A program made the position numbers and the translations under genes. This document shows positions 1 to 64,000 of a stretch of DNA of 64,000 bases, piece by piece. The DNA comes from Bacillus sp. ISL-41. Its GTDB lineage: Bacteria > Bacillota > Bacilli > Bacillales > Cytobacillaceae. Under the pieces are notes generated by a model. The model was not told the DNA's origin and searched no databases. It was given only the letters and a program-made list of their open reading frames with translations. Location of the stretch: positions 1 through 64,000 of the forward strand of contig NZ_JAGGQP010000007.1 in assembly GCF_018613235.1 (NCBI RefSeq). Reading direction: 5' to 3'. Every line of letters begins with the position of its first letter. Within the stretch, counting starts at the first letter, position 1.

Positions 1-525
1 CATTTGGATAGTTGGCCAGCTCCAGCGCCTAGCCAGTTTTCATCCCCGAATAGGCTTCTGGGAGTATCTTGCGAGAAGCGTTAGCTTTGAGCAGCTCGAG
101 ACGCTTGTCTAGTGTTGCCTCCTAGAAACTCCGAAACTTCAACTCCGCCGGCAGAAGCAAAAAGCGCTTCTTTGTCGGAGTCTCCAGTTTCTGCGTTTCT
201 GGACAGTCGGCTATACTTTTCGATTTCGGTCCTGCCAATGAAGTCAAAGAACGACTTCACTGTCAGGCCCTCCAGCGCTTGTCGGAGTTGGGCAGTCGCC
301 TCCACTTTTCGATTTGTCTAGTGTCGCCTCCTAGAAACATCGGAAACTTCAACTCCGTCGGCAGAAGCAAAAAGCGCTTCTTGGTCGGAGTCTTCAGTTT
401 CTATGTTTCTGGACAGTCGGCTATACTTTTCGATTTCGGCCCTGCCACTGAAGTCAAGGAACGACTTCAAGGTCAGGTCCTCCAGCGCTTGTCGGAAATG
501 GGCAGTCGCCTACGCATTTCAAGGT
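1..525. repeat. Intergenic repeat block: 209-bp tandem duplication with nested hairpins
   Basis: No credible gene lies here. Two diverged copies of a 209-bp unit run from about 105-313 and 314-522; both begin TTGTCTAGTG and share most bases. Each copy folds into two hairpins. The first (123-200 in copy 1) is nested, with paired blocks GAAACT/AGTTTC, ACTCCG/CGGAGT and AGAAGC/GCTTCT. The second (231-267) has TGAAGTC/GACTTCA inside CCTG/CAGG. Bases 17-34 and 93-112 match, in the opposite orientation, a repeat at 44164-44240, so this is a dispersed intergenic repeat family. Short ORFs across the block follow the repeat and are not believable genes. Confidence 0.75.
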
Positions 526-1146
526 TTATGCCAATTTATATAGGGGTAATATTTCTTTAAATACAAACTCAATTTTAGAAAGCATTTCATCACCGCTTAG
601 TTTGACAGCTTCCTCGCGGGGGATGTTCAGGCCGCATAGGATTTCAGCTTTTTTAACGGTTTGCAGGCGCTTGAACATGGAAAGAAGTTCTTCCTTGGAA
701 AGCTCACTGTGAAGAGTCGCTTCTGGTTTCATATGGTCGATTGACCAATAGAAATCCTTAGGGGTCCTGGTGTAGATGGAATCGATATTATCTTCGAGTT
801 TTTTACCGATCGCTTCCTTCTCAGGTGCTTCGTAGATTACAGCAAACCAGATAAACACATGGGTTTCCCATAATCCAATCTGGAGATGGGGGAGCATCTT
901 ATAGCCTCTTGAGTTGCTGGCGAACGCTACCCACGTATCTTTAGGCGGATTCTTCGTTCTCCTGGCATGTTTAGCGACATGGTAATGCATCTCATCGCCT
1001 GCAATGCTTGAGAGCGTTGGAGCGAAGTGTTGGCCGAGGTCTTCCAGTTTCGGGCGGATCTGGGATTTTAAAGCCTCCATTCGTTCATCGAGGCCGTCTA
1101 TTTTGAAAACATCGAAATCTGCTTGTTCAAATCCTGTAAATGACAA
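526..1146 (-). CDS. yktB: YktB family protein (DUF1054/UPF0637)
   Basis: A 206-residue soluble protein without signal peptide or membrane segment, the usual size for the YktB/UPF0637 family found across Bacillaceae. Family-like stretches include the start MSFTGFEQADFDVF and the central block around DTWVAF and GLWETH. The molecular function is unknown. The start is a TTG placed 8 bases after a perfect AGGAGG. A plausible extended -10 (TGC then TACAAT on the minus strand) lies just upstream. It is divergent from ykzI, which is the B. subtilis arrangement and supports the name. Confidence 0.88.
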   Translation of the reverse strand: MSFTGFEQADFDVFKIDGLDERMEALKSQIRPKLEDLGQHFAPTLSSIAGDEMHYHVAKHARRTKNPPKDTWVAFASNSRGYKMLPHLQIGLWETHVFIWFAVIYEAPEKEAIGKKLEDNIDSIYTRTPKDFYWSIDHMKPEATLHSELSKEELLSMFKRLQTVKKAEILCGLNIPREEAVKLSGDEMLSKIEFVFKEILPLYKLA

Positions 1147-1314
1147 TATAAAAACCTCCTAGTACTTTGTCAAATATTGTAGCAAAATCTTTATGAAAAA
1201 AGAAGCGACAGGCATTTTTCCGAGTCCTGGGTATACGCACAAATTTGTACCACTGCCAACTGAAATTTCATACAATAAATAAAAAATCAGAAATTAATAG
1301 AGGAGTGTAAATTA

Positions 1315-1509
1315 ATGAAACAACTGATAAACTCAACTAGGAAAAGAAATGGCGAACTCCAAAGAACTGCTGTACTTCGTTTGGAAATGGATTATGAATT
1401 AGCTACCCTTTTTGACGCGATGTCAGAGTCTGATAAACCAAAAATGAAAGAATGCAAACAGAAGCTCGAAAGAATTCGACAAGAATTATTACGATTAAAA
1501 GCTCTGTAA
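1315..1509 (+). CDS. ykzI: YkzI-like small conserved protein
   Basis: A 64-residue charged protein, predicted mostly helical, with no membrane segment. Its size and position between divergent yktB and suhB match B. subtilis ykzI, which is the main basis for the name. The start ATG follows GAGGAG by about 8 bases. Function is unknown. The high Lys/Arg/Glu content and heptad-like leucines in the second half suggest a small coiled-coil protein, which is inference only. Confidence 0.7.
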   Translation: MKQLINSTRKRNGELQRTAVLRLEMDYELATLFDAMSESDKPKMKECKQKLERIRQELLRLKAL

Positions 1510-1940
1510 GAGATAAAATTTTCTGCGGAAGAAGAAGGTAAGGTATGATGATAACAATGGAAAACTGCAACGATCAAGACTCTTGACGAACTCCTGGAAA
1601 GCTGATGGAGTTCGTTTCTTATGTAATAACGACCCTTTAAAGTGCAGCGAATGAAGGAACCGATGATAAAATAAACGATTTAAAAGTCTCAGAAGACAAT
1701 ACTGCTGGCGAATGATGAATCGATGGCGTTATTGCGGCAATGAATTTATAGGGTAATCATAATACCTTTGTCGGAGTAACACATAGCGAAAAATAGTCAT
1801 TTTACATCCTGGAATTTTGCATGTTATATAGTTGCCGCGGGTAATCCTAATACTTGATGACATTGAACAAAATCCGATAAGCTTAAATAGATTCCTAAAG
1901 CTTGATTGATCGTAAAAATATATGAACGGGGGAAAGCTGA
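1510..1940. other. Gene-free interval between ykzI and suhB
   Basis: About 430 bases with no believable ORF. The first part holds a hairpin terminator (1586-1620). The motif GGGTAATC occurs twice, near 1751 and 1839, each followed by an A/T-rich AATAC sequence; I cannot assign it a role. No clear promoter was recognised for suhB. Confidence 0.5.
1586..1620 (+). terminator. Rho-independent terminator downstream of ykzI
   Basis: Perfect 9-bp stem ACGAACTCC/GGAGTTCGT with a 12-base loop, followed by TTTCTT. Confidence 0.65.
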
Positions 1941-2744
1941 ATGGAATATAATCTTAAAGAAATTGATACATATGCAAAAAGCTGGATCAAGGAAGCCGGT
2001 GAAAATATCAGGGCTTCTTTTCCGAAGACATTAAATGTAACCTCAAAATCAAATCCGAATGACTTGGTTACAGATATTGATAAAGGGACAGAGCAATATT
2101 TTATCGAAAAGATCAAAGGGACCTATCCTGACCATCGCATCATGGGCGAAGAAGGGTACGGAGACGAAGTGACATCTTTATCAGGAGTCGTCTGGATCAT
2201 AGACCCAATCGATGGGACAATGAATTTTGTTCACCAGCAGCGCAATTTTGCGATTTCTATCGGCATTTATATTGATGGGGAAGGGATGATCGGACTCATC
2301 TATGATGTGGTCCACGATGAACTCTATCATTGCGTAAAAGGGAATGGCGTTTATTTAAACGAAAAAGCTATTCCGGAACTTACAGATTCAAAGGTGAGTG
2401 AAGCAATTATTGCTCTTAACGCTACCTGGGTAGCCCCTAATAAACGGATCGATCACGAAATGCTCATACCGCTGGTAAAAGACGTAAGAGGAACGCGTTC
2501 CTATGGTTCGGCGGCCATGGAAATGGTGTATGTCGCTACTGGGAGAATAGATGCTTATATGACGCCAAGGCTTGCACCTTGGGACATTGCTGCCGGCATC
2601 ATCATGATTAAGGAACTTGGCGGTGAAGCTACGGATCTTAGAGGAGGAGAGCTGGATTTGCTCCAGCAGAGTTCCTTGTTTGTATCGAAGCCAGGCCTCC
2701 ACAGGGAAATCCTTAAAAATTACCTTAAGGATGGAAAATGGTGA
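1941..2744 (+). CDS. suhB: Inositol monophosphatase family phosphatase (SuhB/YktC)
   Basis: A Mg2+-dependent phosphomonoesterase of the inositol monophosphatase superfamily, 267 residues and full length. The metal-binding signatures are visible: GEE at 69-71, DPIDGT at 88-93 and WDIAAG at 214-219, with an earlier acidic VTDID near 43-47. It hydrolyses myo-inositol phosphates in family members; the physiological substrate in Bacillus is not settled. The start ATG follows GGGGGAAAGC. Its last codons overlap the start of the downstream acetyltransferase (ATGGTGA), suggesting translational coupling. Position matches B. subtilis yktC. Confidence 0.93.
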   Translation: MEYNLKEIDTYAKSWIKEAGENIRASFPKTLNVTSKSNPNDLVTDIDKGTEQYFIEKIKGTYPDHRIMGEEGYGDEVTSLSGVVWIIDPIDGTMNFVHQQRNFAISIGIYIDGEGMIGLIYDVVHDELYHCVKGNGVYLNEKAIPELTDSKVSEAIIALNATWVAPNKRIDHEMLIPLVKDVRGTRSYGSAAMEMVYVATGRIDAYMTPRLAPWDIAAGIIMIKELGGEATDLRGGELDLLQQSSLFVSKPGLHREILKNYLKDGKW

Positions 2745-3199
2745 TTTTAACTTGTCGGCCATTTAAATATAAGGACTTTGTGTTTTTTCAGGAATTAATA
2801 TCCACGAGTTCAAAATGGAGAAATATTGAGTTGAAGGGCTTGTCTTTACAAGAGTATATGGAACAATATGAACGTTATTCAGGTGAATGGAGGGTCTGGG
2901 AAAAGGAAGGAAGTCCTGTGGCGATGTCTTTTCATCTGGAATCCGCTCCATCCAACCAAAAACCGTGGCTTGGCACCATATTGGTAAAAGCGGAGGAAAG
3001 ACGGCAGGGAATTGTCTCAGCCATTATGAACCAGCTCTCTGATGAATTTAAAGTGAACGGTCAAAAAGCTGTTTTTGCCGCTGTTCCTATCGATGAATAT
3101 GAATGGTCCAACTTCCTTACAGACTGCGGCTTTGAACAATTCAAAACGGAAGAAAACAAGGGCGAAACCTTTTTAATCATGGTCCGCCCATTAGAATGA
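2738..3199 (+). CDS. GNAT family N-acetyltransferase
   Basis: A 153-residue single-domain GNAT-type acyltransferase. The acetyl-CoA binding core is visible as a beta strand (LGTILVK) followed by EERRQGIVSAIMNQL near residues 88-107, a variant of the R/Q-x-x-G-x-G/A signature. The C-terminal half ends with the GFEQFKTEE segment typical of the family. The substrate cannot be deduced. It overlaps suhB by 7 bases and is followed at once by a terminator, so the two form a two-gene operon. Confidence 0.82.
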   Translation: MVILTCRPFKYKDFVFFQELISTSSKWRNIELKGLSLQEYMEQYERYSGEWRVWEKEGSPVAMSFHLESAPSNQKPWLGTILVKAEERRQGIVSAIMNQLSDEFKVNGQKAVFAAVPIDEYEWSNFLTDCGFEQFKTEENKGETFLIMVRPLE

Positions 3200-3229
3200 C
3201 CGGCTGGAAACCCCAGCCGGTCTTACTGT
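3198..3229 (+). terminator. Terminator of suhB-GNAT operon
   Basis: Perfect 10-bp stem GACCGGCTGG/CCAGCCGGTC that starts within the stop codon, followed by a weak T-rich tail. Confidence 0.7.
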
Positions 3230-3246
3230 TAAGAAAGAAAAAATTT

Positions 3247-3432
3247 CTAAAGTTCTCCTGCTTCTCTCATCTGCTTTTTCTTCTTAAAGCCGAATCCCAT
3301 CACGAAAACAAGGGTGATAATACATGCCAGAGTACCGGCAATGCTCCTTTCACCGATGGCGATTCCAATACCAATCATGCATGAAGCGGCTGCAAATGCG
3401 AAAAATAATAATGGCCATTTTATCTGCTTCAA
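3247..3432 (-). CDS. ylaF: YlaF-like small membrane protein (DUF5325)
   Basis: A 61-residue protein with two hydrophobic helices (about residues 7-24 and 30-48) and a basic C-terminal tail GFKKKKQ. Size and position next to typA fit the YlaF family of two-helix membrane proteins. It is transcribed opposite to its neighbours. Function is unknown. Confidence 0.7.
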   Translation of the reverse strand: MKQIKWPLLFFAFAAASCMIGIGIAIGERSIAGTLACIITLVFVMGFGFKKKKQMREAGEL

Positions 3433-3498
3433 GGTGATTTCCCCCCATTCGACATTTGGTGCAAATAATAATATATTTAATTGTACAATAAAATGCTT

Positions 3499-3527
3499 TT
3501 AGGTTTCTACTCTTATTGTGTTATAAT
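3499..3527 (+). promoter_or_regulatory. Probable sigma-A promoter of typA (extended -10)
   Basis: A perfect TATAAT at 3522-3527 preceded by TGT, i.e. an extended -10 (TGnTATAAT). The -35 is weak. It lies about 60 bases before the typA start. Confidence 0.5.
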
Positions 3528-3586
3528 ATGTAAGTTGTGTAAAAAGCCAATAGATAAATTATGATATTAAAGGCAGGGTGACTTTT

Positions 3587-5422
3587 TTGAAATTAAGAGA
3601 AGATATTAGAAATATAGCGATCATTGCCCACGTTGACCATGGTAAAACGACATTGGTCGACCAGCTACTGAAGCAATCAGGTACATTCCGTATCAATGAG
3701 CATGTCGAAGAGCGCGCAATGGATTCAAATGACTTGGAAAGAGAACGGGGAATTACGATCCTCGCGAAAAATACAGCTATTTCCTATAATGATACTCGAA
3801 TCAACATTCTTGATACTCCTGGACACGCTGACTTTGGCGGCGAAGTTGAACGTATCATGAAAATGGTAGACGGCGTATTGCTTGTTGTCGATGCATATGA
3901 AGGCTGCATGCCGCAAACACGCTTTGTATTGAAAAAGGCACTTGAACAGCGTTTGACACCAATCGTGGTCGTTAACAAGATTGACCGTGATTTTGCTCGT
4001 CCAGCTGAAGTTGTAGATGAAGTCCTTGATTTGTTCATCGAACTTGGCGCAGACGAGGAACAGCTTGAGTTCCCAGTTGTTTATGCATCTGCAATTAATG
4101 GAACAGCAAGCATGGACCCTGAAAAACAGGATGAAAACATGCAGGCATTGTACGAGTCCATCATTGACCATATCCCTGCTCCTGTTGATAACCGTGAAGA
4201 GCCACTTCAATTCCAAGTTGCCCTTCTAGACTACAATGACTATGTGGGAAGAATTGGTATTGGCCGTGTTTTCCGCGGTACGATGAAGGTAGGCCAGCAG
4301 GTAGCATTGATGAAGCTTGACGGCTCAGTAAAACAATTCCGTGTAACAAAGATTTTTGGTTTCTTCGGATTGAAGCGCCAGGAAGTACAAGAAGCTCATG
4401 CAGGGGACTTAATTGCTCTATCCGGCATGGAAGATATCAATGTCGGTGAAACAGTATGCCCATTCGACCAGCAGGATGCACTTCCGGTTTTACGTATTGA
4501 TGAGCCAACATTACAGATGACTTTCCTTGTCAATAACAGCCCATTTGCAGGCCGTGAAGGTAAATACCTGACAGCGAGAAAGATTGAAGAAAGACTTCGC
4601 GCACAGCTGCAAACGGATGTTAGTCTAAGAGTAGACAACACGGATTCACCGGATGAATGGATCGTTTCAGGACGTGGAGAACTTCACTTGTCGATCCTAA
4701 TCGAAAACATGCGCCGTGAAGGTTATGAGCTTCAAGTATCAAAGCCTGAAGTAATCGTCAGGGAAATTGACGGAGTGAGATGTGAACCGGTTGAACGCGT
4801 TCAGATCGATGTTCCTGAAGAACACACTGGTTCCATCATGGAATCAATCGGTGCACGTAAAGGTGAAATGCTTGATATGATCAACAATGGAAGCGGCCAG
4901 GTTCGATTGATCTTCAACGTGCCGGCACGCGGACTTATCGGATACACAACAGAATTTTTAACTTTGACTCGAGGATATGGTATCATTAACCATACATTCG
5001 ACAGCTATCAGCCAATGCTTCAGGGCCAGGTAGGCGGACGCCGCCAGGGTGTTCTCGTCTCAATGGAATCCGGAAAGTCATCTACTTATGGTATCATGCA
5101 GGTAGAGGACCGCGGAACGATCTTCGTTGAGCCAGGTACTGAAATTTATGAAGGCATGATTGTCGGGGAACACACTCGTGAAAATGACATCACAGTCAAT
5201 ATCACTAAGGTTAAGGCAGCAACAAATATCCGTTCTGCAAATAAAGACCAGACTTCTGTCATCAAGAAGCCAAGAATCATGACACTAGAAGAATCATTAG
5301 AGTACTTGAACGATGACGAGTATTGCGAAGTAACACCAGAATCAATCAGACTCCGCAAAAAGATTCTTGATAAGAATGAGCGCGAAAGACAGGCTAAAAA
5401 GAAGAAATTTGCTGAAGCTTAA
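3587..5422 (+). CDS. typA: Translational GTPase TypA/BipA
   Basis: A ribosome-associated GTPase of the elongation factor family, involved in ribosome assembly and stress or low-temperature growth. G motifs are near the N-terminus: HVDHGKTT (G1), DTPGHADF (G3) and NKIDR (G4), followed by EF-Tu-like domain II, EF-G-like domains III and V, and the BipA-specific C-terminus. I chose TTG at 3587 (MKLREDIRN..., 611 residues) because it matches B. subtilis TypA and is well spaced from AAGGCAGGGTGA. The GTG at 3578 lies inside that ribosome binding site. It leads a short operon with ylaH and a small gene. Confidence 0.96.
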
Positions 5423-5441
5423 TTAAGTAGGGGGAAGAAGT

Positions 5442-5756
5442 ATGGATGTAAGCCAGAGATTATCATTTTTTGCAGCATTATTCAGGGTAGATGAAAATCC
5501 GACGGTTGGTATGTGGATGCTTTACCTAACAATTGCCGCTCTCAGCATCCTTGTTTATAAACTTGGATTTGCACAGAAGCTGCCATTGTTCAAGAGTATC
5601 ATCATCTACGCATTTCTGTTACTTGGCTCTACAGTCCTAACCTTCCTTGCTATTTTCCTTCCCATTGCGGAAGGACTTGTGGTCGCTGCGCTTATTCTGA
5701 TCATTTACAAGCTCAGGCTCCGCCAGCATAAAAAAGCAGAAGCGAATGTAAAATAG
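5442..5756 (+). CDS. ylaH: YlaH-like membrane protein
   Basis: A 104-residue protein with three predicted membrane helices (about 24-42, 50-70 and 73-92) and a basic C-terminal tail RLRQHKK. Size, topology and position right after typA match the YlaH family. Function is unknown. The start ATG follows GGGGGAAGAAG. Confidence 0.82.
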
Positions 5757-5767
5757 GAGTTGGGGAA

Positions 5768-6061
5768 ATGAAATCACTCCAAGATGCAATTTATAATTGG
5801 CTGACCATTAAAATCGTCAGCGACGCTCGGCCAGAAGATACAGCTGCTCAAGAAACAACACAATTATTCGACCAAATTCTTGCCGATGAACATAATGTTG
5901 AATCAAAAGAATTAAAACGAGACGCACTAATGTATTATGTCACCGTTGTACAGGAAGGTAACTCTAAAGAGTACCGTTTCCCACGCGACCTGATCGAAGT
6001 CATGCTTGACCAGATCCGGCAGGAACCAGACAAATACGTTAACTATCCAGAAGAAGAATAG
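5768..6061 (+). CDS. Conserved small acidic protein of unknown function
   Basis: A 97-residue soluble acidic protein with no recognised domain, no membrane segment and no cysteines. It starts with ATG after GGAGTTGGGG, 11 bases after ylaH, and ends just before a strong terminator, so it is the last gene of the typA operon. The sequence looks helical with a RDLIEVMLDQI amphipathic stretch near the C-terminus. I do not recognise its function. Confidence 0.7.
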   Translation: MKSLQDAIYNWLTIKIVSDARPEDTAAQETTQLFDQILADEHNVESKELKRDALMYYVTVVQEGNSKEYRFPRDLIEVMLDQIRQEPDKYVNYPEEE

Positions 6062-6062
6062 T

Positions 6063-6094
6063 AAAAATCCGCTCAGAAATGGGCGGATTTTTTG
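6063..6094 (+). terminator. Terminator of typA-ylaH operon
   Basis: Stem AAAAATCCGC/GCGGATTTTT with a 10-base loop and a T-run, beginning right after the stop codon. Confidence 0.85.
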
Positions 6095-6171
6095 CTGTTT
6101 GATTCATGGTAAGTTGACTTGCGAAAATTATACTTGGATCAGATAGGGCTTAGACGGAAGGCGAGAAAGCA

Positions 6172-6747
6172 GTGGTTATTGTGACAGGTTTCAGGCTGCA
6201 GAGCCCAAAGTTGTCAAGAAAACGTGATTATTGTGACAGGTTTCAGGCTGCAGAGCCCAAAGTTGTCAAGAAAACGTGATTATTGTGACAGGTTTCAGGC
6301 TGCAGAGCCCGAAGCTGTCAAGAAAACGTGGTTATTGTGACAGGTTTCAGGCTGCAGAGCCCAAAGCTGTCAAGAAAACGTGATTATTGTGACAGGTTTC
6401 AGGCTGCAGAGCCCAAAGCTGTCAAGAAAACGTGGTTATTGTGACAGGTTTCAGGCTGCAAAGCCCAAATTTGTCAAGAAAACGCGGTAATTGTGACAGG
6501 TTTCAGGCTGCAGAGCCCAAAGCTGTCAAGAAAACGTGATTATTGTGACAGGTTTCAGGCTGCAGAGCCCAAAGCTGTCAAGAAAACGTGATTATTGTGA
6601 CAGGTTTCAGGCTGCAGAGCCCAAAGCTGTCAAGAAAAGCTCCGGATTCAGACAGGTTTGAGGCGCAAAGCACAAAAGCTGTCAAAATAAAGCTCCGTAT
6701 TCAGACAGGTTTGAGGTGTAATCCCAAAAGCTGTCTGAATCAGCCCC
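6172..6747. repeat. 52-bp tandem repeat array (9 near-identical plus 2 diverged units)
   Basis: Nine units start at 6172, 6224, 6276, 6328, 6380, 6432, 6484, 6536 and 6588, exactly 52 bp apart and nearly identical; two diverged units follow (from about 6639 and 6692). Each unit contains TGACAG and CTGTCA spanning 35 nt, an inner GGCT/AGCC stem and TTT/AAA pairs, then a 17-nt linker. In the last unit the stem grows to 10 bp (ATTCAGACAG/CTGTCTGAAT) and its outer T-A pair becomes A-T. There are no unique spacers, so it is not CRISPR. It lies between convergent genes and encodes no credible protein. Confidence 0.9.
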
Positions 6748-6786
6748 AGATTTCCCGCTAAACGATACCCAGTAGGCGAATCACAA

Positions 6787-6987
6787 TCACCAATCATCCT
6801 TTTTAACCCGGGAACGATACAACTTAAAATTCCCGGTGGCGATTCGATTGTTCGTCTTTTCGGCAATTCGTTCATTGCATGGTTCACACATATATGTATG
6901 GATCGGCCTGTTCCTGAGCCGCTTCGCCTGAAGGGTATCGCTGTTAATATTCTCGATTTTGTCGCACAGTACACATTTGACTCTCAT
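6787..6987 (-). CDS. ylaI: YlaI family small zinc-ribbon protein (DUF2197)
   Basis: A 66-residue protein with two CxxC knuckles (C5/C8 and C34/C37), consistent with a single zinc ribbon, and a basic C-terminus. This is the YlaI/DUF2197 pattern, and the location between ylaH and ylaJ agrees. I chose ATG at 6987 (MRVKCVLC) because AGAGGTG sits 6 bases upstream; an in-frame TTG further upstream would overlap this site. Function is unknown, possibly nucleic acid binding. Confidence 0.82.
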   Translation of the reverse strand: MRVKCVLCDKIENINSDTLQAKRLRNRPIHTYMCEPCNERIAEKTNNRIATGNFKLYRSRVKKDDW

Positions 6988-7143
6988 TCTTACACCTCTT
7001 ATCAATAATTATCATACATAGCCTGGTTGAGATTGGATTATATTATAGTATATCATTGTTTCCAGACTGAACAGGGGAAATCATTTGATTTGCCCTGCCT
7101 AAACAATTCGTAGTACTATTATGATAGTGTAAGGAGGGTGAAT

Positions 7144-7599
7144 ATGGCAAATCAAGTGGAACCTAAACTAATCAAACCATTGTTTGATGAAATGCAAAAA
7201 GAGCGTTTTGTCACCTTGGCAACAGTGGACCATGAAACCAGCGGCCCGAATGTAAGTGCGATTTCATGGGTGTTGGCAAAAGATGAGAAAACGGTTTATT
7301 TTGCAGTGGATAACCGTTCTAGAATCATCGAGAATATCAAGAGCAATAACAAAGCAGTAATCAACCTGATCGCAAATGAATCTACATATTCAATCAGCGG
7401 GACAGCAAGCGTCAAGCAGGAAAAGCTTGAAGGTGTACCTTTGAAGCTGGCGTTAGTCGAAATCAAAATCACCGAAGTAAGGGACGTTATGTTCTATGGA
7501 TCAAAAATCGTCGCTGAACCTCAATACGACAAGACATATGATAAAGACGCTGCGGCACGCCTGGATAATCAGGTAATGGATGCAATGAGAAAAGCTTAG
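7144..7599 (+). CDS. Pyridoxamine 5'-phosphate oxidase-like (FMN split-barrel) protein
   Basis: A 151-residue protein of the FMN-binding split-barrel fold. The pattern RFVTLATVD...PNVSAISWV followed by TVYFAVDNRSRIIENI and AVINLI matches PNPOx-like proteins. The specific flavin or F420-type substrate cannot be inferred. I chose ATG at 7144 because the GTG at 7138 is inside the AAGGAGGGTG ribosome binding site. The stop codon is embedded in a bidirectional terminator shared with ylaJ. Confidence 0.82.
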   Translation: MANQVEPKLIKPLFDEMQKERFVTLATVDHETSGPNVSAISWVLAKDEKTVYFAVDNRSRIIENIKSNNKAVINLIANESTYSISGTASVKQEKLEGVPLKLALVEIKITEVRDVMFYGSKIVAEPQYDKTYDKDAAARLDNQVMDAMRKA

Positions 7600-7619
7600 T
7601 CGATGACTAAGCTTTTTTT
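7590..7619. terminator. Bidirectional terminator between PNPOx-like gene and ylaJ
   Basis: Near-perfect stem AAAAGCTTAGTC/GACTAAGCTTTT with a 3-base loop, A-run on one side and T-run on the other, between convergent genes. Confidence 0.88.
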
Positions 7620-8202
7620 ATTTATGGTAATTAGATTGTTGTTCCTGTTCCTTTTCCAATTGTTTTTTCTCACCATCGTCCAGTTTCTTCTTGGGATCCT
7701 CAGTCGGGCTTTTAGTCTGCGGCTCAATCATATCGGCTGGAACCTCAGGCATAACTCTTCCGGTTATGTCAGAAAGCTCGTTCATAATACCCCGGATAGG
7801 CTGGCCGTTTTGTATATCCTCAGATATCTCCCTTAATCTCGCTGTGATATCAGGGTCCGCAACAACGACTGCCCTGGCACCGTGCGGGTCTTTCTTTAAT
7901 GCTTCCGCCACAGTATATTTAACAGTATCTACCTCTGACCTCTCCATCTTATCCTTAACGTCGATTCCCACTATCGCATAGCGTCCGACTACCACAGCAG
8001 CGGCATCATCCACATTCGGGATGTGAGTGGTTAAGCTCACAAGATGGCGGGATATCTCCTGGCCTGATTGGCGGTCAACATCTTCTATTGCACTATTCTG
8101 GACCTTGACCTTATGATCTTCGTCAGCATTGTTGGCGTTGTTCTGTCCGTTGCACGCAGTCATTAGCAGCACAAACGTAATGGCAGCGACCAATCTTATC
8201 AT
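7618..8202 (-). CDS. ylaJ: YhcN/YlaJ family sporulation lipoprotein
   Basis: A 194-residue predicted lipoprotein. The N-terminus is a lipoprotein signal ending LLMTAC, so Cys would be lipidated. A YhcN/YlaJ domain follows, with AAAVVVGRYAIVGIDV and the ARAVVVADPDI segment, then a low-complexity charged C-terminus (EKKQLEKEQEQQ). Family members are found in spore membranes and affect germination or spore structure. I chose ATG at 8202, which has GGAGGGG upstream and gives a proper signal peptide; upstream in-frame codons add a poor leader. Confidence 0.88.
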   Translation of the reverse strand: MIRLVAAITFVLLMTACNGQNNANNADEDHKVKVQNSAIEDVDRQSGQEISRHLVSLTTHIPNVDDAAAVVVGRYAIVGIDVKDKMERSEVDTVKYTVAEALKKDPHGARAVVVADPDITARLREISEDIQNGQPIRGIMNELSDITGRVMPEVPADMIEPQTKSPTEDPKKKLDDGEKKQLEKEQEQQSNYHK

Positions 8203-8522
8203 CAATGAACCCCTCCGATTATTTATTCGTAAAAAGTCCTTATCACACAACTAGGAATTAAAATGAGGAAGACTGTTTCCTAGCCAGTATTCCCTTATAT
8301 TTTTCTTGTATTTTTTCCCTGAACCTTCCTACTGGATATTGCCTCGAAGTGGGAATAAACAGGCAACAAAGTTTCCAACAGGAGCTGTAAAAAAGAAATG
8401 CTCAAAGGTTATTGTGCAAAATATCTTCTATCTTTATTCAAAAAGTCATATATTTTACCAAAGTCCCGGCCAAGGCTGCCAAGTTGGCCAAAGTCGAGAT
8501 CAATAAGGCGGGAGGCATCAAT
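8203..8522. other. Divergent intergenic region ylaJ/ylaK
   Basis: Contains no credible gene. The phoH-like reading frame is open upstream but the residues are not family-like. A small inverted repeat GGCCAA/TTGGCC (8468-8489) lies about 35 bases before the ylaK start. I could not identify a confident promoter. Confidence 0.4.
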
Positions 8523-9863
8523 TTGAGTAAAATATACGTACTGGATACAAACGTCTTACTACAGGATCCGCACGCGATTTTTTCTTTTCAAGACAATGAA
8601 GTTGTCATACCTGCTGTAGTTCTGGAGGAAGTGGATTCAAAGAAAAGATATATGGATGAGATTGGGCGCAACGCACGCCAGGTTTCAAGGCTTATAGACG
8701 GCATGAGGGAAACAGGTAAGCTGCATGAAAAAATCAACCTTGAGGGCGGTGGAACGCTTCGGATTGAGCTGAACCACCGATCTTTCCATCAACTGCAGGA
8801 AATCTTCGTTGAAAAAACAAATGACAATCGAATACTGGCAGTAGCTAAAAACCTGAGTCTTGAAGAGGAAACGAAGGAAGATGGGCGTCCGGTAATCCTT
8901 GTTAGTAAGGACGCGCTTGTCCGTGTCAAAGCAGATGCCATCGGGCTGATCGCTGAAGACTTTTTAAGTGACAGGGTTGTGGAAATTAACCATCTGTATT
9001 CGGGCTATGCAGAAGTGTATTTGGAAATAGAAGAGCTCAATCACTTTTATGAAAGAGGAGAACTGAATATCTCTGATTTAAAGGGGCAAAACTTTTTTTA
9101 CCCAAATCAGTTTGTGATTATGAAGGATATTCTCGGCAGTTCAGCTTCCGCAATAGGCATGGTCGATACAAAAGGTAAAAAAGTGAAAAAACTTGTTTTT
9201 GAACATGAGGGCAAACACATATGGGGAATCAAGCCAAGAAATGTTCAGCAGATCATGGCGATGGAACTGCTTTTACGGCAAGACATGCCTCTGATCACTT
9301 TGACAGGGAGGGCAGGCACAGGGAAAACCTTGCTCGCATTGGCATCAGGCCTTCTGCAGACCGAGGACTTGGGCATATTTAAAAAACTGCTTGTAGCAAG
9401 GCCGATTGTGCCAGTAGGAAAGGATTTAGGGTTCTTGCCAGGTGAAAAACAGGAAAAACTCAGACCATGGATGCAGCCTATTTATGATAATCTTGAATTC
9501 CTTTTCAATACAAAAAAACCTGGAGAGCTTGATGCCATACTGGCAGGAATGGGTTCAATCGAGGTAGAAGCATTAACGTATATAAGGGGCAGGAGCATAC
9601 CTGATCAATTCATTATTATTGATGAAGCACAAAACCTGACAAAGCATGAAGTGAAGACCATCCTGACAAGGGTTGGGGAACGCAGTAAAATCGTCTTGAT
9701 GGGTGACCCTGACCAAATTGACCATCCATACCTGGACGCTTATAATAATGGCCTGACGTATGTGGTGGAAAAATTCAAAGACCAGCAGATTGCCGGTCAC
9801 GTCCGGCTCGTTAAAGGAGAAAGATCACCTCTTGCCCAGCTCGCAGCCGATCTGTTGAATTGA
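8523..9863 (+). CDS. ylaK: PhoH family ATPase with N-terminal PIN domain (YlaK/PhoH2)
   Basis: A 446-residue two-domain protein. Residues 1-140 form a PIN ribonuclease-like domain (VLDTNVLL at the start, later acidic EVDSKK and TNDNRILAVA). The C-terminal PhoH ATPase has Walker A GRAGTGKT near residue 263, the PVGKDLGFLPGE motif and Walker B IIIDEAQN. PhoH2 proteins of this layout are sequence-specific RNA helicase/RNases in mycobacteria; the Bacillus role is less clear. The start is TTG at 8523, 6 bases after GGGAGG, giving the family's usual length. Confidence 0.92.
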   Translation: MSKIYVLDTNVLLQDPHAIFSFQDNEVVIPAVVLEEVDSKKRYMDEIGRNARQVSRLIDGMRETGKLHEKINLEGGGTLRIELNHRSFHQLQEIFVEKTNDNRILAVAKNLSLEEETKEDGRPVILVSKDALVRVKADAIGLIAEDFLSDRVVEINHLYSGYAEVYLEIEELNHFYERGELNISDLKGQNFFYPNQFVIMKDILGSSASAIGMVDTKGKKVKKLVFEHEGKHIWGIKPRNVQQIMAMELLLRQDMPLITLTGRAGTGKTLLALASGLLQTEDLGIFKKLLVARPIVPVGKDLGFLPGEKQEKLRPWMQPIYDNLEFLFNTKKPGELDAILAGMGSIEVEALTYIRGRSIPDQFIIIDEAQNLTKHEVKTILTRVGERSKIVLMGDPDQIDHPYLDAYNNGLTYVVEKFKDQQIAGHVRLVKGERSPLAQLAADLLN

Positions 9864-9896
9864 TATTCTGTACTTGATATTTGGGAAGAGGCCATT

Positions 9897-9925
9897 ATAA
9901 AACGGGCATCCATATGATGCCCGTT
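9897..9925. terminator. Bidirectional terminator ylaK/ylaL
   Basis: Perfect 10-bp stem AACGGGCATC/GATGCCCGTT between convergent genes; the T-rich tail is better on the minus strand, serving ylaL. Confidence 0.7.
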
Positions 9926-9941
9926 GGCAGTGCTCTATAGC

Positions 9942-10442
9942 TTATTCCACTATGAACCCGGTAACATTTTTGATGGGGCTATCTTTATTGGAGCCATCCT
10001 TGTAATATACATACAGTGGTCCGTCTTCCTTCAATGGTTTGCCGTCCTTGGAAAATCCGAGAATGATACCAGAAGCTTCTTCGAGGGAAAGAGCTATCCG
10101 ATCATTGTCGCCGTATTCGATTACAACAGTAGAAGCATTTTGATCTGGTTCAGCATTTACAAGAAATGGCTTGAAGGGAATGCCGAAAGTGCCTGTCAGG
10201 ACTTTCTCCTTTTCGAACTTAACTTCTGTTTTCAGTGTTGGCGGATAAACGGCACCCTCCATAATTTCACGGTCCCAATGCTTCGAGACAGATTTCGTAT
10301 ACTCCTCAAGGGCATCATCGGTTTTCTGGCCTTCATTGAAATATGTATTCAAATCTACTTTGCGGTCGTCGAAAATCCAGACACCCGGATCCAAAGTGAT
10401 TTTGTATTTGACTCTTCCTCCGATAGGGATGATTGTTTCCAT
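9942..10442 (-). CDS. ylaL: YlaL-like conserved protein
   Basis: A 166-residue soluble protein beginning METIIPIGGRVKYKITLDPG. I identify it as YlaL mainly from position between ylaK and ylaN and similar size; B. subtilis YlaL has been annotated as peptidyl-prolyl isomerase-like without firm evidence that I know of. The repeated beta-strand pattern (TVVIEYGDN, PLYVYYKDG) suggests a beta-rich fold. The ATG at 10442 follows AGGAGG by 5 bases; the upstream in-frame ATG is within that site. Confidence 0.6.
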   Translation of the reverse strand: METIIPIGGRVKYKITLDPGVWIFDDRKVDLNTYFNEGQKTDDALEEYTKSVSKHWDREIMEGAVYPPTLKTEVKFEKEKVLTGTFGIPFKPFLVNAEPDQNASTVVIEYGDNDRIALSLEEASGIILGFSKDGKPLKEDGPLYVYYKDGSNKDSPIKNVTGFIVE

Positions 10443-10558
10443 AATTTCCTCCTGCATTTTTACATATATTATTTATTCAGTATAACGATATTTTTGTAAG
10501 TTGTCATTTCAACTCCTCTATAGCGGGCTAACCATTAAATTCTGCATCCCTAATATTC

Positions 10559-10587
10559 TTGCTTTTTTGTCCACTTAAGGGTAAAAT
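10559..10587 (+). promoter_or_regulatory. Possible sigma-A promoter of ylaN
   Basis: TTGCTT and TAAAAT separated by 17 bp, about 45 bases upstream of the ylaN start. Confidence 0.35.
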
Positions 10588-10631
10588 TTAAAGATAGGAT
10601 TGGGTAATCGCTCGGAAACGGGGGGATCAAG

Positions 10632-10913
10632 TTGGCGTCTGATATGATAATCAACCATCAGGAAAAAGCCCATGCCTTATTAAAGGCTGACGCTGATAAA
10701 ATTTTAAAGCTGATCAAAGTGCAAATGGATAACCTGACAATGCCTCAATGCCCTCTTTATGAAGAGGTTTTAGATACGCAAATGTTTGGATTATCGAGAG
10801 AGATAGATTTTGCAGTAAGGCTCGGCTTAATCGAAGAATCAGATGGGAAAGAAATTCTCGACCAATTGGAACAAGAGCTTTCCATATTGCATGAAGCTTC
10901 GTTAAAAAAATAA
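10632..10913 (+). CDS. ylaN: YlaN (UPF0358), iron-homeostasis protein
   Basis: A 93-residue all-helical protein. The stretches [32 protein letters not shown] and [12 protein letters not shown] are characteristic of YlaN/UPF0358. From the literature, YlaN is conditionally essential in Bacillus and Staphylococcus and is linked to Fur-dependent iron regulation. The start is a TTG after GGGGGATCAAG. A strong terminator follows, so it is probably monocistronic. Confidence 0.92.
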
Positions 10914-10920
10914 AATCCTA

Positions 10921-10959
10921 AAAACTCAAACAGTCCTAAACGATTGTTTGAGTTTTTTT
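10921..10959 (+). terminator. Terminator of ylaN
   Basis: Stem AAAACTCAAACA/TGTTTGAGTTTT with a 12-base loop and T-run. Confidence 0.88.
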
Positions 10960-11145
10960 GTGAAGACTTTTGCGGATGTCACTTACATAAGTTTTAAGTT
11001 TTTCCAGTTTAGGCGGCTTCTCGTAAACTGCATTACATTTCGATGACAATATATTAAGAATTCCATAACTTTTCCTTTAACAAAGGCAGGATATTTCAAC
11101 TTATAGTAGAATAGATTAAACAACTTAGAAGATGGGGAAGAGACG

Positions 11146-12345
11146 ATGTTTAAAAAAATACTGAAATCCTATGACTATTCATTGATCATTGTTGTAGCGC
11201 TCTTGAGCTTGTTCGGCCTTGTGATGGTTTATAGTGCCAGCATGGTCACCTGGCATGGAGTAGACAGTGATTTCTTTTATGACAAACAAAAATTCAATTT
11301 GGTAACAGCTCTGTTTGTATTTATTTTAGCGGCCTTATTTCCCTACAAAGCAATGAGAAGCACCAGGATCTTACTTCCTATGGTGATCGTAACTCTATCA
11401 GGCTTACTCATCCTGTTCGTGGTAGGTAAAGTAGCGGGTAATGCCCTTAGCTGGATAGAAGTTGGAGCCAGGAGCATCCAGCCATCGGAGCTTGCTAAAT
11501 TAAGTGTCATTATCTATCTATCAGCTGTGTATGCAAATAAACAATCATATATAAATGAATTCAATAGAGGTGTACTCCCGCCTTTGCTATTTCTGGTCAT
11601 GGTGTTTTTCCTTATCGCTGTTCAGCCTGACTTCGGTACAGCAGGCATTATCATGCTGATTGCAGCATCGATCATTATGTCTTCAGGCATGAATTTTAAA
11701 AATATCCTGAAGCTGGTAATGATTGTAGTGATATTATTGGTGCCTGTTTCGCTAATACTAAAAGATGAAGTATTTTCGGAGCGGCGATTGGAGCGTCTTA
11801 CCTCATATAGCAACCCTTTCAATGATGAACAAAAATCCGGATATCAGCTGGCTAATGCCTATTATGCAATTGGTTCCGGCGGACTGACAGGACTTGGATT
11901 GGGAGAAAGTAATCAAAAGCTTGGGTATTTGCCTGAAGCACACACCGATTTCATCATTGCAGTTATATCGGAGGAGTTGGGGATTTTCGGTGTAGGCTTT
12001 GTGCTGTTGAGCCTGGCCTTCATCGTTCTGAAAGGGATTCATATCGGGCTTAAGTGCAAGGATCCCTTTGGCAGTTTGTTGGCAATTGGGATTGCCAGTA
12101 TGATTGGGATTCAGTCATTCGTTAATCTTGGGGGAGCTTCCGGTGTCATACCGCTGACAGGAGTGCCGCTGCCATTTGTGAGCTATGGAGGTTCTTCCTT
12201 GCTGCAGCTCGCAATAGCGATGGGTATTTTGGTGAATGTTTCGATGTTTGTTAAATATGAAGAGAAGTACAAAAAGGACAAGACAGCTCAGCCTAAACCT
12301 GCAAAAGTTGCAGTAAACCAAAATTCGTATAGGTTCAGGTCTTAG
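11146..12345 (+). CDS. ftsW: SEDS family septal peptidoglycan polymerase FtsW
   Basis: A 399-residue polytopic membrane protein with about ten helices, a SEDS-type glycosyltransferase working with the septal class B PBP (PBP2B here). Motifs include VMVYSAS near the first helix, SWIEVGARSIQPSELAK, the QPDFGT segment and the C-terminal PLPFVSYGGSSL. Position upstream of the cta genes and the absence of sporulation context mark it as vegetative ftsW; spoVE is the paralog at 58884. The start ATG follows GGGGAAGAG. Confidence 0.93.
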   Translation: MFKKILKSYDYSLIIVVALLSLFGLVMVYSASMVTWHGVDSDFFYDKQKFNLVTALFVFILAALFPYKAMRSTRILLPMVIVTLSGLLILFVVGKVAGNALSWIEVGARSIQPSELAKLSVIIYLSAVYANKQSYINEFNRGVLPPLLFLVMVFFLIAVQPDFGTAGIIMLIAASIIMSSGMNFKNILKLVMIVVILLVPVSLILKDEVFSERRLERLTSYSNPFNDEQKSGYQLANAYYAIGSGGLTGLGLGESNQKLGYLPEAHTDFIIAVISEELGIFGVGFVLLSLAFIVLKGIHIGLKCKDPFGSLLAIGIASMIGIQSFVNLGGASGVIPLTGVPLPFVSYGGSSLLQLAIAMGILVNVSMFVKYEEKYKKDKTAQPKPAKVAVNQNSYRFRS

Positions 12346-12353
12346 TCCTTGAG

Positions 12354-12394
12354 AAAATAAAAAGCTGCAGCATACGCTGCAGCTTTTTATTTTA
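12354..12394. terminator. Bidirectional terminator ftsW/ctaA
   Basis: Long perfect stem (AAAATAAAAAGCTGCAGC and its complement) with a 4-base loop between convergent genes; it overlaps the ctaA stop codon. Confidence 0.9.
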
Positions 12395-13343
12395 CCGTTG
12401 CCGGAGAAAGTTCAACGGGTTTAGGGTTTTTCACTCTGGCGGCATTCTTCTTGCTCCTGGAAACTAATAGGATAAAGTAGCTGAATACTCCGAACAGAAC
12501 AGAGATGAAGAAAGCGTGTCCCAGGGCGATGTACAAGTTCAGCCTTGTGTAGATAATCAAAGCGCCGGCAATAACCTGAAGTGACACAAGGATCATGGAA
12601 ATGATCCATCCCCAGTACAGAACTCTTTCATGTTTGTAATGTTTGACGGCAATGTAGGTGACATATGCAATCCAAATGAAAATGAATCCTGCAGCAGCTC
12701 TGTGCCCCATCTGTACCCATTCGTAAATGTTGGTAGGGAGGAAGGATCCGCCATTCGTACACAATGGCCAGTCCTTGCATACAAGGCTTGCATTCATATG
12801 TCTGACCAGCGCTCCTGTATAAACGACGATATAGCTGTAAACAGCTAGTCCGATTATATGGAACCTCATCCTTTTATCGATTACCAGCTTTTCAGCCTGA
12901 AACTTTTGATCGACTTCAAAAATAAGCATGGTCAATAAAAGGACAGCGGCAAAAGAAATGAGCGAAATGCCGAAGTGCAGTGCCAGGACAAAATCAGATT
13001 GGCCCCATACTACAGCAGCTGCACCGATCAATGCCTGAAGAACAAGGAAGAAAAAAGATAAAACAGCTAAAAACTTCGTTTCGCGTATGTGCCCGATAGC
13101 CTTCCAAGTCCAAATGGACAAAATAAGCACCATAATGCCTACGCTGCCCGACACTAATCTGTGGGCAAGTTCAATTACCAATTCCGGAGTTATATCAGTA
13201 GGAACGAATTCCCCGTTACAAAGAGGCCAGGATTTGCCGCACCCCATTCCGGATTCAGTTTTGGTAACCAAAGCTCCTCCGAGCAAAACAAAAAGCATCC
13301 CAATGGTGGTTAAAACAGCCAGCCACTTAAGGGAACGATTCAT
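12387..13343 (-). CDS. ctaA: Heme A synthase CtaA
   Basis: Integral membrane enzyme that oxidises heme O to heme A for cytochrome aa3/caa3 oxidase. The 318 residues give eight predicted helices with the four expected histidines: ELAHR near 60, ALHFG near 123, MGHRA near 216 and ALGHA near 280. Two cysteine pairs lie in the extracytoplasmic loops, CGKSWPLC and CKDWPLC. I chose ATG at 13343 (MNRSLKWL), which has AGCAGGTGA upstream; upstream ATGs add a non-family leader. It is divergent from ctaB as in B. subtilis. Confidence 0.94.
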
Positions 13344-13959
13344 GATCATCACCTGCTTATTCATAGTTCGATAAGTTGTCAAATAATAAACTTGACATGT
13401 ATAATAGAAGAAGCTTGTAGAAAAGAAAAAATTCTACCCCTATAATAACGAATTTTGACGAAAAAGGATAGAAAACAATACTTAAGATACTACACAATAA
13501 TAGTTAATATTTCAATACTTACTATTATAGATGGACAACAAACGGTTTTATCGGTAAAATGCATTTGGCAATAACAAGGTGCTATATATTATGGAATTAC
13601 ATACCAGCATTTTTACAAACATGAAAATATTATCCAAGAATATGTATATTCAAAAAAAGAAGCTCTTCAAACAATCTATTAAGAACAAGTTAAAATTCCT
13701 TGCAATAAAAATGAAGTTTATGGATAATGGCGGTAAGACACAAATTAGTCAAATTTTGTTCAAAAAAAATTCACAAAAAAGTTGTGAAGTGTGATTTAAT
13801 ATACAACGTAGGCTTTATTTTTCTACACAAACATTTAACAGCCTTAACACGTTGAGAATAGTGAAAACTATCCGGAATATAAAGTACAAATACTCTTCTT
13901 TTTTTTGTAAAAATTTCGTCTCTGGAATTTTAAAGGAAAAGGGATGAAGGAGGATATGG
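13344..13959. other. Long A/T-rich ctaA-ctaB divergent regulatory region
   Basis: Over 600 bases with no believable gene. It is strongly A/T-rich. TTGTCA (13376-13381) and TATAAT (13400-13405) sit 18 bp apart on the + strand. A perfect 7-bp inverted repeat lies at 13770-13788. In B. subtilis this interval carries ResD-dependent control of ctaA and ctaB. Confidence 0.5.
13770..13788. promoter_or_regulatory. Candidate operator palindrome upstream of ctaB
   Basis: Perfect inverted repeat TTCACAA-5-TTGTGAA, about 170 bases before ctaB. The half-site TTGTGAA resembles those of redox regulators (ResD, Rex, Fnr), although the half-sites point outward relative to the classic Rex/Fnr arrangement. Which protein binds, if any, is unknown. 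Confidence 0.35.
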
Positions 13960-14886
13960 ATGTCTAATTCAAAAGCTTTATCAGAAGCTGTATTAGAGAA
14001 CGGACAGCCTGCAGTCGTGGAGAAGACAATGATGAAAGACTTTCTTGCGCTCATTAAAGTAGGGATTGTGAATTCCAATGCCATGACCACTTTTACTGGT
14101 TTATGGCTAGCTCTTCATTTTAGCGGAGCACGGTTCCTGGATAATATTGATTTGATTCTTGCGACCTTGATCGGTTCTTCGCTGATCGTCGCTGGTTCAT
14201 GCAGCCTTAATAACTACATCGACCGGGATATAGACCATTTAATGGAGCGGACGAAAGACAGGCCGACCGTCACAGGAAGAGTCCAGCCTGGAAAAGTGGC
14301 GTTGATGAGCTTCCTTTTGATTGGGATTGGCACCGCACTTTTGCTTACGACTACTGTCACGGCTGCTGTGATCGGTCTTTTTGGAGTTTTTAGTTATGTT
14401 GTTCTATATACATTGTGGTCAAAACGACAATATGTTTCAAATACAATTGTCGGCAGCATATCTGGAGCAGTACCTCCGCTTATCGGCTGGGCGGCAGTGG
14501 ATGCTAATCTGGATATAATGGCATGGATGCTTTTTGCCATTGTGTTTGTTTGGCAGCCGCCTCACTTCTACGCTCTTGCAATGAGAAGAGTAGAGGAATA
14601 CCGTGCAGCTGGTATTCCGATGCTGCCTGTCGTAAAGGGTTTCAAAGCGACGAAAAAGTCGATTTATATGTGGATTGCCGCTTTATTGCCACTGCCTTTC
14701 TTCCTTCAGGAACTTGGCATATCATTCATGATTCTGGCAACAATCCTGAATATTGGATGGCTTGTTTTGGGAATCTACCTTGAAAAGCTTAAAGATGATA
14801 TGAAATGGGCAAAACTGATGTTTGTATATTCTTTACAATACTTAACTGTCATGTTTGTCGCTATGGTAATTGTCACACTTATATAA
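13960..14886 (+). CDS. ctaB: Protoheme IX farnesyltransferase CtaB
   Basis: Membrane prenyltransferase of the UbiA superfamily that makes heme O from heme B, the step before CtaA. The 308 residues include the signature [15 protein letters not shown] (about 83-97) and the second acidic loop, and a family-typical [14 protein letters not shown] near 192-205. About nine helices are predicted. The ATG follows GAAGGAGGATATGG. It leads the ctaBCDEF group but is separated from ctaC by about 100 bases. Confidence 0.95.
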
Positions 14887-14988
14887 CCTTCGTTAGGAGA
14901 TTCACTCTTTGTTTAGAGAGGATTTTTCCATATATTTTTCACAACAAAATTTATAAGATTTTTTACGAAAGAGGGGTTTAATTAAGCT

Positions 14989-16062
14989 ATGAAGATGCTT
15001 GCTAAATGGCGTCTGCTGTCACTGTTCACAATGATGGCATTAGTCTTGTCCGGCTGCGGTGAGCCATACTTGTCTACATTAAGACCGGCAGGTGAAGTTG
15101 CTCAGTCCCAGTATGAACTTATGTTGTTGAGCACGGCGATTATGGTGGGAGTAATTGCTGTCGTCACAATCATTTTTATCTATGTAATTATGAAATTCCG
15201 CAGGAAGAATGACAATGAAATTCCAAAGCAGGTTGAAGGAAGCCACAAGCTGGAAATCCTATGGACCGTTATTCCGATCTTATTGCTTCTTATTCTTGCT
15301 GTTCCTACAGTGGCTGCAACATTCAAGCTTGCAGATGTTTCTCCTATGGAAAAGAAAAACGCTGAAGGAAAGACTGATGCGCTCGTAGTTAACGTACGCG
15401 CAAATCTTTACTGGTGGGAATTTGAGTATCCAAATGAAGAAATCATCACAAGCCAGGATTTAGTAGTCCCAACTGATGAAAAGGTTTACTTTAATCTTAA
15501 GGCCTCTGATGTAAAACACTCTTTCTGGATCCCTTCCGTTGGCGGAAAGATGGATACAAATACGGATAACATCAATAAGTTCTGGCTTGAGTTTGACAGT
15601 AAAGGAGCCGATGAAGCTGGCGGACTTTTCTACGGAAAATGTGCTGAGCTTTGCGGACCTTCTCACGCATTGATGGATTTCAAAGTAAAAGCTTTGCCAC
15701 GTGATGAGTTCGATCAGTGGGTAGCAGGTATGCAAGGAGTTAAAGAACCTGCTAAGGCTGAAACTGCAACTGCTCAGCAAGGACAGGAAATCTTCAATAA
15801 CAGCTGTATCGGATGCCACGCCGTTACTCCGGCAAACACGGCACCAGAAGCAGCTCGTGTTGGTCCTAACTTGACAAACTTCGGTGACCGTTCACGCGTT
15901 GCAGGTGTTATGGATATGTCAGAAGAAAATATCAAGAAGTGGCTGGAAGACCCAGAAGCATACAAGCCAGCAAACAAAATGACTGGCAAGTATCCTGAGC
16001 TTTCATCTGAAGAACTTGATGCATTAACAGAATATCTGATGGGCTTGAAAGTCCAGAAATAA
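14989..16062 (+). CDS. ctaC: Cytochrome c oxidase subunit II with C-terminal cytochrome c domain (CtaC)
   Basis: Lipoprotein subunit II of a caa3-type oxidase, 357 residues. A signal peptide ends LVLSGCG (lipidated Cys). Two membrane helices follow, then the cupredoxin domain with the CuA motif CAELCGPSH and a downstream Met, and finally a cytochrome c domain with the heme motif CIGCH near residue 270. The fused cytochrome c domain defines the caa3 type, which accepts electrons from cytochrome c. Start ATG follows GAGGGG with about 12 bases spacing. Confidence 0.96.
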   Translation: MKMLAKWRLLSLFTMMALVLSGCGEPYLSTLRPAGEVAQSQYELMLLSTAIMVGVIAVVTIIFIYVIMKFRRKNDNEIPKQVEGSHKLEILWTVIPILLLLILAVPTVAATFKLADVSPMEKKNAEGKTDALVVNVRANLYWWEFEYPNEEIITSQDLVVPTDEKVYFNLKASDVKHSFWIPSVGGKMDTNTDNINKFWLEFDSKGADEAGGLFYGKCAELCGPSHALMDFKVKALPRDEFDQWVAGMQGVKEPAKAETATAQQGQEIFNNSCIGCHAVTPANTAPEAARVGPNLTNFGDRSRVAGVMDMSEENIKKWLEDPEAYKPANKMTGKYPELSSEELDALTEYLMGLKVQK

Positions 16063-16093
16063 AAGGGGATTTGTTTGAAAGGGAGGTAAAACT

Positions 16094-17965
16094 GTGAGTA
16101 CCTATGCTCAGAAAAAAGGATTTGGCGCAACGTTATGGGACTACCTGACAACGGTTGACCATAAAAAAATCGCGATCCTTTATCTAATCGCTGGCGGATT
16201 CTTCTTCATCCTTGGCGGACTTGAAGCGTTATTCATCCGTATCCAGCTAGCTGTACCTAACAATGATTTTGTAAGCGCAGGTTTCTATAATGAAATCCTG
16301 ACGATGCATGGAACTACTATGATATTCCTTGCAGCGATGCCGCTTGTGTTTGCTTTTATGAATGCTGTCATGCCACTCCAAATTGGTGCGCGTGACGTAG
16401 CTTTTCCATTCTTGAACTCTTTAGGATTTTGGTTATTCTTCTTTGGTGGAGTATTCCTTAACCTTTCTTGGTTCCTTGGTGGAGCTCCTGATGCCGGTTG
16501 GACTTCTTACGCTTCGCTTGCAATAGCGTCTGAAACACATGGTATCGATTTTTATGCACTGGGATTGCAGATTTCGGGTGCGGGTACACTAATCGGGGGG
16601 ATTAACTTCCTCGTAACGATTATTAACATGCGTGCCCCGGGAATGACTTATATGAGAATGCCGATGTTCACTTGGGCAACATTTGTAACATCAGCTCTTA
16701 TCCTGTTTGCATTCCCTCCACTGACTGTTGGTCTTTTCTTAATGATTTTTGACCGTATGTTTGGCTCTAATTTCTTTGATGTAACAAATGGCGGTAACAC
16801 AATCATCTGGGAACACCTTTTCTGGATTTTTGGTCACCCTGAAGTTTATATCTTAATTTTACCGGCTTTCGGTATTTTCTCAGAGATTTTTGCTATCTTC
16901 TCTAGAAAACGTCTTTTCGGTTACTCATCCATGGTATTCGCAACTGTATTGATCGGTTTCCTTGGATTCATGGTATGGGCTCACCATATGTTCACAACTG
17001 GTCTTGGACCGATTGCAAACGCGATTTTCGCGGTAGCGACAATGGCGATTGCCGTTCCAACCGGTATCAAGATCTTTAACTGGATGTTCACAATGTGGGG
17101 TGGAAGCATCAAGTTCACAACTCCGATGCTTTGGGCAGTAGCCTTCATTCCTTCATTCGTTGCCGGTGGTGTAACTGGTGTCATGCTGGCATCAGCTGCA
17201 GCTGACTATCAGTACCATGACAGCTATTTCGTTGTCGCTCACTTCCATTACGTTATCGTTGGTGGAGTAGTATTCGCACTATTTGCAGGTGCACACCTGT
17301 ACTGGCCAAAAATGTTCGGTACAATGCTGAACGAAACATTGGGTAAGGTCACTTTCTGGTTATTCCTGATTGGTTTCCACCTGACGTTCTTCATCCAGCA
17401 CTTCCTTGGATTGATGGGGATGCCACGCCGTATCTTCACTTTCCTGCCTGGACAGGGACTGGAAACTGGAAACTTAATCAGTTCAATTGGAGCCATCTTC
17501 ATGGCTATTGCAACAATCGTTCTATTAATTAACGTCATCATGACACAAGTTAAAAACGAAAAAGTTGGGAATGACCCATGGGGTGACGGCCGCACACTAG
17601 AGTGGGCGATTGCATCTCCACCGCCATTCTACAACTTCAAGCAGCTGCCGCTTGTACGCGGACTAGATGCTTACTGGCTTGAGAAAATGGAAGGCAAGAA
17701 TGGCATGACGCCTGCAGAACCGCTAGGCGATATCCATATGCCAAACAATTCTTTCATTCCTTTCGTTATTTCACTTGGTCTTTTCATCGCAGCATTCGGT
17801 GCAATGTACCGTGCTGAAACAAGCTGGGGACTGTTAGTATTGATCCTCGGTATGGCTGTTACTTTAGGAGCCATGTTCGTACGCTCTATTAAAGATGATC
17901 ATGGATTCCATATTCATAAAGAAGACTTAATGGACGATGATAATGATAAGGGGGCAAAGGCATAA
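16094..17965 (+). CDS. ctaD: Cytochrome c oxidase subunit I (CtaD)
   Basis: Catalytic heme-copper subunit, 623 residues with about 14 membrane helices. The CuB and His-Tyr crosslink motif FGHPEVYILILP lies near residues 252-263, and the HDSYFVVAHFHYVIV block with the heme a3 and heme a ligands lies near 377-391. The start is GTG after GGGAGGTAAAACT. The stop codon overlaps the ctaE ATG by one base, indicating translational coupling. Confidence 0.97.
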   Translation: MSTYAQKKGFGATLWDYLTTVDHKKIAILYLIAGGFFFILGGLEALFIRIQLAVPNNDFVSAGFYNEILTMHGTTMIFLAAMPLVFAFMNAVMPLQIGARDVAFPFLNSLGFWLFFFGGVFLNLSWFLGGAPDAGWTSYASLAIASETHGIDFYALGLQISGAGTLIGGINFLVTIINMRAPGMTYMRMPMFTWATFVTSALILFAFPPLTVGLFLMIFDRMFGSNFFDVTNGGNTIIWEHLFWIFGHPEVYILILPAFGIFSEIFAIFSRKRLFGYSSMVFATVLIGFLGFMVWAHHMFTTGLGPIANAIFAVATMAIAVPTGIKIFNWMFTMWGGSIKFTTPMLWAVAFIPSFVAGGVTGVMLASAAADYQYHDSYFVVAHFHYVIVGGVVFALFAGAHLYWPKMFGTMLNETLGKVTFWLFLIGFHLTFFIQHFLGLMGMPRRIFTFLPGQGLETGNLISSIGAIFMAIATIVLLINVIMTQVKNEKVGNDPWGDGRTLEWAIASPPPFYNFKQLPLVRGLDAYWLEKMEGKNGMTPAEPLGDIHMPNNSFIPFVISLGLFIAAFGAMYRAETSWGLLVLILGMAVTLGAMFVRSIKDDHGFHIHKEDLMDDDNDKGAKA

Positions 17966-18594
17966 TGCAAGCTGAAGAAAAATTCACTTATGAAACATGG
18001 CCTGCGGAGCCTGAAAAAGCAACCCTCGAAGCAAAGAACAAGTTTTTGGGCTTCTGGTTCTTCCTTGGCGGAGAGACAGTATTGTTTGCGACGCTGTTCG
18101 CAACCTATCTTGCACTGAAAGATAAGGTCCCAAGTGCTGATCATGCACTTGCCAAGGATATCTTTGAAATACCGCTGGCTTTTGCGGCGACAATGCTTCT
18201 TTTAACAAGTTCTTTGACAAGTGTATATGCTATGTACCACATGAAGAATTTCAATTTTAAGAAGATGCAGCTTTGGTTGGGTTTGACTGTAGCTCTAGGC
18301 GCGGCTTTCCTTGCGCTTGAGATTTACGAGTTCAATCATTATGTACACGAGTTTGGCCACACTTTCACTAGCAGTGCATTCGGGTCAGCCTTCTACACAC
18401 TAGTTGGCTTCCACGGTGGTCACGTTGCATTCGGTCTTGCTTGGATCATTACCTTGATGGTCCGTAACTCCAAGCGTGGATTGAATCTGTACAACGCTCC
18501 TAAGTTCTATGTTGCCAGCCTTTACTGGCACTTCATCGACGTTGTATGGGTATTCATCTTCACGGTTGTATATCTAATGGGAATGGTGGGATAA
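17965..18594 (+). CDS. ctaE: Cytochrome c oxidase subunit III (CtaE)
   Basis: A 209-residue heme-copper oxidase subunit III with five predicted membrane helices. Family features are NKFLGFWFFLGGETVLFA near the start, GFHGGHVAFGLAW near 150, and the terminal YWHFIDVVWVFIF. Its ATG overlaps the ctaD stop (TAATG). It supports stability of the proton-pumping core. Confidence 0.96.
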   Translation: MQAEEKFTYETWPAEPEKATLEAKNKFLGFWFFLGGETVLFATLFATYLALKDKVPSADHALAKDIFEIPLAFAATMLLLTSSLTSVYAMYHMKNFNFKKMQLWLGLTVALGAAFLALEIYEFNHYVHEFGHTFTSSAFGSAFYTLVGFHGGHVAFGLAWIITLMVRNSKRGLNLYNAPKFYVASLYWHFIDVVWVFIFTVVYLMGMVG

Positions 18595-18598
18595 ACTG

Positions 18599-18934
18599 AT
18601 GGCTAATCAACAACCAAGTTCAGGGAACCCAAGAGTAGACGTCGAATATCGTCGCAAGAAAAGCGCCGAAGAGATGAGATACCAAATCGTTTCCTTTGCA
18701 TTGATGATTTTCTTGACACTTGTTGCCTTTGTTGCAGTTGGATATGAAGGATTCTCAGGCTGGTTCACAGTTCCGTTCATCCTTCTGCTTGCTGTCATCC
18801 AGGTAATCTTCCAGCTCTACTATTTCATGCACATGAGCCATAAGGGACACGAAGCACCTGCTCTGTTCCTGTATTCCGGCGTTGTTGTAGGAGCAGTAAC
18901 AGTCCTGGCTTTCACAACTATTATCTGGTGGTAA
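18599..18934 (+). CDS. ctaF: Cytochrome c oxidase subunit IVB (CtaF)
   Basis: A 111-residue small subunit with three predicted membrane helices, ending with the QLYYFMHMSHKGHE motif and a final helix. Size and position after ctaE fit CtaF. It starts 4 bases after the ctaE stop codon and is the last gene of the operon, followed by a strong terminator. Confidence 0.93.
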   Translation: MANQQPSSGNPRVDVEYRRKKSAEEMRYQIVSFALMIFLTLVAFVAVGYEGFSGWFTVPFILLLAVIQVIFQLYYFMHMSHKGHEAPALFLYSGVVVGAVTVLAFTTIIWW

Positions 18935-18943
18935 TATGACCTA

Positions 18944-18974
18944 AGAAAAAATCGGCTTTTAGCCGATTTTTTCT
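18944..18974 (+). terminator. Terminator of the ctaBCDEF operon
   Basis: Perfect 14-bp stem AGAAAAAATCGGCT with its complement, 3-base loop and T-run. Confidence 0.9.
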
Positions 18975-19016
18975 ATGTATGGAAGTATACTAACAATTAA
19001 TGGAAGAGCCGTTTTA

Positions 19017-19045
19017 TTGAAGTGCCATACCTTTGGAAGTATAAT
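19017..19045 (+). promoter_or_regulatory. Sigma-A promoter of ctaG
   Basis: TTGAAG and a perfect TATAAT separated by 17 bp, 39 bases before the ctaG start and after the operon terminator. Confidence 0.6.
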
Positions 19046-19083
19046 GAAAGTAAAGTTCTTAAACAGGACGGGGTGAAAATACG

Positions 19084-19995
19084 ATGCTTACACTAGATAT
19101 ATTTGGGTTCAGAGCACTATGGAGTCCGGTATATTTTCTGGTAATGGCAGCTCTATTAGTTGCTTATTATCTGGTTGTCTTCAAGTACTATGATCGTTTC
19201 AAGGAAGGTGTACCTGCGACACGAAAACAGGCTGTTTACTTTACATCTGCTATTATCGTGCTGTATATCATCAAAGGTTCGCCTGTCGATTTGATGGCAC
19301 ATATCACGTTTTACATGCACATGATCCAGATGGCAGTCTTATACCTTGTTGTTCCGCCTCTTTTGATTTTTGGCCTGCCTGACTGGCTTTGGAGATCGTT
19401 CTTGTCGCTGCCGGCAGTTGACCCTTTGTTCCGCTTTTTCACAAAGCCGCTTATTGCTTTGATCATGTTCAATGGAATATTCTCGATCTACCATATACCA
19501 CTGATTTTTGATTTTGTAAAAACGGATATGTGGCTCCATGCTGGCTATACATCGGTGCTATTTATACTAGCGATGTTTATGTGGTGGCCGCTGGTCAATA
19601 AATTGGAAGAATATCAGACATTATCCGGCGTTAAGAAAATGGGCTATATATTTGCTGACGGAGTACTAATTACACCAGCATGCGCATTGATCATCTTTGC
19701 CGATACACCAATGTATGCAACTTTTTCCGACCCGAATGCATGGGGTGAGGCATTGAAATTATGTGTTCCGCCTACGATGCTCTCGTCATTGGATCTTAGC
19801 GGTCCGGAAACCTTCAGTTCTATTTCGCTCCTTCATGATCAGCAGCTTGGCGGAGTAATCATGAAGGTTATTCAGGAAATAGTATATGGCATTTTCCTCG
19901 GATATGCGTTCTTCCAATGGTTCCGCCATGAGGAAGACAACCAGGCTGAACAGGATGCAATCAATCTTGCCAGCGCCCCTCAGCCGGTAAAATAA
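19084..19995 (+). CDS. ctaG: Cytochrome c oxidase assembly factor CtaG
   Basis: A 303-residue membrane protein of the Bacillus CtaG (caa3_CtaG) family, required for formation of active caa3 oxidase, apparently in copper delivery. About seven helices. Conserved histidines appear in MAHITFYMHMIQMA near residues 75-88 and YHIPLIFDF near 137-145. It is distinct from the CtaG/Cox11 proteins of proteobacteria. It has its own promoter and terminator, so it can be expressed separately from ctaBCDEF. Confidence 0.93.
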   Translation: MLTLDIFGFRALWSPVYFLVMAALLVAYYLVVFKYYDRFKEGVPATRKQAVYFTSAIIVLYIIKGSPVDLMAHITFYMHMIQMAVLYLVVPPLLIFGLPDWLWRSFLSLPAVDPLFRFFTKPLIALIMFNGIFSIYHIPLIFDFVKTDMWLHAGYTSVLFILAMFMWWPLVNKLEEYQTLSGVKKMGYIFADGVLITPACALIIFADTPMYATFSDPNAWGEALKLCVPPTMLSSLDLSGPETFSSISLLHDQQLGGVIMKVIQEIVYGIFLGYAFFQWFRHEEDNQAEQDAINLASAPQPVK

Positions 19996-20004
19996 ATGAG
20001 TTGT

Positions 20005-20037
20005 AAAAGCTTCCTTAAAGGGAGCTTTTATTTTTTC
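20005..20037 (+). terminator. Terminator of ctaG
   Basis: Stem AAAAGCTTCC/GGGAGCTTTT with one G-U pair, 5-base loop and T-run. Confidence 0.78.
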
Positions 20038-20090
20038 TGATTTGTCTTTATACTCCAAAAGAAAATTTATCAGTAATATGCATTCAAATA

Positions 20091-20119
20091 TTGAAAAAAA
20101 GGGACAGGTCACCTACAAT
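20091..20119 (+). promoter_or_regulatory. Sigma-A promoter of the DUF420 gene
   Basis: TTGAAA and TACAAT separated by 17 bp, about 40 bases before the start codon. Confidence 0.5.
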
Positions 20120-20159
20120 TAACCTTATGGAGAAATAATGAATTGAGAGGTAAACATAC

Positions 20160-20624
20160 ATGTTTAACTTACCGATCCTGCCCACGATCAGCACAACATT
20201 TATTGTTTTAAGTGCAATCACCGTGGCAATTGGCTGGGCCCAGATAAAACAAAGAAAAATTGATCAGCATCGCAGAACCATGACGCTGGCTGGAATATTC
20301 GCGATCATATTCTTTGTCATTTATGCTTCAAGGACAATCTTTATCGGAAATACTTCATTTGGGGGACCCGATGATATCAAGATTTATTACACCGTATTCC
20401 TGATCTTTCATATTACACTTGCTACAATTGGAGCGGTCCTTGGAATCATTTCACTTTACACAGGATATAAAAACAGATTAGAGCGTCATCGCAAACTCGG
20501 ACCTGTAACAAGTGTAACCTGGTTCTTTACGGGTATCACGGGCGTTGCAGTTTACCTGCTACTTTATGTGTTTTATAAAGGCGGAGAAACGACTTCAGTC
20601 ATCAAGGCGATACTTGGGACATAA
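20160..20624 (+). CDS. DUF420 family membrane protein, probable oxidase-associated
   Basis: A 154-residue protein with four predicted membrane helices and conserved polar positions (DQHRRTMTLA near 36-45, FHITLATIGA near 90-99, HRKLGPVT near 118-125). This is the DUF420/YozB pattern. The B. subtilis relative is yozB. A related small membrane protein (CtaM) is needed for aa3 oxidase function in Staphylococcus aureus; whether this is the true counterpart is inference. Placement right after ctaG supports a role in oxidase assembly. A terminator follows. Confidence 0.82.
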   Translation: MFNLPILPTISTTFIVLSAITVAIGWAQIKQRKIDQHRRTMTLAGIFAIIFFVIYASRTIFIGNTSFGGPDDIKIYYTVFLIFHITLATIGAVLGIISLYTGYKNRLERHRKLGPVTSVTWFFTGITGVAVYLLLYVFYKGGETTSVIKAILGT

Positions 20625-20632
20625 CAGACTTT

Positions 20633-20666
20633 AAAACATTGCTTATAGCAATGTTTTTTTATTTTT
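20633..20666 (+). terminator. Terminator of the DUF420 gene
   Basis: Perfect stem AAAACATTGC/GCAATGTTTT with a 5-base loop and long T-run. Confidence 0.88.
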
Positions 20667-20727
20667 AGAAGGTATTCCAGTCTTAACAGGCGAATCTATT
20701 AGATTGTATAAAGGGGGTTGTATTTGT

Positions 20728-21906
20728 TTGGATATTAAGGTTCTATCTGAAGAACATTATCTGGAGTCAATGAATTTATCAATGTATGCTTTTCAATATC
20801 AAGTACCGGAAAGTGATATTCCTAAACGTTTGGAAACTCTAAAGAAACATCACTTGCTTGGGATATTTGAGGGAGAAGAGCTTGCGTCCAAATTGCATAT
20901 TCTTTCTTTGAAGGTGAAACTTGGCCAGCTTGAATGGAAAATGGGGGGTATTGCAGGTGTTGCTACCTATCCAGAGCACAGGCGTAAAGGGCATGTAAAC
21001 GCACTTATGAAAAGGGCGCTGGTGGATATGAATCAAGACGGAAATATAGTTTCCTTTCTGCATCCTTTCCAGATTGATTTCTATAGAAGGTTTGGGTGGG
21101 AGATCATAACTGACAATAGGAAGATTACTATTGAGAAAATTGATCTAAAACCTGTAGAAAGACAGGAGGGAATAATTAAGCGGCATACAGAGAAAAGACA
21201 CTCCATTGATATCGAGAGGGTGTATGATCGATATGCAGAATTGCATAGCGCAATGCTCGCAAGGGATTCGGAATGGTGGCGCACGAGCATATACGGCGAA
21301 CAAACAGCTGCTGTTTATTATGACTCGAAGAAAGAAGCGGCAGGATATCTGATATACGAGATTAAAGATAATGTCATGAAGGTTGAGGAATACGTCTCTT
21401 TAACCCATGAAGCAAGAAAAGGCTTGTGGAATTTCATTTGCCAGCATGATTCAATGGTAGAACGAGTAGAGGTACTTACATCTATCCATGATCCTTTCCC
21501 GTATTTCTTGAAGGAGCCTAAGCTCAAGACAGAAGTTTATCCATATTTCATGGGCAGGATTGTGAATGCTGAAAAAGCATTATCGACATATCCCTTCAGC
21601 AACAGGAATGAAGGGGAGAATATCTTCATTCATCTGGATGACGCTGCTGCCCCATGGAATGCAGGCACATATATAATAGGGCAGGATGGGGTTAAATTTC
21701 ACCCTGTCAAAGAGGGAGGAACCTGTGTAACAGCTCCCAAGCGCGGGCTGCACATGAACATCAATACACTGACAGCCATGTTATTCGGTTATAAACGTCC
21801 ACTTGAATTATATGAATTGGAACTGCTCAAGGGAAACATAGATGAAGTAAAGGTGCTTGAGCAGATAATACCGGCATTCAAGCCATTCTTCTATGATTTT
21901 TTCTAA
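20728..21906 (+). CDS. Eis-like GNAT N-acetyltransferase
   Basis: A 392-residue protein with the three-part Eis layout: an N-terminal GNAT domain (GIAGVATYPEHRRKGHVNALM near 75-95, containing the acetyl-CoA signature RRKGHV), a second GNAT-like domain without an obvious binding loop, and a C-terminal sterol carrier-like domain. Eis relatives acetylate amines, including aminoglycosides or protein lysines; the substrate here is unknown. I chose TTG at 20728, which has AAGGGGG upstream and starts at the family-like MDIKVLSEEHY. It is not part of the usual ctaG-ylbA order, so it is an insertion relative to B. subtilis. Confidence 0.82.
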   Translation: MDIKVLSEEHYLESMNLSMYAFQYQVPESDIPKRLETLKKHHLLGIFEGEELASKLHILSLKVKLGQLEWKMGGIAGVATYPEHRRKGHVNALMKRALVDMNQDGNIVSFLHPFQIDFYRRFGWEIITDNRKITIEKIDLKPVERQEGIIKRHTEKRHSIDIERVYDRYAELHSAMLARDSEWWRTSIYGEQTAAVYYDSKKEAAGYLIYEIKDNVMKVEEYVSLTHEARKGLWNFICQHDSMVERVEVLTSIHDPFPYFLKEPKLKTEVYPYFMGRIVNAEKALSTYPFSNRNEGENIFIHLDDAAAPWNAGTYIIGQDGVKFHPVKEGGTCVTAPKRGLHMNINTLTAMLFGYKRPLELYELELLKGNIDEVKVLEQIIPAFKPFFYDFF

Positions 21907-21922
21907 ATCTATAGAAGACAGT

Positions 21923-21953
21923 AAACCCCGGGTGCAAGCCACCCGGGGTTTTT
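21923..21953. terminator. Bidirectional terminator
   Basis: Perfect 12-bp G/C-rich stem AAACCCCGGGTG/CACCCGGGGTTT with T- and A-runs, between convergent genes. Confidence 0.9.
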
Positions 21954-21959
21954 CCGTCC

Positions 21960-23018
21960 TTAAATCTTGAATTTGAATTTAATGATTCCAGCTTCTTTGG
22001 CTGAATTGAAACCAATCAGGAGCAATGGTCCAATTACAAAGCCCATGAACCCGAAAAGCTTCAGTCCGAGATACATGGCAATCAGTGTAGATAGTGGGGA
22101 AAGGCCAATATGGCTGCCCATCACTTTAGGTTCTACCGTTCGCCTGATGATCAATAAAATGACAGCCAGCACAGCCAGCTGGGTTCCAAGGGCGATGTTG
22201 CCCGTTGCCAGGTGGAAGATTGACCATGGCGCCAATATGACGATTGAGCCAATTAGCGGGATGAAATCAATCAGCCAGATAATCGCTGACATGACAATTG
22301 CATATTCTGGGGTGATGAAAAGCAACCCAATTAGAGCAACGATAAAAATAATCACACTCACTAGAAATTGTGCTTTCAAGAATCCAAATACAACGTAAGA
22401 AAGTCGTGAAGTCATGAAATGGACCTTATCTGCAGTTCTCTCTGTCAAATGGCTGTACACACCTTGCCTTAAAGATGGCAGCTCCAGCAAGAAAAGAAAC
22501 AGTGCAATCAAATAGACCAGGAAGCTGATCAGGAAATTCGGGATGTAGGTCAGCAATGCCTTCAGATTATCTATATTGATAAATGCAATCATGTCATTTT
22601 TGAGTTTATTGAGAAAGTCCTCAGCCCGGTTGCTGATTTCGGTTACCACTTCCCTTGGAAGGTCATTGGCAGCCTCAACAAAGCTATTTTCGGCCTTATA
22701 CCAGGCATTTGTAATTTCATTTATATAAACTGGAGTATTATCAATCAGGTCAATTGCCTCGGTGACTGCCGTCGTAGTCAGGAAATAGCCTGAAACCATG
22801 ATGAGCAATACGAACAGGAGGAAAATTGTCAAGACTGCAAGGTGCCGCCCTCTTTTGAATCTTTTCTGGAAGTAAACTACTGCAGGCTCGAGAAAAAGAG
22901 CGGTGATCAAAGCAGCAATCAACGGGATGGATACCGGCAGGATAATGTAAAGAATTGCTGCAACTGCGATGGTGATTAATGCAATAATGATCGTTCGTTT
23001 AGTGAAAATACCGGACAA
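21960..23018 (-). CDS. AI-2E/YtvI-type family permease
   Basis: A 352-residue polytopic membrane protein of the AI-2E transporter superfamily (PF01594). The layout is two N-terminal helices, a large extracytoplasmic segment (about 60-140), then five helices including IIWLIDFIPLIGS and the C-terminal VEPKVMGSHIGLSPLSTLI typical of the family. Members include YtvI (sporulation) and Na+/H+ antiporters; transport of AI-2 is not established for Bacillus members. I chose TTG at 23018, 6 bases after AAAGGAG, because the upstream ATG adds a soluble leader. Confidence 0.82.
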   Translation of the reverse strand: MSGIFTKRTIIIALITIAVAAILYIILPVSIPLIAALITALFLEPAVVYFQKRFKRGRHLAVLTIFLLFVLLIMVSGYFLTTTAVTEAIDLIDNTPVYINEITNAWYKAENSFVEAANDLPREVVTEISNRAEDFLNKLKNDMIAFINIDNLKALLTYIPNFLISFLVYLIALFLFLLELPSLRQGVYSHLTERTADKVHFMTSRLSYVVFGFLKAQFLVSVIIFIVALIGLLFITPEYAIVMSAIIWLIDFIPLIGSIVILAPWSIFHLATGNIALGTQLAVLAVILLIIRRTVEPKVMGSHIGLSPLSTLIAMYLGLKLFGFMGFVIGPLLLIGFNSAKEAGIIKFKFKI

Positions 23019-23295
23019 GTGAAGCTCCTTTCTATACTCCTGAAGAGTATATACCTCTAAAAAGCATTGTATTAAGGGCACTTAAGCAAAAAGCGCAAAA
23101 AATTCCTTAACAATTAAATTATAGTACGCATTTAATATAAGAAACAACAAAAATCAGCTTTTATCCATGTCTTTTTGTAAACTTTGTTGATTTTTAGCAA
23201 ATGAGTTCACTTAGATGAACGCTAGAAAGGTATTCCATCTCTATCTCTCCCGATGTAAATCAAGTTCAGCAACCTTAACAGCGAGGGGTGAGGAA

Positions 23296-23652
23296 ATGAA
23301 GGAATCAAGAATAATCATGCCTCCGCAATATAGAGAGGTATGCCGTGCAGTCTGTGCGATTGTGCATGCCATTATAAATGAGAATCAGTTTTTTTACCAG
23401 TCGAAGTTGAAAAACAGGATTTCCCGGTTACGAAGAAACTCATTTGCTGATAATGGAGTAATTGTTGAACTAGACCAGGGTGACGTGAAAATAAAAGTAT
23501 ACGTTGACACTGTGGTAGGGAAGTACTCAATCCTTTATACTGCAATGGAGCTCCAGAAGAATATAGAAGAGGAGATTGTGCTGCTGACTTCTATCTTGCC
23601 GAAGAAGATTGATGTCATCATAATGGGACTTAATATAAAAAAGACGCAATGA
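23296..23652 (+). CDS. Asp23/Gls24-like small protein
   Basis: A 118-residue protein whose C-terminal half (GVIVELDQGDVKIKVYVD...GKYSILYTAMELQKNI) follows the alternating strand-helix pattern of Asp23/Gls24 (DUF322) proteins, membrane-associated envelope stress factors such as YqhY. I base this on pattern alone, so the family call is tentative. I chose ATG at 23296 with GAGGGGTGAGG upstream; an earlier ATG would add a basic non-conserved leader. The gene is flanked by convergent ylbA and ends in a shared terminator. Confidence 0.55.
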   Translation: MKESRIIMPPQYREVCRAVCAIVHAIINENQFFYQSKLKNRISRLRRNSFADNGVIVELDQGDVKIKVYVDTVVGKYSILYTAMELQKNIEEEIVLLTSILPKKIDVIIMGLNIKKTQ

Positions 23653-23666
23653 TTGCGTCCTTTTTA
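23636..23666. terminator. Bidirectional terminator between Asp23-like gene and ylbA
   Basis: Stem AAAAAGACGCAA/TTGCGTC-TTTTT with a 3-base loop between convergent genes. Confidence 0.82.
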
Positions 23667-23668
23667 TG

Positions 23669-24028
23669 TTAAATTGCAAACTTTTCTACTTCAGTTTTCA
23701 CATCGTTTAAAAGCTTTTCGCACTGGCTGACAAGTGCTTTCGGGAATTGCTCACCTTCACCATATTCAACGCCATGCGGGTAGTAATGTTTTCCCAGCAA
23801 AGGAGTCATCAACTGAACGATGGCTTTGTGTGCTCCAATATCACCTTCATGAGCATAGCCCTGGACACGCAAATAAAATGTTCCTTCTTTAACCACAATC
23901 TTTTTGTCATAGGTTACTCTCTCATAGTCCCATTGTCCTTCACGTACCAGACCATGCTCTAACATAACCTCATCAAGACGGTTCAAGTCAGCCTTTAGGT
24001 TTTCAATACCTGTATTTTCGAATTTCAT
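23669..24028 (-). CDS. ylbA: YlbA/YugN-like conserved protein
   Basis: A 119-residue soluble protein resembling the YugN-like family, with strand-rich segment WDYERVTYDKKIVVKEGTFY and the GKHYYPHGVEYGE block. Length (B. subtilis YlbA is about 120 residues) and position between the cta genes and ylbB support the ylbA name. I chose ATG at 24028, which has GGAGGGAAAAGG directly upstream. Function is unknown. Confidence 0.7.
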   Translation of the reverse strand: MKFENTGIENLKADLNRLDEVMLEHGLVREGQWDYERVTYDKKIVVKEGTFYLRVQGYAHEGDIGAHKAIVQLMTPLLGKHYYPHGVEYGEGEQFPKALVSQCEKLLNDVKTEVEKFAI

Positions 24029-24272
24029 CCTTTTCCCTCCTAAAAAACACACTGCAGTAATATCACCTAAAATAGATTATATCTCAAATTTAATAATAGT
24101 AAAAATATGCTTAAGTTGCAATGAATATAAAAGCGAATTTCTGCTTTCTTCTTCTGCTTATGAACGGGAAAGCAGAGAAATAAGAATTATGTAATTGAGG
24201 GCATAATTAGCATTATACGGGCTACCCTAACAGTGAGTAGGCTAAGCTTTGATTCATAAGGAGGAAAAGAAA

Positions 24273-24701
24273 GTGCGTAAAATCCGTGATATCATGACTA
24301 GTGATGTTGAAACCTGTACTTTGTTGGACAATGTATTCGAAGTGGCAGTTAAAATGAAAGAATGGAATGTTGGCTCCATCCCAATCGTAGATGAGGATAA
24401 ACTCGTCGGCATGATTACCGACCGGGACATTGTCATTAGAGGGATAGCAGAAAAACATCCGCCGTCATCAAAGGTTGAAAGTGTCATGAGTGACCATCTC
24501 GTTACAGCAACGCCTGATATGTCCACTAAAGAAGCAACCAAACTGATGGCGGATCATCAAATAAGAAGGCTGCCTGTAGTTGAAGGTGAAAAATTAGTAG
24601 GAATCGTAGCGTTAGGAGACTTTGCTGTAAACGAAATGACAGACGAACAAGCCCAGAACGCCCTATCAGAAATTTCAGAGCCTGGAAACCATATGCAGTA
24701 G
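24273..24701 (+). CDS. ylbB: CBS domain protein YlbB
   Basis: A 142-residue protein of two tandem CBS domains forming one Bateman module: first VRKIRDIMTSDVETC to GMITDRDIVIRG, second VESVMSDHLVTATPD to GIVALGDFAV. CBS pairs bind adenine nucleotides and act as sensors. No effector domain is attached. The start is GTG, 7 bases after a perfect AAGGAGG. A short terminator follows. Confidence 0.9.
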   Translation: MRKIRDIMTSDVETCTLLDNVFEVAVKMKEWNVGSIPIVDEDKLVGMITDRDIVIRGIAEKHPPSSKVESVMSDHLVTATPDMSTKEATKLMADHQIRRLPVVEGEKLVGIVALGDFAVNEMTDEQAQNALSEISEPGNHMQ

Positions 24702-24704
24702 ACT

Positions 24705-24730
24705 AAGGCACTCATAATGGGTGCCTTTTA
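24705..24730 (+). terminator. Terminator of ylbB
   Basis: Stem AAGGCAC/GTGCCTT followed by TTTTA. Confidence 0.6.
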
Positions 24731-25018
24731 CCATCATTTCTCCGGAAAATGTCCACACCTTTTCAGTAAGGGTGGTTGTTTGATTTTACATCGAGCAAGC
24801 GATATGTTAAAAGTAGGATAACCAGTGATATTGCAAGTAATAGTGTCAATCGTGTTAAAGTTCAATTATTTTTTTGAGTCCTATAGAACACTTCTATTAA
24901 AACGAACACTATAAATGATATAATAATTTCAAAAATCACTCATATAGTGATAGAGAGATTATAGTGTCTTTTGACTCACATTAGTGTAGCTGGCAACAGT
25001 CAAAAAGGGGGGATCTAC
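24731..25018. other. ylbB-ylbC intergenic region
   Basis: A/T-rich, no gene. It contains a TATAAT near 24918 and an adjacent inverted repeat ATCACT/AGTGAT at 24935-24951; no convincing -35 was seen, which would fit a sporulation or other alternative sigma factor but does not prove it. Confidence 0.35.
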
Positions 25019-26095
25019 CTGAGAACTATTGCAAGGATATTAGTTTTTGCCGCAATTTTTTTACTTATTGGTTTATACATGGGATATAACAAGGAAGATA
25101 ATGAGGAAATGGTAATCGAAGAGAAATCCACTCCTAAAATAGATGAATCCCTCGAAGAGGACATCAGTGAACAAAGTATCAGCGAGGGTGTTGATCAGCC
25201 TTCACAAGGTGTTGGTTCTTTGTTAGGGAAGGATATTGACTCTCTTAAGGCGACCTTAGGTGAACCATCAAGAGTTGACCTTTCAGCCTATGGCTTTCAC
25301 TGGTGGATCTTTAATAATGGCCCCGAAGAATATATCCAGGCTGGTGTCTTGAATGACAAGGTGGTGACGGCTTACGGCATTGGTCCTTCGGTAAATGTCC
25401 AGCCATTTAAAATTGGCCAGCCGATTGAAGAAATTTTCTCTATGAATGTTATAGAACCTGATGTAACATTTGAATATAATGGAAGCTCCTATAAGTTCGA
25501 GCTGTCCGAGCAGGATATGAACACACGTCCCATTATAAAAATGGGGGAGTACTTTGTTCAGCTCTATATTGATAAATTCACTAGTTCTGTTTCTAGCATC
25601 CGTTATATGGATAAGGAAACAATCGTCAAACAGCGGCCATATGAAATGGTCTACAGAGGAACGCTGATCGAACCGCCTGTATTGTCGGAAGGGGATTGGG
25701 TCAGGATTGAAGCCGGTCTCGAAAAACAAATCCTGGACATTACAAATGCAATCAGATCTAGGCATGAGCTTCAAACGCTTGAATGGAATGAAAAAACAGC
25801 AGAAGTTGCCTATGCCCATAGCAAGGATATGGCCATTGAGGACTATTTTTCACATGAATCTGAAAAACACGGGGATTTATCGGAAAGGCTAAAAGCAGCT
25901 GAGATTTTGTATCAATTGGCTGGGGAAAACATTGCAGCTAACTATACAGATGGACCAGCTGTTGTTGAAGGCTGGCTGAATAGTGAAGCCCACCGTGAGG
26001 CATTATTGAACGAAGAATTCACTCATCTTGGTGTAGGCGTATATCAAAGGCATTATACCCAGAACTTCTTGAAAATGTGGGAAGAACCACAGTAA
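25019..26095 (+). CDS. ylbC: CAP-domain secreted protein YlbC
   Basis: A membrane-anchored or secreted protein with an N-terminal hydrophobic helix (ILVFAAIFLLIGLYMGY), an acidic linker, a CAP-associated N-terminal domain (about residues 55-200) and a C-terminal CAP/SCP domain (about 225-350) with TNAIRSRHELQTLEWN, HSKDMA, the FSHESEKHGDLSERL stretch and GENIAANYT. YlbC is a sporulation-associated protein in B. subtilis. Start choice is uncertain: the only good ribosome site (AAGGGGGGATCTAC) points to a CTG at 25019, while the first in-frame TTG is at 24971 with no clear site. Confidence 0.85.
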   Translation: MRTIARILVFAAIFLLIGLYMGYNKEDNEEMVIEEKSTPKIDESLEEDISEQSISEGVDQPSQGVGSLLGKDIDSLKATLGEPSRVDLSAYGFHWWIFNNGPEEYIQAGVLNDKVVTAYGIGPSVNVQPFKIGQPIEEIFSMNVIEPDVTFEYNGSSYKFELSEQDMNTRPIIKMGEYFVQLYIDKFTSSVSSIRYMDKETIVKQRPYEMVYRGTLIEPPVLSEGDWVRIEAGLEKQILDITNAIRSRHELQTLEWNEKTAEVAYAHSKDMAIEDYFSHESEKHGDLSERLKAAEILYQLAGENIAANYTDGPAVVEGWLNSEAHREALLNEEFTHLGVGVYQRHYTQNFLKMWEEPQ

Positions 26096-26125
26096 TTGCT
26101 ATTTTACATTCATTCATTAAGTATA

Positions 26126-26170
26126 ACGAAGGAGCATGACCCGTATGAGGTCATGCTCCTTCGTTTTGCT
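26126..26170. terminator. Bidirectional terminator downstream of ylbC
   Basis: Perfect 16-bp stem ACGAAGGAGCATGACC and complement, 7-base loop, between convergent genes. Confidence 0.9.
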
Positions 26171-26516
26171 TGATGGCCCTGTTGATTGAAAAGAAACCTT
26201 GTTTCCAGCTGCCGTAAAGATGTACCAGATCCCCCTCATGGAATAGAGGTGGAACTGCGCCTTTTCTCAGTGGCGTCACTTTTTTTACAGTTAACTCCTT
26301 TATTCCTGTGTTGATTTTTAAAAGTGTTATATGATTAAACCGATGATAATAGAAACGCTCATTATATTCAGTAACCTCGATGATTCTTCCGCTAACGATT
26401 GCTTCTTCAGGAATATTTTCAAGTTCAATCCATTCCTGGAAATTCGCCTGCATTTCTTTCTTCGTCAGCCAGTAAAAATAGGCCAGGACAATCGGAATCG
26501 CAATTGCTGTAACCAT
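26151..26516 (-). CDS. Membrane-anchored protein of unknown function
   Basis: A 121-residue protein with one N-terminal helix (residues 1-16) followed by a beta-rich soluble part (IVSGRIIEVTEYNERFYYHRF, HITLLKINTG, GDLVHLYGSW) that resembles a small OB-like barrel. I do not recognise a family. The ATG follows AAGGTGATCAATA. It lies 11 bases after the thioesterase gene on the same strand, so the two are probably co-transcribed. Confidence 0.68.
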   Translation of the reverse strand: MVTAIAIPIVLAYFYWLTKKEMQANFQEWIELENIPEEAIVSGRIIEVTEYNERFYYHRFNHITLLKINTGIKELTVKKVTPLRKGAVPPLFHEGDLVHLYGSWKQGFFSINRAIKQNEGA

Positions 26517-26527
26517 TATTGATCACC

Positions 26528-27019
26528 TTATTTATGCTGTTTTTTTACAACAAAAAAGCTTCCTGATGAATGCGCGATTTTTTTGCCATCGGATCTGAAA
26601 ACATCGGCTTCAAGGACGACGGTGCTTCTTCCTTTATGAATCAGCGTAGCTTTACAATGGAGATTGTCACCGATTCCTGGCGCAAGGTAATGGATGTTAA
26701 TTTGAGATGTGACAGCGGCGAAACCTTCTGGCAGCAGTTTATTGGCAAGTGTGCCCATCGCTGTGTCGAGTATCGTGGCAGTAAAACCGCCATGGACTAT
26801 GCCAAGGGTATTATCGAGCACATTTGTAATCGGTATATCAATTTCGCAAGTTTCATGATCGAGTCTTCTGTCCATATGCAGAAGGCCGTCGATATAGGTA
26901 CTGTTTTTTCCGCTTAGTTTATTTTTAACCCCGGCGAGCACCGTTCTGAGAGCTTCAAGTTCCTGCTCGCCCGATAACGAGATGCATTCGTCTAAAAGCT
27001 TTTGCAATTCTTTTTCCAC
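26528..27019 (-). CDS. PaaI-type hotdog-fold thioesterase
   Basis: A 163-residue acyl-CoA thioesterase of the PaaI hotdog family. The catalytic region NTLGIVHGGFTATILDTAMG (about 86-105) has the conserved HGG and Asp, followed by TSQINIHYLAPGIGD and GRSTVVLEADVF. An N-terminal extension of about 35 residues precedes the fold. The substrate is unknown, likely a hydroxyphenyl or fatty acyl-CoA. It is divergent from ylbD. Confidence 0.88.
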   Translation of the reverse strand: MEKELQKLLDECISLSGEQELEALRTVLAGVKNKLSGKNSTYIDGLLHMDRRLDHETCEIDIPITNVLDNTLGIVHGGFTATILDTAMGTLANKLLPEGFAAVTSQINIHYLAPGIGDNLHCKATLIHKGRSTVVLEADVFRSDGKKIAHSSGSFFVVKKQHK

Positions 27020-27304
27020 TATATTATTACCTCTTTCTTTATGGCTTCGTTCCTTTAATTTCGAATGAAAATCATTATTTTAAAAAAGCCATTTTCTAAT
27101 CTGTTATTTATTTTAACACTTTAAAAAACTTAGATGAAGTTTTAAAGTTGTGCGCGACAATAAAGCAGTTATTAAAATTGCCAGGAAACCACGAATAAAC
27201 AGAAGGGTTCTCTTAGAACAACAATTTTTCATTAAGGTCCTTCACCAATACCTGTGAGTTTCATATGCTATTATAGGCATTTGTTACACTGTGAGGTGAA
27301 AGCT

Positions 27305-27703
27305 ATGGCCAAAAAGAAACTGCATCCCTCTGTAGAAAAGTTCAAGGAATTTGTAAAAAACCACCCAGAGCTCGTGCAGGAGGTCAGGAAGGGAAATACA
27401 ACCTGGCAGGAAATGTATGAAGATTGGTACCTGCTCGGTGATGATGATCCAAAATGGAATAAAAGCATGAATGAAAAGGATGAAAAAAGCGAAGAAAAGG
27501 AAAAGAAGACGGATTGGTTAGGGACGATAATGGGTGCTGTAAAAAATATGGATCCGGAGCAGGTGCAAGGACAAATCCATAATATAAGCCAGGCGCTTGG
27601 TGCGATTCAGGGGGTGCTTTCCCAGTTTCAGGGCAGTAAAGGAGGCCAGCAGCCATCTAAAGGTTCGGGGCCTGCACATCCTTTTTCCTTCAGGCAGGAT
27701 TAG
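27305..27703 (+). CDS. ylbD: Spore coat protein YlbD
   Basis: A 132-residue protein matching the size of B. subtilis YlbD. It begins with the family motif HPSVEKFKEFVKNHPELV, has a charged middle and a Gly/Gln-rich C-terminus (QFQGSKGGQQPSKGSG), as expected of a coat protein. I chose ATG at 27305 (GTGAGGTGAAAGCT upstream). It forms a pair with ylbE. Confidence 0.88.
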   Translation: MAKKKLHPSVEKFKEFVKNHPELVQEVRKGNTTWQEMYEDWYLLGDDDPKWNKSMNEKDEKSEEKEKKTDWLGTIMGAVKNMDPEQVQGQIHNISQALGAIQGVLSQFQGSKGGQQPSKGSGPAHPFSFRQD

Positions 27704-27717
27704 AATGGAGGCTGAAA

Positions 27718-27957
27718 ATGCGTAAAGATGTTATGGAGCAATTACGATCGAATAAAGAATTGATCGAGTTTGTCCGATCCCAGCCAAACTGGTACAGGAA
27801 GCTGAGCAGGGATCCAAGAGAAATTTATTCTGCAGAGATCGCCGCGCTGCACCATTTTGAAAAAACGATCCCGCATAAGGTTCAAAAATTCTCCAACAAT
27901 GTCCAGATGGCCTCAATGATGATGCATATGTTCTCGAGCATGAATTCCCAATCATGA
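27718..27957 (+). CDS. ylbE: YlbE-like protein
   Basis: A 79-residue protein, the same length as B. subtilis YlbE. The sequence RSQPNWYRKLSRDPREI and FEKTIPHKVQKFSNNVQMASMMMHMFSSM agrees with the YlbE family. Function is unknown; it is probably co-expressed with ylbD, 14 bases upstream, in the spore-forming mother cell. Confidence 0.88.
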   Translation: MRKDVMEQLRSNKELIEFVRSQPNWYRKLSRDPREIYSAEIAALHHFEKTIPHKVQKFSNNVQMASMMMHMFSSMNSQS

Positions 27958-27996
27958 CAAAGCTTTCTTCTGAATGAGGAAAGCTTTGATTATTTT
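27958..27996 (+). terminator. Terminator of ylbDE
   Basis: Perfect 10-bp stem CAAAGCTTTC/GAAAGCTTTG with an 11-base loop and an imperfect T-tail (ATTATTTT). Confidence 0.65.
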
Positions 27997-28091
27997 AAAG
28001 CAGGCATATGATGGCTTTCAGTTGGCCGGTCCGCAAAGTTTCGCTTTTCTGGCAGTTTCATGGTAAAATGAGGTTCGGAGGTGAGCCAGCA

Positions 28092-28535
28092 TTGTTTGCT
28101 GTTACATCAGAAAGAGTATTATTGTTGGAAGAAGCTGAACAGTTAGTCAGCATGATTTTACAATCTGATATTGCCGAGAATTATCGGGAATGTTTATATA
28201 ATGTTAAAAACAATCCGGAGACACAGAAGAAGGTTCGTGAATTTGTGGACATGAAGGAACGTTATGAAGAGGTTCAGCGTTTCGGAAAGTACCATCCTGA
28301 CTATAAGGAAGTCATGGGCAAAATCAGGATTGTGAAAAGAGAGCTGGACATGGATGAGGTAATCGCCGAATTCAAGAAAGCGGAAAATGATTTGCAAAGC
28401 CTGCTTGATGAGGTCAGCGTGATCATCGGCAGATCCGTTTCGGAGAGCGTGAAAGTTCCTACCGGGAATCCATTCTTCGAAAGCTCTTGCGGAGGCGGAT
28501 GCGGCAGCGGAGGAAGCTGTGGATGCTCTGCATAA
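28092..28535 (+). CDS. ricF: RicF (YlbF), Y-complex subunit and RNase Y regulator
   Basis: A 147-residue helical protein of the YlbF/YmcA family. With RicA (YmcA) and RicT (YaaT) it forms the Ric/Y-complex, which carries Fe-S clusters and directs RNase Y mRNA maturation, affecting sporulation, competence and biofilm. The EDVQRF-type motif appears as YEEVQRFGKYHPDYKEVMGK, and the C-terminus has the RicF-specific Cys cluster CGGGCGSGGSCGC. I chose TTG at 28092, 7 bases after GGAGGTGA, giving the usual length; the long upstream extension is not family-like. Confidence 0.93.
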   Translation: MFAVTSERVLLLEEAEQLVSMILQSDIAENYRECLYNVKNNPETQKKVREFVDMKERYEEVQRFGKYHPDYKEVMGKIRIVKRELDMDEVIAEFKKAENDLQSLLDEVSVIIGRSVSESVKVPTGNPFFESSCGGGCGSGGSCGCSA

Positions 28536-28544
28536 ATCGTTGCC

Positions 28545-28571
28545 AAAAGCATGGATTATCCATGCTTTTTT
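28545..28571 (+). terminator. Terminator of ricF
   Basis: Perfect 11-bp stem AAAAGCATGGA/TCCATGCTTTT with a 3-base loop and T-run. Confidence 0.88.
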
Positions 28572-28623
28572 CTTATAATTAAGCTTTGTTTGAGCGCGAT
28601 ACAGGGTTAAATAGGATTGATTA

Positions 28624-28653
28624 TTGAAAAAACTGGTTTTTGTATGCTAGACT
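28624..28653 (+). promoter_or_regulatory. Probable sigma-A promoter of ylbG
   Basis: TTGAAA and TAGACT separated by 18 bp, with an extended -10 TGC. An inverted repeat GTATGC/GCATAC (28642-28667) straddles the -10 and might be an operator. Confidence 0.45.
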
Positions 28654-28689
28654 AGTACAAAGCATACGTTTACCAAAGGGGAAAAGAAT

Positions 28690-28965
28690 ATGATAGGACA
28701 GAGGCAGGGAATCATCGTCTGGCTGTATTCATTAAAACAGGCCAAGATGCTCAGAAGATTTGGCAATGTTCATTTTGTCTCGAAAAAATTGAAATATGCA
28801 GTAATATATTGCAATTTGGATGAGGCAGAGTCGCTGATGGAAAAAATCAATTCATATTCGTTTGTTAAAAAGGTGGAACCTTCCTATAAACCATTCTTAA
28901 AGATGGAATTCGAAAACTCTTCCCCTGACAAAGCAAAAGAATATGATTATAAGATGGGAATATAG
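28690..28965 (+). CDS. ylbG: YlbG (DUF2129/UPF0298)
   Basis: A 91-residue protein matching B. subtilis YlbG in size and in the segments [19 protein letters not shown] and [21 protein letters not shown]. The fold is thought to be ferredoxin-like, perhaps RNA-related, but the function is unknown. It is preceded by its own promoter and followed by a terminator. Confidence 0.9.
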
Positions 28966-28979
28966 AAGCATATAAGTAA

Positions 28980-29031
28980 AAGAGGGTGTCCAAAAAAGCT
29001 ATTCAACTTTTGGGCACCTTCTTAATTTTTA
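28980..29031 (+). terminator. Terminator of ylbG
   Basis: Imperfect 16-bp stem (AAGAGGGTGTCCAAAA paired to TTTTGGGCACCTTCTT through two G-U pairs), followed by a T-rich tail. Confidence 0.7.
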
Positions 29032-29054
29032 ATATTAGCTTGTTAAATTGGTCC

Positions 29055-29184
29055 GTTGATTTCCGTTCCAGGCGCGTCGCTTTCCGCGGGGCTAGCGCTG
29101 AGCCTCCTCATCGCTTCGCTCTTGCGGGGTCTCATCTGGCCAGCTGATCCCGCAGGAGTCTTCGCGCCTTCCACTCCAATCAAC
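29055..29184. repeat. REP-like 130-bp intergenic palindromic element
   Basis: Ends GTTGATT and AATCAAC with matching GGCGCG/CGCGCC about 15 bases inside form a 22-bp imperfect terminal inverted repeat. The G/C-rich interior contains CCGCGGGG and CTTGCGGGG. I recognise this composition from repeated intergenic elements of many Bacillaceae; I cannot count copies here. It encodes nothing. Confidence 0.65.
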
Positions 29185-29243
29185 TCCTGTTTAATATTAA
29201 TTTTAGAAATGTAAATAATTAAAAGAATCCCCTTTTTATTTCT

Positions 29244-29633
29244 CTACTGCAGCGGCGGAATGTAGTGGTTCAGCCTTAAAATGCCAATGAGGTGTTGATA
29301 GTATAATTCTTTTTCGGCGAACATCGTCGATGGCTTGGCATCAAATTCAATGATGGTTTTGCCCAGGTCAGCAGCCATTTCTGCAAACATGTCAAAGCGT
29401 TTGTTTTTAAGGACATGGGGGTTTGGGATGCCTTCCCTGCAGACATATAGTGGCTGGAATTTCCCAGGGTTTGTTGGCTTTAGTACAACGACAAGGGAGC
29501 TTACATCTTTTTCGTTTATTTTTGTATGGATCGCCATCAAATGCATCAATCGATGCTGGTTTGCCCTGGCAGTTTCTATTAATTCGTAAAGATCTGAATA
29601 TCCTTCACCAAGCTCAATAAAACGCTGAATCAA
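29244..29633 (-). CDS. Conserved protein of unknown function
   Basis: A 129-residue soluble protein with no recognisable motif. It begins MIQRFIELGEGYSDLYELIE and has a strand-rich centre (SSLVVVLKPTNPGKFQPLYVCREGI). Similar small proteins near rsmD in Bacillaceae have sometimes been labelled methylthioribose kinase, but the real kinase is three times longer, so that label should not be used. On the minus strand, flanked by repeat elements on both sides. Confidence 0.72.
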   Translation of the reverse strand: MIQRFIELGEGYSDLYELIETARANQHRLMHLMAIHTKINEKDVSSLVVVLKPTNPGKFQPLYVCREGIPNPHVLKNKRFDMFAEMAADLGKTIIEFDAKPSTMFAEKELYYQHLIGILRLNHYIPPLQ

Positions 29634-29720
29634 TCTGAATTACCCCTTCCAACTTATCATTCCATCATACTTTACCATTTGTGAACAGAAAATTGAAGCG
29701 TTTGTCAGACTTGATCCTTT

Positions 29721-29921
29721 TTAAAAAAGGCTGTTTTCGTAAAGAAAGTTGTTAAAATCTTAAAGCCGATTTTAACGTGATAAAAAGCCATTTTGTAGTT
29801 CGGAATTTAGTGTGCAAGTTCTTTTCTCATATTATGCTTTAATGTTATGAAGAAACATGGGTCATTCAAGCCTATTTTGTAGTCAATAGCAACAAAGTTT
29901 GAGAAAAGAGCCTTAAAAAAG
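29721..29921. mobile_element. MITE-like element, copy 1
   Basis: About 200 bp with terminal inverted repeats: left AAAAAAGGCTGTTTTCG, right end GAAAAGAGCCTTAAAAAAG, plus subterminal GTTGTT and AACAAAG. The same ends bound another element at 60296-60482, while the interiors differ. No transposase is encoded. This fits a non-autonomous miniature element. It occupies most of the gene-free interval 29634-29992. Confidence 0.6.
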
Positions 29922-29992
29922 TGAAAACTTTGTCTTACGCTCCTCCGTTGTTTTTGCTATTTTAATAGTAGTAGAGAGTGGGGAGTAAAACA

Positions 29993-31384
29993 ATGAAAAA
30001 GGTGTCTATCCTGATGATCTCAGGATTATTCATAGTTATTTGCACAGCTGTTCTATGGCAATGGAATACATTTTCGGAAGAGAGAGGCAGACCAGTTGAA
30101 CGAAAGGAAGAAGCCTCTATCGTTGCTTCGGTGAGGGTGGAGTCGAACCAGCTTCTAGTAAAGCAGATTTTTCATGGTTTGGAGTCGAACCGGCAATACC
30201 AGGCCGTCATTCCGGCACAGGCTGCCGAGGTTAAATGCACCGATGCAGAAGAGAAGCCCTGTGGGGATGGATTTTTGCCAAAAGGAGAAAAGCTTCAGTT
30301 TGAGTACATTTTAAAAACTGGTCCTGGGCTTTCGCTTCTTTTGAATGATTGGATGATTGTACTGAAGGAAGCAGCGGTCAACAAGACGAGAATTGAGATA
30401 ATAGACCAATATAACAGAAAAGGGACATGGGCTGCCGGGCTCCCATTGAAGGGCTTTAAGCAAACGGAATTACTGCGCTATTATGTGTTTGAAGGGGTTC
30501 AATCAACTCCTTCGCTATATTGGCAGGAAAAGCCCCTTTTTAAACTAAATGGACAAAAGGGTGTCAATTATTATATCAGTAAGAAGGAACAGATCATTTA
30601 CGAATTTGACAGTCTTGGAACCTTTTCCGACAATCATTTATCTGTAGTCATTACAGAGGGTCAAAGGGCGATCCATGGAACCGGGCTCTTGCTGGTTGGA
30701 AACATGCTGACCGACAAGGAAATTGAGCGACAATTGGCAACGGCCTTCCTGGCTTCCAAGTTTGGATCAGCCAGGGGAAAAGAAGGATGGACTATTGAGG
30801 CGCTCACGTCACTGGTTACAAAACAGGAACCCGAAAGTGCCAAAAGCAAAGCGATGGTCAGAGAACTGGCGAAGGCTTTGACAGCGGAAGAAACCGCTGC
30901 ATTTATCACCTATTTTTCAAAAGAGAGACATCTTGATGTCAGCTCGCTCGATGAGTATTTGTCATTAATCAAAGGGATGAACACAAAGTTCTTCTTAGAA
31001 AACAGCCAAAAAGGTCAAGCAGGATTTCCAATGCTTTTCACAGACGCAAGGAGCGTCATCGTGAATGGAAATCAAAAGGATGAACTGGAGGTTGTGATCA
31101 GAGGCGGGGAGCAACTATTTCCATTAGTGCCGACCATGGCTGCTCTAGGGTATAAAGCAAAAATAGGAACAGATTTTGAGGTAGTGGAACTCTCATCTGA
31201 CAGCAGCCAATATTCCTTCAACCTAAAGAATAAAACATTCATTCTAGATGGCCAAAGCTTCGGGCTTCTTGAAAATCCATTCCAGTACCTGAATGGAGAG
31301 TGGTACCTGGAAAAGCGCTGGCTTCATGCGATCTTCAAGGTGCGAATTTCGGAAAGTGATGAAAGGATATTTCTTGAAGTATAA
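29993..31384 (+). CDS. Membrane-anchored extracytoplasmic protein with stalk-like C-terminus
   Basis: A 463-residue protein with an N-terminal signal anchor (ILMISGLFIVICTAVLW). The C-terminal 110 residues (PLVPTMAALGYKAKIGTD..., SFNLKNKTFILDGQ, a final RWLHAIFKV) resemble copper amine oxidase N-terminal (stalk) domains, which bind cell wall in Bacillus. The middle region has no recognised domain. I chose ATG at 29993 with GGGGAG upstream, over the earlier in-frame start. Not present in the B. subtilis ylbG-ylbH interval. Function is unknown. Confidence 0.7.
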   Translation: MKKVSILMISGLFIVICTAVLWQWNTFSEERGRPVERKEEASIVASVRVESNQLLVKQIFHGLESNRQYQAVIPAQAAEVKCTDAEEKPCGDGFLPKGEKLQFEYILKTGPGLSLLLNDWMIVLKEAAVNKTRIEIIDQYNRKGTWAAGLPLKGFKQTELLRYYVFEGVQSTPSLYWQEKPLFKLNGQKGVNYYISKKEQIIYEFDSLGTFSDNHLSVVITEGQRAIHGTGLLLVGNMLTDKEIERQLATAFLASKFGSARGKEGWTIEALTSLVTKQEPESAKSKAMVRELAKALTAEETAAFITYFSKERHLDVSSLDEYLSLIKGMNTKFFLENSQKGQAGFPMLFTDARSVIVNGNQKDELEVVIRGGEQLFPLVPTMAALGYKAKIGTDFEVVELSSDSSQYSFNLKNKTFILDGQSFGLLENPFQYLNGEWYLEKRWLHAIFKVRISESDERIFLEV

Positions 31385-31414
31385 TTATTTGCAGCCTTTT
31401 TTAAGGCAAAAAAA

Positions 31415-31565
31415 AAGCCCTGCAGTTTCTGCAGGGTCCTTCTATATCCTGTCAACAGGATAGAAGGCAAAGGGAGAGGAGAAACCGGAGGAAGAACTTA
31501 TGGGGAAACGTAAGTCTTCTCCGCGGTTGGCAACAACATCCTCAAATTGATGTTGTTAATCATCA
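31415..31565 (+). ncRNA. Candidate ylbH leader RNA upstream of rsmD
   Basis: A chain of hairpins upstream of rsmD (ylbH): CCCTGCAG/CTGCAGGG (31418-31436), a bulged stem CTTCTA-ATCCTGT/ACAGGATAGAAG (about 31438-31467), a long imperfect stem from AACCGGAGGAAG to CTTCTCCGCGGTT (about 31480-31530), and AACAACATC/GATGTTGTT (31530-31557). Structured RNA upstream of ylbH (the ylbH leader) has been catalogued in Bacillus from comparative genomics; I match by location and structure. A poly-A run before the first hairpin would make it a minus-strand terminator as well. Limits are approximate. Confidence 0.62.
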
Positions 31566-31681
31566 TTATTTCCACATTAGGAAGGGATATACACTTATTT
31601 GGTTAATTTTTTATATGTGTGGTAGGATAAGGGAGTAATTTACATAAGTGAAAATGCTTAAATGATTGAGGAGTATAAAAT

Positions 31682-32254
31682 ATGAGAGTTGTATCAGGTG
31701 ATTTGAAGGGCCGCGTTTTGAAAGCGGTACCCGGAACGTCCACAAGGCCTACTACTGATAAAGTGAAGGAATCGCTGTTCAATATGATCGGGCCTTATTT
31801 TACAGGAGGATTGGGCCTGGATTTATTCGCTGGAAGCGGCGGGCTTGGAATTGAAGCTCTAAGCAGGGGCCTGGATAAAGTTATTTTTGTCGACCGTGAA
31901 GGCAAGGCAATACATATCATCAATGAAAACCTTAAATCCTGCGGTTTGGAAGAAAAGGCAGAAGTATACCGAAATGATGCTGTCAGGGCTTTGAAGGCCA
32001 TTCAAAAAAGAGACCTAAAGTTCGATTATATATTCTTGGATCCGCCATATAAAAAACAGCAGCTGGTCAAGCTGCTGGAATTGATTGAAAAAGAAAGGCT
32101 TATTCATCATGATGGGTTGATCGTCTGCGAGCATGCTTCTGATATCACCTTGCCAGATAAGGTAGGGGTGCTTGTACAGTCAAGATGCGAAAAATATGGA
32201 ATTATCGGAATAACTCTTTATAAAGTCGATGCAGATGTTGAGGGGGAAATTTAA
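31682..32254 (+). CDS. rsmD: 16S rRNA (guanine966-N2)-methyltransferase RsmD
   Basis: A 190-residue SAM-dependent methyltransferase that modifies G966 (E. coli numbering) of 16S rRNA. The SAM loop is DLFAGSGGLGIEALSRG (about 42-58) and the catalytic DPPY follows near 121-124. Equivalent to B. subtilis YlbH. The ATG follows GAGGAGTATAAAAT. The stop codon is immediately followed by the coaD GTG, so the two genes are coupled, and the pair is preceded by the candidate ylbH leader RNA. Confidence 0.96.
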   Translation: MRVVSGDLKGRVLKAVPGTSTRPTTDKVKESLFNMIGPYFTGGLGLDLFAGSGGLGIEALSRGLDKVIFVDREGKAIHIINENLKSCGLEEKAEVYRNDAVRALKAIQKRDLKFDYIFLDPPYKKQQLVKLLELIEKERLIHHDGLIVCEHASDITLPDKVGVLVQSRCEKYGIIGITLYKVDADVEGEI

Positions 32255-32765
<511 letters not shown>

Positions 32766-32776
<11 letters not shown>

Positions 32777-33989
32777 TTAAAATGCGATTTCCAAGTAACC
32801 AGACATAAACGAGTAAACTGGCGATCGTAATCAAAGGTCCTGCCGTGACGAGCATATGATGTGCGTCTGCCAGGCGGCTGCCTTCCGAAGTTAGGTATTC
32901 CATTACCGGCAGGGCATTCGATGGCTGGCCATCCTCAAAGTAGCGCTCATAAACCGGCTTCCATAAAATGAATGCATAGAATGCCGCAAAGAACCCATGA
33001 AGGATTCTTGCAAAGAAGAAAGGCTGGAAGCGTATGTCTGTCTGGGCAAGAATACTGGCAACCTGAGCCTGGACACTAAACCCGCTGAATGCAAGAATGA
33101 AGCTGGTTATAACTGCCTGATGCATCAAAGTGGCTTCCTGGATCTGGCTGGTCATCTGGCTGCCGAGAGTGATTTCGAATAGGCCTGAAATGAATGGAAG
33201 GCTCAAACTTTCTGTCATGCCAAGCATCACAAGCAGCATTTCAAGGAATTCAGCCAGGAATGCGGTGATGTGAAGATGGAATAATAGTTTATTAATAACC
33301 GAGAATAAGATAATGAATCCGCCAATCATCAACAACGTCTGAATCGAGGACGTCACAGCGTCACCCAGCAGTTTTCCTATCGGGCGATTGTCTTTTATCC
33401 TTGTCCTGTGCAAAGCGGCAAATGCATCCCTGATCGTAAGGTTTCTTTCCTTTTCCTTTGTGCTATTTTCTTCGTTCCTGCCGTAGAACCTCATTACCAA
33501 CCCTACACTGATGTTTCCCAGGTAGTGGGCCAGTGCCAGAATAACACCGAGCTGGACATTATAAAAGAACCCAACTGATACTGCACCAAAAATGAATAGC
33601 GGGTTAGATGAATTTGTAAAAGATACTAGTCTTTCTGCCTCGATTTTTGACAGCTGCCCTTCCTGGCGCATTCTGGCCGTCAGCTTTGCACCGGCAGGAA
33701 AGCCGGAAGCCATGCCCATCGCCCAGACAAAACCGCCAACACCTGGTACCTTGAACAGTGGCCTCATCAGAGGTTCCAGCAAAACACCAATAAAACGAAC
33801 GACACCAAATCCAATCAGCATTTCGGAAACGATGAAAAAAGGAAGGAGTGAGGGAAAGACAATTTCCCACCACATATTCAAGCCTCTAATCGATGCATCA
33901 AAGGATTGCTGGGGAAAAGAAATGAGTGAAGCAGCCAGTAAAGTGACGGAGGCTGCAAGGAAAAGTGTTTTCATTCTTGATTTTAGCAC
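32766..33989 (-). CDS. ylbJ: Sporulation integral membrane protein YlbJ
   Basis: A 407-residue polytopic membrane protein of the nucleoside-recognition (Gate) type family. The N-terminal helix is followed by LNMWWEIVFPSLLPFFIVSEM and the GFVWAMGMASGFPAGAKLTA repeat, typical of YlbJ/SpoIIIJ-adjacent sporulation proteins. In B. subtilis ylbJ is a mother-cell gene needed for spore cortex formation. The start is GTG at 33989, 7 bases after AAGGAGG. Confidence 0.92.
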
Positions 33990-34407
33990 CTAAAATCCTC
34001 CTTCCTGCGGTCTTGCTGTGAAACTGTATGAATCAATGGTAAAATAGAAGGAAACTCACCAGAGGGATCGTTTTCCATTCAAGATCCGAGTATATGTTCT
34101 TATTGACCGAATGCAGTAGTCGTTCAAGCTTGTTATATCTTTTTGAAAGCTGGCAGTATTCGCGTTGTTTCTTATTTTTAGGATTCTTATATGTATCGGG
34201 CTGTGTTTAAATGAGGCCGCATACTGGAGATTCATTTATATTTTGTTGTCACAGCAAAAAAGTTTGCGGAATAGAGCCGGAAAAATACATAAACAATGAT
34301 TAGTTGTCAGCCTTGTCCTCATATAAATCAATATACTCGCTGAACTCCAAATTAGACCAAGTTTAGTCTGTATCGAAAAATTCATGGTTTTAAGGGAGGA
34401 AAAAGCT
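33990..34407. other. Divergent intergenic region ylbJ/ylbK
   Basis: About 418 bases without a believable gene. The 34100-34250 part is A/T-rich. No strong sigma-A promoter was recognised; sporulation-type promoters are hard to call by eye. Confidence 0.4.
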
Positions 34408-35199
34408 TTGGCAAGTCCAAAGATCGGTTTAGCTCTTGGATCAGGTGGAGCACGGGGATTTGCCCATCTGGGTGTCATAAAAGTATTAAGAGATGAAGGC
34501 ATCCCAATCGATTTGATTGCCGGGAGCAGTATGGGTGCACTAGTGGCTTCATTTTACGGTGCGGGCCTTGACGTCGACCGGCTTTATAAACTATCGCGTG
34601 TATTCAAGCGGAAGTATTATCTCGATTTTACGGTCCCTAAAATGGGATTTATCGCCGGCAAAAGGGTGAAGGAGCTTATCAGGATTTTCACCCATGGCAA
34701 AATGATCGAGGAGCTGGATATCCCAATTGGCATTGTTGCAACAGACCTGATGTCAGGGGAGAAGGTCGTCTTTAAAAAAGGACCTGTGGCGGAAGCTGTA
34801 AGGGCAAGCATCGCAATCCCGGGCATTTTTGTTCCGGAAAAGCTGGACGGAAGATTGTTCGTTGATGGCGGAGTTGTTGACCGGATCCCTGTTTCTGTCG
34901 CTAAGGAGATGGGAGCAGATATTGTGATCGCAGTGGATGTATCCAGCGTGAAGATCAACGAGGATGTTACCTCAATTTTCGATGTCATCATGCAGAGTAT
35001 TGATATCATGCAAATGGAGCTAGTCGCCAATCGAGAGGTCGCGTCGGATGTAATGCTCAGGCCGCCTGTTGAAATGTTTAATTCAAAAGCATTCACTAAT
35101 ATTGATGAAATCATCGCAATCGGTGAAGAAGAAGCTAAAAAGCACATCGATAAGATAAGAAAGTGCATTGAACAATGGAAGGAGCCACAAACAGAATGA
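34408..35199 (+). CDS. ylbK: Patatin-like phospholipase YlbK
   Basis: A 263-residue patatin/RssA-family serine hydrolase, predicted phospholipase or lysophospholipase. The oxyanion loop GSGGARGFAHLG (about 10-21), the nucleophile motif GSSMG (about 38-42) and the catalytic Asp motif FVDGGVVDRIP (about 151-161) are all present, so the dyad is intact. I chose TTG at 34408, with GGGAGGAAAAAG upstream. Its stop codon overlaps the ylbL start (ATGA). Confidence 0.93.
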   Translation: MASPKIGLALGSGGARGFAHLGVIKVLRDEGIPIDLIAGSSMGALVASFYGAGLDVDRLYKLSRVFKRKYYLDFTVPKMGFIAGKRVKELIRIFTHGKMIEELDIPIGIVATDLMSGEKVVFKKGPVAEAVRASIAIPGIFVPEKLDGRLFVDGGVVDRIPVSVAKEMGADIVIAVDVSSVKINEDVTSIFDVIMQSIDIMQMELVANREVASDVMLRPPVEMFNSKAFTNIDEIIAIGEEEAKKHIDKIRKCIEQWKEPQTE

Positions 35200-36221
35200 G
35201 CAGAAAAAAGTCTATAGGTCTGTCTATATTGGCAGCTATATTAATAATGGCTAGCGCTCTTTTTTACTTGCCTTACTATGTTACAAAACCGGGAATGGCA
35301 AAGGAGCTGGAACCGATTGTCGAGGTTGAAGACGGTTATGATGAAGAAGGAAGTTTCATGCTGACGACAGTCAGGATGGGAAGAGCGAATATATATGCCT
35401 ATGTCATTGCCAAGCTGAGCAAATATCAGGAAATCTTTCCAGTAGAAGATATAAGGGCGGAGAATGAATCGGATGAAGAATATAATATTCGCCAGCTGCA
35501 CATGATGGATAACTCGAAGACATCGGCAATTGAGGTCGCCTATAAAAAAGCAGGAAAATCAGTAGGCTACAACTATAAAGGAGTTTATGTATTAAGGATA
35601 ATGGATGGAATGCCTGCTGAAGGCAAGCTCATGCCTGGCGATCTGGTTTTCAAGGTCGATGGGAATGAATTTGAATCATCTGATGAGTTCATTGATTATG
35701 TTAGTTCAAAAAAGCCAGGGGATACGGTCGAGCTTTCCTATAAGCGGAATGGGAAAACAAATTCAGTGAAAATTCCACTAAAGGCACTGGATGATGGCAG
35801 CAATCGACCGGTAGTAGGGATCCAGCTGGTGGATGACAAAGAAATTGACGTTGAGCCTGAAGTAACAGTACAATCGGAGGAAATCGGCGGACCTTCGGCT
35901 GGACTTATGTTTTCTTTGGAAATCTACAACCAATTGACAGAGGAAGATTTGACAAAAGGATATGAAATAGCTGGTACAGGCACAATGAGTCCCGACGGAA
36001 CGGTAGGAAGAATCGGGGGAATCCAGCAGAAAGTAGTAGCTGCAGATAAGGCAGGTGCAGAAATCTTCTTTGCTCCGTTTGAAAAAGGTGCAAAGGGATC
36101 GAACTACGAAGAAGCACTTATAGCGGCTGAAGATATTGATACAAAAATGAGAATAGTTCCTGTGGATACTTTCGATGAAGCTGTATCCTATCTGGAAAAT
36201 TTAAAAGAAAAATCAAGCTGA
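35196..36221 (+). CDS. ylbL: PDZ domain-containing Lon-like protease YlbL/SepM
   Basis: A membrane-anchored serine protease, 341 residues, the same length as B. subtilis YlbL. Order: one N-terminal helix (about 8-27), PDZ domain (about 115-200, containing GVYVLRIMDGMPAEGKLMPGD), and a C-terminal Lon-type (S16) domain with catalytic Ser in GGPSAGL (about 233-239) and Lys in the IQQKVVAA segment (about 276). In B. subtilis it cleaves the DNA-damage checkpoint protein YneA. The start overlaps ylbK by 4 bases. Confidence 0.93.
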   Translation: MSRKKSIGLSILAAILIMASALFYLPYYVTKPGMAKELEPIVEVEDGYDEEGSFMLTTVRMGRANIYAYVIAKLSKYQEIFPVEDIRAENESDEEYNIRQLHMMDNSKTSAIEVAYKKAGKSVGYNYKGVYVLRIMDGMPAEGKLMPGDLVFKVDGNEFESSDEFIDYVSSKKPGDTVELSYKRNGKTNSVKIPLKALDDGSNRPVVGIQLVDDKEIDVEPEVTVQSEEIGGPSAGLMFSLEIYNQLTEEDLTKGYEIAGTGTMSPDGTVGRIGGIQQKVVAADKAGAEIFFAPFEKGAKGSNYEEALIAAEDIDTKMRIVPVDTFDEAVSYLENLKEKSS

Positions 36222-36240
36222 AGCCAGCTTGATTTTTTTT
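36208..36240. terminator. Bidirectional terminator ylbL/tmcAL
   Basis: Perfect 13-bp stem AAAAATCAAGCTG/CAGCTTGATTTTT with a 4-base loop and T-run, overlapping the ylbL stop. Confidence 0.88.
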
Positions 36241-36262
36241 ATCTGAAAGATTTCATTAAGGT

Positions 36263-37489
36263 TCATCGACGGATATTTTTCAACATGATTGGCGGCCGGC
36301 TGAATTCTTCTGCAAGCAGCTGTTCCTGGCCATGTTCACTCTGGCCTAGAGCATAAATCCTTGATGCTTTGATATCTAGTTCGATGTCAGGGTCAGAAAA
36401 AGCAGACAGTTTTGAAACGAGCGGCAGACTGAAATCCTTCTTCTTGGAATTCAGGTAGGAACGGCCTTTTTCCGTTGCACCTAATAACCTTAAATAATTC
36501 ACTGTTTTTTGGCTTGTTTTCATGGTGTCTTTGCGTGTATTAGTTAAGATATGCAGGCATACTCTCTGCAGCCTTGTCCATGTATATCGCTTGGTTTTGA
36601 TTGATTCCATGAATTGCTGAAAAGAGCGAGAGGTAGATGCAGCGGCAAGCAATCTATTCTCCAGTCCTTCTTCGACCTCATAAAACTCCCTTAATTCTGA
36701 AGAACTGCTCTGGGTCAGTTTATATTTCAATAAAGGCCAGTAATTTTCCCATGAATGGAATCCGCCATATTGATCTCTGTAGTTTATTAGCTGAGCATAT
36801 GTTGTTTCTGGTACGTATTGCTTAATACTTTCAATCTCTCCTGCCGCTCCAAACAATGCTTTTCGTATGCTTGTCGCGCTGGCTATTGTGGCTGATGCAA
36901 AATGCTCGTCATGGTAGCCGGCATTCTTCCTGGTGATCGTTTCAGCTTTCATGAAGCTTTCTTGCCTGATGATCGCCTGTATGTAATGAAGTCCGAGAAT
37001 GTTATTCGGCTGTGAAATATCGATGAAGCTTTCAGATGGAGCAAGCGATTGGAAGCTAAGAGCGATTGATTTAGGGTAACTATGGCCTTCCCCAGTATAA
37101 AATTTTATTTTTTTCTGGAATTCTTCATTGTTTTCCTCAAGAAAGGCAACCGTATTAGTGAATGCTTCCAAATCACCGGATTCGCTGCCGAAACAAAGAG
37201 TGTCGCAGCCAGCACTAGAAAGAATCGAAACGGCCCCTTCTGCGAAAGTTTCCGCATGCTGAGTCGCAAAACGGTAAGGAAGCTCAAAAACGATGTCAAC
37301 GCCTGCCTCAAGAGCCATCTTTGTCCTCGCCCATTTTGAGACAAGGGCTGGCTCCCCGCGCTGCAGGAAGTTCCCGCTCATCGCTGCAATCGAAAGATCT
37401 GCATCAGTTTGTTCCATCGCCTGCTGCAGGTGAAATAAATGGCCATTATGGAAAGGATTATACTCTACAACAACGCCAACAGCTTTCAT
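36263..37489 (-). CDS. tmcAL: tRNA(Met) cytidine acetate ligase TmcAL (YlbM)
   Basis: A 408-residue enzyme that uses acetate and ATP to form N4-acetylcytidine at the wobble position of elongator tRNA-Met. The N-terminal nucleotidyltransferase fold is clear: VVEYNPFHNGHLFHL (residues 7-21, HxGH type), with AMSGNFLQRGEPA near 36-48 and FELPYRFATQHAETFAEGAV. The C-terminal half is helical. Position next to ylbL and ylbN matches B. subtilis ylbM. Confidence 0.94.
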   Translation of the reverse strand: MKAVGVVVEYNPFHNGHLFHLQQAMEQTDADLSIAAMSGNFLQRGEPALVSKWARTKMALEAGVDIVFELPYRFATQHAETFAEGAVSILSSAGCDTLCFGSESGDLEAFTNTVAFLEENNEEFQKKIKFYTGEGHSYPKSIALSFQSLAPSESFIDISQPNNILGLHYIQAIIRQESFMKAETITRKNAGYHDEHFASATIASATSIRKALFGAAGEIESIKQYVPETTYAQLINYRDQYGGFHSWENYWPLLKYKLTQSSSSELREFYEVEEGLENRLLAAASTSRSFQQFMESIKTKRYTWTRLQRVCLHILTNTRKDTMKTSQKTVNYLRLLGATEKGRSYLNSKKKDFSLPLVSKLSAFSDPDIELDIKASRIYALGQSEHGQEQLLAEEFSRPPIMLKNIRR

Positions 37490-37579
37490 TCTTGTACTCC
37501 TTCATGTTAAGATGGTTATTGCATTGCTTTGAAGTTTAATTTAAAGTATTTATGTAAATTATAGTGTAAAGAAAAAATA

Positions 37580-37609
37580 TTGACAAATGAATACGCGAAG
37601 GTCTATAAT
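37580..37609 (+). promoter_or_regulatory. Sigma-A promoter of ylbN-rpmF
   Basis: Consensus TTGACA and TATAAT separated by 18 bp, 27 bases before the ylbN ATG. Confidence 0.75.
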
Positions 37610-37635
37610 TACCTTTGTTGCCTTGGGGTGATTCT

Positions 37636-38160
37636 ATGAAATGGACAATAAGTCAGATACAAAAACATCGAAACAAGGACTTTCTAATCGATGAGTTTGT
37701 CCGAATGGACTCGATAAAGGAAACAGAACCAACAATCCGTGAGGTATCTCCCATCCATCTAACTGGCAGGGCGGATATCAGTGCCACCAGAGTGACATTC
37801 CATATCCGGATTGATGGACATCTAATTCTTCCTTGTTCGCGGACACTGGTTGATGTAAAATATCCAATTGATGTGGAAACAACTGAAACTTTCATGTTAA
37901 ACAGCCATGACTATGAGGCTGATGAGGAAGTTCATCAAGTAACAGGCGATGTCATTGATCTTGAACCCATCATCAGGGAGATCTTGCTAGTGGAAGTTCC
38001 AATGCAAGTATTCTGTGATGATAGCGCTGGTCAAGAAGGCGCACCCCAGTCAGGTAAGGATTGGGAAGTAATCGAGGAACAGGAGAAATCCGAAAAACTT
38101 GATCCCCGACTTGCCGGGCTTGCAAAATTCTTTGAGGACTCTAAGGATTCCTCTGACTAA
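37636..38160 (+). CDS. ylbN: YceD-family protein YlbN (DUF177)
   Basis: A 174-residue protein of the DUF177/YceD family, usually encoded next to rpmF and linked to 23S rRNA or ribosome accumulation. Family features are the MKWTISQIQKHRNKDF start, ISATRVTFHIRIDGHLILPCSRTL and the DLEPIIREILLVEVPMQ block. I chose ATG at 37636, with GGGGTGATTCT upstream; an upstream in-frame start would precede the family N-terminus. It is co-transcribed with rpmF. Confidence 0.92.
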   Translation: MKWTISQIQKHRNKDFLIDEFVRMDSIKETEPTIREVSPIHLTGRADISATRVTFHIRIDGHLILPCSRTLVDVKYPIDVETTETFMLNSHDYEADEEVHQVTGDVIDLEPIIREILLVEVPMQVFCDDSAGQEGAPQSGKDWEVIEEQEKSEKLDPRLAGLAKFFEDSKDSSD

Positions 38161-38240
38161 TCGATTAAAAAAGAGCGTGGAGGTCCAGAAAAGGACTGGC
38201 CTTCATAAACTTTCTTATTCCTTTTAAGGAGGTGGGAAGA

Positions 38241-38414
38241 ATGGCTGTACCATTTAGAAGAACGTCTAAAACTGCGAAAAGAAAACGCCGTACTCATTTT
38301 AAATTACAAGTTCCGGGTATGGTAGCATGCCCTAACTGCGGTGAAATGAAACTTGCTCACCGTGTGTGCAAAGCTTGCGGAACATACAAAGGGAAAGAAG
38401 TTGTAAACGACTAA
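38241..38414 (+). CDS. rpmF: 50S ribosomal protein L32
   Basis: A 57-residue basic protein, canonical L32, starting [20 protein letters not shown]. It has the zinc-binding CPNCG and CKACG pairs, i.e. the C+ form. The ATG is at 38241, 8 bases after AAGGAGGTGGG. It follows ylbN as in most Bacillaceae and ends before a strong terminator. Confidence 0.97.
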
Positions 38415-38423
38415 TTTTCTCGT

Positions 38424-38464
38424 GAAAAAGCACAGGATGCAACTGCATCCCTGTGCTTTTTTTC
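38424..38464 (+). terminator. Terminator of ylbN-rpmF
   Basis: Long stem AAAAAGCACAGGATGC paired with GCATCCCTGTGCTTTTT (one bulged C), 4-base loop, T-run. Confidence 0.9.
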
Positions 38465-38622
38465 GTTTAAGCAGACTTGAAAAATCCGCATCAAAAAAAT
38501 TCAACGCTAACCTTATCATGGTATTATCAGACTTGAATTTAAACACCTCAGAGACGCAATCCCTTTTTAAATCTACAGAAGATTGATAAAATTTAGTGGA
38601 CGAGAATTTTAGGAGGAACACA

Positions 38623-39393
38623 ATGGATCCATACATAATTTCTAAAGAAAAAGATGGGTTACTGCTATTTACAATCAACAGGCCTGACAGGAGAAATGCC
38701 ATTAATTATGATGTGATGGCTGGACTTGAAAAAGCAATCGAGACGGCTGCTGGAAGCGATATTAAAGTATTTGCTATTATGGGGGCAGGCGGCCAGGCAT
38801 TTTGTTCTGGAGGCGATTTATCTGCCTTTCATCGTTTAAAAACAGAGTCACAAGCGTATGGGATGCTTTCAAGGATGGCTAGTATTTTATACAAGCTCCT
38901 TGTCCTTCCAAAACCGACTATTGCCATTTTAAATGGTTCTGCTGTAGGAGGCGGGTGCGAAATTGCTTCAGCATGCGACTTCCGGATTGGAAGAGAAGGG
39001 GTGAAAGCGGGCTTTGTCCAGGGAAACCTCGCCATTACGACTGGCTGGGGAGGAGGCTCGATCCTCTTGGAGAAACTACCGCAGAATATCGCGATGAAAA
39101 TGCTGCTTGATGCGAAAATATATACTGCTGAACAACTCGCGGAACTTGGATTCATCCATCATATTTATAAAGAACATCCTATAGATGCCTGTCTTTCATT
39201 TATGGAAGGCAGCTTGAATAAAGAGACAACTGTTTTAGAAGCCTATAAAACTTTATTGAATAAAAAATGGGAACTCTTATCAATGAGAGAAAGGATGGAA
39301 GAGGAAGCTGCGAGATGTGCTGTACTGTGGGAGCATGAAGCCCATCACAATAAAGTGGACGAATTCATGAATAAAAAAAATAAAAATATTTAG
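38623..39393 (+). CDS. Enoyl-CoA hydratase/isomerase family protein
   Basis: A 256-residue crotonase-fold protein. Core motifs are RPDRRNAINYDVMAGLEKAI near the start, the oxyanion-hole segment GGQAFCSGGDLSAFH (about 62-76) and NGSAVGGGCEIASACDFRIG (about 104-123). The second catalytic glutamate region is less clear, so hydratase and hydrolase activities are both possible. The ATG follows AGGAGGAACACA. It is absent from the rpmF-rsfA interval of B. subtilis, so it is an insertion or local gain. Confidence 0.85.
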   Translation: MDPYIISKEKDGLLLFTINRPDRRNAINYDVMAGLEKAIETAAGSDIKVFAIMGAGGQAFCSGGDLSAFHRLKTESQAYGMLSRMASILYKLLVLPKPTIAILNGSAVGGGCEIASACDFRIGREGVKAGFVQGNLAITTGWGGGSILLEKLPQNIAMKMLLDAKIYTAEQLAELGFIHHIYKEHPIDACLSFMEGSLNKETTVLEAYKTLLNKKWELLSMRERMEEEAARCAVLWEHEAHHNKVDEFMNKKNKNI

Positions 39394-39472
39394 CAGGGTA
39401 TTAGGTGATATCAGTCTATCTTTCCTATTAGATGCATATGAATGAATAAAAAACAATAGGAGGGATTTATTG

Positions 39473-40093
39473 ATGCCATTAACCCGTCAGGATGCCTGGT
39501 CACAGGATGAAGACTTATTGCTGGCTGAAGTAGTATTGCGGAATATCCGGGAAGGCGGTACCCAATTAAAAGCATTTGATGAAGTGGGGAAACAGCTTTC
39601 GAGGACTGCTGCAGCTTGCGGTTTCCGCTGGAATTCGTATGTAAGAAAGCAATATAAATCTGGTATTGAGCTGGCGAAAAAACAGCGGAAGGAAGCGAAA
39701 AAACAGGCAAAGACACAGGAGAGAGCAGAGGAGCCTGCGGCACCTGTGAGCGAAGTGCCAACAAGTCCTTCAGAACAAGAGGAACAGCAATCCGGCCTTA
39801 GCATTGAAGCAGTAAAACAATACCTCGATGACCTCTATGAAAAAGCGGCAGCAGCTAACAGCCAGGATGTGCAAAAAGATCAAATCCGCGGGCTGGAAAA
39901 GCAAATCTATTACTTGTCTGCCGAAAACGAAAAATTGGAAACACAACTGCGTTCTATGGAAGAAGACTATCGAGCCTTAATTGACATCATGGAGCGAGCA
40001 AAAAAAAGAGTTGGCCCTAAAAGTGAGGACCAACAACAAAGAATGAACTTCCAGGTTGAGGGTAAAGGAAATCTGGAAAAAGTAGAAAAATAG
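39473..40093 (+). CDS. rsfA: RsfA family prespore transcription regulator (YlbO)
   Basis: A 206-residue regulator of the RsfA/YlbO family, which modulates sigma-F dependent genes in the prespore. The N-terminus carries a Myb/SANT-like domain ([19 protein letters not shown], then [13 protein letters not shown]), the middle is charged and Pro/Glu-rich, and the last part (about 100-180) is a coiled coil ([20 protein letters not shown]). The ATG at 39473 follows GGAGGGATTTATTG; a TTG immediately upstream is in frame. Confidence 0.88.
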
Positions 40094-40103
40094 TCAAGAA
40101 AAC

Positions 40104-40133
40104 GCGCCTGCCGGTTATGGCAGGCGCTATTAT
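40104..40133. terminator. Probable bidirectional terminator rsfA/ylbP
   Basis: Perfect 9-bp G/C-rich stem GCGCCTGCC/GGCAGGCGC with a 6-base loop between convergent genes; the T-tail is poor (TATTATT). Confidence 0.6.
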
Positions 40134-40191
40134 TGTGCGATTATAGAAAAAATCAACATTTGCTCATGCGAATATCGCAGTTGTACTGAAA

Positions 40192-40665
40192 TTATTGAAG
40201 CTGTTCAGTTACACCAGCTGGGTACCAGACAAGCGGATTCTCCCCACGGTCTCTTTCTACATCATAATGGACTGGAGTAAAGCTCATCTTTTCCCAGAAG
40301 TCCTGTGATTTAACCCGAGGATTCGTTTTGATCGGCAGGCCAAAACCCTTCGCGAATTCAACGAGTGCTTTGCCATAGCCCTTGCCCTGGTAATTTGGAA
40401 GTACCTCTAACTTCCAAAGCTCCAGATAGTCCTGAGGAGGTTCGAAATAGCGGTCAAACTGCTTCTTGACCTGGTAAAGGCTCATACGGGCAACTAGCTT
40501 GTCGCCGAAATAGATTCCGTAGAAAGGAGAATCGCTATCATTTTCAACAATGTTTGCTTCCAAATCCTCAAGCATTGAAAGCTCCTGGTGGCCATACTCT
40601 TTGAACTTCTTGAATTCTTCTAATGTCTTATAATTGATTTTCAGTTTTTCCACTTTATTCACCAT
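40192..40665 (-). CDS. ylbP: GNAT N-acetyltransferase YlbP
   Basis: A 157-residue single-domain GNAT protein. The acetyl-CoA loop is LEVLPNYQGKGYGKALVEFA near 88-107 (Q/R-x-x-G-x-G/A). Size and location match B. subtilis YlbP. Substrate unknown. I chose ATG at 40665, 6-7 bases after TTGGGGGATTG; an upstream in-frame codon would sit inside this site. Confidence 0.87.
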   Translation of the reverse strand: MVNKVEKLKINYKTLEEFKKFKEYGHQELSMLEDLEANIVENDSDSPFYGIYFGDKLVARMSLYQVKKQFDRYFEPPQDYLELWKLEVLPNYQGKGYGKALVEFAKGFGLPIKTNPRVKSQDFWEKMSFTPVHYDVERDRGENPLVWYPAGVTEQLQ

Positions 40666-41026
40666 AAAACAATCCCCCAATCAAGCCGCCAATAATTCAT
40701 TGTATACTGCTCTTAACGAAAGTTTACTCCTCCATAACCGGATGATAAAAATCTGAACCTTGATTTTTATGAGTCTTTCAAGGCTGAGGACAGATTCAAA
40801 GACATCATGCTTTCGTAAGCAGCAATATATATATACCCGAAATGTAGCATATTTAAAGGCAGCTGAATATATTTGTTTTTTATAGCCTATTTTTATTATA
40901 TTATAAAAACATGAAAAATTCTGCATTTGAATTTTAGAAAGCGGTTCCAATTTTTGCAGGAAGTATACAGAATATTGTAGAATTTTATATAGTGAGCGTA
41001 TTTTTTTACGGGAAAGGGGAAAGAAC
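40666..41026. other. Divergent region ylbP / acyl-CoA carboxylase operon
   Basis: A/T-rich, no gene believable on either strand. Its right end holds the carboxylase operon promoter. Confidence 0.45.
40954..40983 (+). promoter_or_regulatory. Sigma-A promoter of the acyl-CoA carboxylase operon
   Basis: TTGCAG and TAGAAT with 18-bp spacing, 43 bases before the biotin carboxylase GTG start. Confidence 0.5.
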
Positions 41027-42370
41027 GTGCAAAAATTACTAATTGCAAACAGAGGGGAAATTGCGCTTCGCATTATCCGAACATGCCGCGAGCTTGGAGT
41101 AAAAACAGTGGCTGTCTATTCTGATGCGGATAAAGAGTTGCCTTTTGTTAAAGAAGCTGACAGCGCTTACCGGATTGGCGAGCCGCCTGTTCAAAAATCA
41201 TATCTCAATGCAGATGAAATTTTAAGAATCGCAAAAGAAGAAAATGTCGACGGCATTCATCCTGGTTATGGCTTTTTATCGGAAAATGCAGAGTTTGCCC
41301 GTAAAGTGAAGGAAGCTGGCTTAGCTTTTATTGGTCCTGCTCCTGATACAATTGAAAAAATGGGTGATAAAATTGTCGCCAGATCGACGATGGAAGCAGC
41401 TGGCGTTCCAGTTGTGCCGGGCAGTGACCATGGACTGAAGACACTGGAGGATGCTGTCAGGCTTGCAGAGAAAATAGGCTACCCGGTTATGCTGAAGGCT
41501 AGCGGCGGCGGGGGCGGCATTGGCATGGTGCTCTGTGAAAATGAGCAAGCGCTCGTTAAGAATTATGATTCAACGAAGGGCAGGGCAAAGGCTTATTTTG
41601 GCTCTGATGAAGTATTCATTGAGAAATACATCAAAAATGCCCGTCATGTCGAGGTGCAAATTTTTGGCGATACCCATGGCAACCATGTACATATGTTTGA
41701 ACGTGATTGCTCTGTACAGCGCCGCCACCAAAAGGTGATTGAGGAGGCTCCTTCGCCATTCCTGAAAGAAGAAGCGAGACAAAAGATGTATGAAACAGCA
41801 GTTAAAGCTGCTAAGGCAATGAACTATGTCAACGCAGGAACGGTGGAATTCATTGTCGATGAGAACGAGAACTTCTATTTCCTTGAAATGAACACCAGAC
41901 TGCAGGTTGAACATCCAGTCACAGAAACGATTACAGGCCTGGATCTTGTTAAGTGGCAAATCCTCGTTGCCCGCGGTGAAAAACTGCCGCTGCTTCAGGA
42001 TGAAATCAAAAAGAATGGTTGGGCGATCGAATTCCGTTTATATGCGGAAGATCCTGTAAGGTTCCTGCCTTCACCTGGTAAGATCAGTGAATTTTCATGG
42101 CTGGAGGCAGAAGGCGTTCGAGTTGATTTTGGATATGAATCCGGTTCGACGGTAACCCCTTTTTATGATCCTATGGTTGCCAAATGCATTGTAGGAGGCA
42201 GTACCAGGGAAGAAGCAATACAGCTTGCACAGGAATTTTTCGCGACGCTGAAACTCGAAGGCATTAAATCCAATGCCCCATTGTTTGCCGAGATATTAAG
42301 TGAAGAAGGCTTCAAATCTGGCAATTACACAACAGCCTATTTAACAGAAAGAAAAATGGCATCTAAATAG
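41027..42370 (+). CDS. Biotin carboxylase subunit of acyl-CoA carboxylase
   Basis: A 447-residue AccC-type ATP-grasp enzyme that carboxylates biotin. Motifs: KLLIANRGEIALRIIRTCRELG at the start, the glycine-rich ATP loop LKASGGGGGIGM (about 155-166), EKYIKNARHVEVQIFGD (about 197-213) and EMNTRLQVEHPVTE (about 282-295). It lacks a biotinyl domain, which is supplied by the next gene. Being grouped with a carboxyltransferase rather than accB marks it as part of a dedicated propionyl- or methylcrotonyl-type carboxylase, not the acetyl-CoA carboxylase. GTG start after AAGGGGAAAG. Confidence 0.92.
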   Translation: MQKLLIANRGEIALRIIRTCRELGVKTVAVYSDADKELPFVKEADSAYRIGEPPVQKSYLNADEILRIAKEENVDGIHPGYGFLSENAEFARKVKEAGLAFIGPAPDTIEKMGDKIVARSTMEAAGVPVVPGSDHGLKTLEDAVRLAEKIGYPVMLKASGGGGGIGMVLCENEQALVKNYDSTKGRAKAYFGSDEVFIEKYIKNARHVEVQIFGDTHGNHVHMFERDCSVQRRHQKVIEEAPSPFLKEEARQKMYETAVKAAKAMNYVNAGTVEFIVDENENFYFLEMNTRLQVEHPVTETITGLDLVKWQILVARGEKLPLLQDEIKKNGWAIEFRLYAEDPVRFLPSPGKISEFSWLEAEGVRVDFGYESGSTVTPFYDPMVAKCIVGGSTREEAIQLAQEFFATLKLEGIKSNAPLFAEILSEEGFKSGNYTTAYLTERKMASK

Positions 42371-42383
42371 AGGAGGAAAAGAC

Positions 42384-42596
42384 ATGAAAGAAATTACAGC
42401 AAATATGGCAGGAACAGTTCTTAATGTGATGGCAGCAGCAGGAGATACGGTAACAGAGGGGCAGGAAGTCCTAATGCTTGAAACAATGAAGATGGAAATC
42501 CCTGTTGAAAGCCAGGGCGCAGGAACCGTTGCGGAAGTTAAGGTGAACATTGGAGACTTTGTTAACGAAGGCGATGTCCTGCTTGTATTAGAATAA
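42384..42596 (+). CDS. Stand-alone biotin/lipoyl attachment (BCCP-type) protein
   Basis: A 70-residue single biotinyl domain. The biotin-accepting Lys is K36 in LETMKMEI (canonical M-K-M). N- and C-terminal halves form the expected hammerhead (ANMAGTVLNVMAAAGD, VNIGDFVNEGDVLLV). It starts 13 bases after the carboxylase with AGGAGGAAAAG upstream and carries the carboxyl group between the two enzyme subunits. Confidence 0.94.
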   Translation: MKEITANMAGTVLNVMAAAGDTVTEGQEVLMLETMKMEIPVESQGAGTVAEVKVNIGDFVNEGDVLLVLE

Positions 42597-42617
42597 TAGA
42601 TTTTAAGGAGGAGTAGA

Positions 42618-44159
42618 ATGACTACCGCGAAAACATTAACTGATTCATTGCAGGAAAAAGTCCAACAAATCGAGGCTGGCGGACAACCGAAATATCATGA
42701 AAAGCTGGCTGAACAAAATAAATTATTTGTGCGTGAGCGTTTGAATCTATTATTTGACGACGGAGTCTATGAGGAAGATGGCAAATTCGCCAACTTCCAG
42801 GCTGGTGACCTTCCGGCAGATGGTGTTGTAACGGCTATCGGAAAAATCGGCGGGCAAACAGTTTGTGTCATGGCGAACGATTCAACAGTAAAAGCCGGCT
42901 CATGGGGTGCCAGGACTGTTGAAAAGATCATCAGGATCCAGGAAACAGCTGAAAAATTAAAGGTGCCTTTATTGTATCTGGTCGATTCGGCTGGTGCCCG
43001 AATTACCGATCAGCTTGATATGTTCCCGAACAGACGGGGAGCAGGCAAAATCTTTTACAATCAGGTAAAATTGTCTGGAGTTATCCCGCAAATCTGCCTT
43101 CTTTTCGGGCCTTCTGCAGCAGGCGGAGCATATATTCCTGCTTTCTGCGATATCGTGATCATGGTTGACCAGAATGCTTCGATGTATCTGGGGTCACCAA
43201 GGATGGCGGAAAAGGTAATCGGCGAAAAGGTAACGCTTGAGGAAATGGGCGGCGCCCGGATGCATTGCTCTGTCAGTGGTGTAGGCGATATGCTCGTATA
43301 CAGCGAGGAAGAAGCCATTGAATCAGCGAAGCGCTACTTGAGCTATTTCCCTGCAAATTTCCAGTCGAAGACAGATTTGGTTGAGGGAGTGGCTCCCAAG
43401 GCTGGAAGAAGTCTAGAAGAGATTGTTCCAGTAAACCAAAACGCTCCATTTGATATGTATGAAGGCATCGATGCGCTGATTGACGAAGGAAGTTTCTTTG
43501 AAATCAAAAAGCTGTTCGCTCCTGAAATTATCACAGGGCTTGCCCGTATAGATGGAAGGGCAGTTGGAATCATTGCCAACCAGCCAAAGGTGAAGGGCGG
43601 AGTATTGTTCGTGGACTCTGCCGATAAGGCTGCTAAATTCATCACGCTCTGTGATGCCTTCCATATCCCTTTGCTGTTCCTTGCTGACGTACCAGGATTC
43701 ATGATTGGTACGAAAGTGGAGAGAGCCGGGATCATCCGCCATGGTGCGAAGCTGATTGCTGCGATGAGTTCAGCTACTGTACCGAAAATATCTGTAGTTG
43801 TCCGTAAGGCATATGGAGCAGGCCTGTATGCGATGGCAGGACCAGCATTTGAGCCGGATTGCTGCATCGCTCTGCCGACTGCCCAAATCGCGGTGATGGG
43901 TCCGGAAGCTGCTGTCAATGCAGTCTACTCCAATAAAATCAATCAAATTGAAGACCCTAAAGAAAAAATCACATTTGTCCAGGAAAAACACCAGGAATAT
44001 AAAGAAAGCATCGACATCTATAAGCTAGCCTCTGAGTTGATCGTTGACGACATCGTTGCAGCCAACGACTTGAGGAATGCACTGATCGATCGCTTCAAAC
44101 TATACGAAACAAAAGATATGGAATTCAGCGTCAGAAAACATCCTGTATATCCGGTATAA
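42618..44159 (+). CDS. Acyl-CoA carboxylase beta (carboxyltransferase) subunit
   Basis: A 513-residue carboxyltransferase of the PccB/YqjD type. The two crotonase-like halves are visible: LLYLVDSAGARITDQLDMF and GPSAAGGAYIPAFCDIVIMV in the first (about 115-190), and LFLADVPGFMIGTKVERAGIIRHG with KAYGAGLYAMAGPAFEPDCC in the second (about 352-420). It probably transfers CO2 to propionyl-CoA or a branched acyl-CoA. AAGGAGGAGTAG precedes the start. Final gene of the three-gene operon. Confidence 0.92.
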   Translation: MTTAKTLTDSLQEKVQQIEAGGQPKYHEKLAEQNKLFVRERLNLLFDDGVYEEDGKFANFQAGDLPADGVVTAIGKIGGQTVCVMANDSTVKAGSWGARTVEKIIRIQETAEKLKVPLLYLVDSAGARITDQLDMFPNRRGAGKIFYNQVKLSGVIPQICLLFGPSAAGGAYIPAFCDIVIMVDQNASMYLGSPRMAEKVIGEKVTLEEMGGARMHCSVSGVGDMLVYSEEEAIESAKRYLSYFPANFQSKTDLVEGVAPKAGRSLEEIVPVNQNAPFDMYEGIDALIDEGSFFEIKKLFAPEIITGLARIDGRAVGIIANQPKVKGGVLFVDSADKAAKFITLCDAFHIPLLFLADVPGFMIGTKVERAGIIRHGAKLIAAMSSATVPKISVVVRKAYGAGLYAMAGPAFEPDCCIALPTAQIAVMGPEAAVNAVYSNKINQIEDPKEKITFVQEKHQEYKESIDIYKLASELIVDDIVAANDLRNALIDRFKLYETKDMEFSVRKHPVYPV

Positions 44160-44163
44160 AAAC

Positions 44164-44240
44164 AAAAAGCGCAAGCGTCTCGAGGAGTTAGGCGCCGCAG
44201 CTAGACAAGCGACTCGAGGGGCTAGGCGCTGGAGCTGGAT
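44164..44240. repeat. Dispersed intergenic repeat (same family as window start)
   Basis: Contains AAGCGTCTCGAGG, AGACAAGCGACTCGAGG and GGCTAGGCGCTGGAGCTGG. The reverse complement reads CCAGCTCCAGCGCCTAGCC and CTCGAGACGCTT, also found at 17-34 and 93-106. It directly follows the carboxylase operon. Confidence 0.65.
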
Positions 44241-44295
44241 TAACCCATACAGTTATCCACATTGCAATTATTTTTATAATTACCTGCAAAAAAGT

Positions 44296-44335
44296 AAACG
44301 GAGATCCTATTGGGTCTCCGTTTGCTTTTACGGGG
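44296..44335 (+). terminator. Terminator downstream of the carboxylase operon
   Basis: Stem AAACGGAGATCC paired with GGGTCTCCGTTT (one G-U/T mismatch) and a T-rich tail. The rest of 44241-44520 shows no gene. Confidence 0.65.
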
Positions 44336-44520
44336 AGGAAAAATGAAGGTTCTATCAAAATTAATTCAAATAACCATAATCCCTTCTTCCTAATAAACCA
44401 TTGTTTCTGCTAAAATATGACTAAAGTCATTGTATATCGGTGTCAAATTTAATAGATTTTCATTATAAAAGCACAAATGTTCTTTCATTTTATTTTTTAA
44501 GGGCAGGATGAGGGGTTTTT

Positions 44521-45411
44521 ATGAAAATAGGAATAATCGGCGGCGGCTCAATAGGATTATTATTCTCTTATTACCTAAGCTTGCACAATGAGGTTTCTGT
44601 CTACACAAGGACACAGGAACAAGCAGACCTAATTAACGAACACTGTCTTCGTCTTGTAAAAGGTGGAATAGAGCAGGCTCCATTACAGGTAGCTGCTGCT
44701 CCAATCCAGAAATGGAGGGGGAGCGAAGATTTAACTGTTGTTGCGGTGAAGCAGTACCAGCTCTCCAGTTTAATATCTGACCTGAAAGATAAGGCCAAAG
44801 GAAGCATCCTTTTCCTTCAAAATGGCTATGGCCATATTAAAATGCTCTCGGAGCTGGCAGCAAATGATATTTTGGTTGGTTCTGTTGAACATGGAGCTGT
44901 CAGAGTGAACGGATATACAGTTCAGCACAATGGTGTGGGTGTAACCAGAACTGCAGTTTTTAGAGGAGATTCAGGCTTCCTTGGAGAATTATCTACAATA
45001 ACAAGTTTTCCATTTATCATGGAACGTGACTACAAAGAGATGCTCGTCAAAAAATTGGTGGTCAACGCGGTGATCAATCCATTGACGGCAATCCTTAAAG
45101 TGAAAAATGGAATGCTGATCCAAAATCCTTTTTATTTTGAGATCTTTAAGCAATTGTTTGATGAATGCGCTTATGTACTTGAACTGCCTAATCGGGAACA
45201 GTACTTCAGTAATCTTATGGCAGTTTGCGAAAAAACAGCAAATAACTATTCATCCATGTATAAGGATATTGAAAATGGCAGGCAGACAGAAAATGATGCC
45301 ATTCTCGGGTATTTGCTGGAATTAGCCAGAAGCAAAAATAAAAAAGCTCCATTAATACATAACTACTATCACTGCATAAAGGGGAAGGAGCACGAAAGGG
45401 AGGGAGCATAA
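44521..45411 (+). CDS. panE: 2-dehydropantoate 2-reductase (PanE)
   Basis: NADPH-dependent ketopantoate reductase of pantothenate/CoA synthesis, 296 residues. The dinucleotide-binding loop IGIIGGGSIGLLFSYYLS lies at residues 3-20; the catalytic Lys region is KKLVVNAVINPLTAIL near 179-194, and SSMYKDIENGRQTE, binding the substrate, near 245-258. Equivalent to B. subtilis YlbQ. The stop overlaps the start of the next gene by one base (TAATG). Confidence 0.92.
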   Translation: MKIGIIGGGSIGLLFSYYLSLHNEVSVYTRTQEQADLINEHCLRLVKGGIEQAPLQVAAAPIQKWRGSEDLTVVAVKQYQLSSLISDLKDKAKGSILFLQNGYGHIKMLSELAANDILVGSVEHGAVRVNGYTVQHNGVGVTRTAVFRGDSGFLGELSTITSFPFIMERDYKEMLVKKLVVNAVINPLTAILKVKNGMLIQNPFYFEIFKQLFDECAYVLELPNREQYFSNLMAVCEKTANNYSSMYKDIENGRQTENDAILGYLLELARSKNKKAPLIHNYYHCIKGKEHEREGA

Positions 45412-45800
45412 TGCCGGGATTCTTCTCCGCACTTGTTGCCACATTGATCACAGTTCCAATGATTGGCTACCTCACTGTGTTCATTATCAGTAAGCAAATT
45501 ACAGGCAACCATCGGCGTTCGGTCAATATGGCCCTTGACTTTAGCACCTTTTTGCTGGTACTGTCTGTCCATTTTTTGATCATCACCATCTGGAACAAAT
45601 CGTACCTATGGCTGATCCTGATCATCTTATTTGGGCTAGCGGCTATATTTGTTTTGATTCACTGGAAATATAAAGAGGAAATCTTGTTGCCGAAGGTTTT
45701 CAAGGGCTTTTGGCGCTTCAATTTCCTGCTTTTCTTTTCAGCCTACATCGTCCTCGTGTTATATGGTTTGTTCAAACGACTGACATTCCTGTTTGCTTAA
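45411..45800 (+). CDS. DUF3397 family membrane protein
   Basis: A 129-residue protein with four predicted membrane helices and a basic loop. The pattern matches DUF3397 proteins found between panE and bshC in Bacillaceae. The function is unknown. It overlaps the panE stop codon by one base and is followed by a terminator, so it forms a panE operon. Confidence 0.82.
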   Translation: MPGFFSALVATLITVPMIGYLTVFIISKQITGNHRRSVNMALDFSTFLLVLSVHFLIITIWNKSYLWLILIILFGLAAIFVLIHWKYKEEILLPKVFKGFWRFNFLLFFSAYIVLVLYGLFKRLTFLFA

Positions 45801-45805
45801 ACTAG

Positions 45806-45844
45806 TGTTGGACCGTCCTAATAGAGGGTCCAGCATTTTTTTTT
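45806..45844 (+). terminator. Terminator of panE-DUF3397
   Basis: 9-bp stem TGTTGGACC/GGTCCAGCA (one G-U pair), 12-base loop, long T-run. Confidence 0.85.
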
Positions 45845-45977
45845 AGCTTATCCTAATCTTGATTAAAAAAAATCTTGATTTTAGAAATTTCGAAAGGCAA
45901 AGTTTTTTTCTTTTCGATTCAAACAATGCTATACTCATAACAGTGAAAATTGCTTACGAGAAAGGAAGTACAAGTTA

Positions 45978-47612
45978 ATGGAGATGTTGAATCTCTCTCT
46001 TCCGGCTGCGAACCGGTTTGCGACAGATTATCTAACTGGAAGCCCTGGGCTGCAGAGCTTCTTTCATTATAATTTCAACGATAAAAACGCATATATCCAC
46101 CGCCTGGATGAATTGAAAAATAGAAGCTTTATGAGGCAGGAACTTGCAGACCATATCCAGTCCTTTATGTCCCGTTATGCGAATTCCGAAAAAATCACTG
46201 ATAATATCAATAAGCTGAGAAAAGAAAATAGCGTTGCTGTCATCGGAGGCCAGCAAGCCGGTATTCTGACTGGTCCGCTATATACAATCCATAAAGTGAT
46301 TTCAATTATCAAGCTTGCTGAGCAAAAAGGGGCTGAGCTTGGCGTTCCTGTCGTACCCGTATTCTGGATTGCCGGGGAAGACCATGACTATCAGGAAGTT
46401 AACCATGTGTATGTCATGAAGGACAATAAGCAGGAAAAGTGGGTTTATCCTGAAAAGAACCTGGAGAAAAAAATGATTTCAGAAGTGTGTATAAACAGGG
46501 ACCTTTGCTATTCCTGGGTTGAAGAAATCATCGAAACCTATGGAGAGACGAAGCACACGAAAGAGGTATTGGACTTTGCTCTTGAATCGTTGAGGACTGC
46601 TGAATCCTTCGTTGATTTTTTTGCAACCATCATTATGGAGCTATTCAAAGATTCAGGCTTGCTGATCGTAGATTCTGGAAATAAAGAGCTGCGCAGGCTT
46701 GAAAAAGACTATTTCATCAATCAAATCAAAAATCATCGTGAAATCACGTCTGCTGTTCTTGGCCAGCAGGAACGGACAGCTGGTGCTGGATTTGCGAATA
46801 TGATCGATATTAGCGAAAATGCAGCAAACCTTTTCTTTTACGATGAAAAAGTAAATGAGCGGATTTTGCTCCAGTTTGACCCACAAAGTGGAGGGTTTTC
46901 AGGTAAAAATGGAGAAGTCAGCTTCACATATGAAGAGCTGGTGGAGATTGCGAACGAATATCCTGAAAAGCTGAGCAATAATGTCGTTACTCGTCCGCTA
47001 ATGCAGGAGTGGCTGTTCCCAACGCTGGCGTTCATTGGCGGACCCGGGGAAATTGCCTATTGGGCTGAGCTGAAACTTGCTTTCGAACATTTTAGTCTAA
47101 AAATGCCGCCGCTTGTTCCAAGACTCAACATAACACTTCTCGAAAGGTCGATTGAGTCTGACCTTGAAGAACTGAACCTTGATTTGAAAGAGGTTTTAAT
47201 TTCTGGAACAAATGGTCATGAGCTGAAATTTATCGATTCTCTAAAGGATCGTGAAGTAGAAGAACTTTTCGAGAATGTAAAAACGATGCTGTCAGATCAA
47301 TATAAAGTCATCCGTGAAAAATCCAACGGAATCGACCCCGTATTGATGCCTATGCTCCAGAAGAACGAATCCATCCTGATTAAGCAGGTTGAATTCATGG
47401 AGGATAAAATCGTAGAGGCAATTTGCCGAAAGCATGACCATATTCTGCGCAAATTCACAAGAGTAGAAAATGCATTAAGGCCAGGCGGTTCACCTCAGGA
47501 AAGAGTCTGGAACCCATTCTACTATTTAAATAAGTTCGGATTGGATTTAATACCAGATTTACTAAAGATGGATTATGAATTCGATGGAACACATAAAATT
47601 ATTAAGCTTTAA
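45978..47612 (+). CDS. bshC: Bacillithiol biosynthesis cysteine-adding enzyme BshC
   Basis: Adds cysteine to glucosaminyl-malate in the final step of bacillithiol synthesis. 544 residues, the usual length (B. subtilis YllA). Motifs include VIGGQQAGILTGPLYTIHK (about 87-105), the PVFWIAGEDHDYQEVNH block (about 126-142) and FPTLAFIGGPGEIAYWAELK (about 346-365). The C-terminal half is coiled coil. The ATG has GAAAGGAAGTACAAGTTA upstream. Placed before mraZ, as in Bacillus. Confidence 0.95.
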   Translation: MEMLNLSLPAANRFATDYLTGSPGLQSFFHYNFNDKNAYIHRLDELKNRSFMRQELADHIQSFMSRYANSEKITDNINKLRKENSVAVIGGQQAGILTGPLYTIHKVISIIKLAEQKGAELGVPVVPVFWIAGEDHDYQEVNHVYVMKDNKQEKWVYPEKNLEKKMISEVCINRDLCYSWVEEIIETYGETKHTKEVLDFALESLRTAESFVDFFATIIMELFKDSGLLIVDSGNKELRRLEKDYFINQIKNHREITSAVLGQQERTAGAGFANMIDISENAANLFFYDEKVNERILLQFDPQSGGFSGKNGEVSFTYEELVEIANEYPEKLSNNVVTRPLMQEWLFPTLAFIGGPGEIAYWAELKLAFEHFSLKMPPLVPRLNITLLERSIESDLEELNLDLKEVLISGTNGHELKFIDSLKDREVEELFENVKTMLSDQYKVIREKSNGIDPVLMPMLQKNESILIKQVEFMEDKIVEAICRKHDHILRKFTRVENALRPGGSPQERVWNPFYYLNKFGLDLIPDLLKMDYEFDGTHKIIKL

Positions 47613-47616
47613 GTTT

Positions 47617-47646
47617 AAGCTTCATCCTTTGAGGATGGAGCTTTTC
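47617..47646 (+). terminator. Terminator of bshC
   Basis: Stem AAGCTTCATCC/GGATGGAGCTT with a 5-base loop and short T-tail. Confidence 0.65.
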
Positions 47647-47668
47647 TGTTTGAAAAGATAAACAACTC

Positions 47669-47930
47669 TACACTGCCCGAAAAGTAGCGAAAGGGTGAAT
47701 TACGGTAAAAGCAACGGCTTTGCATTGCCCGAAATGAAGTGGAAAGATGAAATATGGTAAAAGCTGCGCCTCTCCATTGCCCAAAATGAAATGAAAAGCG
47801 GGATTATGGTAAAAGCAACGGCTCTGCATTTGCCATAAAAGAAGTGAAAAGCTGGATTACGGTAAAAGGAGCCCCACTGCATTACCCAAAATGAAGAGAA
47901 ACGACGAGATACGGTAAAAGCAACTTTTTT
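47669..47930. repeat. 52-bp tandem repeat array, 5 diverged units, upstream of mraZ
   Basis: Units start at 47669, 47721, 47773, 47825 and 47878, so 52 or 53 bp apart. All carry TTGCC or TTACC near the start and GGTAAAA about 31 bp later, giving a hairpin spanning 36 nt (perfect in unit 5, TTACC/GGTAA; extended to TTTGCC/GGTAAA in unit 4). Units diverge at about a third of positions, unlike the array at 6172. No ORF is credible. It fills most of 47613-48059. Confidence 0.78.
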
Positions 47931-48059
47931 GAAATGAAAGAAATTGATGGAAATGAATATTACTAGAAGGATTTTAGGGGCGTGGGGAGAATAATTAAAA
48001 TAAGGTGGTGAAAAGTGGGGGAATGTGGTACATTGTATTTAGAAAGTGGGGGTAGTGGC

Positions 48060-48491
48060 ATGTTCATGGGTGAATACCATCATAATGTTGATAGCAAAGG
48101 CCGATTGATCATCCCTGCCAAGGTCCGTGAAAACCTGGGAGAAATGTTCATTCTTACCCGTGGACTTGACCAATGTTTATTTGGTTACCCCGTTTCTGAA
48201 TGGTCAGTGATTGAAGAAAAGCTTAAAGGACTTCCGCTGACTAAAAAAGATGCACGTGCATTTACCCGTTTTTTCTTTTCGGGTGCTACCGAGAGTGAAA
48301 TTGACAAGCAGGGGAGAGTAAATATTCCTTCCCCGCTGATGCAATACGCCAAGCTTGAGAAAGAATGTGTGATTTTAGGTGTTTCCAATCGAATTGAAAT
48401 TTGGAGCAAAGCCATCTGGGAAGAATATTTCGCAGAATCTGAGGAATCTTTTGCTGAAATTGCGGAAAATATGATTGGATTTGATATTTAA
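48060..48491 (+). CDS. mraZ: Transcriptional regulator MraZ
   Basis: A 143-residue DNA-binding protein of the MraZ/AbrB fold that autoregulates the division and cell wall cluster. Two SpoVT-AbrB half-domains are clear: [24 protein letters not shown] (about 4-27) and [21 protein letters not shown] (about 75-95), with [12 protein letters not shown] between them. I chose ATG at 48060 with GGGGGTAGTGG upstream, matching B. subtilis MraZ length; upstream in-frame codons are poorly conserved. First gene of the dcw cluster. Confidence 0.93.
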
Positions 48492-48548
48492 GGGTAACAT
48501 TATTCTGATATAATATTACCTGCTCCTCGATTGGAAAGGTGGATCATG

Positions 48549-49487
48549 ATGTTCAAACATACAACAGTTTTACTGGAAGAAACAGTAGACGGGCTAGATA
48601 TCAAGCCTGACGGTACATATGTGGATTGCACTCTCGGTGGCGCAGGCCACAGTGAATTAATTTTGTCCAAGCTTTCGGAAAAAGGAAAGCTATACGCATT
48701 TGACCAGGACGATATTGCAATTGCGAATGCAAAAGAGAAGCTTGCTGCTTATGGCGACAGGCTGACGATTATCAAGAGCAATTTCCTTTATTTACAGGAA
48801 GAGCTTGAAAAATTGGGTGTAACAGAAGTGGATGGAATTCTGTATGATTTGGGAGTTTCCTCACCGCAGCTGGATACACCGGAACGTGGCTTCAGTTATC
48901 ACCATGATGCTCCGCTTGATATGCGGATGGACCAGGATGCACCATTGTCCGCTTATGATGTGATTAATGAATGGCCATATGAAAAATTGGTCAAAATCTT
49001 TTTCCAGTATGGGGAAGAGAAGTTTTCAAAGCAAATTACCCGCAAGATTGAGGCAGCGAGGGAAAGTAAACCCATTGAAACAACTGGTGAACTTGTCGAA
49101 TTGATCAAGGATGCGATTCCTGCACCTGCAAGGAGAAAAGGCGGTCACCCGGCCAAACGAGTTTTTCAGGCAGTCAGGATTGCGGTTAATGATGAGCTTG
49201 GTGTATTTGAAAAATCGCTTGAGCAGGCAATCGATCTCCTGTCCGTTGGAGGTAGGATCAGCGTCATCACCTTCCACTCACTTGAAGACAGGATTTGCAA
49301 GGTAACCTTGAAAAAAGCGAGTGAAACACCTCCGCTTCCACCAGGCTTGCCGATCATACCTGAAGAATACCAGCCAAAATTGAAGCTGATTACAAGGAAG
49401 CCGATCCTTCCGTCAGAGGAAGAGCTGGAATTCAATAACCGGGCAAGATCCGCAAAGCTGCGCATCGCTGAAAAAGTAAAAAAATAA
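48549..49487 (+). CDS. rsmH: 16S rRNA (cytosine1402-N4)-methyltransferase RsmH
   Basis: SAM-dependent methyltransferase of 312 residues. Motifs: [16 protein letters not shown] (about 27-42), [20 protein letters not shown] (about 99-118) and the VISFHSLED-like [15 protein letters not shown] near 238-252. I chose the second of two adjacent ATGs (48549), giving [16 protein letters not shown] as in B. subtilis; the first ATG is too near the AAAGGTGG site. Followed by ftsL as in other firmicutes. Confidence 0.95.
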
Positions 49488-49527
49488 AAAAAAAAAATAT
49501 AAAATATAATTTTCAGGAGGGAAAATG

Positions 49528-49884
49528 ATGAGCAATCTGGCTAGAAAATTGCAGCAAGAACAGCAGCAGCGCACTGTTCAGGCACCGGCAAAAGCGCCGG
49601 CAAAACGCAATTCGATACTGACGCCCGGCGAAAAAATCCTGATGTTTGTTTTTGGGGCAATTGTTTGCTTCGGCGCGACATTCATGGTTTCAAAACAGGC
49701 AGCCATTTACGAAGTCAATAAAGAAATTCAAATCATTGAAGGCAGCATTCAGGAGCAGCAAAAGATTAACGGTGACCTTGAAGTCCAGATTAGCGAATTA
49801 AGTACCTATGAAAGAATCAAAAAGGTAACAGAGAAGCTCGGTTTAACATTGAACGAAGACAATGTTAAGGGTGTTGAAAACTGA
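49528..49884 (+). CDS. ftsL: Cell division protein FtsL
   Basis: A 118-residue single-pass protein with a Gln-rich cytoplasmic N-terminus, one helix (about 33-53) and an extracytoplasmic coiled coil (EVNKEIQIIEGSIQEQQKIN). FtsL forms the FtsL-DivIC-DivIB subcomplex of the septum. Two adjacent ATGs are possible; I used the second, 7 bases from AGGAGG. Its stop overlaps the pbpB start by one base (TGATG). Confidence 0.88.
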   Translation: MSNLARKLQQEQQQRTVQAPAKAPAKRNSILTPGEKILMFVFGAIVCFGATFMVSKQAAIYEVNKEIQIIEGSIQEQQKINGDLEVQISELSTYERIKKVTEKLGLTLNEDNVKGVEN

Positions 49885-52094
49885 TGATTAAGAAACAGCC
49901 AAATATGAATGCGGGAGCAGCGGTATTATTCGTAATATTCAGCCTGCTCTTTTTTATCTTGATTTTCAGGTTCGTAACGATCCAGGTTACGGGAGAAGTA
50001 CACGGGCAAGCCCTGGCTGCAAGGGCACAGCAAAAGTACACGAATGAAAAAGTAATCGAGGCGACCAGAGGAACGATCTTTGACCGCAAAGGTGAAGTGG
50101 TTGCGGAGGATACGACTGCCTACACGCTTGTGGCCATCCTAAACGATTCAGTAACAACGAATAAGAAGAAGCCGAAGCATGTAAGCGACCCTGCGAAGAC
50201 CGCGGCAGTGCTGGCAAAGTATATAGATATGAGCGAATCGGAGATATACAAACGACTGACCAAAGAAAAAGCATGGCAGGTTGAATTCGGAAAAGCCGGC
50301 CGCGATATTTCTCATCAGACCAAGCGGGAAATCGAAGAGGAGAAACTTCCTGGGATCACTTTTTTACGAGATTCAAAGAGGTTCTATCCGAACGGTGTAT
50401 TTTCATCTCATTTAGTCGGATTTGTAGAGAAGGAAGAAACAAAAGATAAGAAAACAGTTACTGCCGGTCAGCTGGGCATTGAAAAAACGCTTAATGACGA
50501 ATTGACTGGCAAGAACGGCTCTCTATCATTTGAAAGTGATTTATGGGGTTTTCTTTTACCTGATGGAGAAAAGAAAGTCACACCAGCCAAGGATGGAAGC
50601 AATATATTTTTAACGATTGATAAAAAAATCCAAACATTTGTGGAGGATGCCGTCGATCGTGTTGATGAGGAATATAAACCAAAGAAAATCATTGCGGTCG
50701 TCGCTGATCCGAAGACCGGAGATATCCTTGCAATGGCCCAGCGACCGAGCTTCCACCCGACGACAAGGGAAGGGCTGGATAATAGCTGGCATAATGAGGT
50801 GGTCGAAACACCGATCGAGCCAGGATCTACGATGAAGATTTTCACACTTGCTGCAGCAGTGGAGGAAAATAAATGGAATCCGAATGAACTCTATAAATCA
50901 GGTTCTTATAAAGTTACCGAAAATTCAAGAGCAATTCGCGACCATAACGGCAGTGGTTGGGGAACAATATCTTATTTGGAAGGCATCCAGCGTTCTTCTA
51001 ACGTAGCAGTTGCAAAGCTGGTAAATGAAAAAATCGGCACGGAAAAATTCCGTGAGTATTTGACTGATTTTGGCTTTGACCAACCTACGGGTATTGACCT
51101 TCCTAACGAGACATCTGGAACAATTGTCTATAAATGGCCGATTGAGAAAATTACGACTTCATATGGACAGGGAACCACAATCACGCCGATCCAGCTTATA
51201 CAGGCAGCCACAGCAGTAGCGAATGACGGGAAAATGATGAAACCGCGAGTGATTGATAAGATAGTCGATCCAAACACTGGTGATGTGATCAAGCAAGAGG
51301 CACCAAATTCTGTTGGCCAGCCTATATCTGCTGAAACTGCCAAGGCAGTTAGGGATGTTTTAGGGACTGTTGTCACTGGTGAGCATGGTACAGGGAAATC
51401 ATACGCAATCGATGGGTATGAGGTTGCCGGTAAAACAGGTACTGCGAACATAACAGCAAATGGCAGTTATTTAGATGGTGCAAGCGATTATCTGTTCTCA
51501 TTCCTTGGAATGGCACCAAAAGATGATCCAAAATTGATCGTCTATGTCGCAGTCCAGCAGCCGGAAATAGACCATTATTATAAAGGTTCTATTCCAACCT
51601 CCATGATTTTTAAATCAGTGATGAAAAGCAGCCTGCAATATTTAAATATTAAACCTGCCTCTGTGGAAAAGGCGGATTCCAGCCCGGTACCGGATGTAAC
51701 GGGTATGAGTGCCGCAGAAGCGAAGAGCTTGCTTGAATCCAAAGGGTTTGAAACAGTTGTTATCGGAGACGGAAACCAGGTGGAGGAGCAGTTGCCTAAG
51801 GCTGATATAATGGCACTCGAAGGTGAAAAAGTCTTTATCAGATCATCCGGAGTCATGACATACCCGGACATGACAGACTGGTCACTTAGAGATGTCATGA
51901 AGCTGGCGCAGATTGCAGAGATTAAGCTGAATAAAGCCGGCAGCGGTTACGTCACAAAGCAAAGCCTTAAGCCAGGAGTACCAATCAATGAAGGGGAGAA
52001 CCTGATTGTCGAGCTGGAAACCCCGCTTCAGCAATTTGAGAAATCATTAAAGACTGAGGAAGATAATGAAGAAACAGAGGAAGTGGGCGGATAA
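49884..52094 (+). CDS. pbpB: Penicillin-binding protein 2B (vegetative septal transpeptidase)
   Basis: A 736-residue class B PBP, the transpeptidase partner of FtsW in vegetative septation. Order: N-terminal helix (about 8-30), dimerisation domain (from about 60), transpeptidase domain, and two PASTA repeats (about 600-720, PDVTGMSAAEAKSLLESKGF and PDMTDWSLRDVMKL). Active-site motifs are intact: Ser315 in STMK, SSN near 371-373, and KTGT near 517-520. Starts ATG overlapping the ftsL stop. A strong terminator overlaps the C-terminal codons. Confidence 0.95.
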   Translation: MIKKQPNMNAGAAVLFVIFSLLFFILIFRFVTIQVTGEVHGQALAARAQQKYTNEKVIEATRGTIFDRKGEVVAEDTTAYTLVAILNDSVTTNKKKPKHVSDPAKTAAVLAKYIDMSESEIYKRLTKEKAWQVEFGKAGRDISHQTKREIEEEKLPGITFLRDSKRFYPNGVFSSHLVGFVEKEETKDKKTVTAGQLGIEKTLNDELTGKNGSLSFESDLWGFLLPDGEKKVTPAKDGSNIFLTIDKKIQTFVEDAVDRVDEEYKPKKIIAVVADPKTGDILAMAQRPSFHPTTREGLDNSWHNEVVETPIEPGSTMKIFTLAAAVEENKWNPNELYKSGSYKVTENSRAIRDHNGSGWGTISYLEGIQRSSNVAVAKLVNEKIGTEKFREYLTDFGFDQPTGIDLPNETSGTIVYKWPIEKITTSYGQGTTITPIQLIQAATAVANDGKMMKPRVIDKIVDPNTGDVIKQEAPNSVGQPISAETAKAVRDVLGTVVTGEHGTGKSYAIDGYEVAGKTGTANITANGSYLDGASDYLFSFLGMAPKDDPKLIVYVAVQQPEIDHYYKGSIPTSMIFKSVMKSSLQYLNIKPASVEKADSSPVPDVTGMSAAEAKSLLESKGFETVVIGDGNQVEEQLPKADIMALEGEKVFIRSSGVMTYPDMTDWSLRDVMKLAQIAEIKLNKAGSGYVTKQSLKPGVPINEGENLIVELETPLQQFEKSLKTEEDNEETEEVGG

Positions 52095-52112
52095 GCCCTT
52101 CCTCTGTTTTTT
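52072..52112 (+). terminator. Terminator overlapping the pbpB stop codon
   Basis: Strong hairpin AACAGAGGAAG-GGGC paired with GCCC-CCTCTGTT, followed by a T-run; the loop contains the pbpB stop codon. It separates mraZ-pbpB from spoVD. Confidence 0.85.
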
Positions 52113-52114
52113 TG

Positions 52115-52238
52115 TTTTGTCCGAAGTGTTATCAAGTTCGGACAAAACAGCATTCTTAGCTCCTCATTTTGTCTTAAGTCACACTGGGTTCGGACAAAAA
52201 TGCAGCCGAAGCTCTTCATTTTGTCAGAAGTGTCCCCC
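52115..52238. repeat. 52-bp tandem repeat array, 2 full plus 1 partial units, upstream of spoVD
   Basis: Units start at 52115, 52167 and 52219. Unit 1 has a perfect 11-bp stem TTTTGTCCGAA/TTCGGACAAAA spanning 33 nt and a 19-nt linker; unit 2 keeps TTTTGTC/GACAAAA; unit 3 is cut short. No ORF. The remaining 52239-52430 shows no gene and no sure promoter for spoVD. Confidence 0.8.
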
Positions 52239-52430
52239 CACCTTAGCACACCGAAGATTTCTGACATATCTAACTTATGCTGAAACATCCCTTCACGCTG
52301 TACCTGCACAAACCTCAGCTTGTCTCTACTTCTTGTTATATTTAAATTCGTACAAGCATATATTTGAACGAGTGTCTGAGAGTATCTTAGTCTACTATTG
52401 GAACGACTATAGGGGAGGTTTGTTCAATAT

Positions 52431-54344
52431 ATGCGTGTATCAAATGTGACGGTCAGAAAGAGGCTGGCGCTCGTTTTGGTAATCGGGATTTTGGTGTTTT
52501 TTATCATAGATGTCCGTCTTGGCTATGTGCAATTTATGCTAGGAGATTTCTTGACGGGAAAAGCAAAGGATTCATGGAGCAGGAATGTACCGTTTGAACC
52601 GCAGCGAGGGGAGATCACGGACAGGAACGGGATCGCGCTGGCAACGAATATTAGTGCGCCGACTGTTTACGTAGTGCCGCGCCAGGTAAAAGATCCTGAA
52701 GCAGCTGCAGAAGTATTGGCGAAAGCCCTAAATATGTCTAAGGAGAAGGCCTACCAACATATTACGAAAAAAGCAATGATTGAGAGAATTCCAGAGGGAA
52801 GGAAAATTTCTCATGAGAAGGCAAAGGAAATAAGGGCGCTGGATATCAAAGGTGTTTACATCGGCGAGGATTCAAAGCGTCATTATCCATACGGCAGCTA
52901 TCTATCCCATGTCCTCGGTTTTGCGGGAATTGATAATCAAGGATTGATGGGGCTTGAGCTCTATTATGATAAGGAATTGCAAGGGCAAAAGGGCTCGGTT
53001 CAATTTTATGCGGATGCCAAACAGCAGCGGATGAATAATATGGCGGATGACTATGAGCCGCCGGTGGACGGGCTGGATCTGAGGCTGACAATTGACAGCA
53101 GGGTACAGACCATCATAGAGAGGGAACTGGATATTGCCCAGGCTAAATACAATCCTGATGGCATTATTGCCATTGCCATGAATCCAAATAACGGTGAGAT
53201 CCTGGCAATGTCGAGCAGGCCGGACTTCGACCCGGCTAACTTCCGTAATGTCGCACCGGAGGTCTATAATCGTAACTTGCCGATATGGAGCACATATGAG
53301 CCAGGATCCACTTTTAAAATCGTAACCCTGGCAGCAGCCCTTCAGGAAGGTAAGGTCGATTTGGAAAAAGACCATTTTCACGATTCCGGTTCAGTAGAAG
53401 TAGCCGGGGCAAGGATACGCTGCTGGAAAAAGGGCGGACACGGCAGCCAATCCTTCCTTGAAGTTGTCGAGAATTCCTGCAACCCAGGGTTTGTCGAACT
53501 TGGGGACAGACTCGGAAAAGAAAAATTGTTCAAATATGTGAAGGATTTCGGTTTTGGTGAGAAAACAGGCATTGACCTTCAAGGGGAAGGTAAAGGAATC
53601 CTCTTCAACCTGGACAGAGTCGGTCCGATCGAACAGGCAACAACTGCTTTTGGGCAGGGTGTTTCAGTCACACCGATCCAGCAGGTTGCTGCGGTTTCAG
53701 CGGCAGTAAATGGTGGAATACTTTATACACCTTATATTGCTAAAGAGTTGATTGACCCTGTTACAGGGGAGGTTGTCATGAAGAAATCCCCGCAGGCTAA
53801 AAGAAGAGTAATCTCTGAAGAGACTTCAAAAGAGATAAGGCATGCGCTTGAAAGTGTCGTAGCTAAGGGTTCGGGTAAAAATGCTTATGTAGACTCTTAC
53901 AGGGTTGGCGGCAAAACTGGTACGGCCCAAAAGGCGAAGGATGGACGATATCTCGAAAATAACCATATCGTATCTTTCATAGGCTTTGCCCCTGCGGATG
54001 ACCCGCAAATTGTTATCTATGTAGCGGTAGATAACCCAAAAGGTACAGTGCAATTCGGTGGGGTAGTGGCAGCTCCTATCGTTGGCGATATGATGGAAGA
54101 CAGCCTGCGCGCGATGGAGGTTCCTCCACGAAAGGAACAGATTGAAAAAGAATTGACGTGGATGGATACGCCGATGGTGGAGGTCCCTGACCTGATTGGC
54201 TTAACAAAACAGGAACTCAGGCAGCAATTGATCAACTTCAAACTAGATATTGCAGGTGATGGGGAGAAAGTTGTTAAACAGCTTCCTTCACCAGGAGTGA
54301 AAATCAAGGAAGGGTCAACTATCAGGGTTTATATGAACGATTAA
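52431..54344 (+). CDS. spoVD: Sporulation-specific penicillin-binding protein SpoVD
   Basis: A 637-residue class B PBP that works with SpoVE in spore cortex synthesis. Order: N-terminal helix (about 13-33), dimerisation domain, transpeptidase domain and one PASTA repeat (about 580-637). Active-site motifs are intact: Ser293 in STFK, the SCN motif in VVENSCNPGF, and KTGTAQ. Only one PASTA repeat, unlike the two of PBP2B. The start ATG follows TAGGGGAGGTTTG. In B. subtilis spoVD has a mother-cell (sigma-E) promoter. Confidence 0.94.
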   Translation: MRVSNVTVRKRLALVLVIGILVFFIIDVRLGYVQFMLGDFLTGKAKDSWSRNVPFEPQRGEITDRNGIALATNISAPTVYVVPRQVKDPEAAAEVLAKALNMSKEKAYQHITKKAMIERIPEGRKISHEKAKEIRALDIKGVYIGEDSKRHYPYGSYLSHVLGFAGIDNQGLMGLELYYDKELQGQKGSVQFYADAKQQRMNNMADDYEPPVDGLDLRLTIDSRVQTIIERELDIAQAKYNPDGIIAIAMNPNNGEILAMSSRPDFDPANFRNVAPEVYNRNLPIWSTYEPGSTFKIVTLAAALQEGKVDLEKDHFHDSGSVEVAGARIRCWKKGGHGSQSFLEVVENSCNPGFVELGDRLGKEKLFKYVKDFGFGEKTGIDLQGEGKGILFNLDRVGPIEQATTAFGQGVSVTPIQQVAAVSAAVNGGILYTPYIAKELIDPVTGEVVMKKSPQAKRRVISEETSKEIRHALESVVAKGSGKNAYVDSYRVGGKTGTAQKAKDGRYLENNHIVSFIGFAPADDPQIVIYVAVDNPKGTVQFGGVVAAPIVGDMMEDSLRAMEVPPRKEQIEKELTWMDTPMVEVPDLIGLTKQELRQQLINFKLDIAGDGEKVVKQLPSPGVKIKEGSTIRVYMND

Positions 54345-54377
54345 CGAAGATATGCTAGAAACAATAGTGTAAGCGAG

Positions 54378-54413
54378 CAGGCGGCGGCAGGATTATCATC
54401 CGCCGCCTGTTTT
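54378..54413 (+). terminator. Terminator of spoVD
   Basis: Perfect 10-bp G/C-rich stem CAGGCGGCGG/CCGCCGCCTG with a 12-base loop and TTTT; an outer GCGAGC/GCTCGC pair can extend it. Confidence 0.82.
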
Positions 54414-54540
54414 AGGCTCGCGCATATTTCTGCACTTTACCACGTAAAAAGGGCTTGTTCTTTTCATCTCCACAATGGCTAATTTCAGCCTAATCATGTA
54501 AAATAAGAGTCGCCATGTTGTTTGAGAGGATTTGATATTT

Positions 54541-56001
54541 ATGAAATTACACGAATTGATTGGTTACTTGCGCCCGTTCGTGGATTACAAGGGAGAAAAT
54601 CCCGAAATTACTTCAATTGAAAATGATAACCGCAGAGTGACTCCTGGAAGTTTATTCATATGCATAAAAGGTTATACAGTTGATGGTCATGATTTTGCAG
54701 GTTCAGCAGTGAAAAATGGAGCTGCAGCTGTTCTCGCTGAACGGGAATTACCTGTGAATGTCCCGGTAATTGTTGTCAAGGACACTGTCCGGGCAATGGC
54801 AGTGCTTGCTGATGCTTTCTTTGGCCAGCCTAGCCAGAAGCTTCATATGGTAGGGATAACGGGTACCAATGGAAAAACGACGACCAGCCATATTATTGAA
54901 CAGATTTTCAAGGATGCCGGCCAGAAGACCGGTCTGATTGGAACGATGTACACCAAGATCGGCGAGCAAATCTTTGAAGTCAAGAATACAACTCCTGAAA
55001 GCCTGACTTTGCAAAAGACATTCAAGAGGATGGTTGACGAACAGGTTGAGTCAGCAGTAATGGAGGTATCATCGCATGCGCTCGTTTATGGCCGTGTCCA
55101 TGGTACGGATTACAATGTTGCTGTTTTCACAAACCTGACGCAGGACCATTTGGACTACCACAAGACTATGGAAGAATACAGAAAAGCGAAGGGGCTTCTG
55201 TTTTCACAGCTCGGAAATGCCTTTAATCATGATAAACCTAAATTTGCCGTCCTGAATGCAGATGACCCGGCAAGTGACGAATTCGCCATGCTGACAACTG
55301 CCCATATATTAACTTACGGCATTGATAACCATGCTGACCTGCAGGCGATCAACATCGCGATGACAGCAAGCGGTACATCATTTGATTTGGTCAGTCCTTT
55401 TGGCGTGAAAAAGGTAAACATCCAGTTGATTGGCAAGTTCAGCATCTATAATGTACTCGCCAGCATCGGAGCTGCCGTCGTCTCCGGCTTATCTTTAGAT
55501 GATATCATCGCCTCTGTGGAAGGTGTAAAGGGAGTTTCGGGAAGGTTTGAAGTAGTCGATGCGGGACAGGATTTCTCTGTGATTGTTGACTATGCCCATA
55601 CACCGGATAGCCTTGAGAATGTCCTTAAAACCATACAGCAATTTGCCCAGAAAAAGGTATTTTGTGTAGTAGGCTGTGGTGGTGACCGTGATCGCACCAA
55701 GCGTCCGCTTATGGCGAAAATCGCCTGTGAATATTCTACAGATGCTATCTTCACATCGGATAACCCGCGAAGCGAGGATCCGGCAGAAATCATCAAGGAT
55801 ATGGAAGAAGGAGTAAAGGGTGAAGTGTATACTTCAATCATTGATAGGAAGGAAGCTATCCAGCATGCCGTGAAAAATGCGAAGTCAGGAGATGTCATCC
55901 TGATTGCTGGCAAGGGCCACGAAACATACCAGCAAATTGGTGACAGAACATTTGACTTTGATGACCGAATTGTGGCACGCGAGGCGATAGAGGAGAGGTA
56001 A
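54541..56001 (+). CDS. murE: UDP-MurNAc-L-Ala-D-Glu:meso-DAP ligase MurE
   Basis: Adds the third amino acid of the peptidoglycan stem. 486 residues. The ATP loop is [17 protein letters not shown] (about 107-123), the central lysine block is VMEVSSHAL, and the specificity motif DNPRSEDP (about 405-412) predicts meso-diaminopimelate rather than lysine. I chose ATG at 54541 as family-consistent ([10 protein letters not shown]); a TTG 9 bases upstream overlaps the AGAGGA site. The next gene is closely spaced. Confidence 0.95.
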
Positions 56002-56002
56002 T

Positions 56003-56452
56003 ATGCTGACATACCAGGATGTTTCAAGTCTTTTTTCAAGAACAACTGGAATAAAGGGTGAGAATATCTGCTTTCATACTGTAAGCAGTCTCGCTGACGC
56101 CAAGCAGCCTAAAGGGCTGTTTGTCCCTGTATTGAATGATTCAGGTACTCTGCAGGAAGCGATTTCGAATGGCGCTGTGGCAGCTGTCTGGCCTGAAGGA
56201 GAGCAGGTGCCGGCATATGCGCCAAACCACTTCCCGATTTTTTACACACAAGATAATTTGAAAGGCTTAGAGAAAATTATGAACTCATACTATGATTACT
56301 TATCAAAACACGAAGAGATCAAGGAAAGAACTAAATTCATTTTCCTGAACAAAGCACTTCTTAATGAAGCTGATGAAACATATGATATAGCTGTGATGGC
56401 TGAAAACATCAATGGTCTTGGCAGCAATAAGAATAAGGCAGGTGAGGAATAG
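56003..56452 (+). CDS. Orphan Mur-ligase N-terminal-like domain protein
   Basis: A 149-residue protein inserted between murE and mraY, where B. subtilis has no gene. The segment [20 protein letters not shown]... [11 protein letters not shown]... [16 protein letters not shown] follows the N-terminal substrate-binding domain of MurE/MurF ligases, but the ATP-binding central domain and C-terminal domain are missing altogether. It is tightly packed (start 1 base after murE stop, mraY starts 1 base after its stop) and has its own ribosome site (GAGGAGAGG). Function unknown; a regulatory or degraded MurF fragment are both possible. Confidence 0.7.
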
Positions 56453-56453
56453 A

Positions 56454-57428
56454 ATGCTGGAGCAAGTTATCTTTTTCACAATATTAATGGGTTTTCTGAT
56501 CACTGTCCTGCTTTCTCCAGTGTTTATTCCTTTTTTGAGAAGGCTTAAATTTGGTCAGAGCATCAGAGAAGAAGGGCCGAAATCGCATCAGAAAAAAACA
56601 GGTACACCAACTATGGGCGGCGTGATGATCTTAATCTCTATCACAATTACGACACTTGTGATGACAGGGAAGTTCTCTCAGCCTTCAGTGGAAACGTATC
56701 TGTTGTTATTTGTTACTTTAGGATTTGGCCTGCTTGGGTTTATGGATGACTTCATCAAGGTTGTTATGAAGCGAAACCTTGGCTTGACTTCAAAACAAAA
56801 GCTGCTTGGCCAGATTATTATTTCCGTTATTTTTTATTTCATCTTCAAGCAGAGTGATTTTTCAACAGAAGTCAGCATCCCATTAACTGACATATCTTTT
56901 GATCTTGGATGGGGATATGCCCTATTTATTATTTTCTGGATGGTCGGGTTTTCAAATGCTGTTAACCTGACGGACGGGCTTGACGGGCTGGTTTCCGGTA
57001 CTGCTGCCATTGCGTTTGGTGCATTCGCAGTACTTGCCTGGAGCCAATCTCAATACGAGCTGTCGATTTTTTCGGTAGCGGTCGTGGGCGCTGTTTTGGG
57101 ATTCCTGGTATTTAATGCGCATCCGGCGAAAGTGTTCATGGGAGACACGGGTTCGCTTGCCTTGGGTGGGGCGATCGCAACTGTCGCCATCCTGGCAAAG
57201 CTTGAGATAATCCTGATCATCATTGGCGGTATTTTCGTAATAGAAACATTATCTGTTATCCTTCAGGTTATCTCCTTTAAAACCACAGGGAAAAGAATTT
57301 TCAGGATGAGTCCGCTTCACCATCACTATGAGTTGATTGGCTGGTCAGAATGGCGTGTCGTTGTCACATTCTGGACTGTCGGCCTGCTTTTTGCGATCCT
57401 AGGAATTTATATTGAGGTGTGGATCTAA
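56454..57428 (+). CDS. mraY: Phospho-MurNAc-pentapeptide-transferase MraY
   Basis: Membrane enzyme that forms lipid I from UDP-MurNAc-pentapeptide and undecaprenyl phosphate. 324 residues, same as B. subtilis, with ten helices. Motifs: [17 protein letters not shown] (about 44-60), FMDDFIKV near 99-106, [13 protein letters not shown] near 174-186 and [13 protein letters not shown] near 292-304. I chose ATG at 56454 (MLEQVIFF) with GGTGAGG upstream; the open frame before it is not family-like. Confidence 0.96.
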
Positions 57429-58781
57429 ATGAAAGATATTAAAACATATCAACATAAAAAAATACTTGTACTTGGCCTTGCCAAGAGTGGAGTCAGTGCA
57501 GCGGCTCTACTACATAAATTAGGGGCTTTTGTAACGGTCAATGACAGCAAGCCTCTTGCTGAAAATCCAGAAGCGCAAGGATTGCTTGAGCAGGGAATTA
57601 AGGTTGTTTGTGGAAGCCACCCAATCGAATTGATGGACGAAGGTTTTGAACTGGTCGTCAAGAACCCGGGAATTCCATACTATAACCCTATGATTCAAAA
57701 AGCGATTGAAAAGGAAATTCCGATTATCACTGAAGTTGAACTGGCATACCAGATTTCTGATGCACCACTGATTGGCATAACAGGCACGAACGGAAAGACG
57801 ACTACTACAACGCTGATTTTCGAAATGCTTGAAGCGGGGGAGAAGCATCCGTTGATTGCAGGCAATATCGGAACTGTTGCATCAGGTGTTGCCCAGGAAG
57901 CAACTGCTGAGAATACGATTGTTATCGAACTGTCTTCCTTTCAACTAATGGGGATCGACCAGTTTAAACCGCGTATTGCCATCATTACAAATCTGTATGA
58001 CGCACACCTGGATTATCACGGCACGAGGAAAGAATATATGGGAGCGAAAGCTCGTATTACCCAGAACCAGACTGAAGAAGACTTCCTGATTGTCAATGCC
58101 GACCAGGAGGAATGCATGGGAATTGCCCGCAATTCGAAAGCGCAAATCGTTCCTTTTTCAACAAGGAAGGTGCTTGAAAACGGTGCTTATGTAAAGGATG
58201 GCTGGGTTTACTTTAACGGGGAGCAAATTATTGAAACGAAGGATATCGTCCTGCCGGGCAAGCATAATCTGGAGAATATACTATCAGCCGTAGCGGCGAC
58301 GCTGCTTTCAGGTGCAGATAAAGAGGCCATCAGTAAGGTGCTTACAACCTTCGCAGGCGTACGTCACAGGCTTCAGTATGTGGCCACTATCGATGAACGT
58401 AAATTTTATAATGACTCAAAAGCTACCAATATTTTAGCAACTGAAAATGCCCTGGCGGCTTTCGGTGCCCCGATTGTATTGCTGGCCGGCGGTCTTGACA
58501 GAGGCAACTCTTTTGATGAGCTTGTTCCTTCACTGAAAAATGTAAAGACCTTGATCACCTTTGGAGAAACAGCTGAAAAAGTTGGACAGGCTGGACAGGA
58601 TGCAGGAATAAAAACGATTCTGCGGGCCGATAATGTGGAAAAGGCCGTTCCCGTGGCATTTGAACATTCAGAACCCGGTGATGTTATCCTGCTGTCTCCT
58701 GCTTGCGCAAGCTGGGATCAGTACAAAACTTTTGAGGTCAGAGGAGACATGTTTATCGAGGCCGTGCATAAGCTTAAGTAA
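57429..58781 (+). CDS. murD: UDP-MurNAc-L-Ala:D-Glu ligase MurD
   Basis: Adds D-glutamate, the second stem amino acid. 450 residues, normal length. The N-terminal Rossmann motif is [12 protein letters not shown], the ATP loop [14 protein letters not shown] is near 116-129, and the C-terminal domain has [22 protein letters not shown]. Its ATG immediately follows the mraY stop codon. Confidence 0.96.
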
Positions 58782-58883
58782 GGGCTTGTCTTGGACAACA
58801 TGACTCACCGATGCTTGGCCTCATTGCAGGCTGGATGGGAAGCGGCATATGAGCCCTAAATCATACAGCCGAGGTGTATTGCT

Positions 58884-59984
58884 TTGCCAACGAAAAAAAC
58901 GACTCCAGACATATTCCTGATGATTGTAACATTTACGCTTTTGGCAGTAGGTTTAATCATGGTTTACAGCGCAAGTGCTGTCTGGGCGGATTATAAGTTC
59001 AATGATTCCTTCTTCTTTGCGAAACGGCAGATGCTGTTTGCAGGCGTCGGGATCGTCGCGATGTTCTTTATCATGAATATTGACTACTGGACATGGAGGA
59101 CTTGGGCAAAGGTCATTTTGATCATCTGTTTTGTCCTGCTGATCCTTGTGCTGATTCCTGGAATCGGCAATATGCGGAATGGGTCCAGGAGCTGGATAGG
59201 AGTAGGAGCCTTCTCAGTACAGCCATCCGAATTCATGAAAATCGCGATGATTGCCTTCCTCGCGAAGTTTCTGTCAGAGAACCAGAAGGCGATCACGTCA
59301 TTCAAGCAGGGACTGTTTCCTTCATTAGGACTAGTATTTTTGGCATTTGGCCTAATTATGCTGCAGCCGGATTTAGGTACAGGAACTGTCATGGTTGGCA
59401 CTTCTGTGGTTATCATCTTTATTGCCGGAGCCAGGATAAGTCATTTTGTCGGCCTCGGACTGTTAGGGGTGGCCGGCTTTGTCGGACTGATCATTTCCGC
59501 TCCATACAGGATGAAACGAATTACATCCTTCCTTGACCCATGGCAGGATCCACTCGGAAGCGGCTTCCAGATGATTCAATCGCTGTATGCGATCGGACCA
59601 GGTGGGCTGTTCGGTCTTGGTCTTGGGCAAAGCAGGCAAAAATTCTTTTACCTGCCTGAGCCGCAAACTGATTTTATTTTTGCGATTCTTGCTGAAGAGC
59701 TCGGGTTCATCGGCGGTTCACTGATTCTTCTATTATTCTCATTACTGCTTTGGAGAGGTATAAGGATTGCACTGGGCGCTCCCGATTTATTTGGAACTTT
59801 CCTGGCGACTGGGATCATCGCGATGATTGCGATCCAGGTAATGATCAATATCGGTGTTGTAACCGGGCTTATGCCTGTTACCGGTATCACGCTTCCATTC
59901 CTGAGTTACGGTGGTTCATCCCTGACATTGATGTTGATGGCTGTAGGGGTGCTGCTGAATATCAGTCGCCACTCGCGATATTAA
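58884..59984 (+). CDS. spoVE: SEDS family sporulation glycosyltransferase SpoVE
   Basis: A 366-residue polytopic membrane protein, same length as B. subtilis SpoVE, that pairs with SpoVD in the spore cortex machinery. SEDS motifs: GLIMVYSASAVWA, RSWIGVGAFSVQPSEFMKIA, LQPDLGTGTVM and ITLPFLSYGGSSLTLMLM. The start is TTG with GAGGTG upstream. Location between murD and murG, plus the shorter C-terminus, separates it from ftsW at 11146. Confidence 0.94.
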   Translation: MPTKKTTPDIFLMIVTFTLLAVGLIMVYSASAVWADYKFNDSFFFAKRQMLFAGVGIVAMFFIMNIDYWTWRTWAKVILIICFVLLILVLIPGIGNMRNGSRSWIGVGAFSVQPSEFMKIAMIAFLAKFLSENQKAITSFKQGLFPSLGLVFLAFGLIMLQPDLGTGTVMVGTSVVIIFIAGARISHFVGLGLLGVAGFVGLIISAPYRMKRITSFLDPWQDPLGSGFQMIQSLYAIGPGGLFGLGLGQSRQKFFYLPEPQTDFIFAILAEELGFIGGSLILLLFSLLLWRGIRIALGAPDLFGTFLATGIIAMIAIQVMINIGVVTGLMPVTGITLPFLSYGGSSLTLMLMAVGVLLNISRHSRY

Positions 59985-59993
59985 ACTGTCACT

Positions 59994-60029
59994 AAAACAA
60001 AAGACCCTGCCTCAGGGTCTTTTGTTTTT
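59994..60029 (+). terminator. Terminator of spoVE
   Basis: Perfect 16-bp stem AAAACAAAAGACCCTG and its complement, 3-base loop, T-run. Confidence 0.92.
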
Positions 60030-60196
60030 GATAATTTTTCCTCATGTAAGTTATGATTTTAACAGGACCCGGAAATTCGGACATGTTCTGTGAATATGTT
60101 AGGAATATGGCTTTGTTCATGCTATATTACATTTAAATAACAATATCTTTAAAAACTGTTCTGAAGTTTAGAATATAGTAGAATAGGGTAAAACCG

Positions 60197-60226
60197 GGGA
60201 GTGCCTTTTTTAAAGGCTCCTTTTTC
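60197..60226 (+). terminator. Terminator-like hairpin before murG
   Basis: Stem GGAG-GCCTTT paired with AAAGGC-TCC, followed by TTTTTC. No gene ends here, so it may be an attenuator or part of a leader; the 60030-60290 interval otherwise shows no gene. Confidence 0.4.
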
Positions 60227-60295
60227 ACAGTCATAATTCACATCACGGAATCCGGAAAAAAACTGGTGTGTAAATGCAAGCGTGATATACGTGAC

Positions 60296-60482
60296 TAAAA
60301 AAGGCTGTTTTCGCATTGATTGTTGCTTTTTAGACGGGTACTCGTAATCGGGATAGTAAAGGGATCAGGCTCTTGTCGAGGAGACTTATGAACAAGCATT
60401 GATTTTTACTCGTAAAAACACATGCTCCCTTTTTACTATTTGTTGAGAGAGTAACAAAGTTTATGAAAGAGCCTTAAAAAAG
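60296..60482. mobile_element. MITE-like element, copy 2, upstream of murG
   Basis: Left end CTAAAAAAGGCTGTTTTCG and right end TGAAAGAGCCTTAAAAAAG form a terminal inverted repeat, with subterminal GTTGTT and AACAAAG. The ends match those of the element at 29721-29921, the interior does not. No ORF of its own. It stops just 24 bases before the murG start and so may carry or displace its promoter. Confidence 0.6.
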
Positions 60483-60506
60483 AGATAAGTTGTTGAGGTG
60501 TGGAAA

Positions 60507-61601
60507 ATGAAGATTGCAGTTAGCGGCGGCGGTACAGGAGGGCATATTTACCCTGCGCTCGCACTCATAAGGGAAATTCAAAAAAAAGATGAAAATGTTG
60601 AGTTTCTTTACATAGGGACAGAGAAAGGCCTTGAAAGCAAGCTTGTGCCCAGGGAAAATATCCCGTTCAAATCCATACATATCACAGGGTTCAAACGTAA
60701 AATTTCATTCGAAAACGTAAAGACGGTCCTGCGGTTCCTAAAAGGAGTTCGGGACAGTAAAAAAATGCTCAAGGAATTCAAACCTGATGTGGTCATTGGT
60801 ACCGGCGGCTATGTTTGCGGGCCTGTGGTCTATGCTGCTGCGAAAATGGGCATACCTACAATTGTCCATGAACAAAATAGCGTTCCAGGTTTGACGAATA
60901 AATTCCTGAGCCGTTATGTTGATAAAATCGCCATTTGCTTCGAGGAAGCAAGGGAATTCTTTCCTGAGCAAAAGGTTGTGCTGACTGGTAACCCGAGGGC
61001 ATCAGAGGTGTTGGGGCAGGATGGAATCAAAGGCAGGTTATCTGCCGGCCTGAAGCTTAAAATCCCAACTGTGCTCATTTTTGGCGGAAGCAGAGGTGCA
61101 AGGCCCATTAATGAGGCAGTTGTAAAAAGTCTGACTGAATTAAGCGGCAAACCGTATCAGGTTTTATATGTAACGGGTGATGTTCATTTTGAAGATGTCC
61201 GGAAGGAAGTTGAGCTTGTTGGAAGTCCGGAAAATGTCATTATCAAACCATTCATACACAATATGCCAGAGGTGTTATCCGCGGTAGATTTGACAGTAGC
61301 AAGGGCAGGGGCGACTACGCTGGCTGAACTCACCTCTTTGGGGATTCCCAGCATATTGATTCCAAGCCCATATGTAACCGACAATCATCAAGAAAAAAAC
61401 GCCCGGGCATTAAGTGAAAATGGAGCAGCCAAATTGCTGCTTGAAAAAGATCTCACAGGTCCCAAACTGGTTGAAAGCATTGACCATATTCTGGGACGTG
61501 AAGAGAAGCTGGCAGAAATGAAAAAGGCCGCAAAAAAACTAGGCATTCCTGACGCTGCCCAGAGACTGTACCGTCTCATGGAGGAATTAGCGAAAAAGTA
61601 G
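60507..61601 (+). CDS. murG: UDP-GlcNAc:undecaprenyl-PP-MurNAc-pentapeptide transferase MurG
   Basis: Makes lipid II from lipid I at the inner face of the membrane. 364 residues. The N-terminal glycine-rich loop [19 protein letters not shown] is near 2-20, the second glycine loop [16 protein letters not shown] near 186-201, and the C-terminal sugar-nucleotide site [23 protein letters not shown] near 262-284. I chose ATG at 60507; the GTG nine bases before it overlaps the GAGGTG site. Confidence 0.95.
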
Positions 61602-61660
61602 CCTATAGGCATGCAACTGCATAAACTGTTCAAAAGCTGTCTCGTGAAAGGAAGGGTATT

Positions 61661-62569
61661 ATGAAGGATCTAGCTAGCAAACTTAGAGATTTGAGCATCG
61701 GTTCTATAAAAGAAAATGAACCGCTCGCAAACCACACCTCGATGAAAATAGGCGGACCTGCTGACATACTTATTGAACCTTCATCAATAGAAAATCTAGG
61801 AAAAGCGGTTGAAGTCATTAAGAATTCTGGTGTTAAATGGACCGTAATCGGCAGAGGATCGAATCTCCTCGTTTCAGATAAAGGAATTGAAGGTGTTGTC
61901 ATTAAGCTGGGTTCCGGACTTGATGATTTGGAGATTGATGGCACAAGAGTGACAGCAGGCGGAGGCCTTTCCCTGGTCAATTTTGCGATCACTATCAGCC
62001 GCAAAGGGCTTTCAGGACTGGAATTCGCCGGCGGAATTCCAGGGTCGATTGGCGGTGCGGTTTATATGAATGCCGGAGCACACGGATCGGATATTTCACA
62101 AATCCTCGAGAAAGCTTATGTGCTTTTTGAAGATGGCTCTCTTGAATGGCTCTCTAACGAAGAGATGAAATTCTCATATCGAACATCAGTCCTTCAGAAA
62201 GAAAGACCAGGAATTGTTGTAGGAGCCATTTTCCAGCTTGAAGAAGGGAATAAGGATGAAATTGTCGCGGAGCTGCAAAAAAACAAGGATTATCGAAAAG
62301 AAACACAGCCATATAACTTTCCAAGCTGCGGCAGTGTCTTCCGGAATCCACTGCCAAATTATGCTGGTAATTTAATCGAAAAATCAGGCTTAAAAGGCCA
62401 TCAAATTGGCGGAGCACAAATCTCCGAGCTTCATGCGAATTTCATTGTAAACAAAGGAAATGCCAAGGCGGAGGATGTTCTCGGTCTGATACAGCATGTA
62501 AAGGACACAGTCCTCGATTTACATGGTGTGAAAATGGAGACAGAGGTAGAAATTATCGGCCGGAAATAG
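61661..62569 (+). CDS. murB: UDP-N-acetylenolpyruvoylglucosamine reductase MurB
   Basis: FAD enzyme that reduces UDP-GlcNAc-enolpyruvate to UDP-MurNAc. 302 residues. Motifs: [17 protein letters not shown] (about 25-41), [39 protein letters not shown] (about 122-143) and the C-terminal SCGSVFRNP containing the catalytic Ser, with HANFIVNKG. The ATG follows AAAGGAAGGGTATT. Same place as in B. subtilis, between murG and divIB. Confidence 0.96.
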
Positions 62570-62639
62570 CAGGAAAGAGGTTCAGGCTGTCAATTTCTGT
62601 GATATAATAATTCATTAGATTAGGATGCTTACCTGATAG

Positions 62640-62680
62640 AAACGGCATGGCCAATTTTCATGCCGTTGGTTCTTCTTTTC
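62640..62680 (+). terminator. Terminator between murB and divIB
   Basis: Perfect 9-bp stem AACGGCATG/CATGCCGTT with a 9-base loop and a T/C-rich tail. Confidence 0.6.
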
Positions 62681-62831
62681 TTAGTGTGCTGCTGTACATA
62701 GCTTAATTGATTTAAATTTATGAGGCAGCTCCTGATCTAAATTATTATATAACGATGGCTATAACCTGCATGAGCAAGAAAAAAGGAGTTTTCTTCAGAG
62801 AAGGGGTTCAGCCGATAAAGTGGGGATTGAA

Positions 62832-63623
62832 ATGGACAAGAGGAAAATCGTCTCGATTGAAGACCGGATTCCAAAGTTAAAACATCAAAGGCGCAAGAAG
62901 GCCAATCGCAGGCTTATCATGCTGCTGGCTATGTTTTTTATATTAATAGCCGGTGTTATCTATTTTCAATCACCGCTTAGCAAGGTGAAGGATATTACTG
63001 TTTCAGGAAATGAATCCTATTCTTATGAACATATCGTTGAAAAAAGCGGAATCTCCTTCGACACGAATGTGTGGAAAATCAGCAAGGGTGAAATCGAAGG
63101 GGAACTGGAAAAAATCCAGGAGATCAAGCAAGCTACAGTGAACATAAAGCTTCCGAATACAGTCGACATCGTGCTTGAAGAATATAGCAGGCTAGCCTAT
63201 ATTTCAAAGGGGAAGAATTTTTATCCGGTTCTTGAAAATGGGAATATCCTAGGTGAAAAACAGATGGATGAAATCCCTGTCAATGCGCCCATTTTATTTG
63301 GATTCAAAGAAGGGAAAGTCCTGGATGAAATGATTGCTGCATTGGAGGAACTTCCAGAAGTGGTGATGAATTCAATTTCTGAAATCCACTCACAGCCAAT
63401 TAAAACGGACCGATATCTCATTAAGCTGTATATGAATGATGGATATGAGGTGAATGCTTCGCTCAGGACTTTTTCTGATAAAATGGCCCATTACCCATCA
63501 ATCGTCAGCCAGCTTGACCCTTCCAAGAAGGGTGTGATCGACCTTGAGGTTGGTTCCTATTTTAAAGCATATGAAGCAGAGGAAGCTGAGGAAGTTGAAA
63601 TTGAAAAAGAAAATGAACAGTAA
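62832..63623 (+). CDS. divIB: Cell division protein DivIB/FtsQ
   Basis: A 263-residue single-pass septal protein. Cytoplasmic tail with basic KLKHQRRKKANRRL, one helix (about 26-46), POTRA domain (about 50-120, SKVKDITVSGNESYSYEHI), then a beta domain ending KLYMNDGYEVNASLRTFSDKM and an acidic C-tail. I chose ATG at 62832 (GTGGGGATTG upstream); the GTG at 62820 is also possible. Confidence 0.9.
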   Translation: MDKRKIVSIEDRIPKLKHQRRKKANRRLIMLLAMFFILIAGVIYFQSPLSKVKDITVSGNESYSYEHIVEKSGISFDTNVWKISKGEIEGELEKIQEIKQATVNIKLPNTVDIVLEEYSRLAYISKGKNFYPVLENGNILGEKQMDEIPVNAPILFGFKEGKVLDEMIAALEELPEVVMNSISEIHSQPIKTDRYLIKLYMNDGYEVNASLRTFSDKMAHYPSIVSQLDPSKKGVIDLEVGSYFKAYEAEEAEEVEIEKENEQ

Positions 63624-64000
63624 TCGTGTAATTCTTTCGATTGTTTTCCTGGTCCTGGGCTTCATGGTCGCTTTTTCATTCCGTGTCACGCAGGACGAGG
63701 GAGACAAAAGCCAGGGTCTTACGGACAGACAGTGGGAGAAGCACTTAAGTTTGAGGAATGATTTAATAGAGCAGGAAGAAAAAAACCGAGAGCTCCAGAA
63801 AGAGTTGAATGCCAAGCAGGAAAAGGTGAGGGAAATAGAAGCCAGTCTTTCCAAAGAGGCTCAAGTTTTCTTTAACATGGCTGAGGACGCTGAAAAATAC
63901 CGTATGTATCTCGGAAAGGTGAAGGTCAGCGGAAAAGGTGTAAAAGTAACACTGGCTGATGGAGAGTATGACCCTGATGAGAAAAATATCAATAATTATC
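63601..64000 (+). CDS. ylxW: YlxW, DUF881 family protein (3' truncated by window end)
   Basis: Partial gene starting MKKKMNSNRVILSIVFLVLGFM, with an N-terminal helix (about 8-26), a coiled coil (LSLRNDLIEQEEKNRELQKELN) and the beginning of the DUF881 fold (GKGVKVTLADGEYDPDE). DUF881 proteins follow divIB in B. subtilis as ylxW and ylxX. The start is uncertain: TTG at 63601 has GAGGAAG upstream, ATG at 63613 is alternative. It overlaps divIB in another frame and continues beyond base 64000. Confidence 0.8.
   Translation, partial: MKKKMNSNRVILSIVFLVLGFMVAFSFRVTQDEGDKSQGLTDRQWEKHLSLRNDLIEQEEKNRELQKELNAKQEKVREIEASLSKEAQVFFNMAEDAEKYRMYLGKVKVSGKGVKVTLADGEYDPDEKNINNY

Follow-up and report, generated by a model that had tools for sequence, protein, structure and literature searches.

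Constant-length 52-bp satellite arrays in Bacillus sp. ISL-41 share a 27-bp dyad and, within sequence families, an orientation relative to replication

Why should three tandem arrays that look unrelated in sequence, all lying in one window (the whole 64,000-nucleotide stretch of DNA analysed), be built on the same 52-bp period? The initial annotation had claimed that the three arrays share this period and carry a dyad in each unit, and TRF, self-identity and the sequence itself confirmed it. The arrays and the intrinsic terminators beside them, which were predicted from sequence and also by a scan for terminator-like sites, are as follows.

6066..6094, + strand: intrinsic terminator of the gene at 5768-6061, directly 5' of array 1
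6164..6735, + strand: array 1, nine near-identical 52-bp units plus two diverged units
47618..47648, + strand: intrinsic terminator of bshC (45978-47612), directly 5' of array 2
47666..47930, + strand: array 2, five units of 52/53 bp with 74% matches; dyad GGTA-N19-GCCC
52076..52113, + strand: intrinsic terminator at the end of a pbpB-like gene (49884-52094), directly 5' of array 3
52115..52238, + strand: array 3, about 2.3 units; dyad TGTCCGAA-N11-TTCGGACA

The near-identical units of array 1 start at 6182 and its diverged pair ends at about 6735, with one spacing of 53 and a TRF score of 851; a terminator-like site separates the array from the end of the gene at 5768-6061. Its family (GTGACAGSTTT..AAASCTGTCAAGAAAA) is the largest of this genome, accounting for 23 of the 54 arrays examined. 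The five units of array 2 occupy 47666-47924; its family also occurs at the bshC-mraZ site in four other loci (L100, L101, L102 and L104), is absent from that site in L105 (M. subterraneus), and is not assessable in L103. Array 3 was unlisted by TRF, even at score 40, and has a self-identity of 71% at lag 52; we regard it as a real short array because longer arrays of the same family stand at the pbpB-spoVD site in three relatives, L100 (7.9 units), L102 (14.9) and L104 (11.7). Arrays keep their sites from one species to another, bshC-mraZ and pbpB-spoVD being examples.

The excess at 52 bp that had been set as a genome-wide check proved strong: in a 1.264-Mb sample, 32 of the 41 non-coding tandem repeats with a period of at least 26 had a period of 52-53, and a period of 52 or 53 was found in 32 of the 33 non-coding arrays of the 50-54 range. 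According to a simple gene caller, 33/34 sample arrays of period 50-53 were non-coding; L129:16546-17263 was called coding and excluded from the sample counts. The sample consisted of 60 stretches on a fixed grid, two of which (L126, L142) were known beforehand to hold an array, and array DNA made up about 1% of it (12,225 of 1,264,000 bp), a density that is not strictly unbiased because the sampled contigs had already shown matches in array searches. Two 20-kb stretches of contig C4 held no array. At the threshold used, the 54 arrays fell into 20 groups, 15 of them singletons. Constant size, the dyad in each unit and the 52-bp excess support the proposal that these are sequence versions of one repeat class.

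The statement that no such family had been described was wrong. The available text of Subirana & Messeguer (PMC8161180) describes constant-length Bacillus repeats of 51-53 nt and variable sequence, with several families per genome, which are non-coding, patchy by species and partly conserved in position, and which contain short signals and their reverse; B. selenatarsenatis (M. selenatarsenatis) and relatives are among the listed carriers, and the consensus sequences include TGTCC..GGACA types. The present arrays are members of this class. They are likewise 51-53 nt long, non-coding, divided into variable families and confined to part of the species, with the signal and its reverse in 27-bp dyads, and nothing in that text sets them apart (PMC8161180). 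The class has no known function, and its length has been termed enigmatic in the literature; the same source itself already proposes protein polymerisation or a nucleoid role. Because the available text holds no instance of the words palindromes, orientation or leading strand, we present as additions to it the 27-bp skeleton with compensated arms, the lock to replication, the AA/TT phasing, the genomic position and the empty sites. The initial annotation had missed the replication-locked orientation, the position behind genes and the 27-bp skeleton. The 20-21-nt constant-length Bacillus repeats of PMC8161180, also present in this genome, are likewise variable in sequence and close to whole helical turns in length, but span two turns rather than five and lack the 27-bp dyad.

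The pair pattern, scanned for in the TGTC version only, occurs within the order in 56 of 299 genomes; at genus level the count is 27 of 116. Across 398 genomes of the phylum it matched in 12, two of them from the organism's own genus, and among the matches listed from outside the order the TGTC version showed no 52 spacing (nearest 54; 44 in G555). Repeats of the 52-nt type are reported as abundant in Paenibacillus (available text of PMC8161180). Searches for a mobile carrier gave no match for one TGTCC version against viral_contigs or for array 1 against plasmids.

In a tandem array, any inverted repeat automatically gives two dyads per period. The profile and the sequence place the register common to the versions at a 27-bp dyad, which in array 1 reads TGTCA-N17-TGACA; its outer pairs are TGTC/GACA (TGTC-N19-GACA), with variants such as GGTC/GCCC and GGTA/GCCC, and the TGTC-to-GACA offset has its sole peak at 23 (115 versus 5-31 at other offsets). 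Each unit consists of the 27-bp dyad, whose inner arms are free in sequence but complementary, and a linker that is asymmetric and about 25 bp long. Of the hairpin of 33-36 nt plus linker originally proposed, the dyad per unit stood and the hairpin as shared register did not; that of array 2 is weak, with a single-strand DNA fold z of +0.83, as against -3.66 for array 1 and -5.47 for array 3. The arms are compensated, with 64 double-change cells among 26 hand-picked dyads compared to 25.1 +/- 4.2 after shuffling (0/500). Counted from the dyad centre, complementarity in three array groups is concentrated at position 6 and positions 9-13 and dips at 7-8; these blocks look more like protein half-sites than like a plain stem.

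The unit length is held closely. In this genome, 72 of 76 distances between consecutive TGTC-N19-GACA dyads are 52 bp; in arrays of other genera, 75 of 84 are 52 or 51 bp. At 52/5 = 10.4 bp, AA/TT is phased with a mean z of 1.42 +/- 0.11 in the 54 arrays, 1.44 in 23 class representatives and 1.17 +/- 0.26 in 18 arrays of other genera, compared to an intergenic background of 0.20 +/- 0.05 (400 windows); at most other harmonics the arrays showed no such phasing. Each unit spans five helical turns and its A-tracts are phased, and the earlier suggestion of five B-DNA turns per unit gains support from this.

Within a sequence family, arrays point the same way relative to replication. Of the 54 arrays examined in this genome, 37 were orientable and 17 were not; 36 of the 37 agree with replication, and array 1 has the leading-strand orientation. 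The lock is independent of gene direction, holding for 3/3 arrays between genes that run against replication, 9/9 between convergent genes and 4/4 between divergent genes. On complete chromosomes, among the matches listed, 12/12 arrays in G115, 11/11 in G243, 18/19 in G286 and 7/8 in G103 were oriented with replication, and for a second family 11/11, 12/12 and 12/13 (plus 2 undecided near the terminus) in G115, G243 and G286, the skew having been measured at some places on G115 and G286 and at the start of G243. Wrong-way arrays do occur: L119, two in G286 (at 525 kb, with 13 dyads, and at 4,037 kb) and one in G103 at 2,336 kb. Members of the array 1 family are plentiful in the orientation sample because loci were fetched by matching that family. 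Automatic alignment placed 21/23 of its arrays with the skew; the remaining two, L088 and L131, were reassigned on the basis of a conserved linker motif, BLAST agreeing for L088, whose leading strand was set from neighbouring stretches because the local skew is near zero. The motif rules behind the count for this genome were written after the array grouping had been seen. In this genome the purine-rich linker marks the leading strand, but as a universal rule this was dropped after it held in only 13/19 arrays of other genera and genomes, three of the six misses being neighbouring segments in G244, and the lock is therefore stated within families only. The published B. coagulans consensus gave no match as a query in G244 or G144, which left G244 unsuitable for testing the lock on another chromosome.

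The arrays lie behind genes, and convergent neighbours are common: 11 were convergent, 15 tandem and 2 divergent, compared to 91/508/150, an enrichment between convergent genes with p 0.0004. A terminator-like site lies between gene and array at 34 of the 57 gene ends that face an array. These observations bear on the idea, taken from the available text of PMC8161180, that the arrays are transcribed as strings of RNA hairpins acting as small RNAs or sponges. RNA-seq does show transcription of such repeats in B. coagulans (PMC8161180 and PMC8625621, as far as their available text goes), and the units have hairpin potential. However, terminator-like sites intervene at those 34 gene ends, orientation tracks replication also in arrays that run counter to the genes on either side, and no Rfam family reached the gathering score on any array in the window and six further loci. 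Arm mismatches on the leading-sense strand, counted over 36 arrays, were G.T at 9 and A.C at 10 array-positions; there is therefore no wobble preference, and we consider an RNA element very improbable.

Extragenic palindromes of the REP/BIME/REPIN type are, in the available text of PMC3733652, high in copy number, located between co-directional or convergent genes and 3' of genes, and present as several families per genome. Like REP/BIME, the arrays are extragenic and lie behind genes or between convergent genes; unlike them, they are head-to-tail copies of one fixed unit and have no RAYT association. We know of no report of a replication lock as a property of REP elements. The arrays resemble CRISPR in their regular repeats with partial palindromes, but the linker repeats along with the dyad and unique spacers are absent. 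The RAYT transposase was rejected as mobiliser: both RAYT genes of this genome adjoin other palindromes, their fetched flanks lack a 52-bp unit, and five array-bearing genomes gave no match to a RAYT query.

The main rival to the reading we prefer is a single-strand origin on the lagging strand, which we hold to be rather unlikely. By analogy with IS200/IS605 elements and integron attC sites, which act as folded single strands, units would form hairpins while single-stranded on the lagging-strand template, where an enzyme encoded elsewhere would excise, copy or insert them, so that the orientation lock would reflect the route of insertion and not a function. Insertion of IS608 and ISDra2 targets the lagging-strand template (available text of PMC6006769). 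The orientation lock, arms that covary while their sequence is free, stable hairpins in four of the five units tested, species-specific empty and filled sites directly behind a terminator in relatives, and the patchy distribution are all consistent with such an origin. The arrays share hairpins and a replication-relative orientation with IS200/IS605 and other single-strand elements of the lagging strand, but have no ends, and are tandem with a fixed unit length. No transposase or other responsible enzyme was found in a HUH transposase search made up of PF01797 in this genome and one RAYT query over the order; the latter gave no match at E 1e-10 in the array-bearing genomes G085, G194, G220, G001 and G021. 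Mismatch tolerance is position-specific, and a single-strand origin alone explains neither the 52-bp length nor the A-tract phasing.

A further alternative is that the arrays are neutral satellites, in which slippage and unequal exchange spread short palindromic units, the instability of one orientation skews the direction of arrays, and 52 is kept by descent only. The rapid change in copy number at the pbpB-spoVD site, from about 2 to 15 units, and the location of arrays where insertion does least harm fit this explanation, which we judge quite unlikely: the length of 51-53 is held across 27 genera despite diverged sequence, the units are helically phased, and simple instability of one orientation is contradicted by G286, which has kept a wrong-way array with 13 dyads.

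The most likely explanation, which we advance tentatively, is a polar array of duplex DNA bound by a putative dimeric protein. Such proteins would bind every dyad along a single face of a curved helix and touch their neighbours; because of these proposed contacts, unit length would be fixed while sequence remained free to drift as long as the half-sites stayed equal. Machinery that travels with the fork may read, tolerate or copy the array, which lies outside transcription units, in a single orientation only, and new arrays may begin as single units that then expand or contract locally. Length constraint without sequence constraint, compensated arms, half-site-like blocks, phasing, the replication lock, position and the retention of sites speak for the duplex array. 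Against it, one genome has at least 10 arm sequences, which only a set of paralogous proteins or a reader of structure could serve, and no dyad-binding protein is known or was found. The good single-strand folding also counts against a duplex array, a hairpin would produce arm covariation just as well, and the patchy distribution and empty sites suggest that a selfish element would fit as well. The published RNA-seq transcription (available text of PMC8161180 and PMC8625621), the wrong-way arrays and the 13/19 result for purine-rich linkers in other genera weigh on the same side.

The strand rule, the 27-bp dyad with compensated arms and the phasing turn the enigmatic 52-nt length into testable statements concerning a dyad binder, the effect of a flipped array and a gene common to array-bearing species. 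They would also help to address why 52-bp satellite DNA takes up about 1% of the sampled sequence. The orientation of most orientable arrays relative to replication provides a handle on a possible function. It is possible, if doubtful, that these are polar satellites read by replication, protein-coated, phased and numbering about a hundred per genome, whose direction informs the replisome, nucleoid or segregation, or else satellites seeded only via single-stranded DNA of the lagging-strand template. If true, either reading would make this a satellite that obeys a strict strand rule in bacteria.

Three tandem arrays with a 52-bp period had been annotated in the window, and they were confirmed by unit counts and by members of the same families (arrays alike in sequence) at the same sites in relatives:

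6164-6735, array 1, nine near-identical units plus two diverged units
47666-47924, array 2, five units
52115-52238, array 3, slightly more than two units

Array 3 is thin on its own count and was accepted because relatives carry longer arrays of its family at the same pbpB-spoVD site (7.9, 14.9 and 11.7 units). The array-2 family is also found between bshC and mraZ in four relatives; M. subterraneus has a 21-bp array at that site (L105:11676-11772). The source genome is Mesobacillus-like: the window's bshC protein shares 97% identity with its counterpart in Bacillus sp. ISL-45 and 92-93% with those of M. selenatarsenatis and M. boroniphilus. The window also holds a 210-bp direct duplication (91% matches) close to its start, at 105-511, and a ylbH leader RNA (RF00516, 114.3 bits) at 31408-31526.

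The initial annotation knew of no described family with these properties, a claim that has to be withdrawn, as the class is already published, with the source genome's relatives listed (PMC8161180). The parts of that paper compared here report 4,029 repeats in 176 Bacillus genomes, of which 1,886 measure 51-53 nt and 781 measure 20-21 nt. Length is constant while sequence varies, a species has several families, short signals occur together with their reverse, and conservation between strains is partial. B. selenatarsenatis is credited there with 49 repeats of 51-53 nt, which it has in common with B. boroniphilus and B. subterraneus, and polymerising proteins, the nucleoid or small RNAs are proposed as explanations. 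RNA-seq matches to B. coagulans repeats are reported in PMC8625621. The window arrays are real and belong to this known class.

A count of non-coding tandem repeats over 1.264 Mb (the window and 60 stretches, each of 20 kb) revealed the genome-wide excess at 52 bp: among 41 arrays with a period of at least 26 bp, 28 had a period of 52 and four a period of 53. A second mode lay at 19-21 bp (29 arrays). The 33 arrays of period 50-53 covered 12,225 bp, or 0.97% of the sample, a density that is perhaps somewhat high because the sampled stretches sat on contigs known from array searches; two stretches of one other contig contained no 52-bp arrays. A 13.8-copy 52-bp array (L129:16546-17263) was scored as 90% coding by the gene caller and excluded from the counts, a call that is probably wrong since 52 is not divisible by three. 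Six contigs of this genome (C6, C49, C31, C52, C51 and C2) have ends within 52-bp arrays, indicating that the draft assembly breaks there and that true copy numbers are under-counted.

The shorter periods form a second constant-length class, of which the 20-21-nt form is likewise published (PMC8161180). It comprises 32 non-coding arrays of 18-22 bp (loci L060-L145), with the motifs TATAGCGA, GGTCGAATTAATT, TTCGCGGAAT and others, for example:

L113:759-872, 18-22-bp array
L137:11639-11800, 18-22-bp array
L130:2603-2716, 18-22-bp array

Twenty-seven of the 32 lie on stretches of negative GC skew, which make up half of the 60; since contig strand should be arbitrary, these arrays may mark one chromosomal region.

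The suggestion that the 52-bp arrays represent one repeat class in different sequence versions is borne out by a common dyad skeleton. In the sample, the TGTC-to-GACA distance has a single peak at 23, which defines a 27-bp dyad (115 occurrences; every other offset up to 59 has 5 to 31), and 72 of the 76 spacings between consecutive dyads are 52 bp. Array 2 and further families have GGTA or GGTC and GCCC ends in the same 27-bp frame. A pair pattern, which detects the TGTC version only, was present in 56/299 genomes of the order, spread over 27/116 genera, with up to 598 matches per genome; the reversed pattern, used as a control, gave one match in three listed genomes. At loci from other genera, dyad spacing was 52 in 61/84 and 51 in 14/84 cases, and among the matches listed for this pattern in 398 genomes of the phylum, none outside the order had the 52 spacing. 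One genome of another order (G555:C39:6-120 and C40:21856-22014) carries the TGTC-N19-GACA dyad in tandem at a 44-bp period with a palindromic linker.

The dyad arms are compensated. Among 26 dyads hand-picked from different families, a selection that left the first four pairs invariant, double-sided changes occupied 64 cells versus 25.1 +/- 4.2 after shuffling (0 of 500 shuffles), and the covariation score was 0.495 versus 0.147 (0.097-0.173 for slid versions). Three sets of arrays (25 from the array-1 family, 12 more from this genome, and 22 from other genomes, three of them of the same genus) all showed strong arm pairing at distances of 6 and 9-13 from the centre, with weak pairing at 7-8. 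This dip suggests protein half-sites more readily than a plain stem, although a hairpin is compatible with it. Arm mismatches on the leading-sense strand (9 G.T vs 10 A.C) gave no sign of a preference for RNA wobble.

Array orientation follows replication. With the leading strand of each contig set by GC skew and orientation defined within families, 36 of 37 orientable arrays (54 in all) matched the leading strand: 23/23 in the array-1 family (automatic alignment alone placed 21, and a motif was used to reassign the other two), 6/6 in the TGTCCGTCAT family, 4/5 in the TGTCCGATAG family (5/6 in an earlier grouping), 2/2 in the TGTCTA family, and one further array. Agreement holds for the three arrays whose neighbouring genes oppose replication, for the nine flanked by convergent genes and for the four flanked by divergent ones; gene direction therefore does not explain the pattern. 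In complete chromosomes from this genus, members of the array-1 family fall into one plus and one minus block, with agreement, among the matches listed, in 12/12 (G115), 11/11 (G243) and 18/19 (G286); the G286 and G243 contigs start at dnaA, and skew was examined at several points along G115 and G286. A second family gave 11/11, 12/12 and 12/13, respectively, with two further near-terminus arrays of ambiguous direction in G286 outside the 12/13. In G103, of another genus and with its own sequence, 7/8 agree, the eighth lying within ~65 kb of the skew switch. Pooling this genome, the listed array-1-family matches and G103 gives 84/87, in which arrays inherited at one place across related species are non-independent. 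In G286, one array of 13 dyads runs the wrong way, which shows that the opposite orientation does not simply disappear. Across all genera, no single rule linked replication to the purine-rich strand of the linker (13/19 arrays).

We tentatively favour duplex, protein-bound, polar DNA arrays; derivation through a lagging-strand, single-strand route is a close rival. Viral contigs gave no match to the one TGTCC version searched, and plasmids none to array 1. The two RAYT (REP-associated tyrosine transposase) genes, considered as movers, are not the answer: L166:1087-1881 and L167:1297-1863 each lie beside palindromes of their own (AGCAGGGGGACGGTTCT and GGGGGTCTGACCCCC types) that bear no relation to the 52-bp units.

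Where both neighbouring genes were known (28 arrays), 11 pairs were convergent, 15 co-directional and 2 divergent, compared with 91, 508 and 150 among intergenic gaps of at least 60 bp (convergent enrichment, p 0.0004; divergent, p 0.14). The median gap was 62 bp from array to gene end and 172 bp to gene start. A terminator-like site separates gene end from array in 34/57 cases, and one lies within 120 bp of 388/1,202 gene ends, in a scan that covers a different length. Two species-specific arrays directly follow a terminator, with an empty site in the sister species; at one of the two sites M. boroniphilus retains one decayed unit.

The reading of 52 bp as five helical turns was strengthened. 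Measured against dinucleotide-preserving shuffles, AA/TT dinucleotides show a phasing of five cycles to the unit (mean z 1.42 +/- 0.11, 54 arrays; 1.44 for 23 class representatives; 1.17 +/- 0.26 for 18 arrays of other genera), above the intergenic background of 0.20 +/- 0.05 (400 of 2,903 array-free windows). The remaining harmonics ranged from -0.67 to 0.28 over all arrays, with secondary values of 0.93 at four cycles in the array-1 family and 0.66 at six in the class representatives.

Judged by the texts compared, three properties are new, namely the lock to replication, the compensated 27-bp dyad and the phasing, some of which could be in an earlier paper of the same group; the words palindrome, orientation and leading are absent from the parts of PMC8161180 compared. 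Together, these three properties make the long-unexplained 52-nt class testable.
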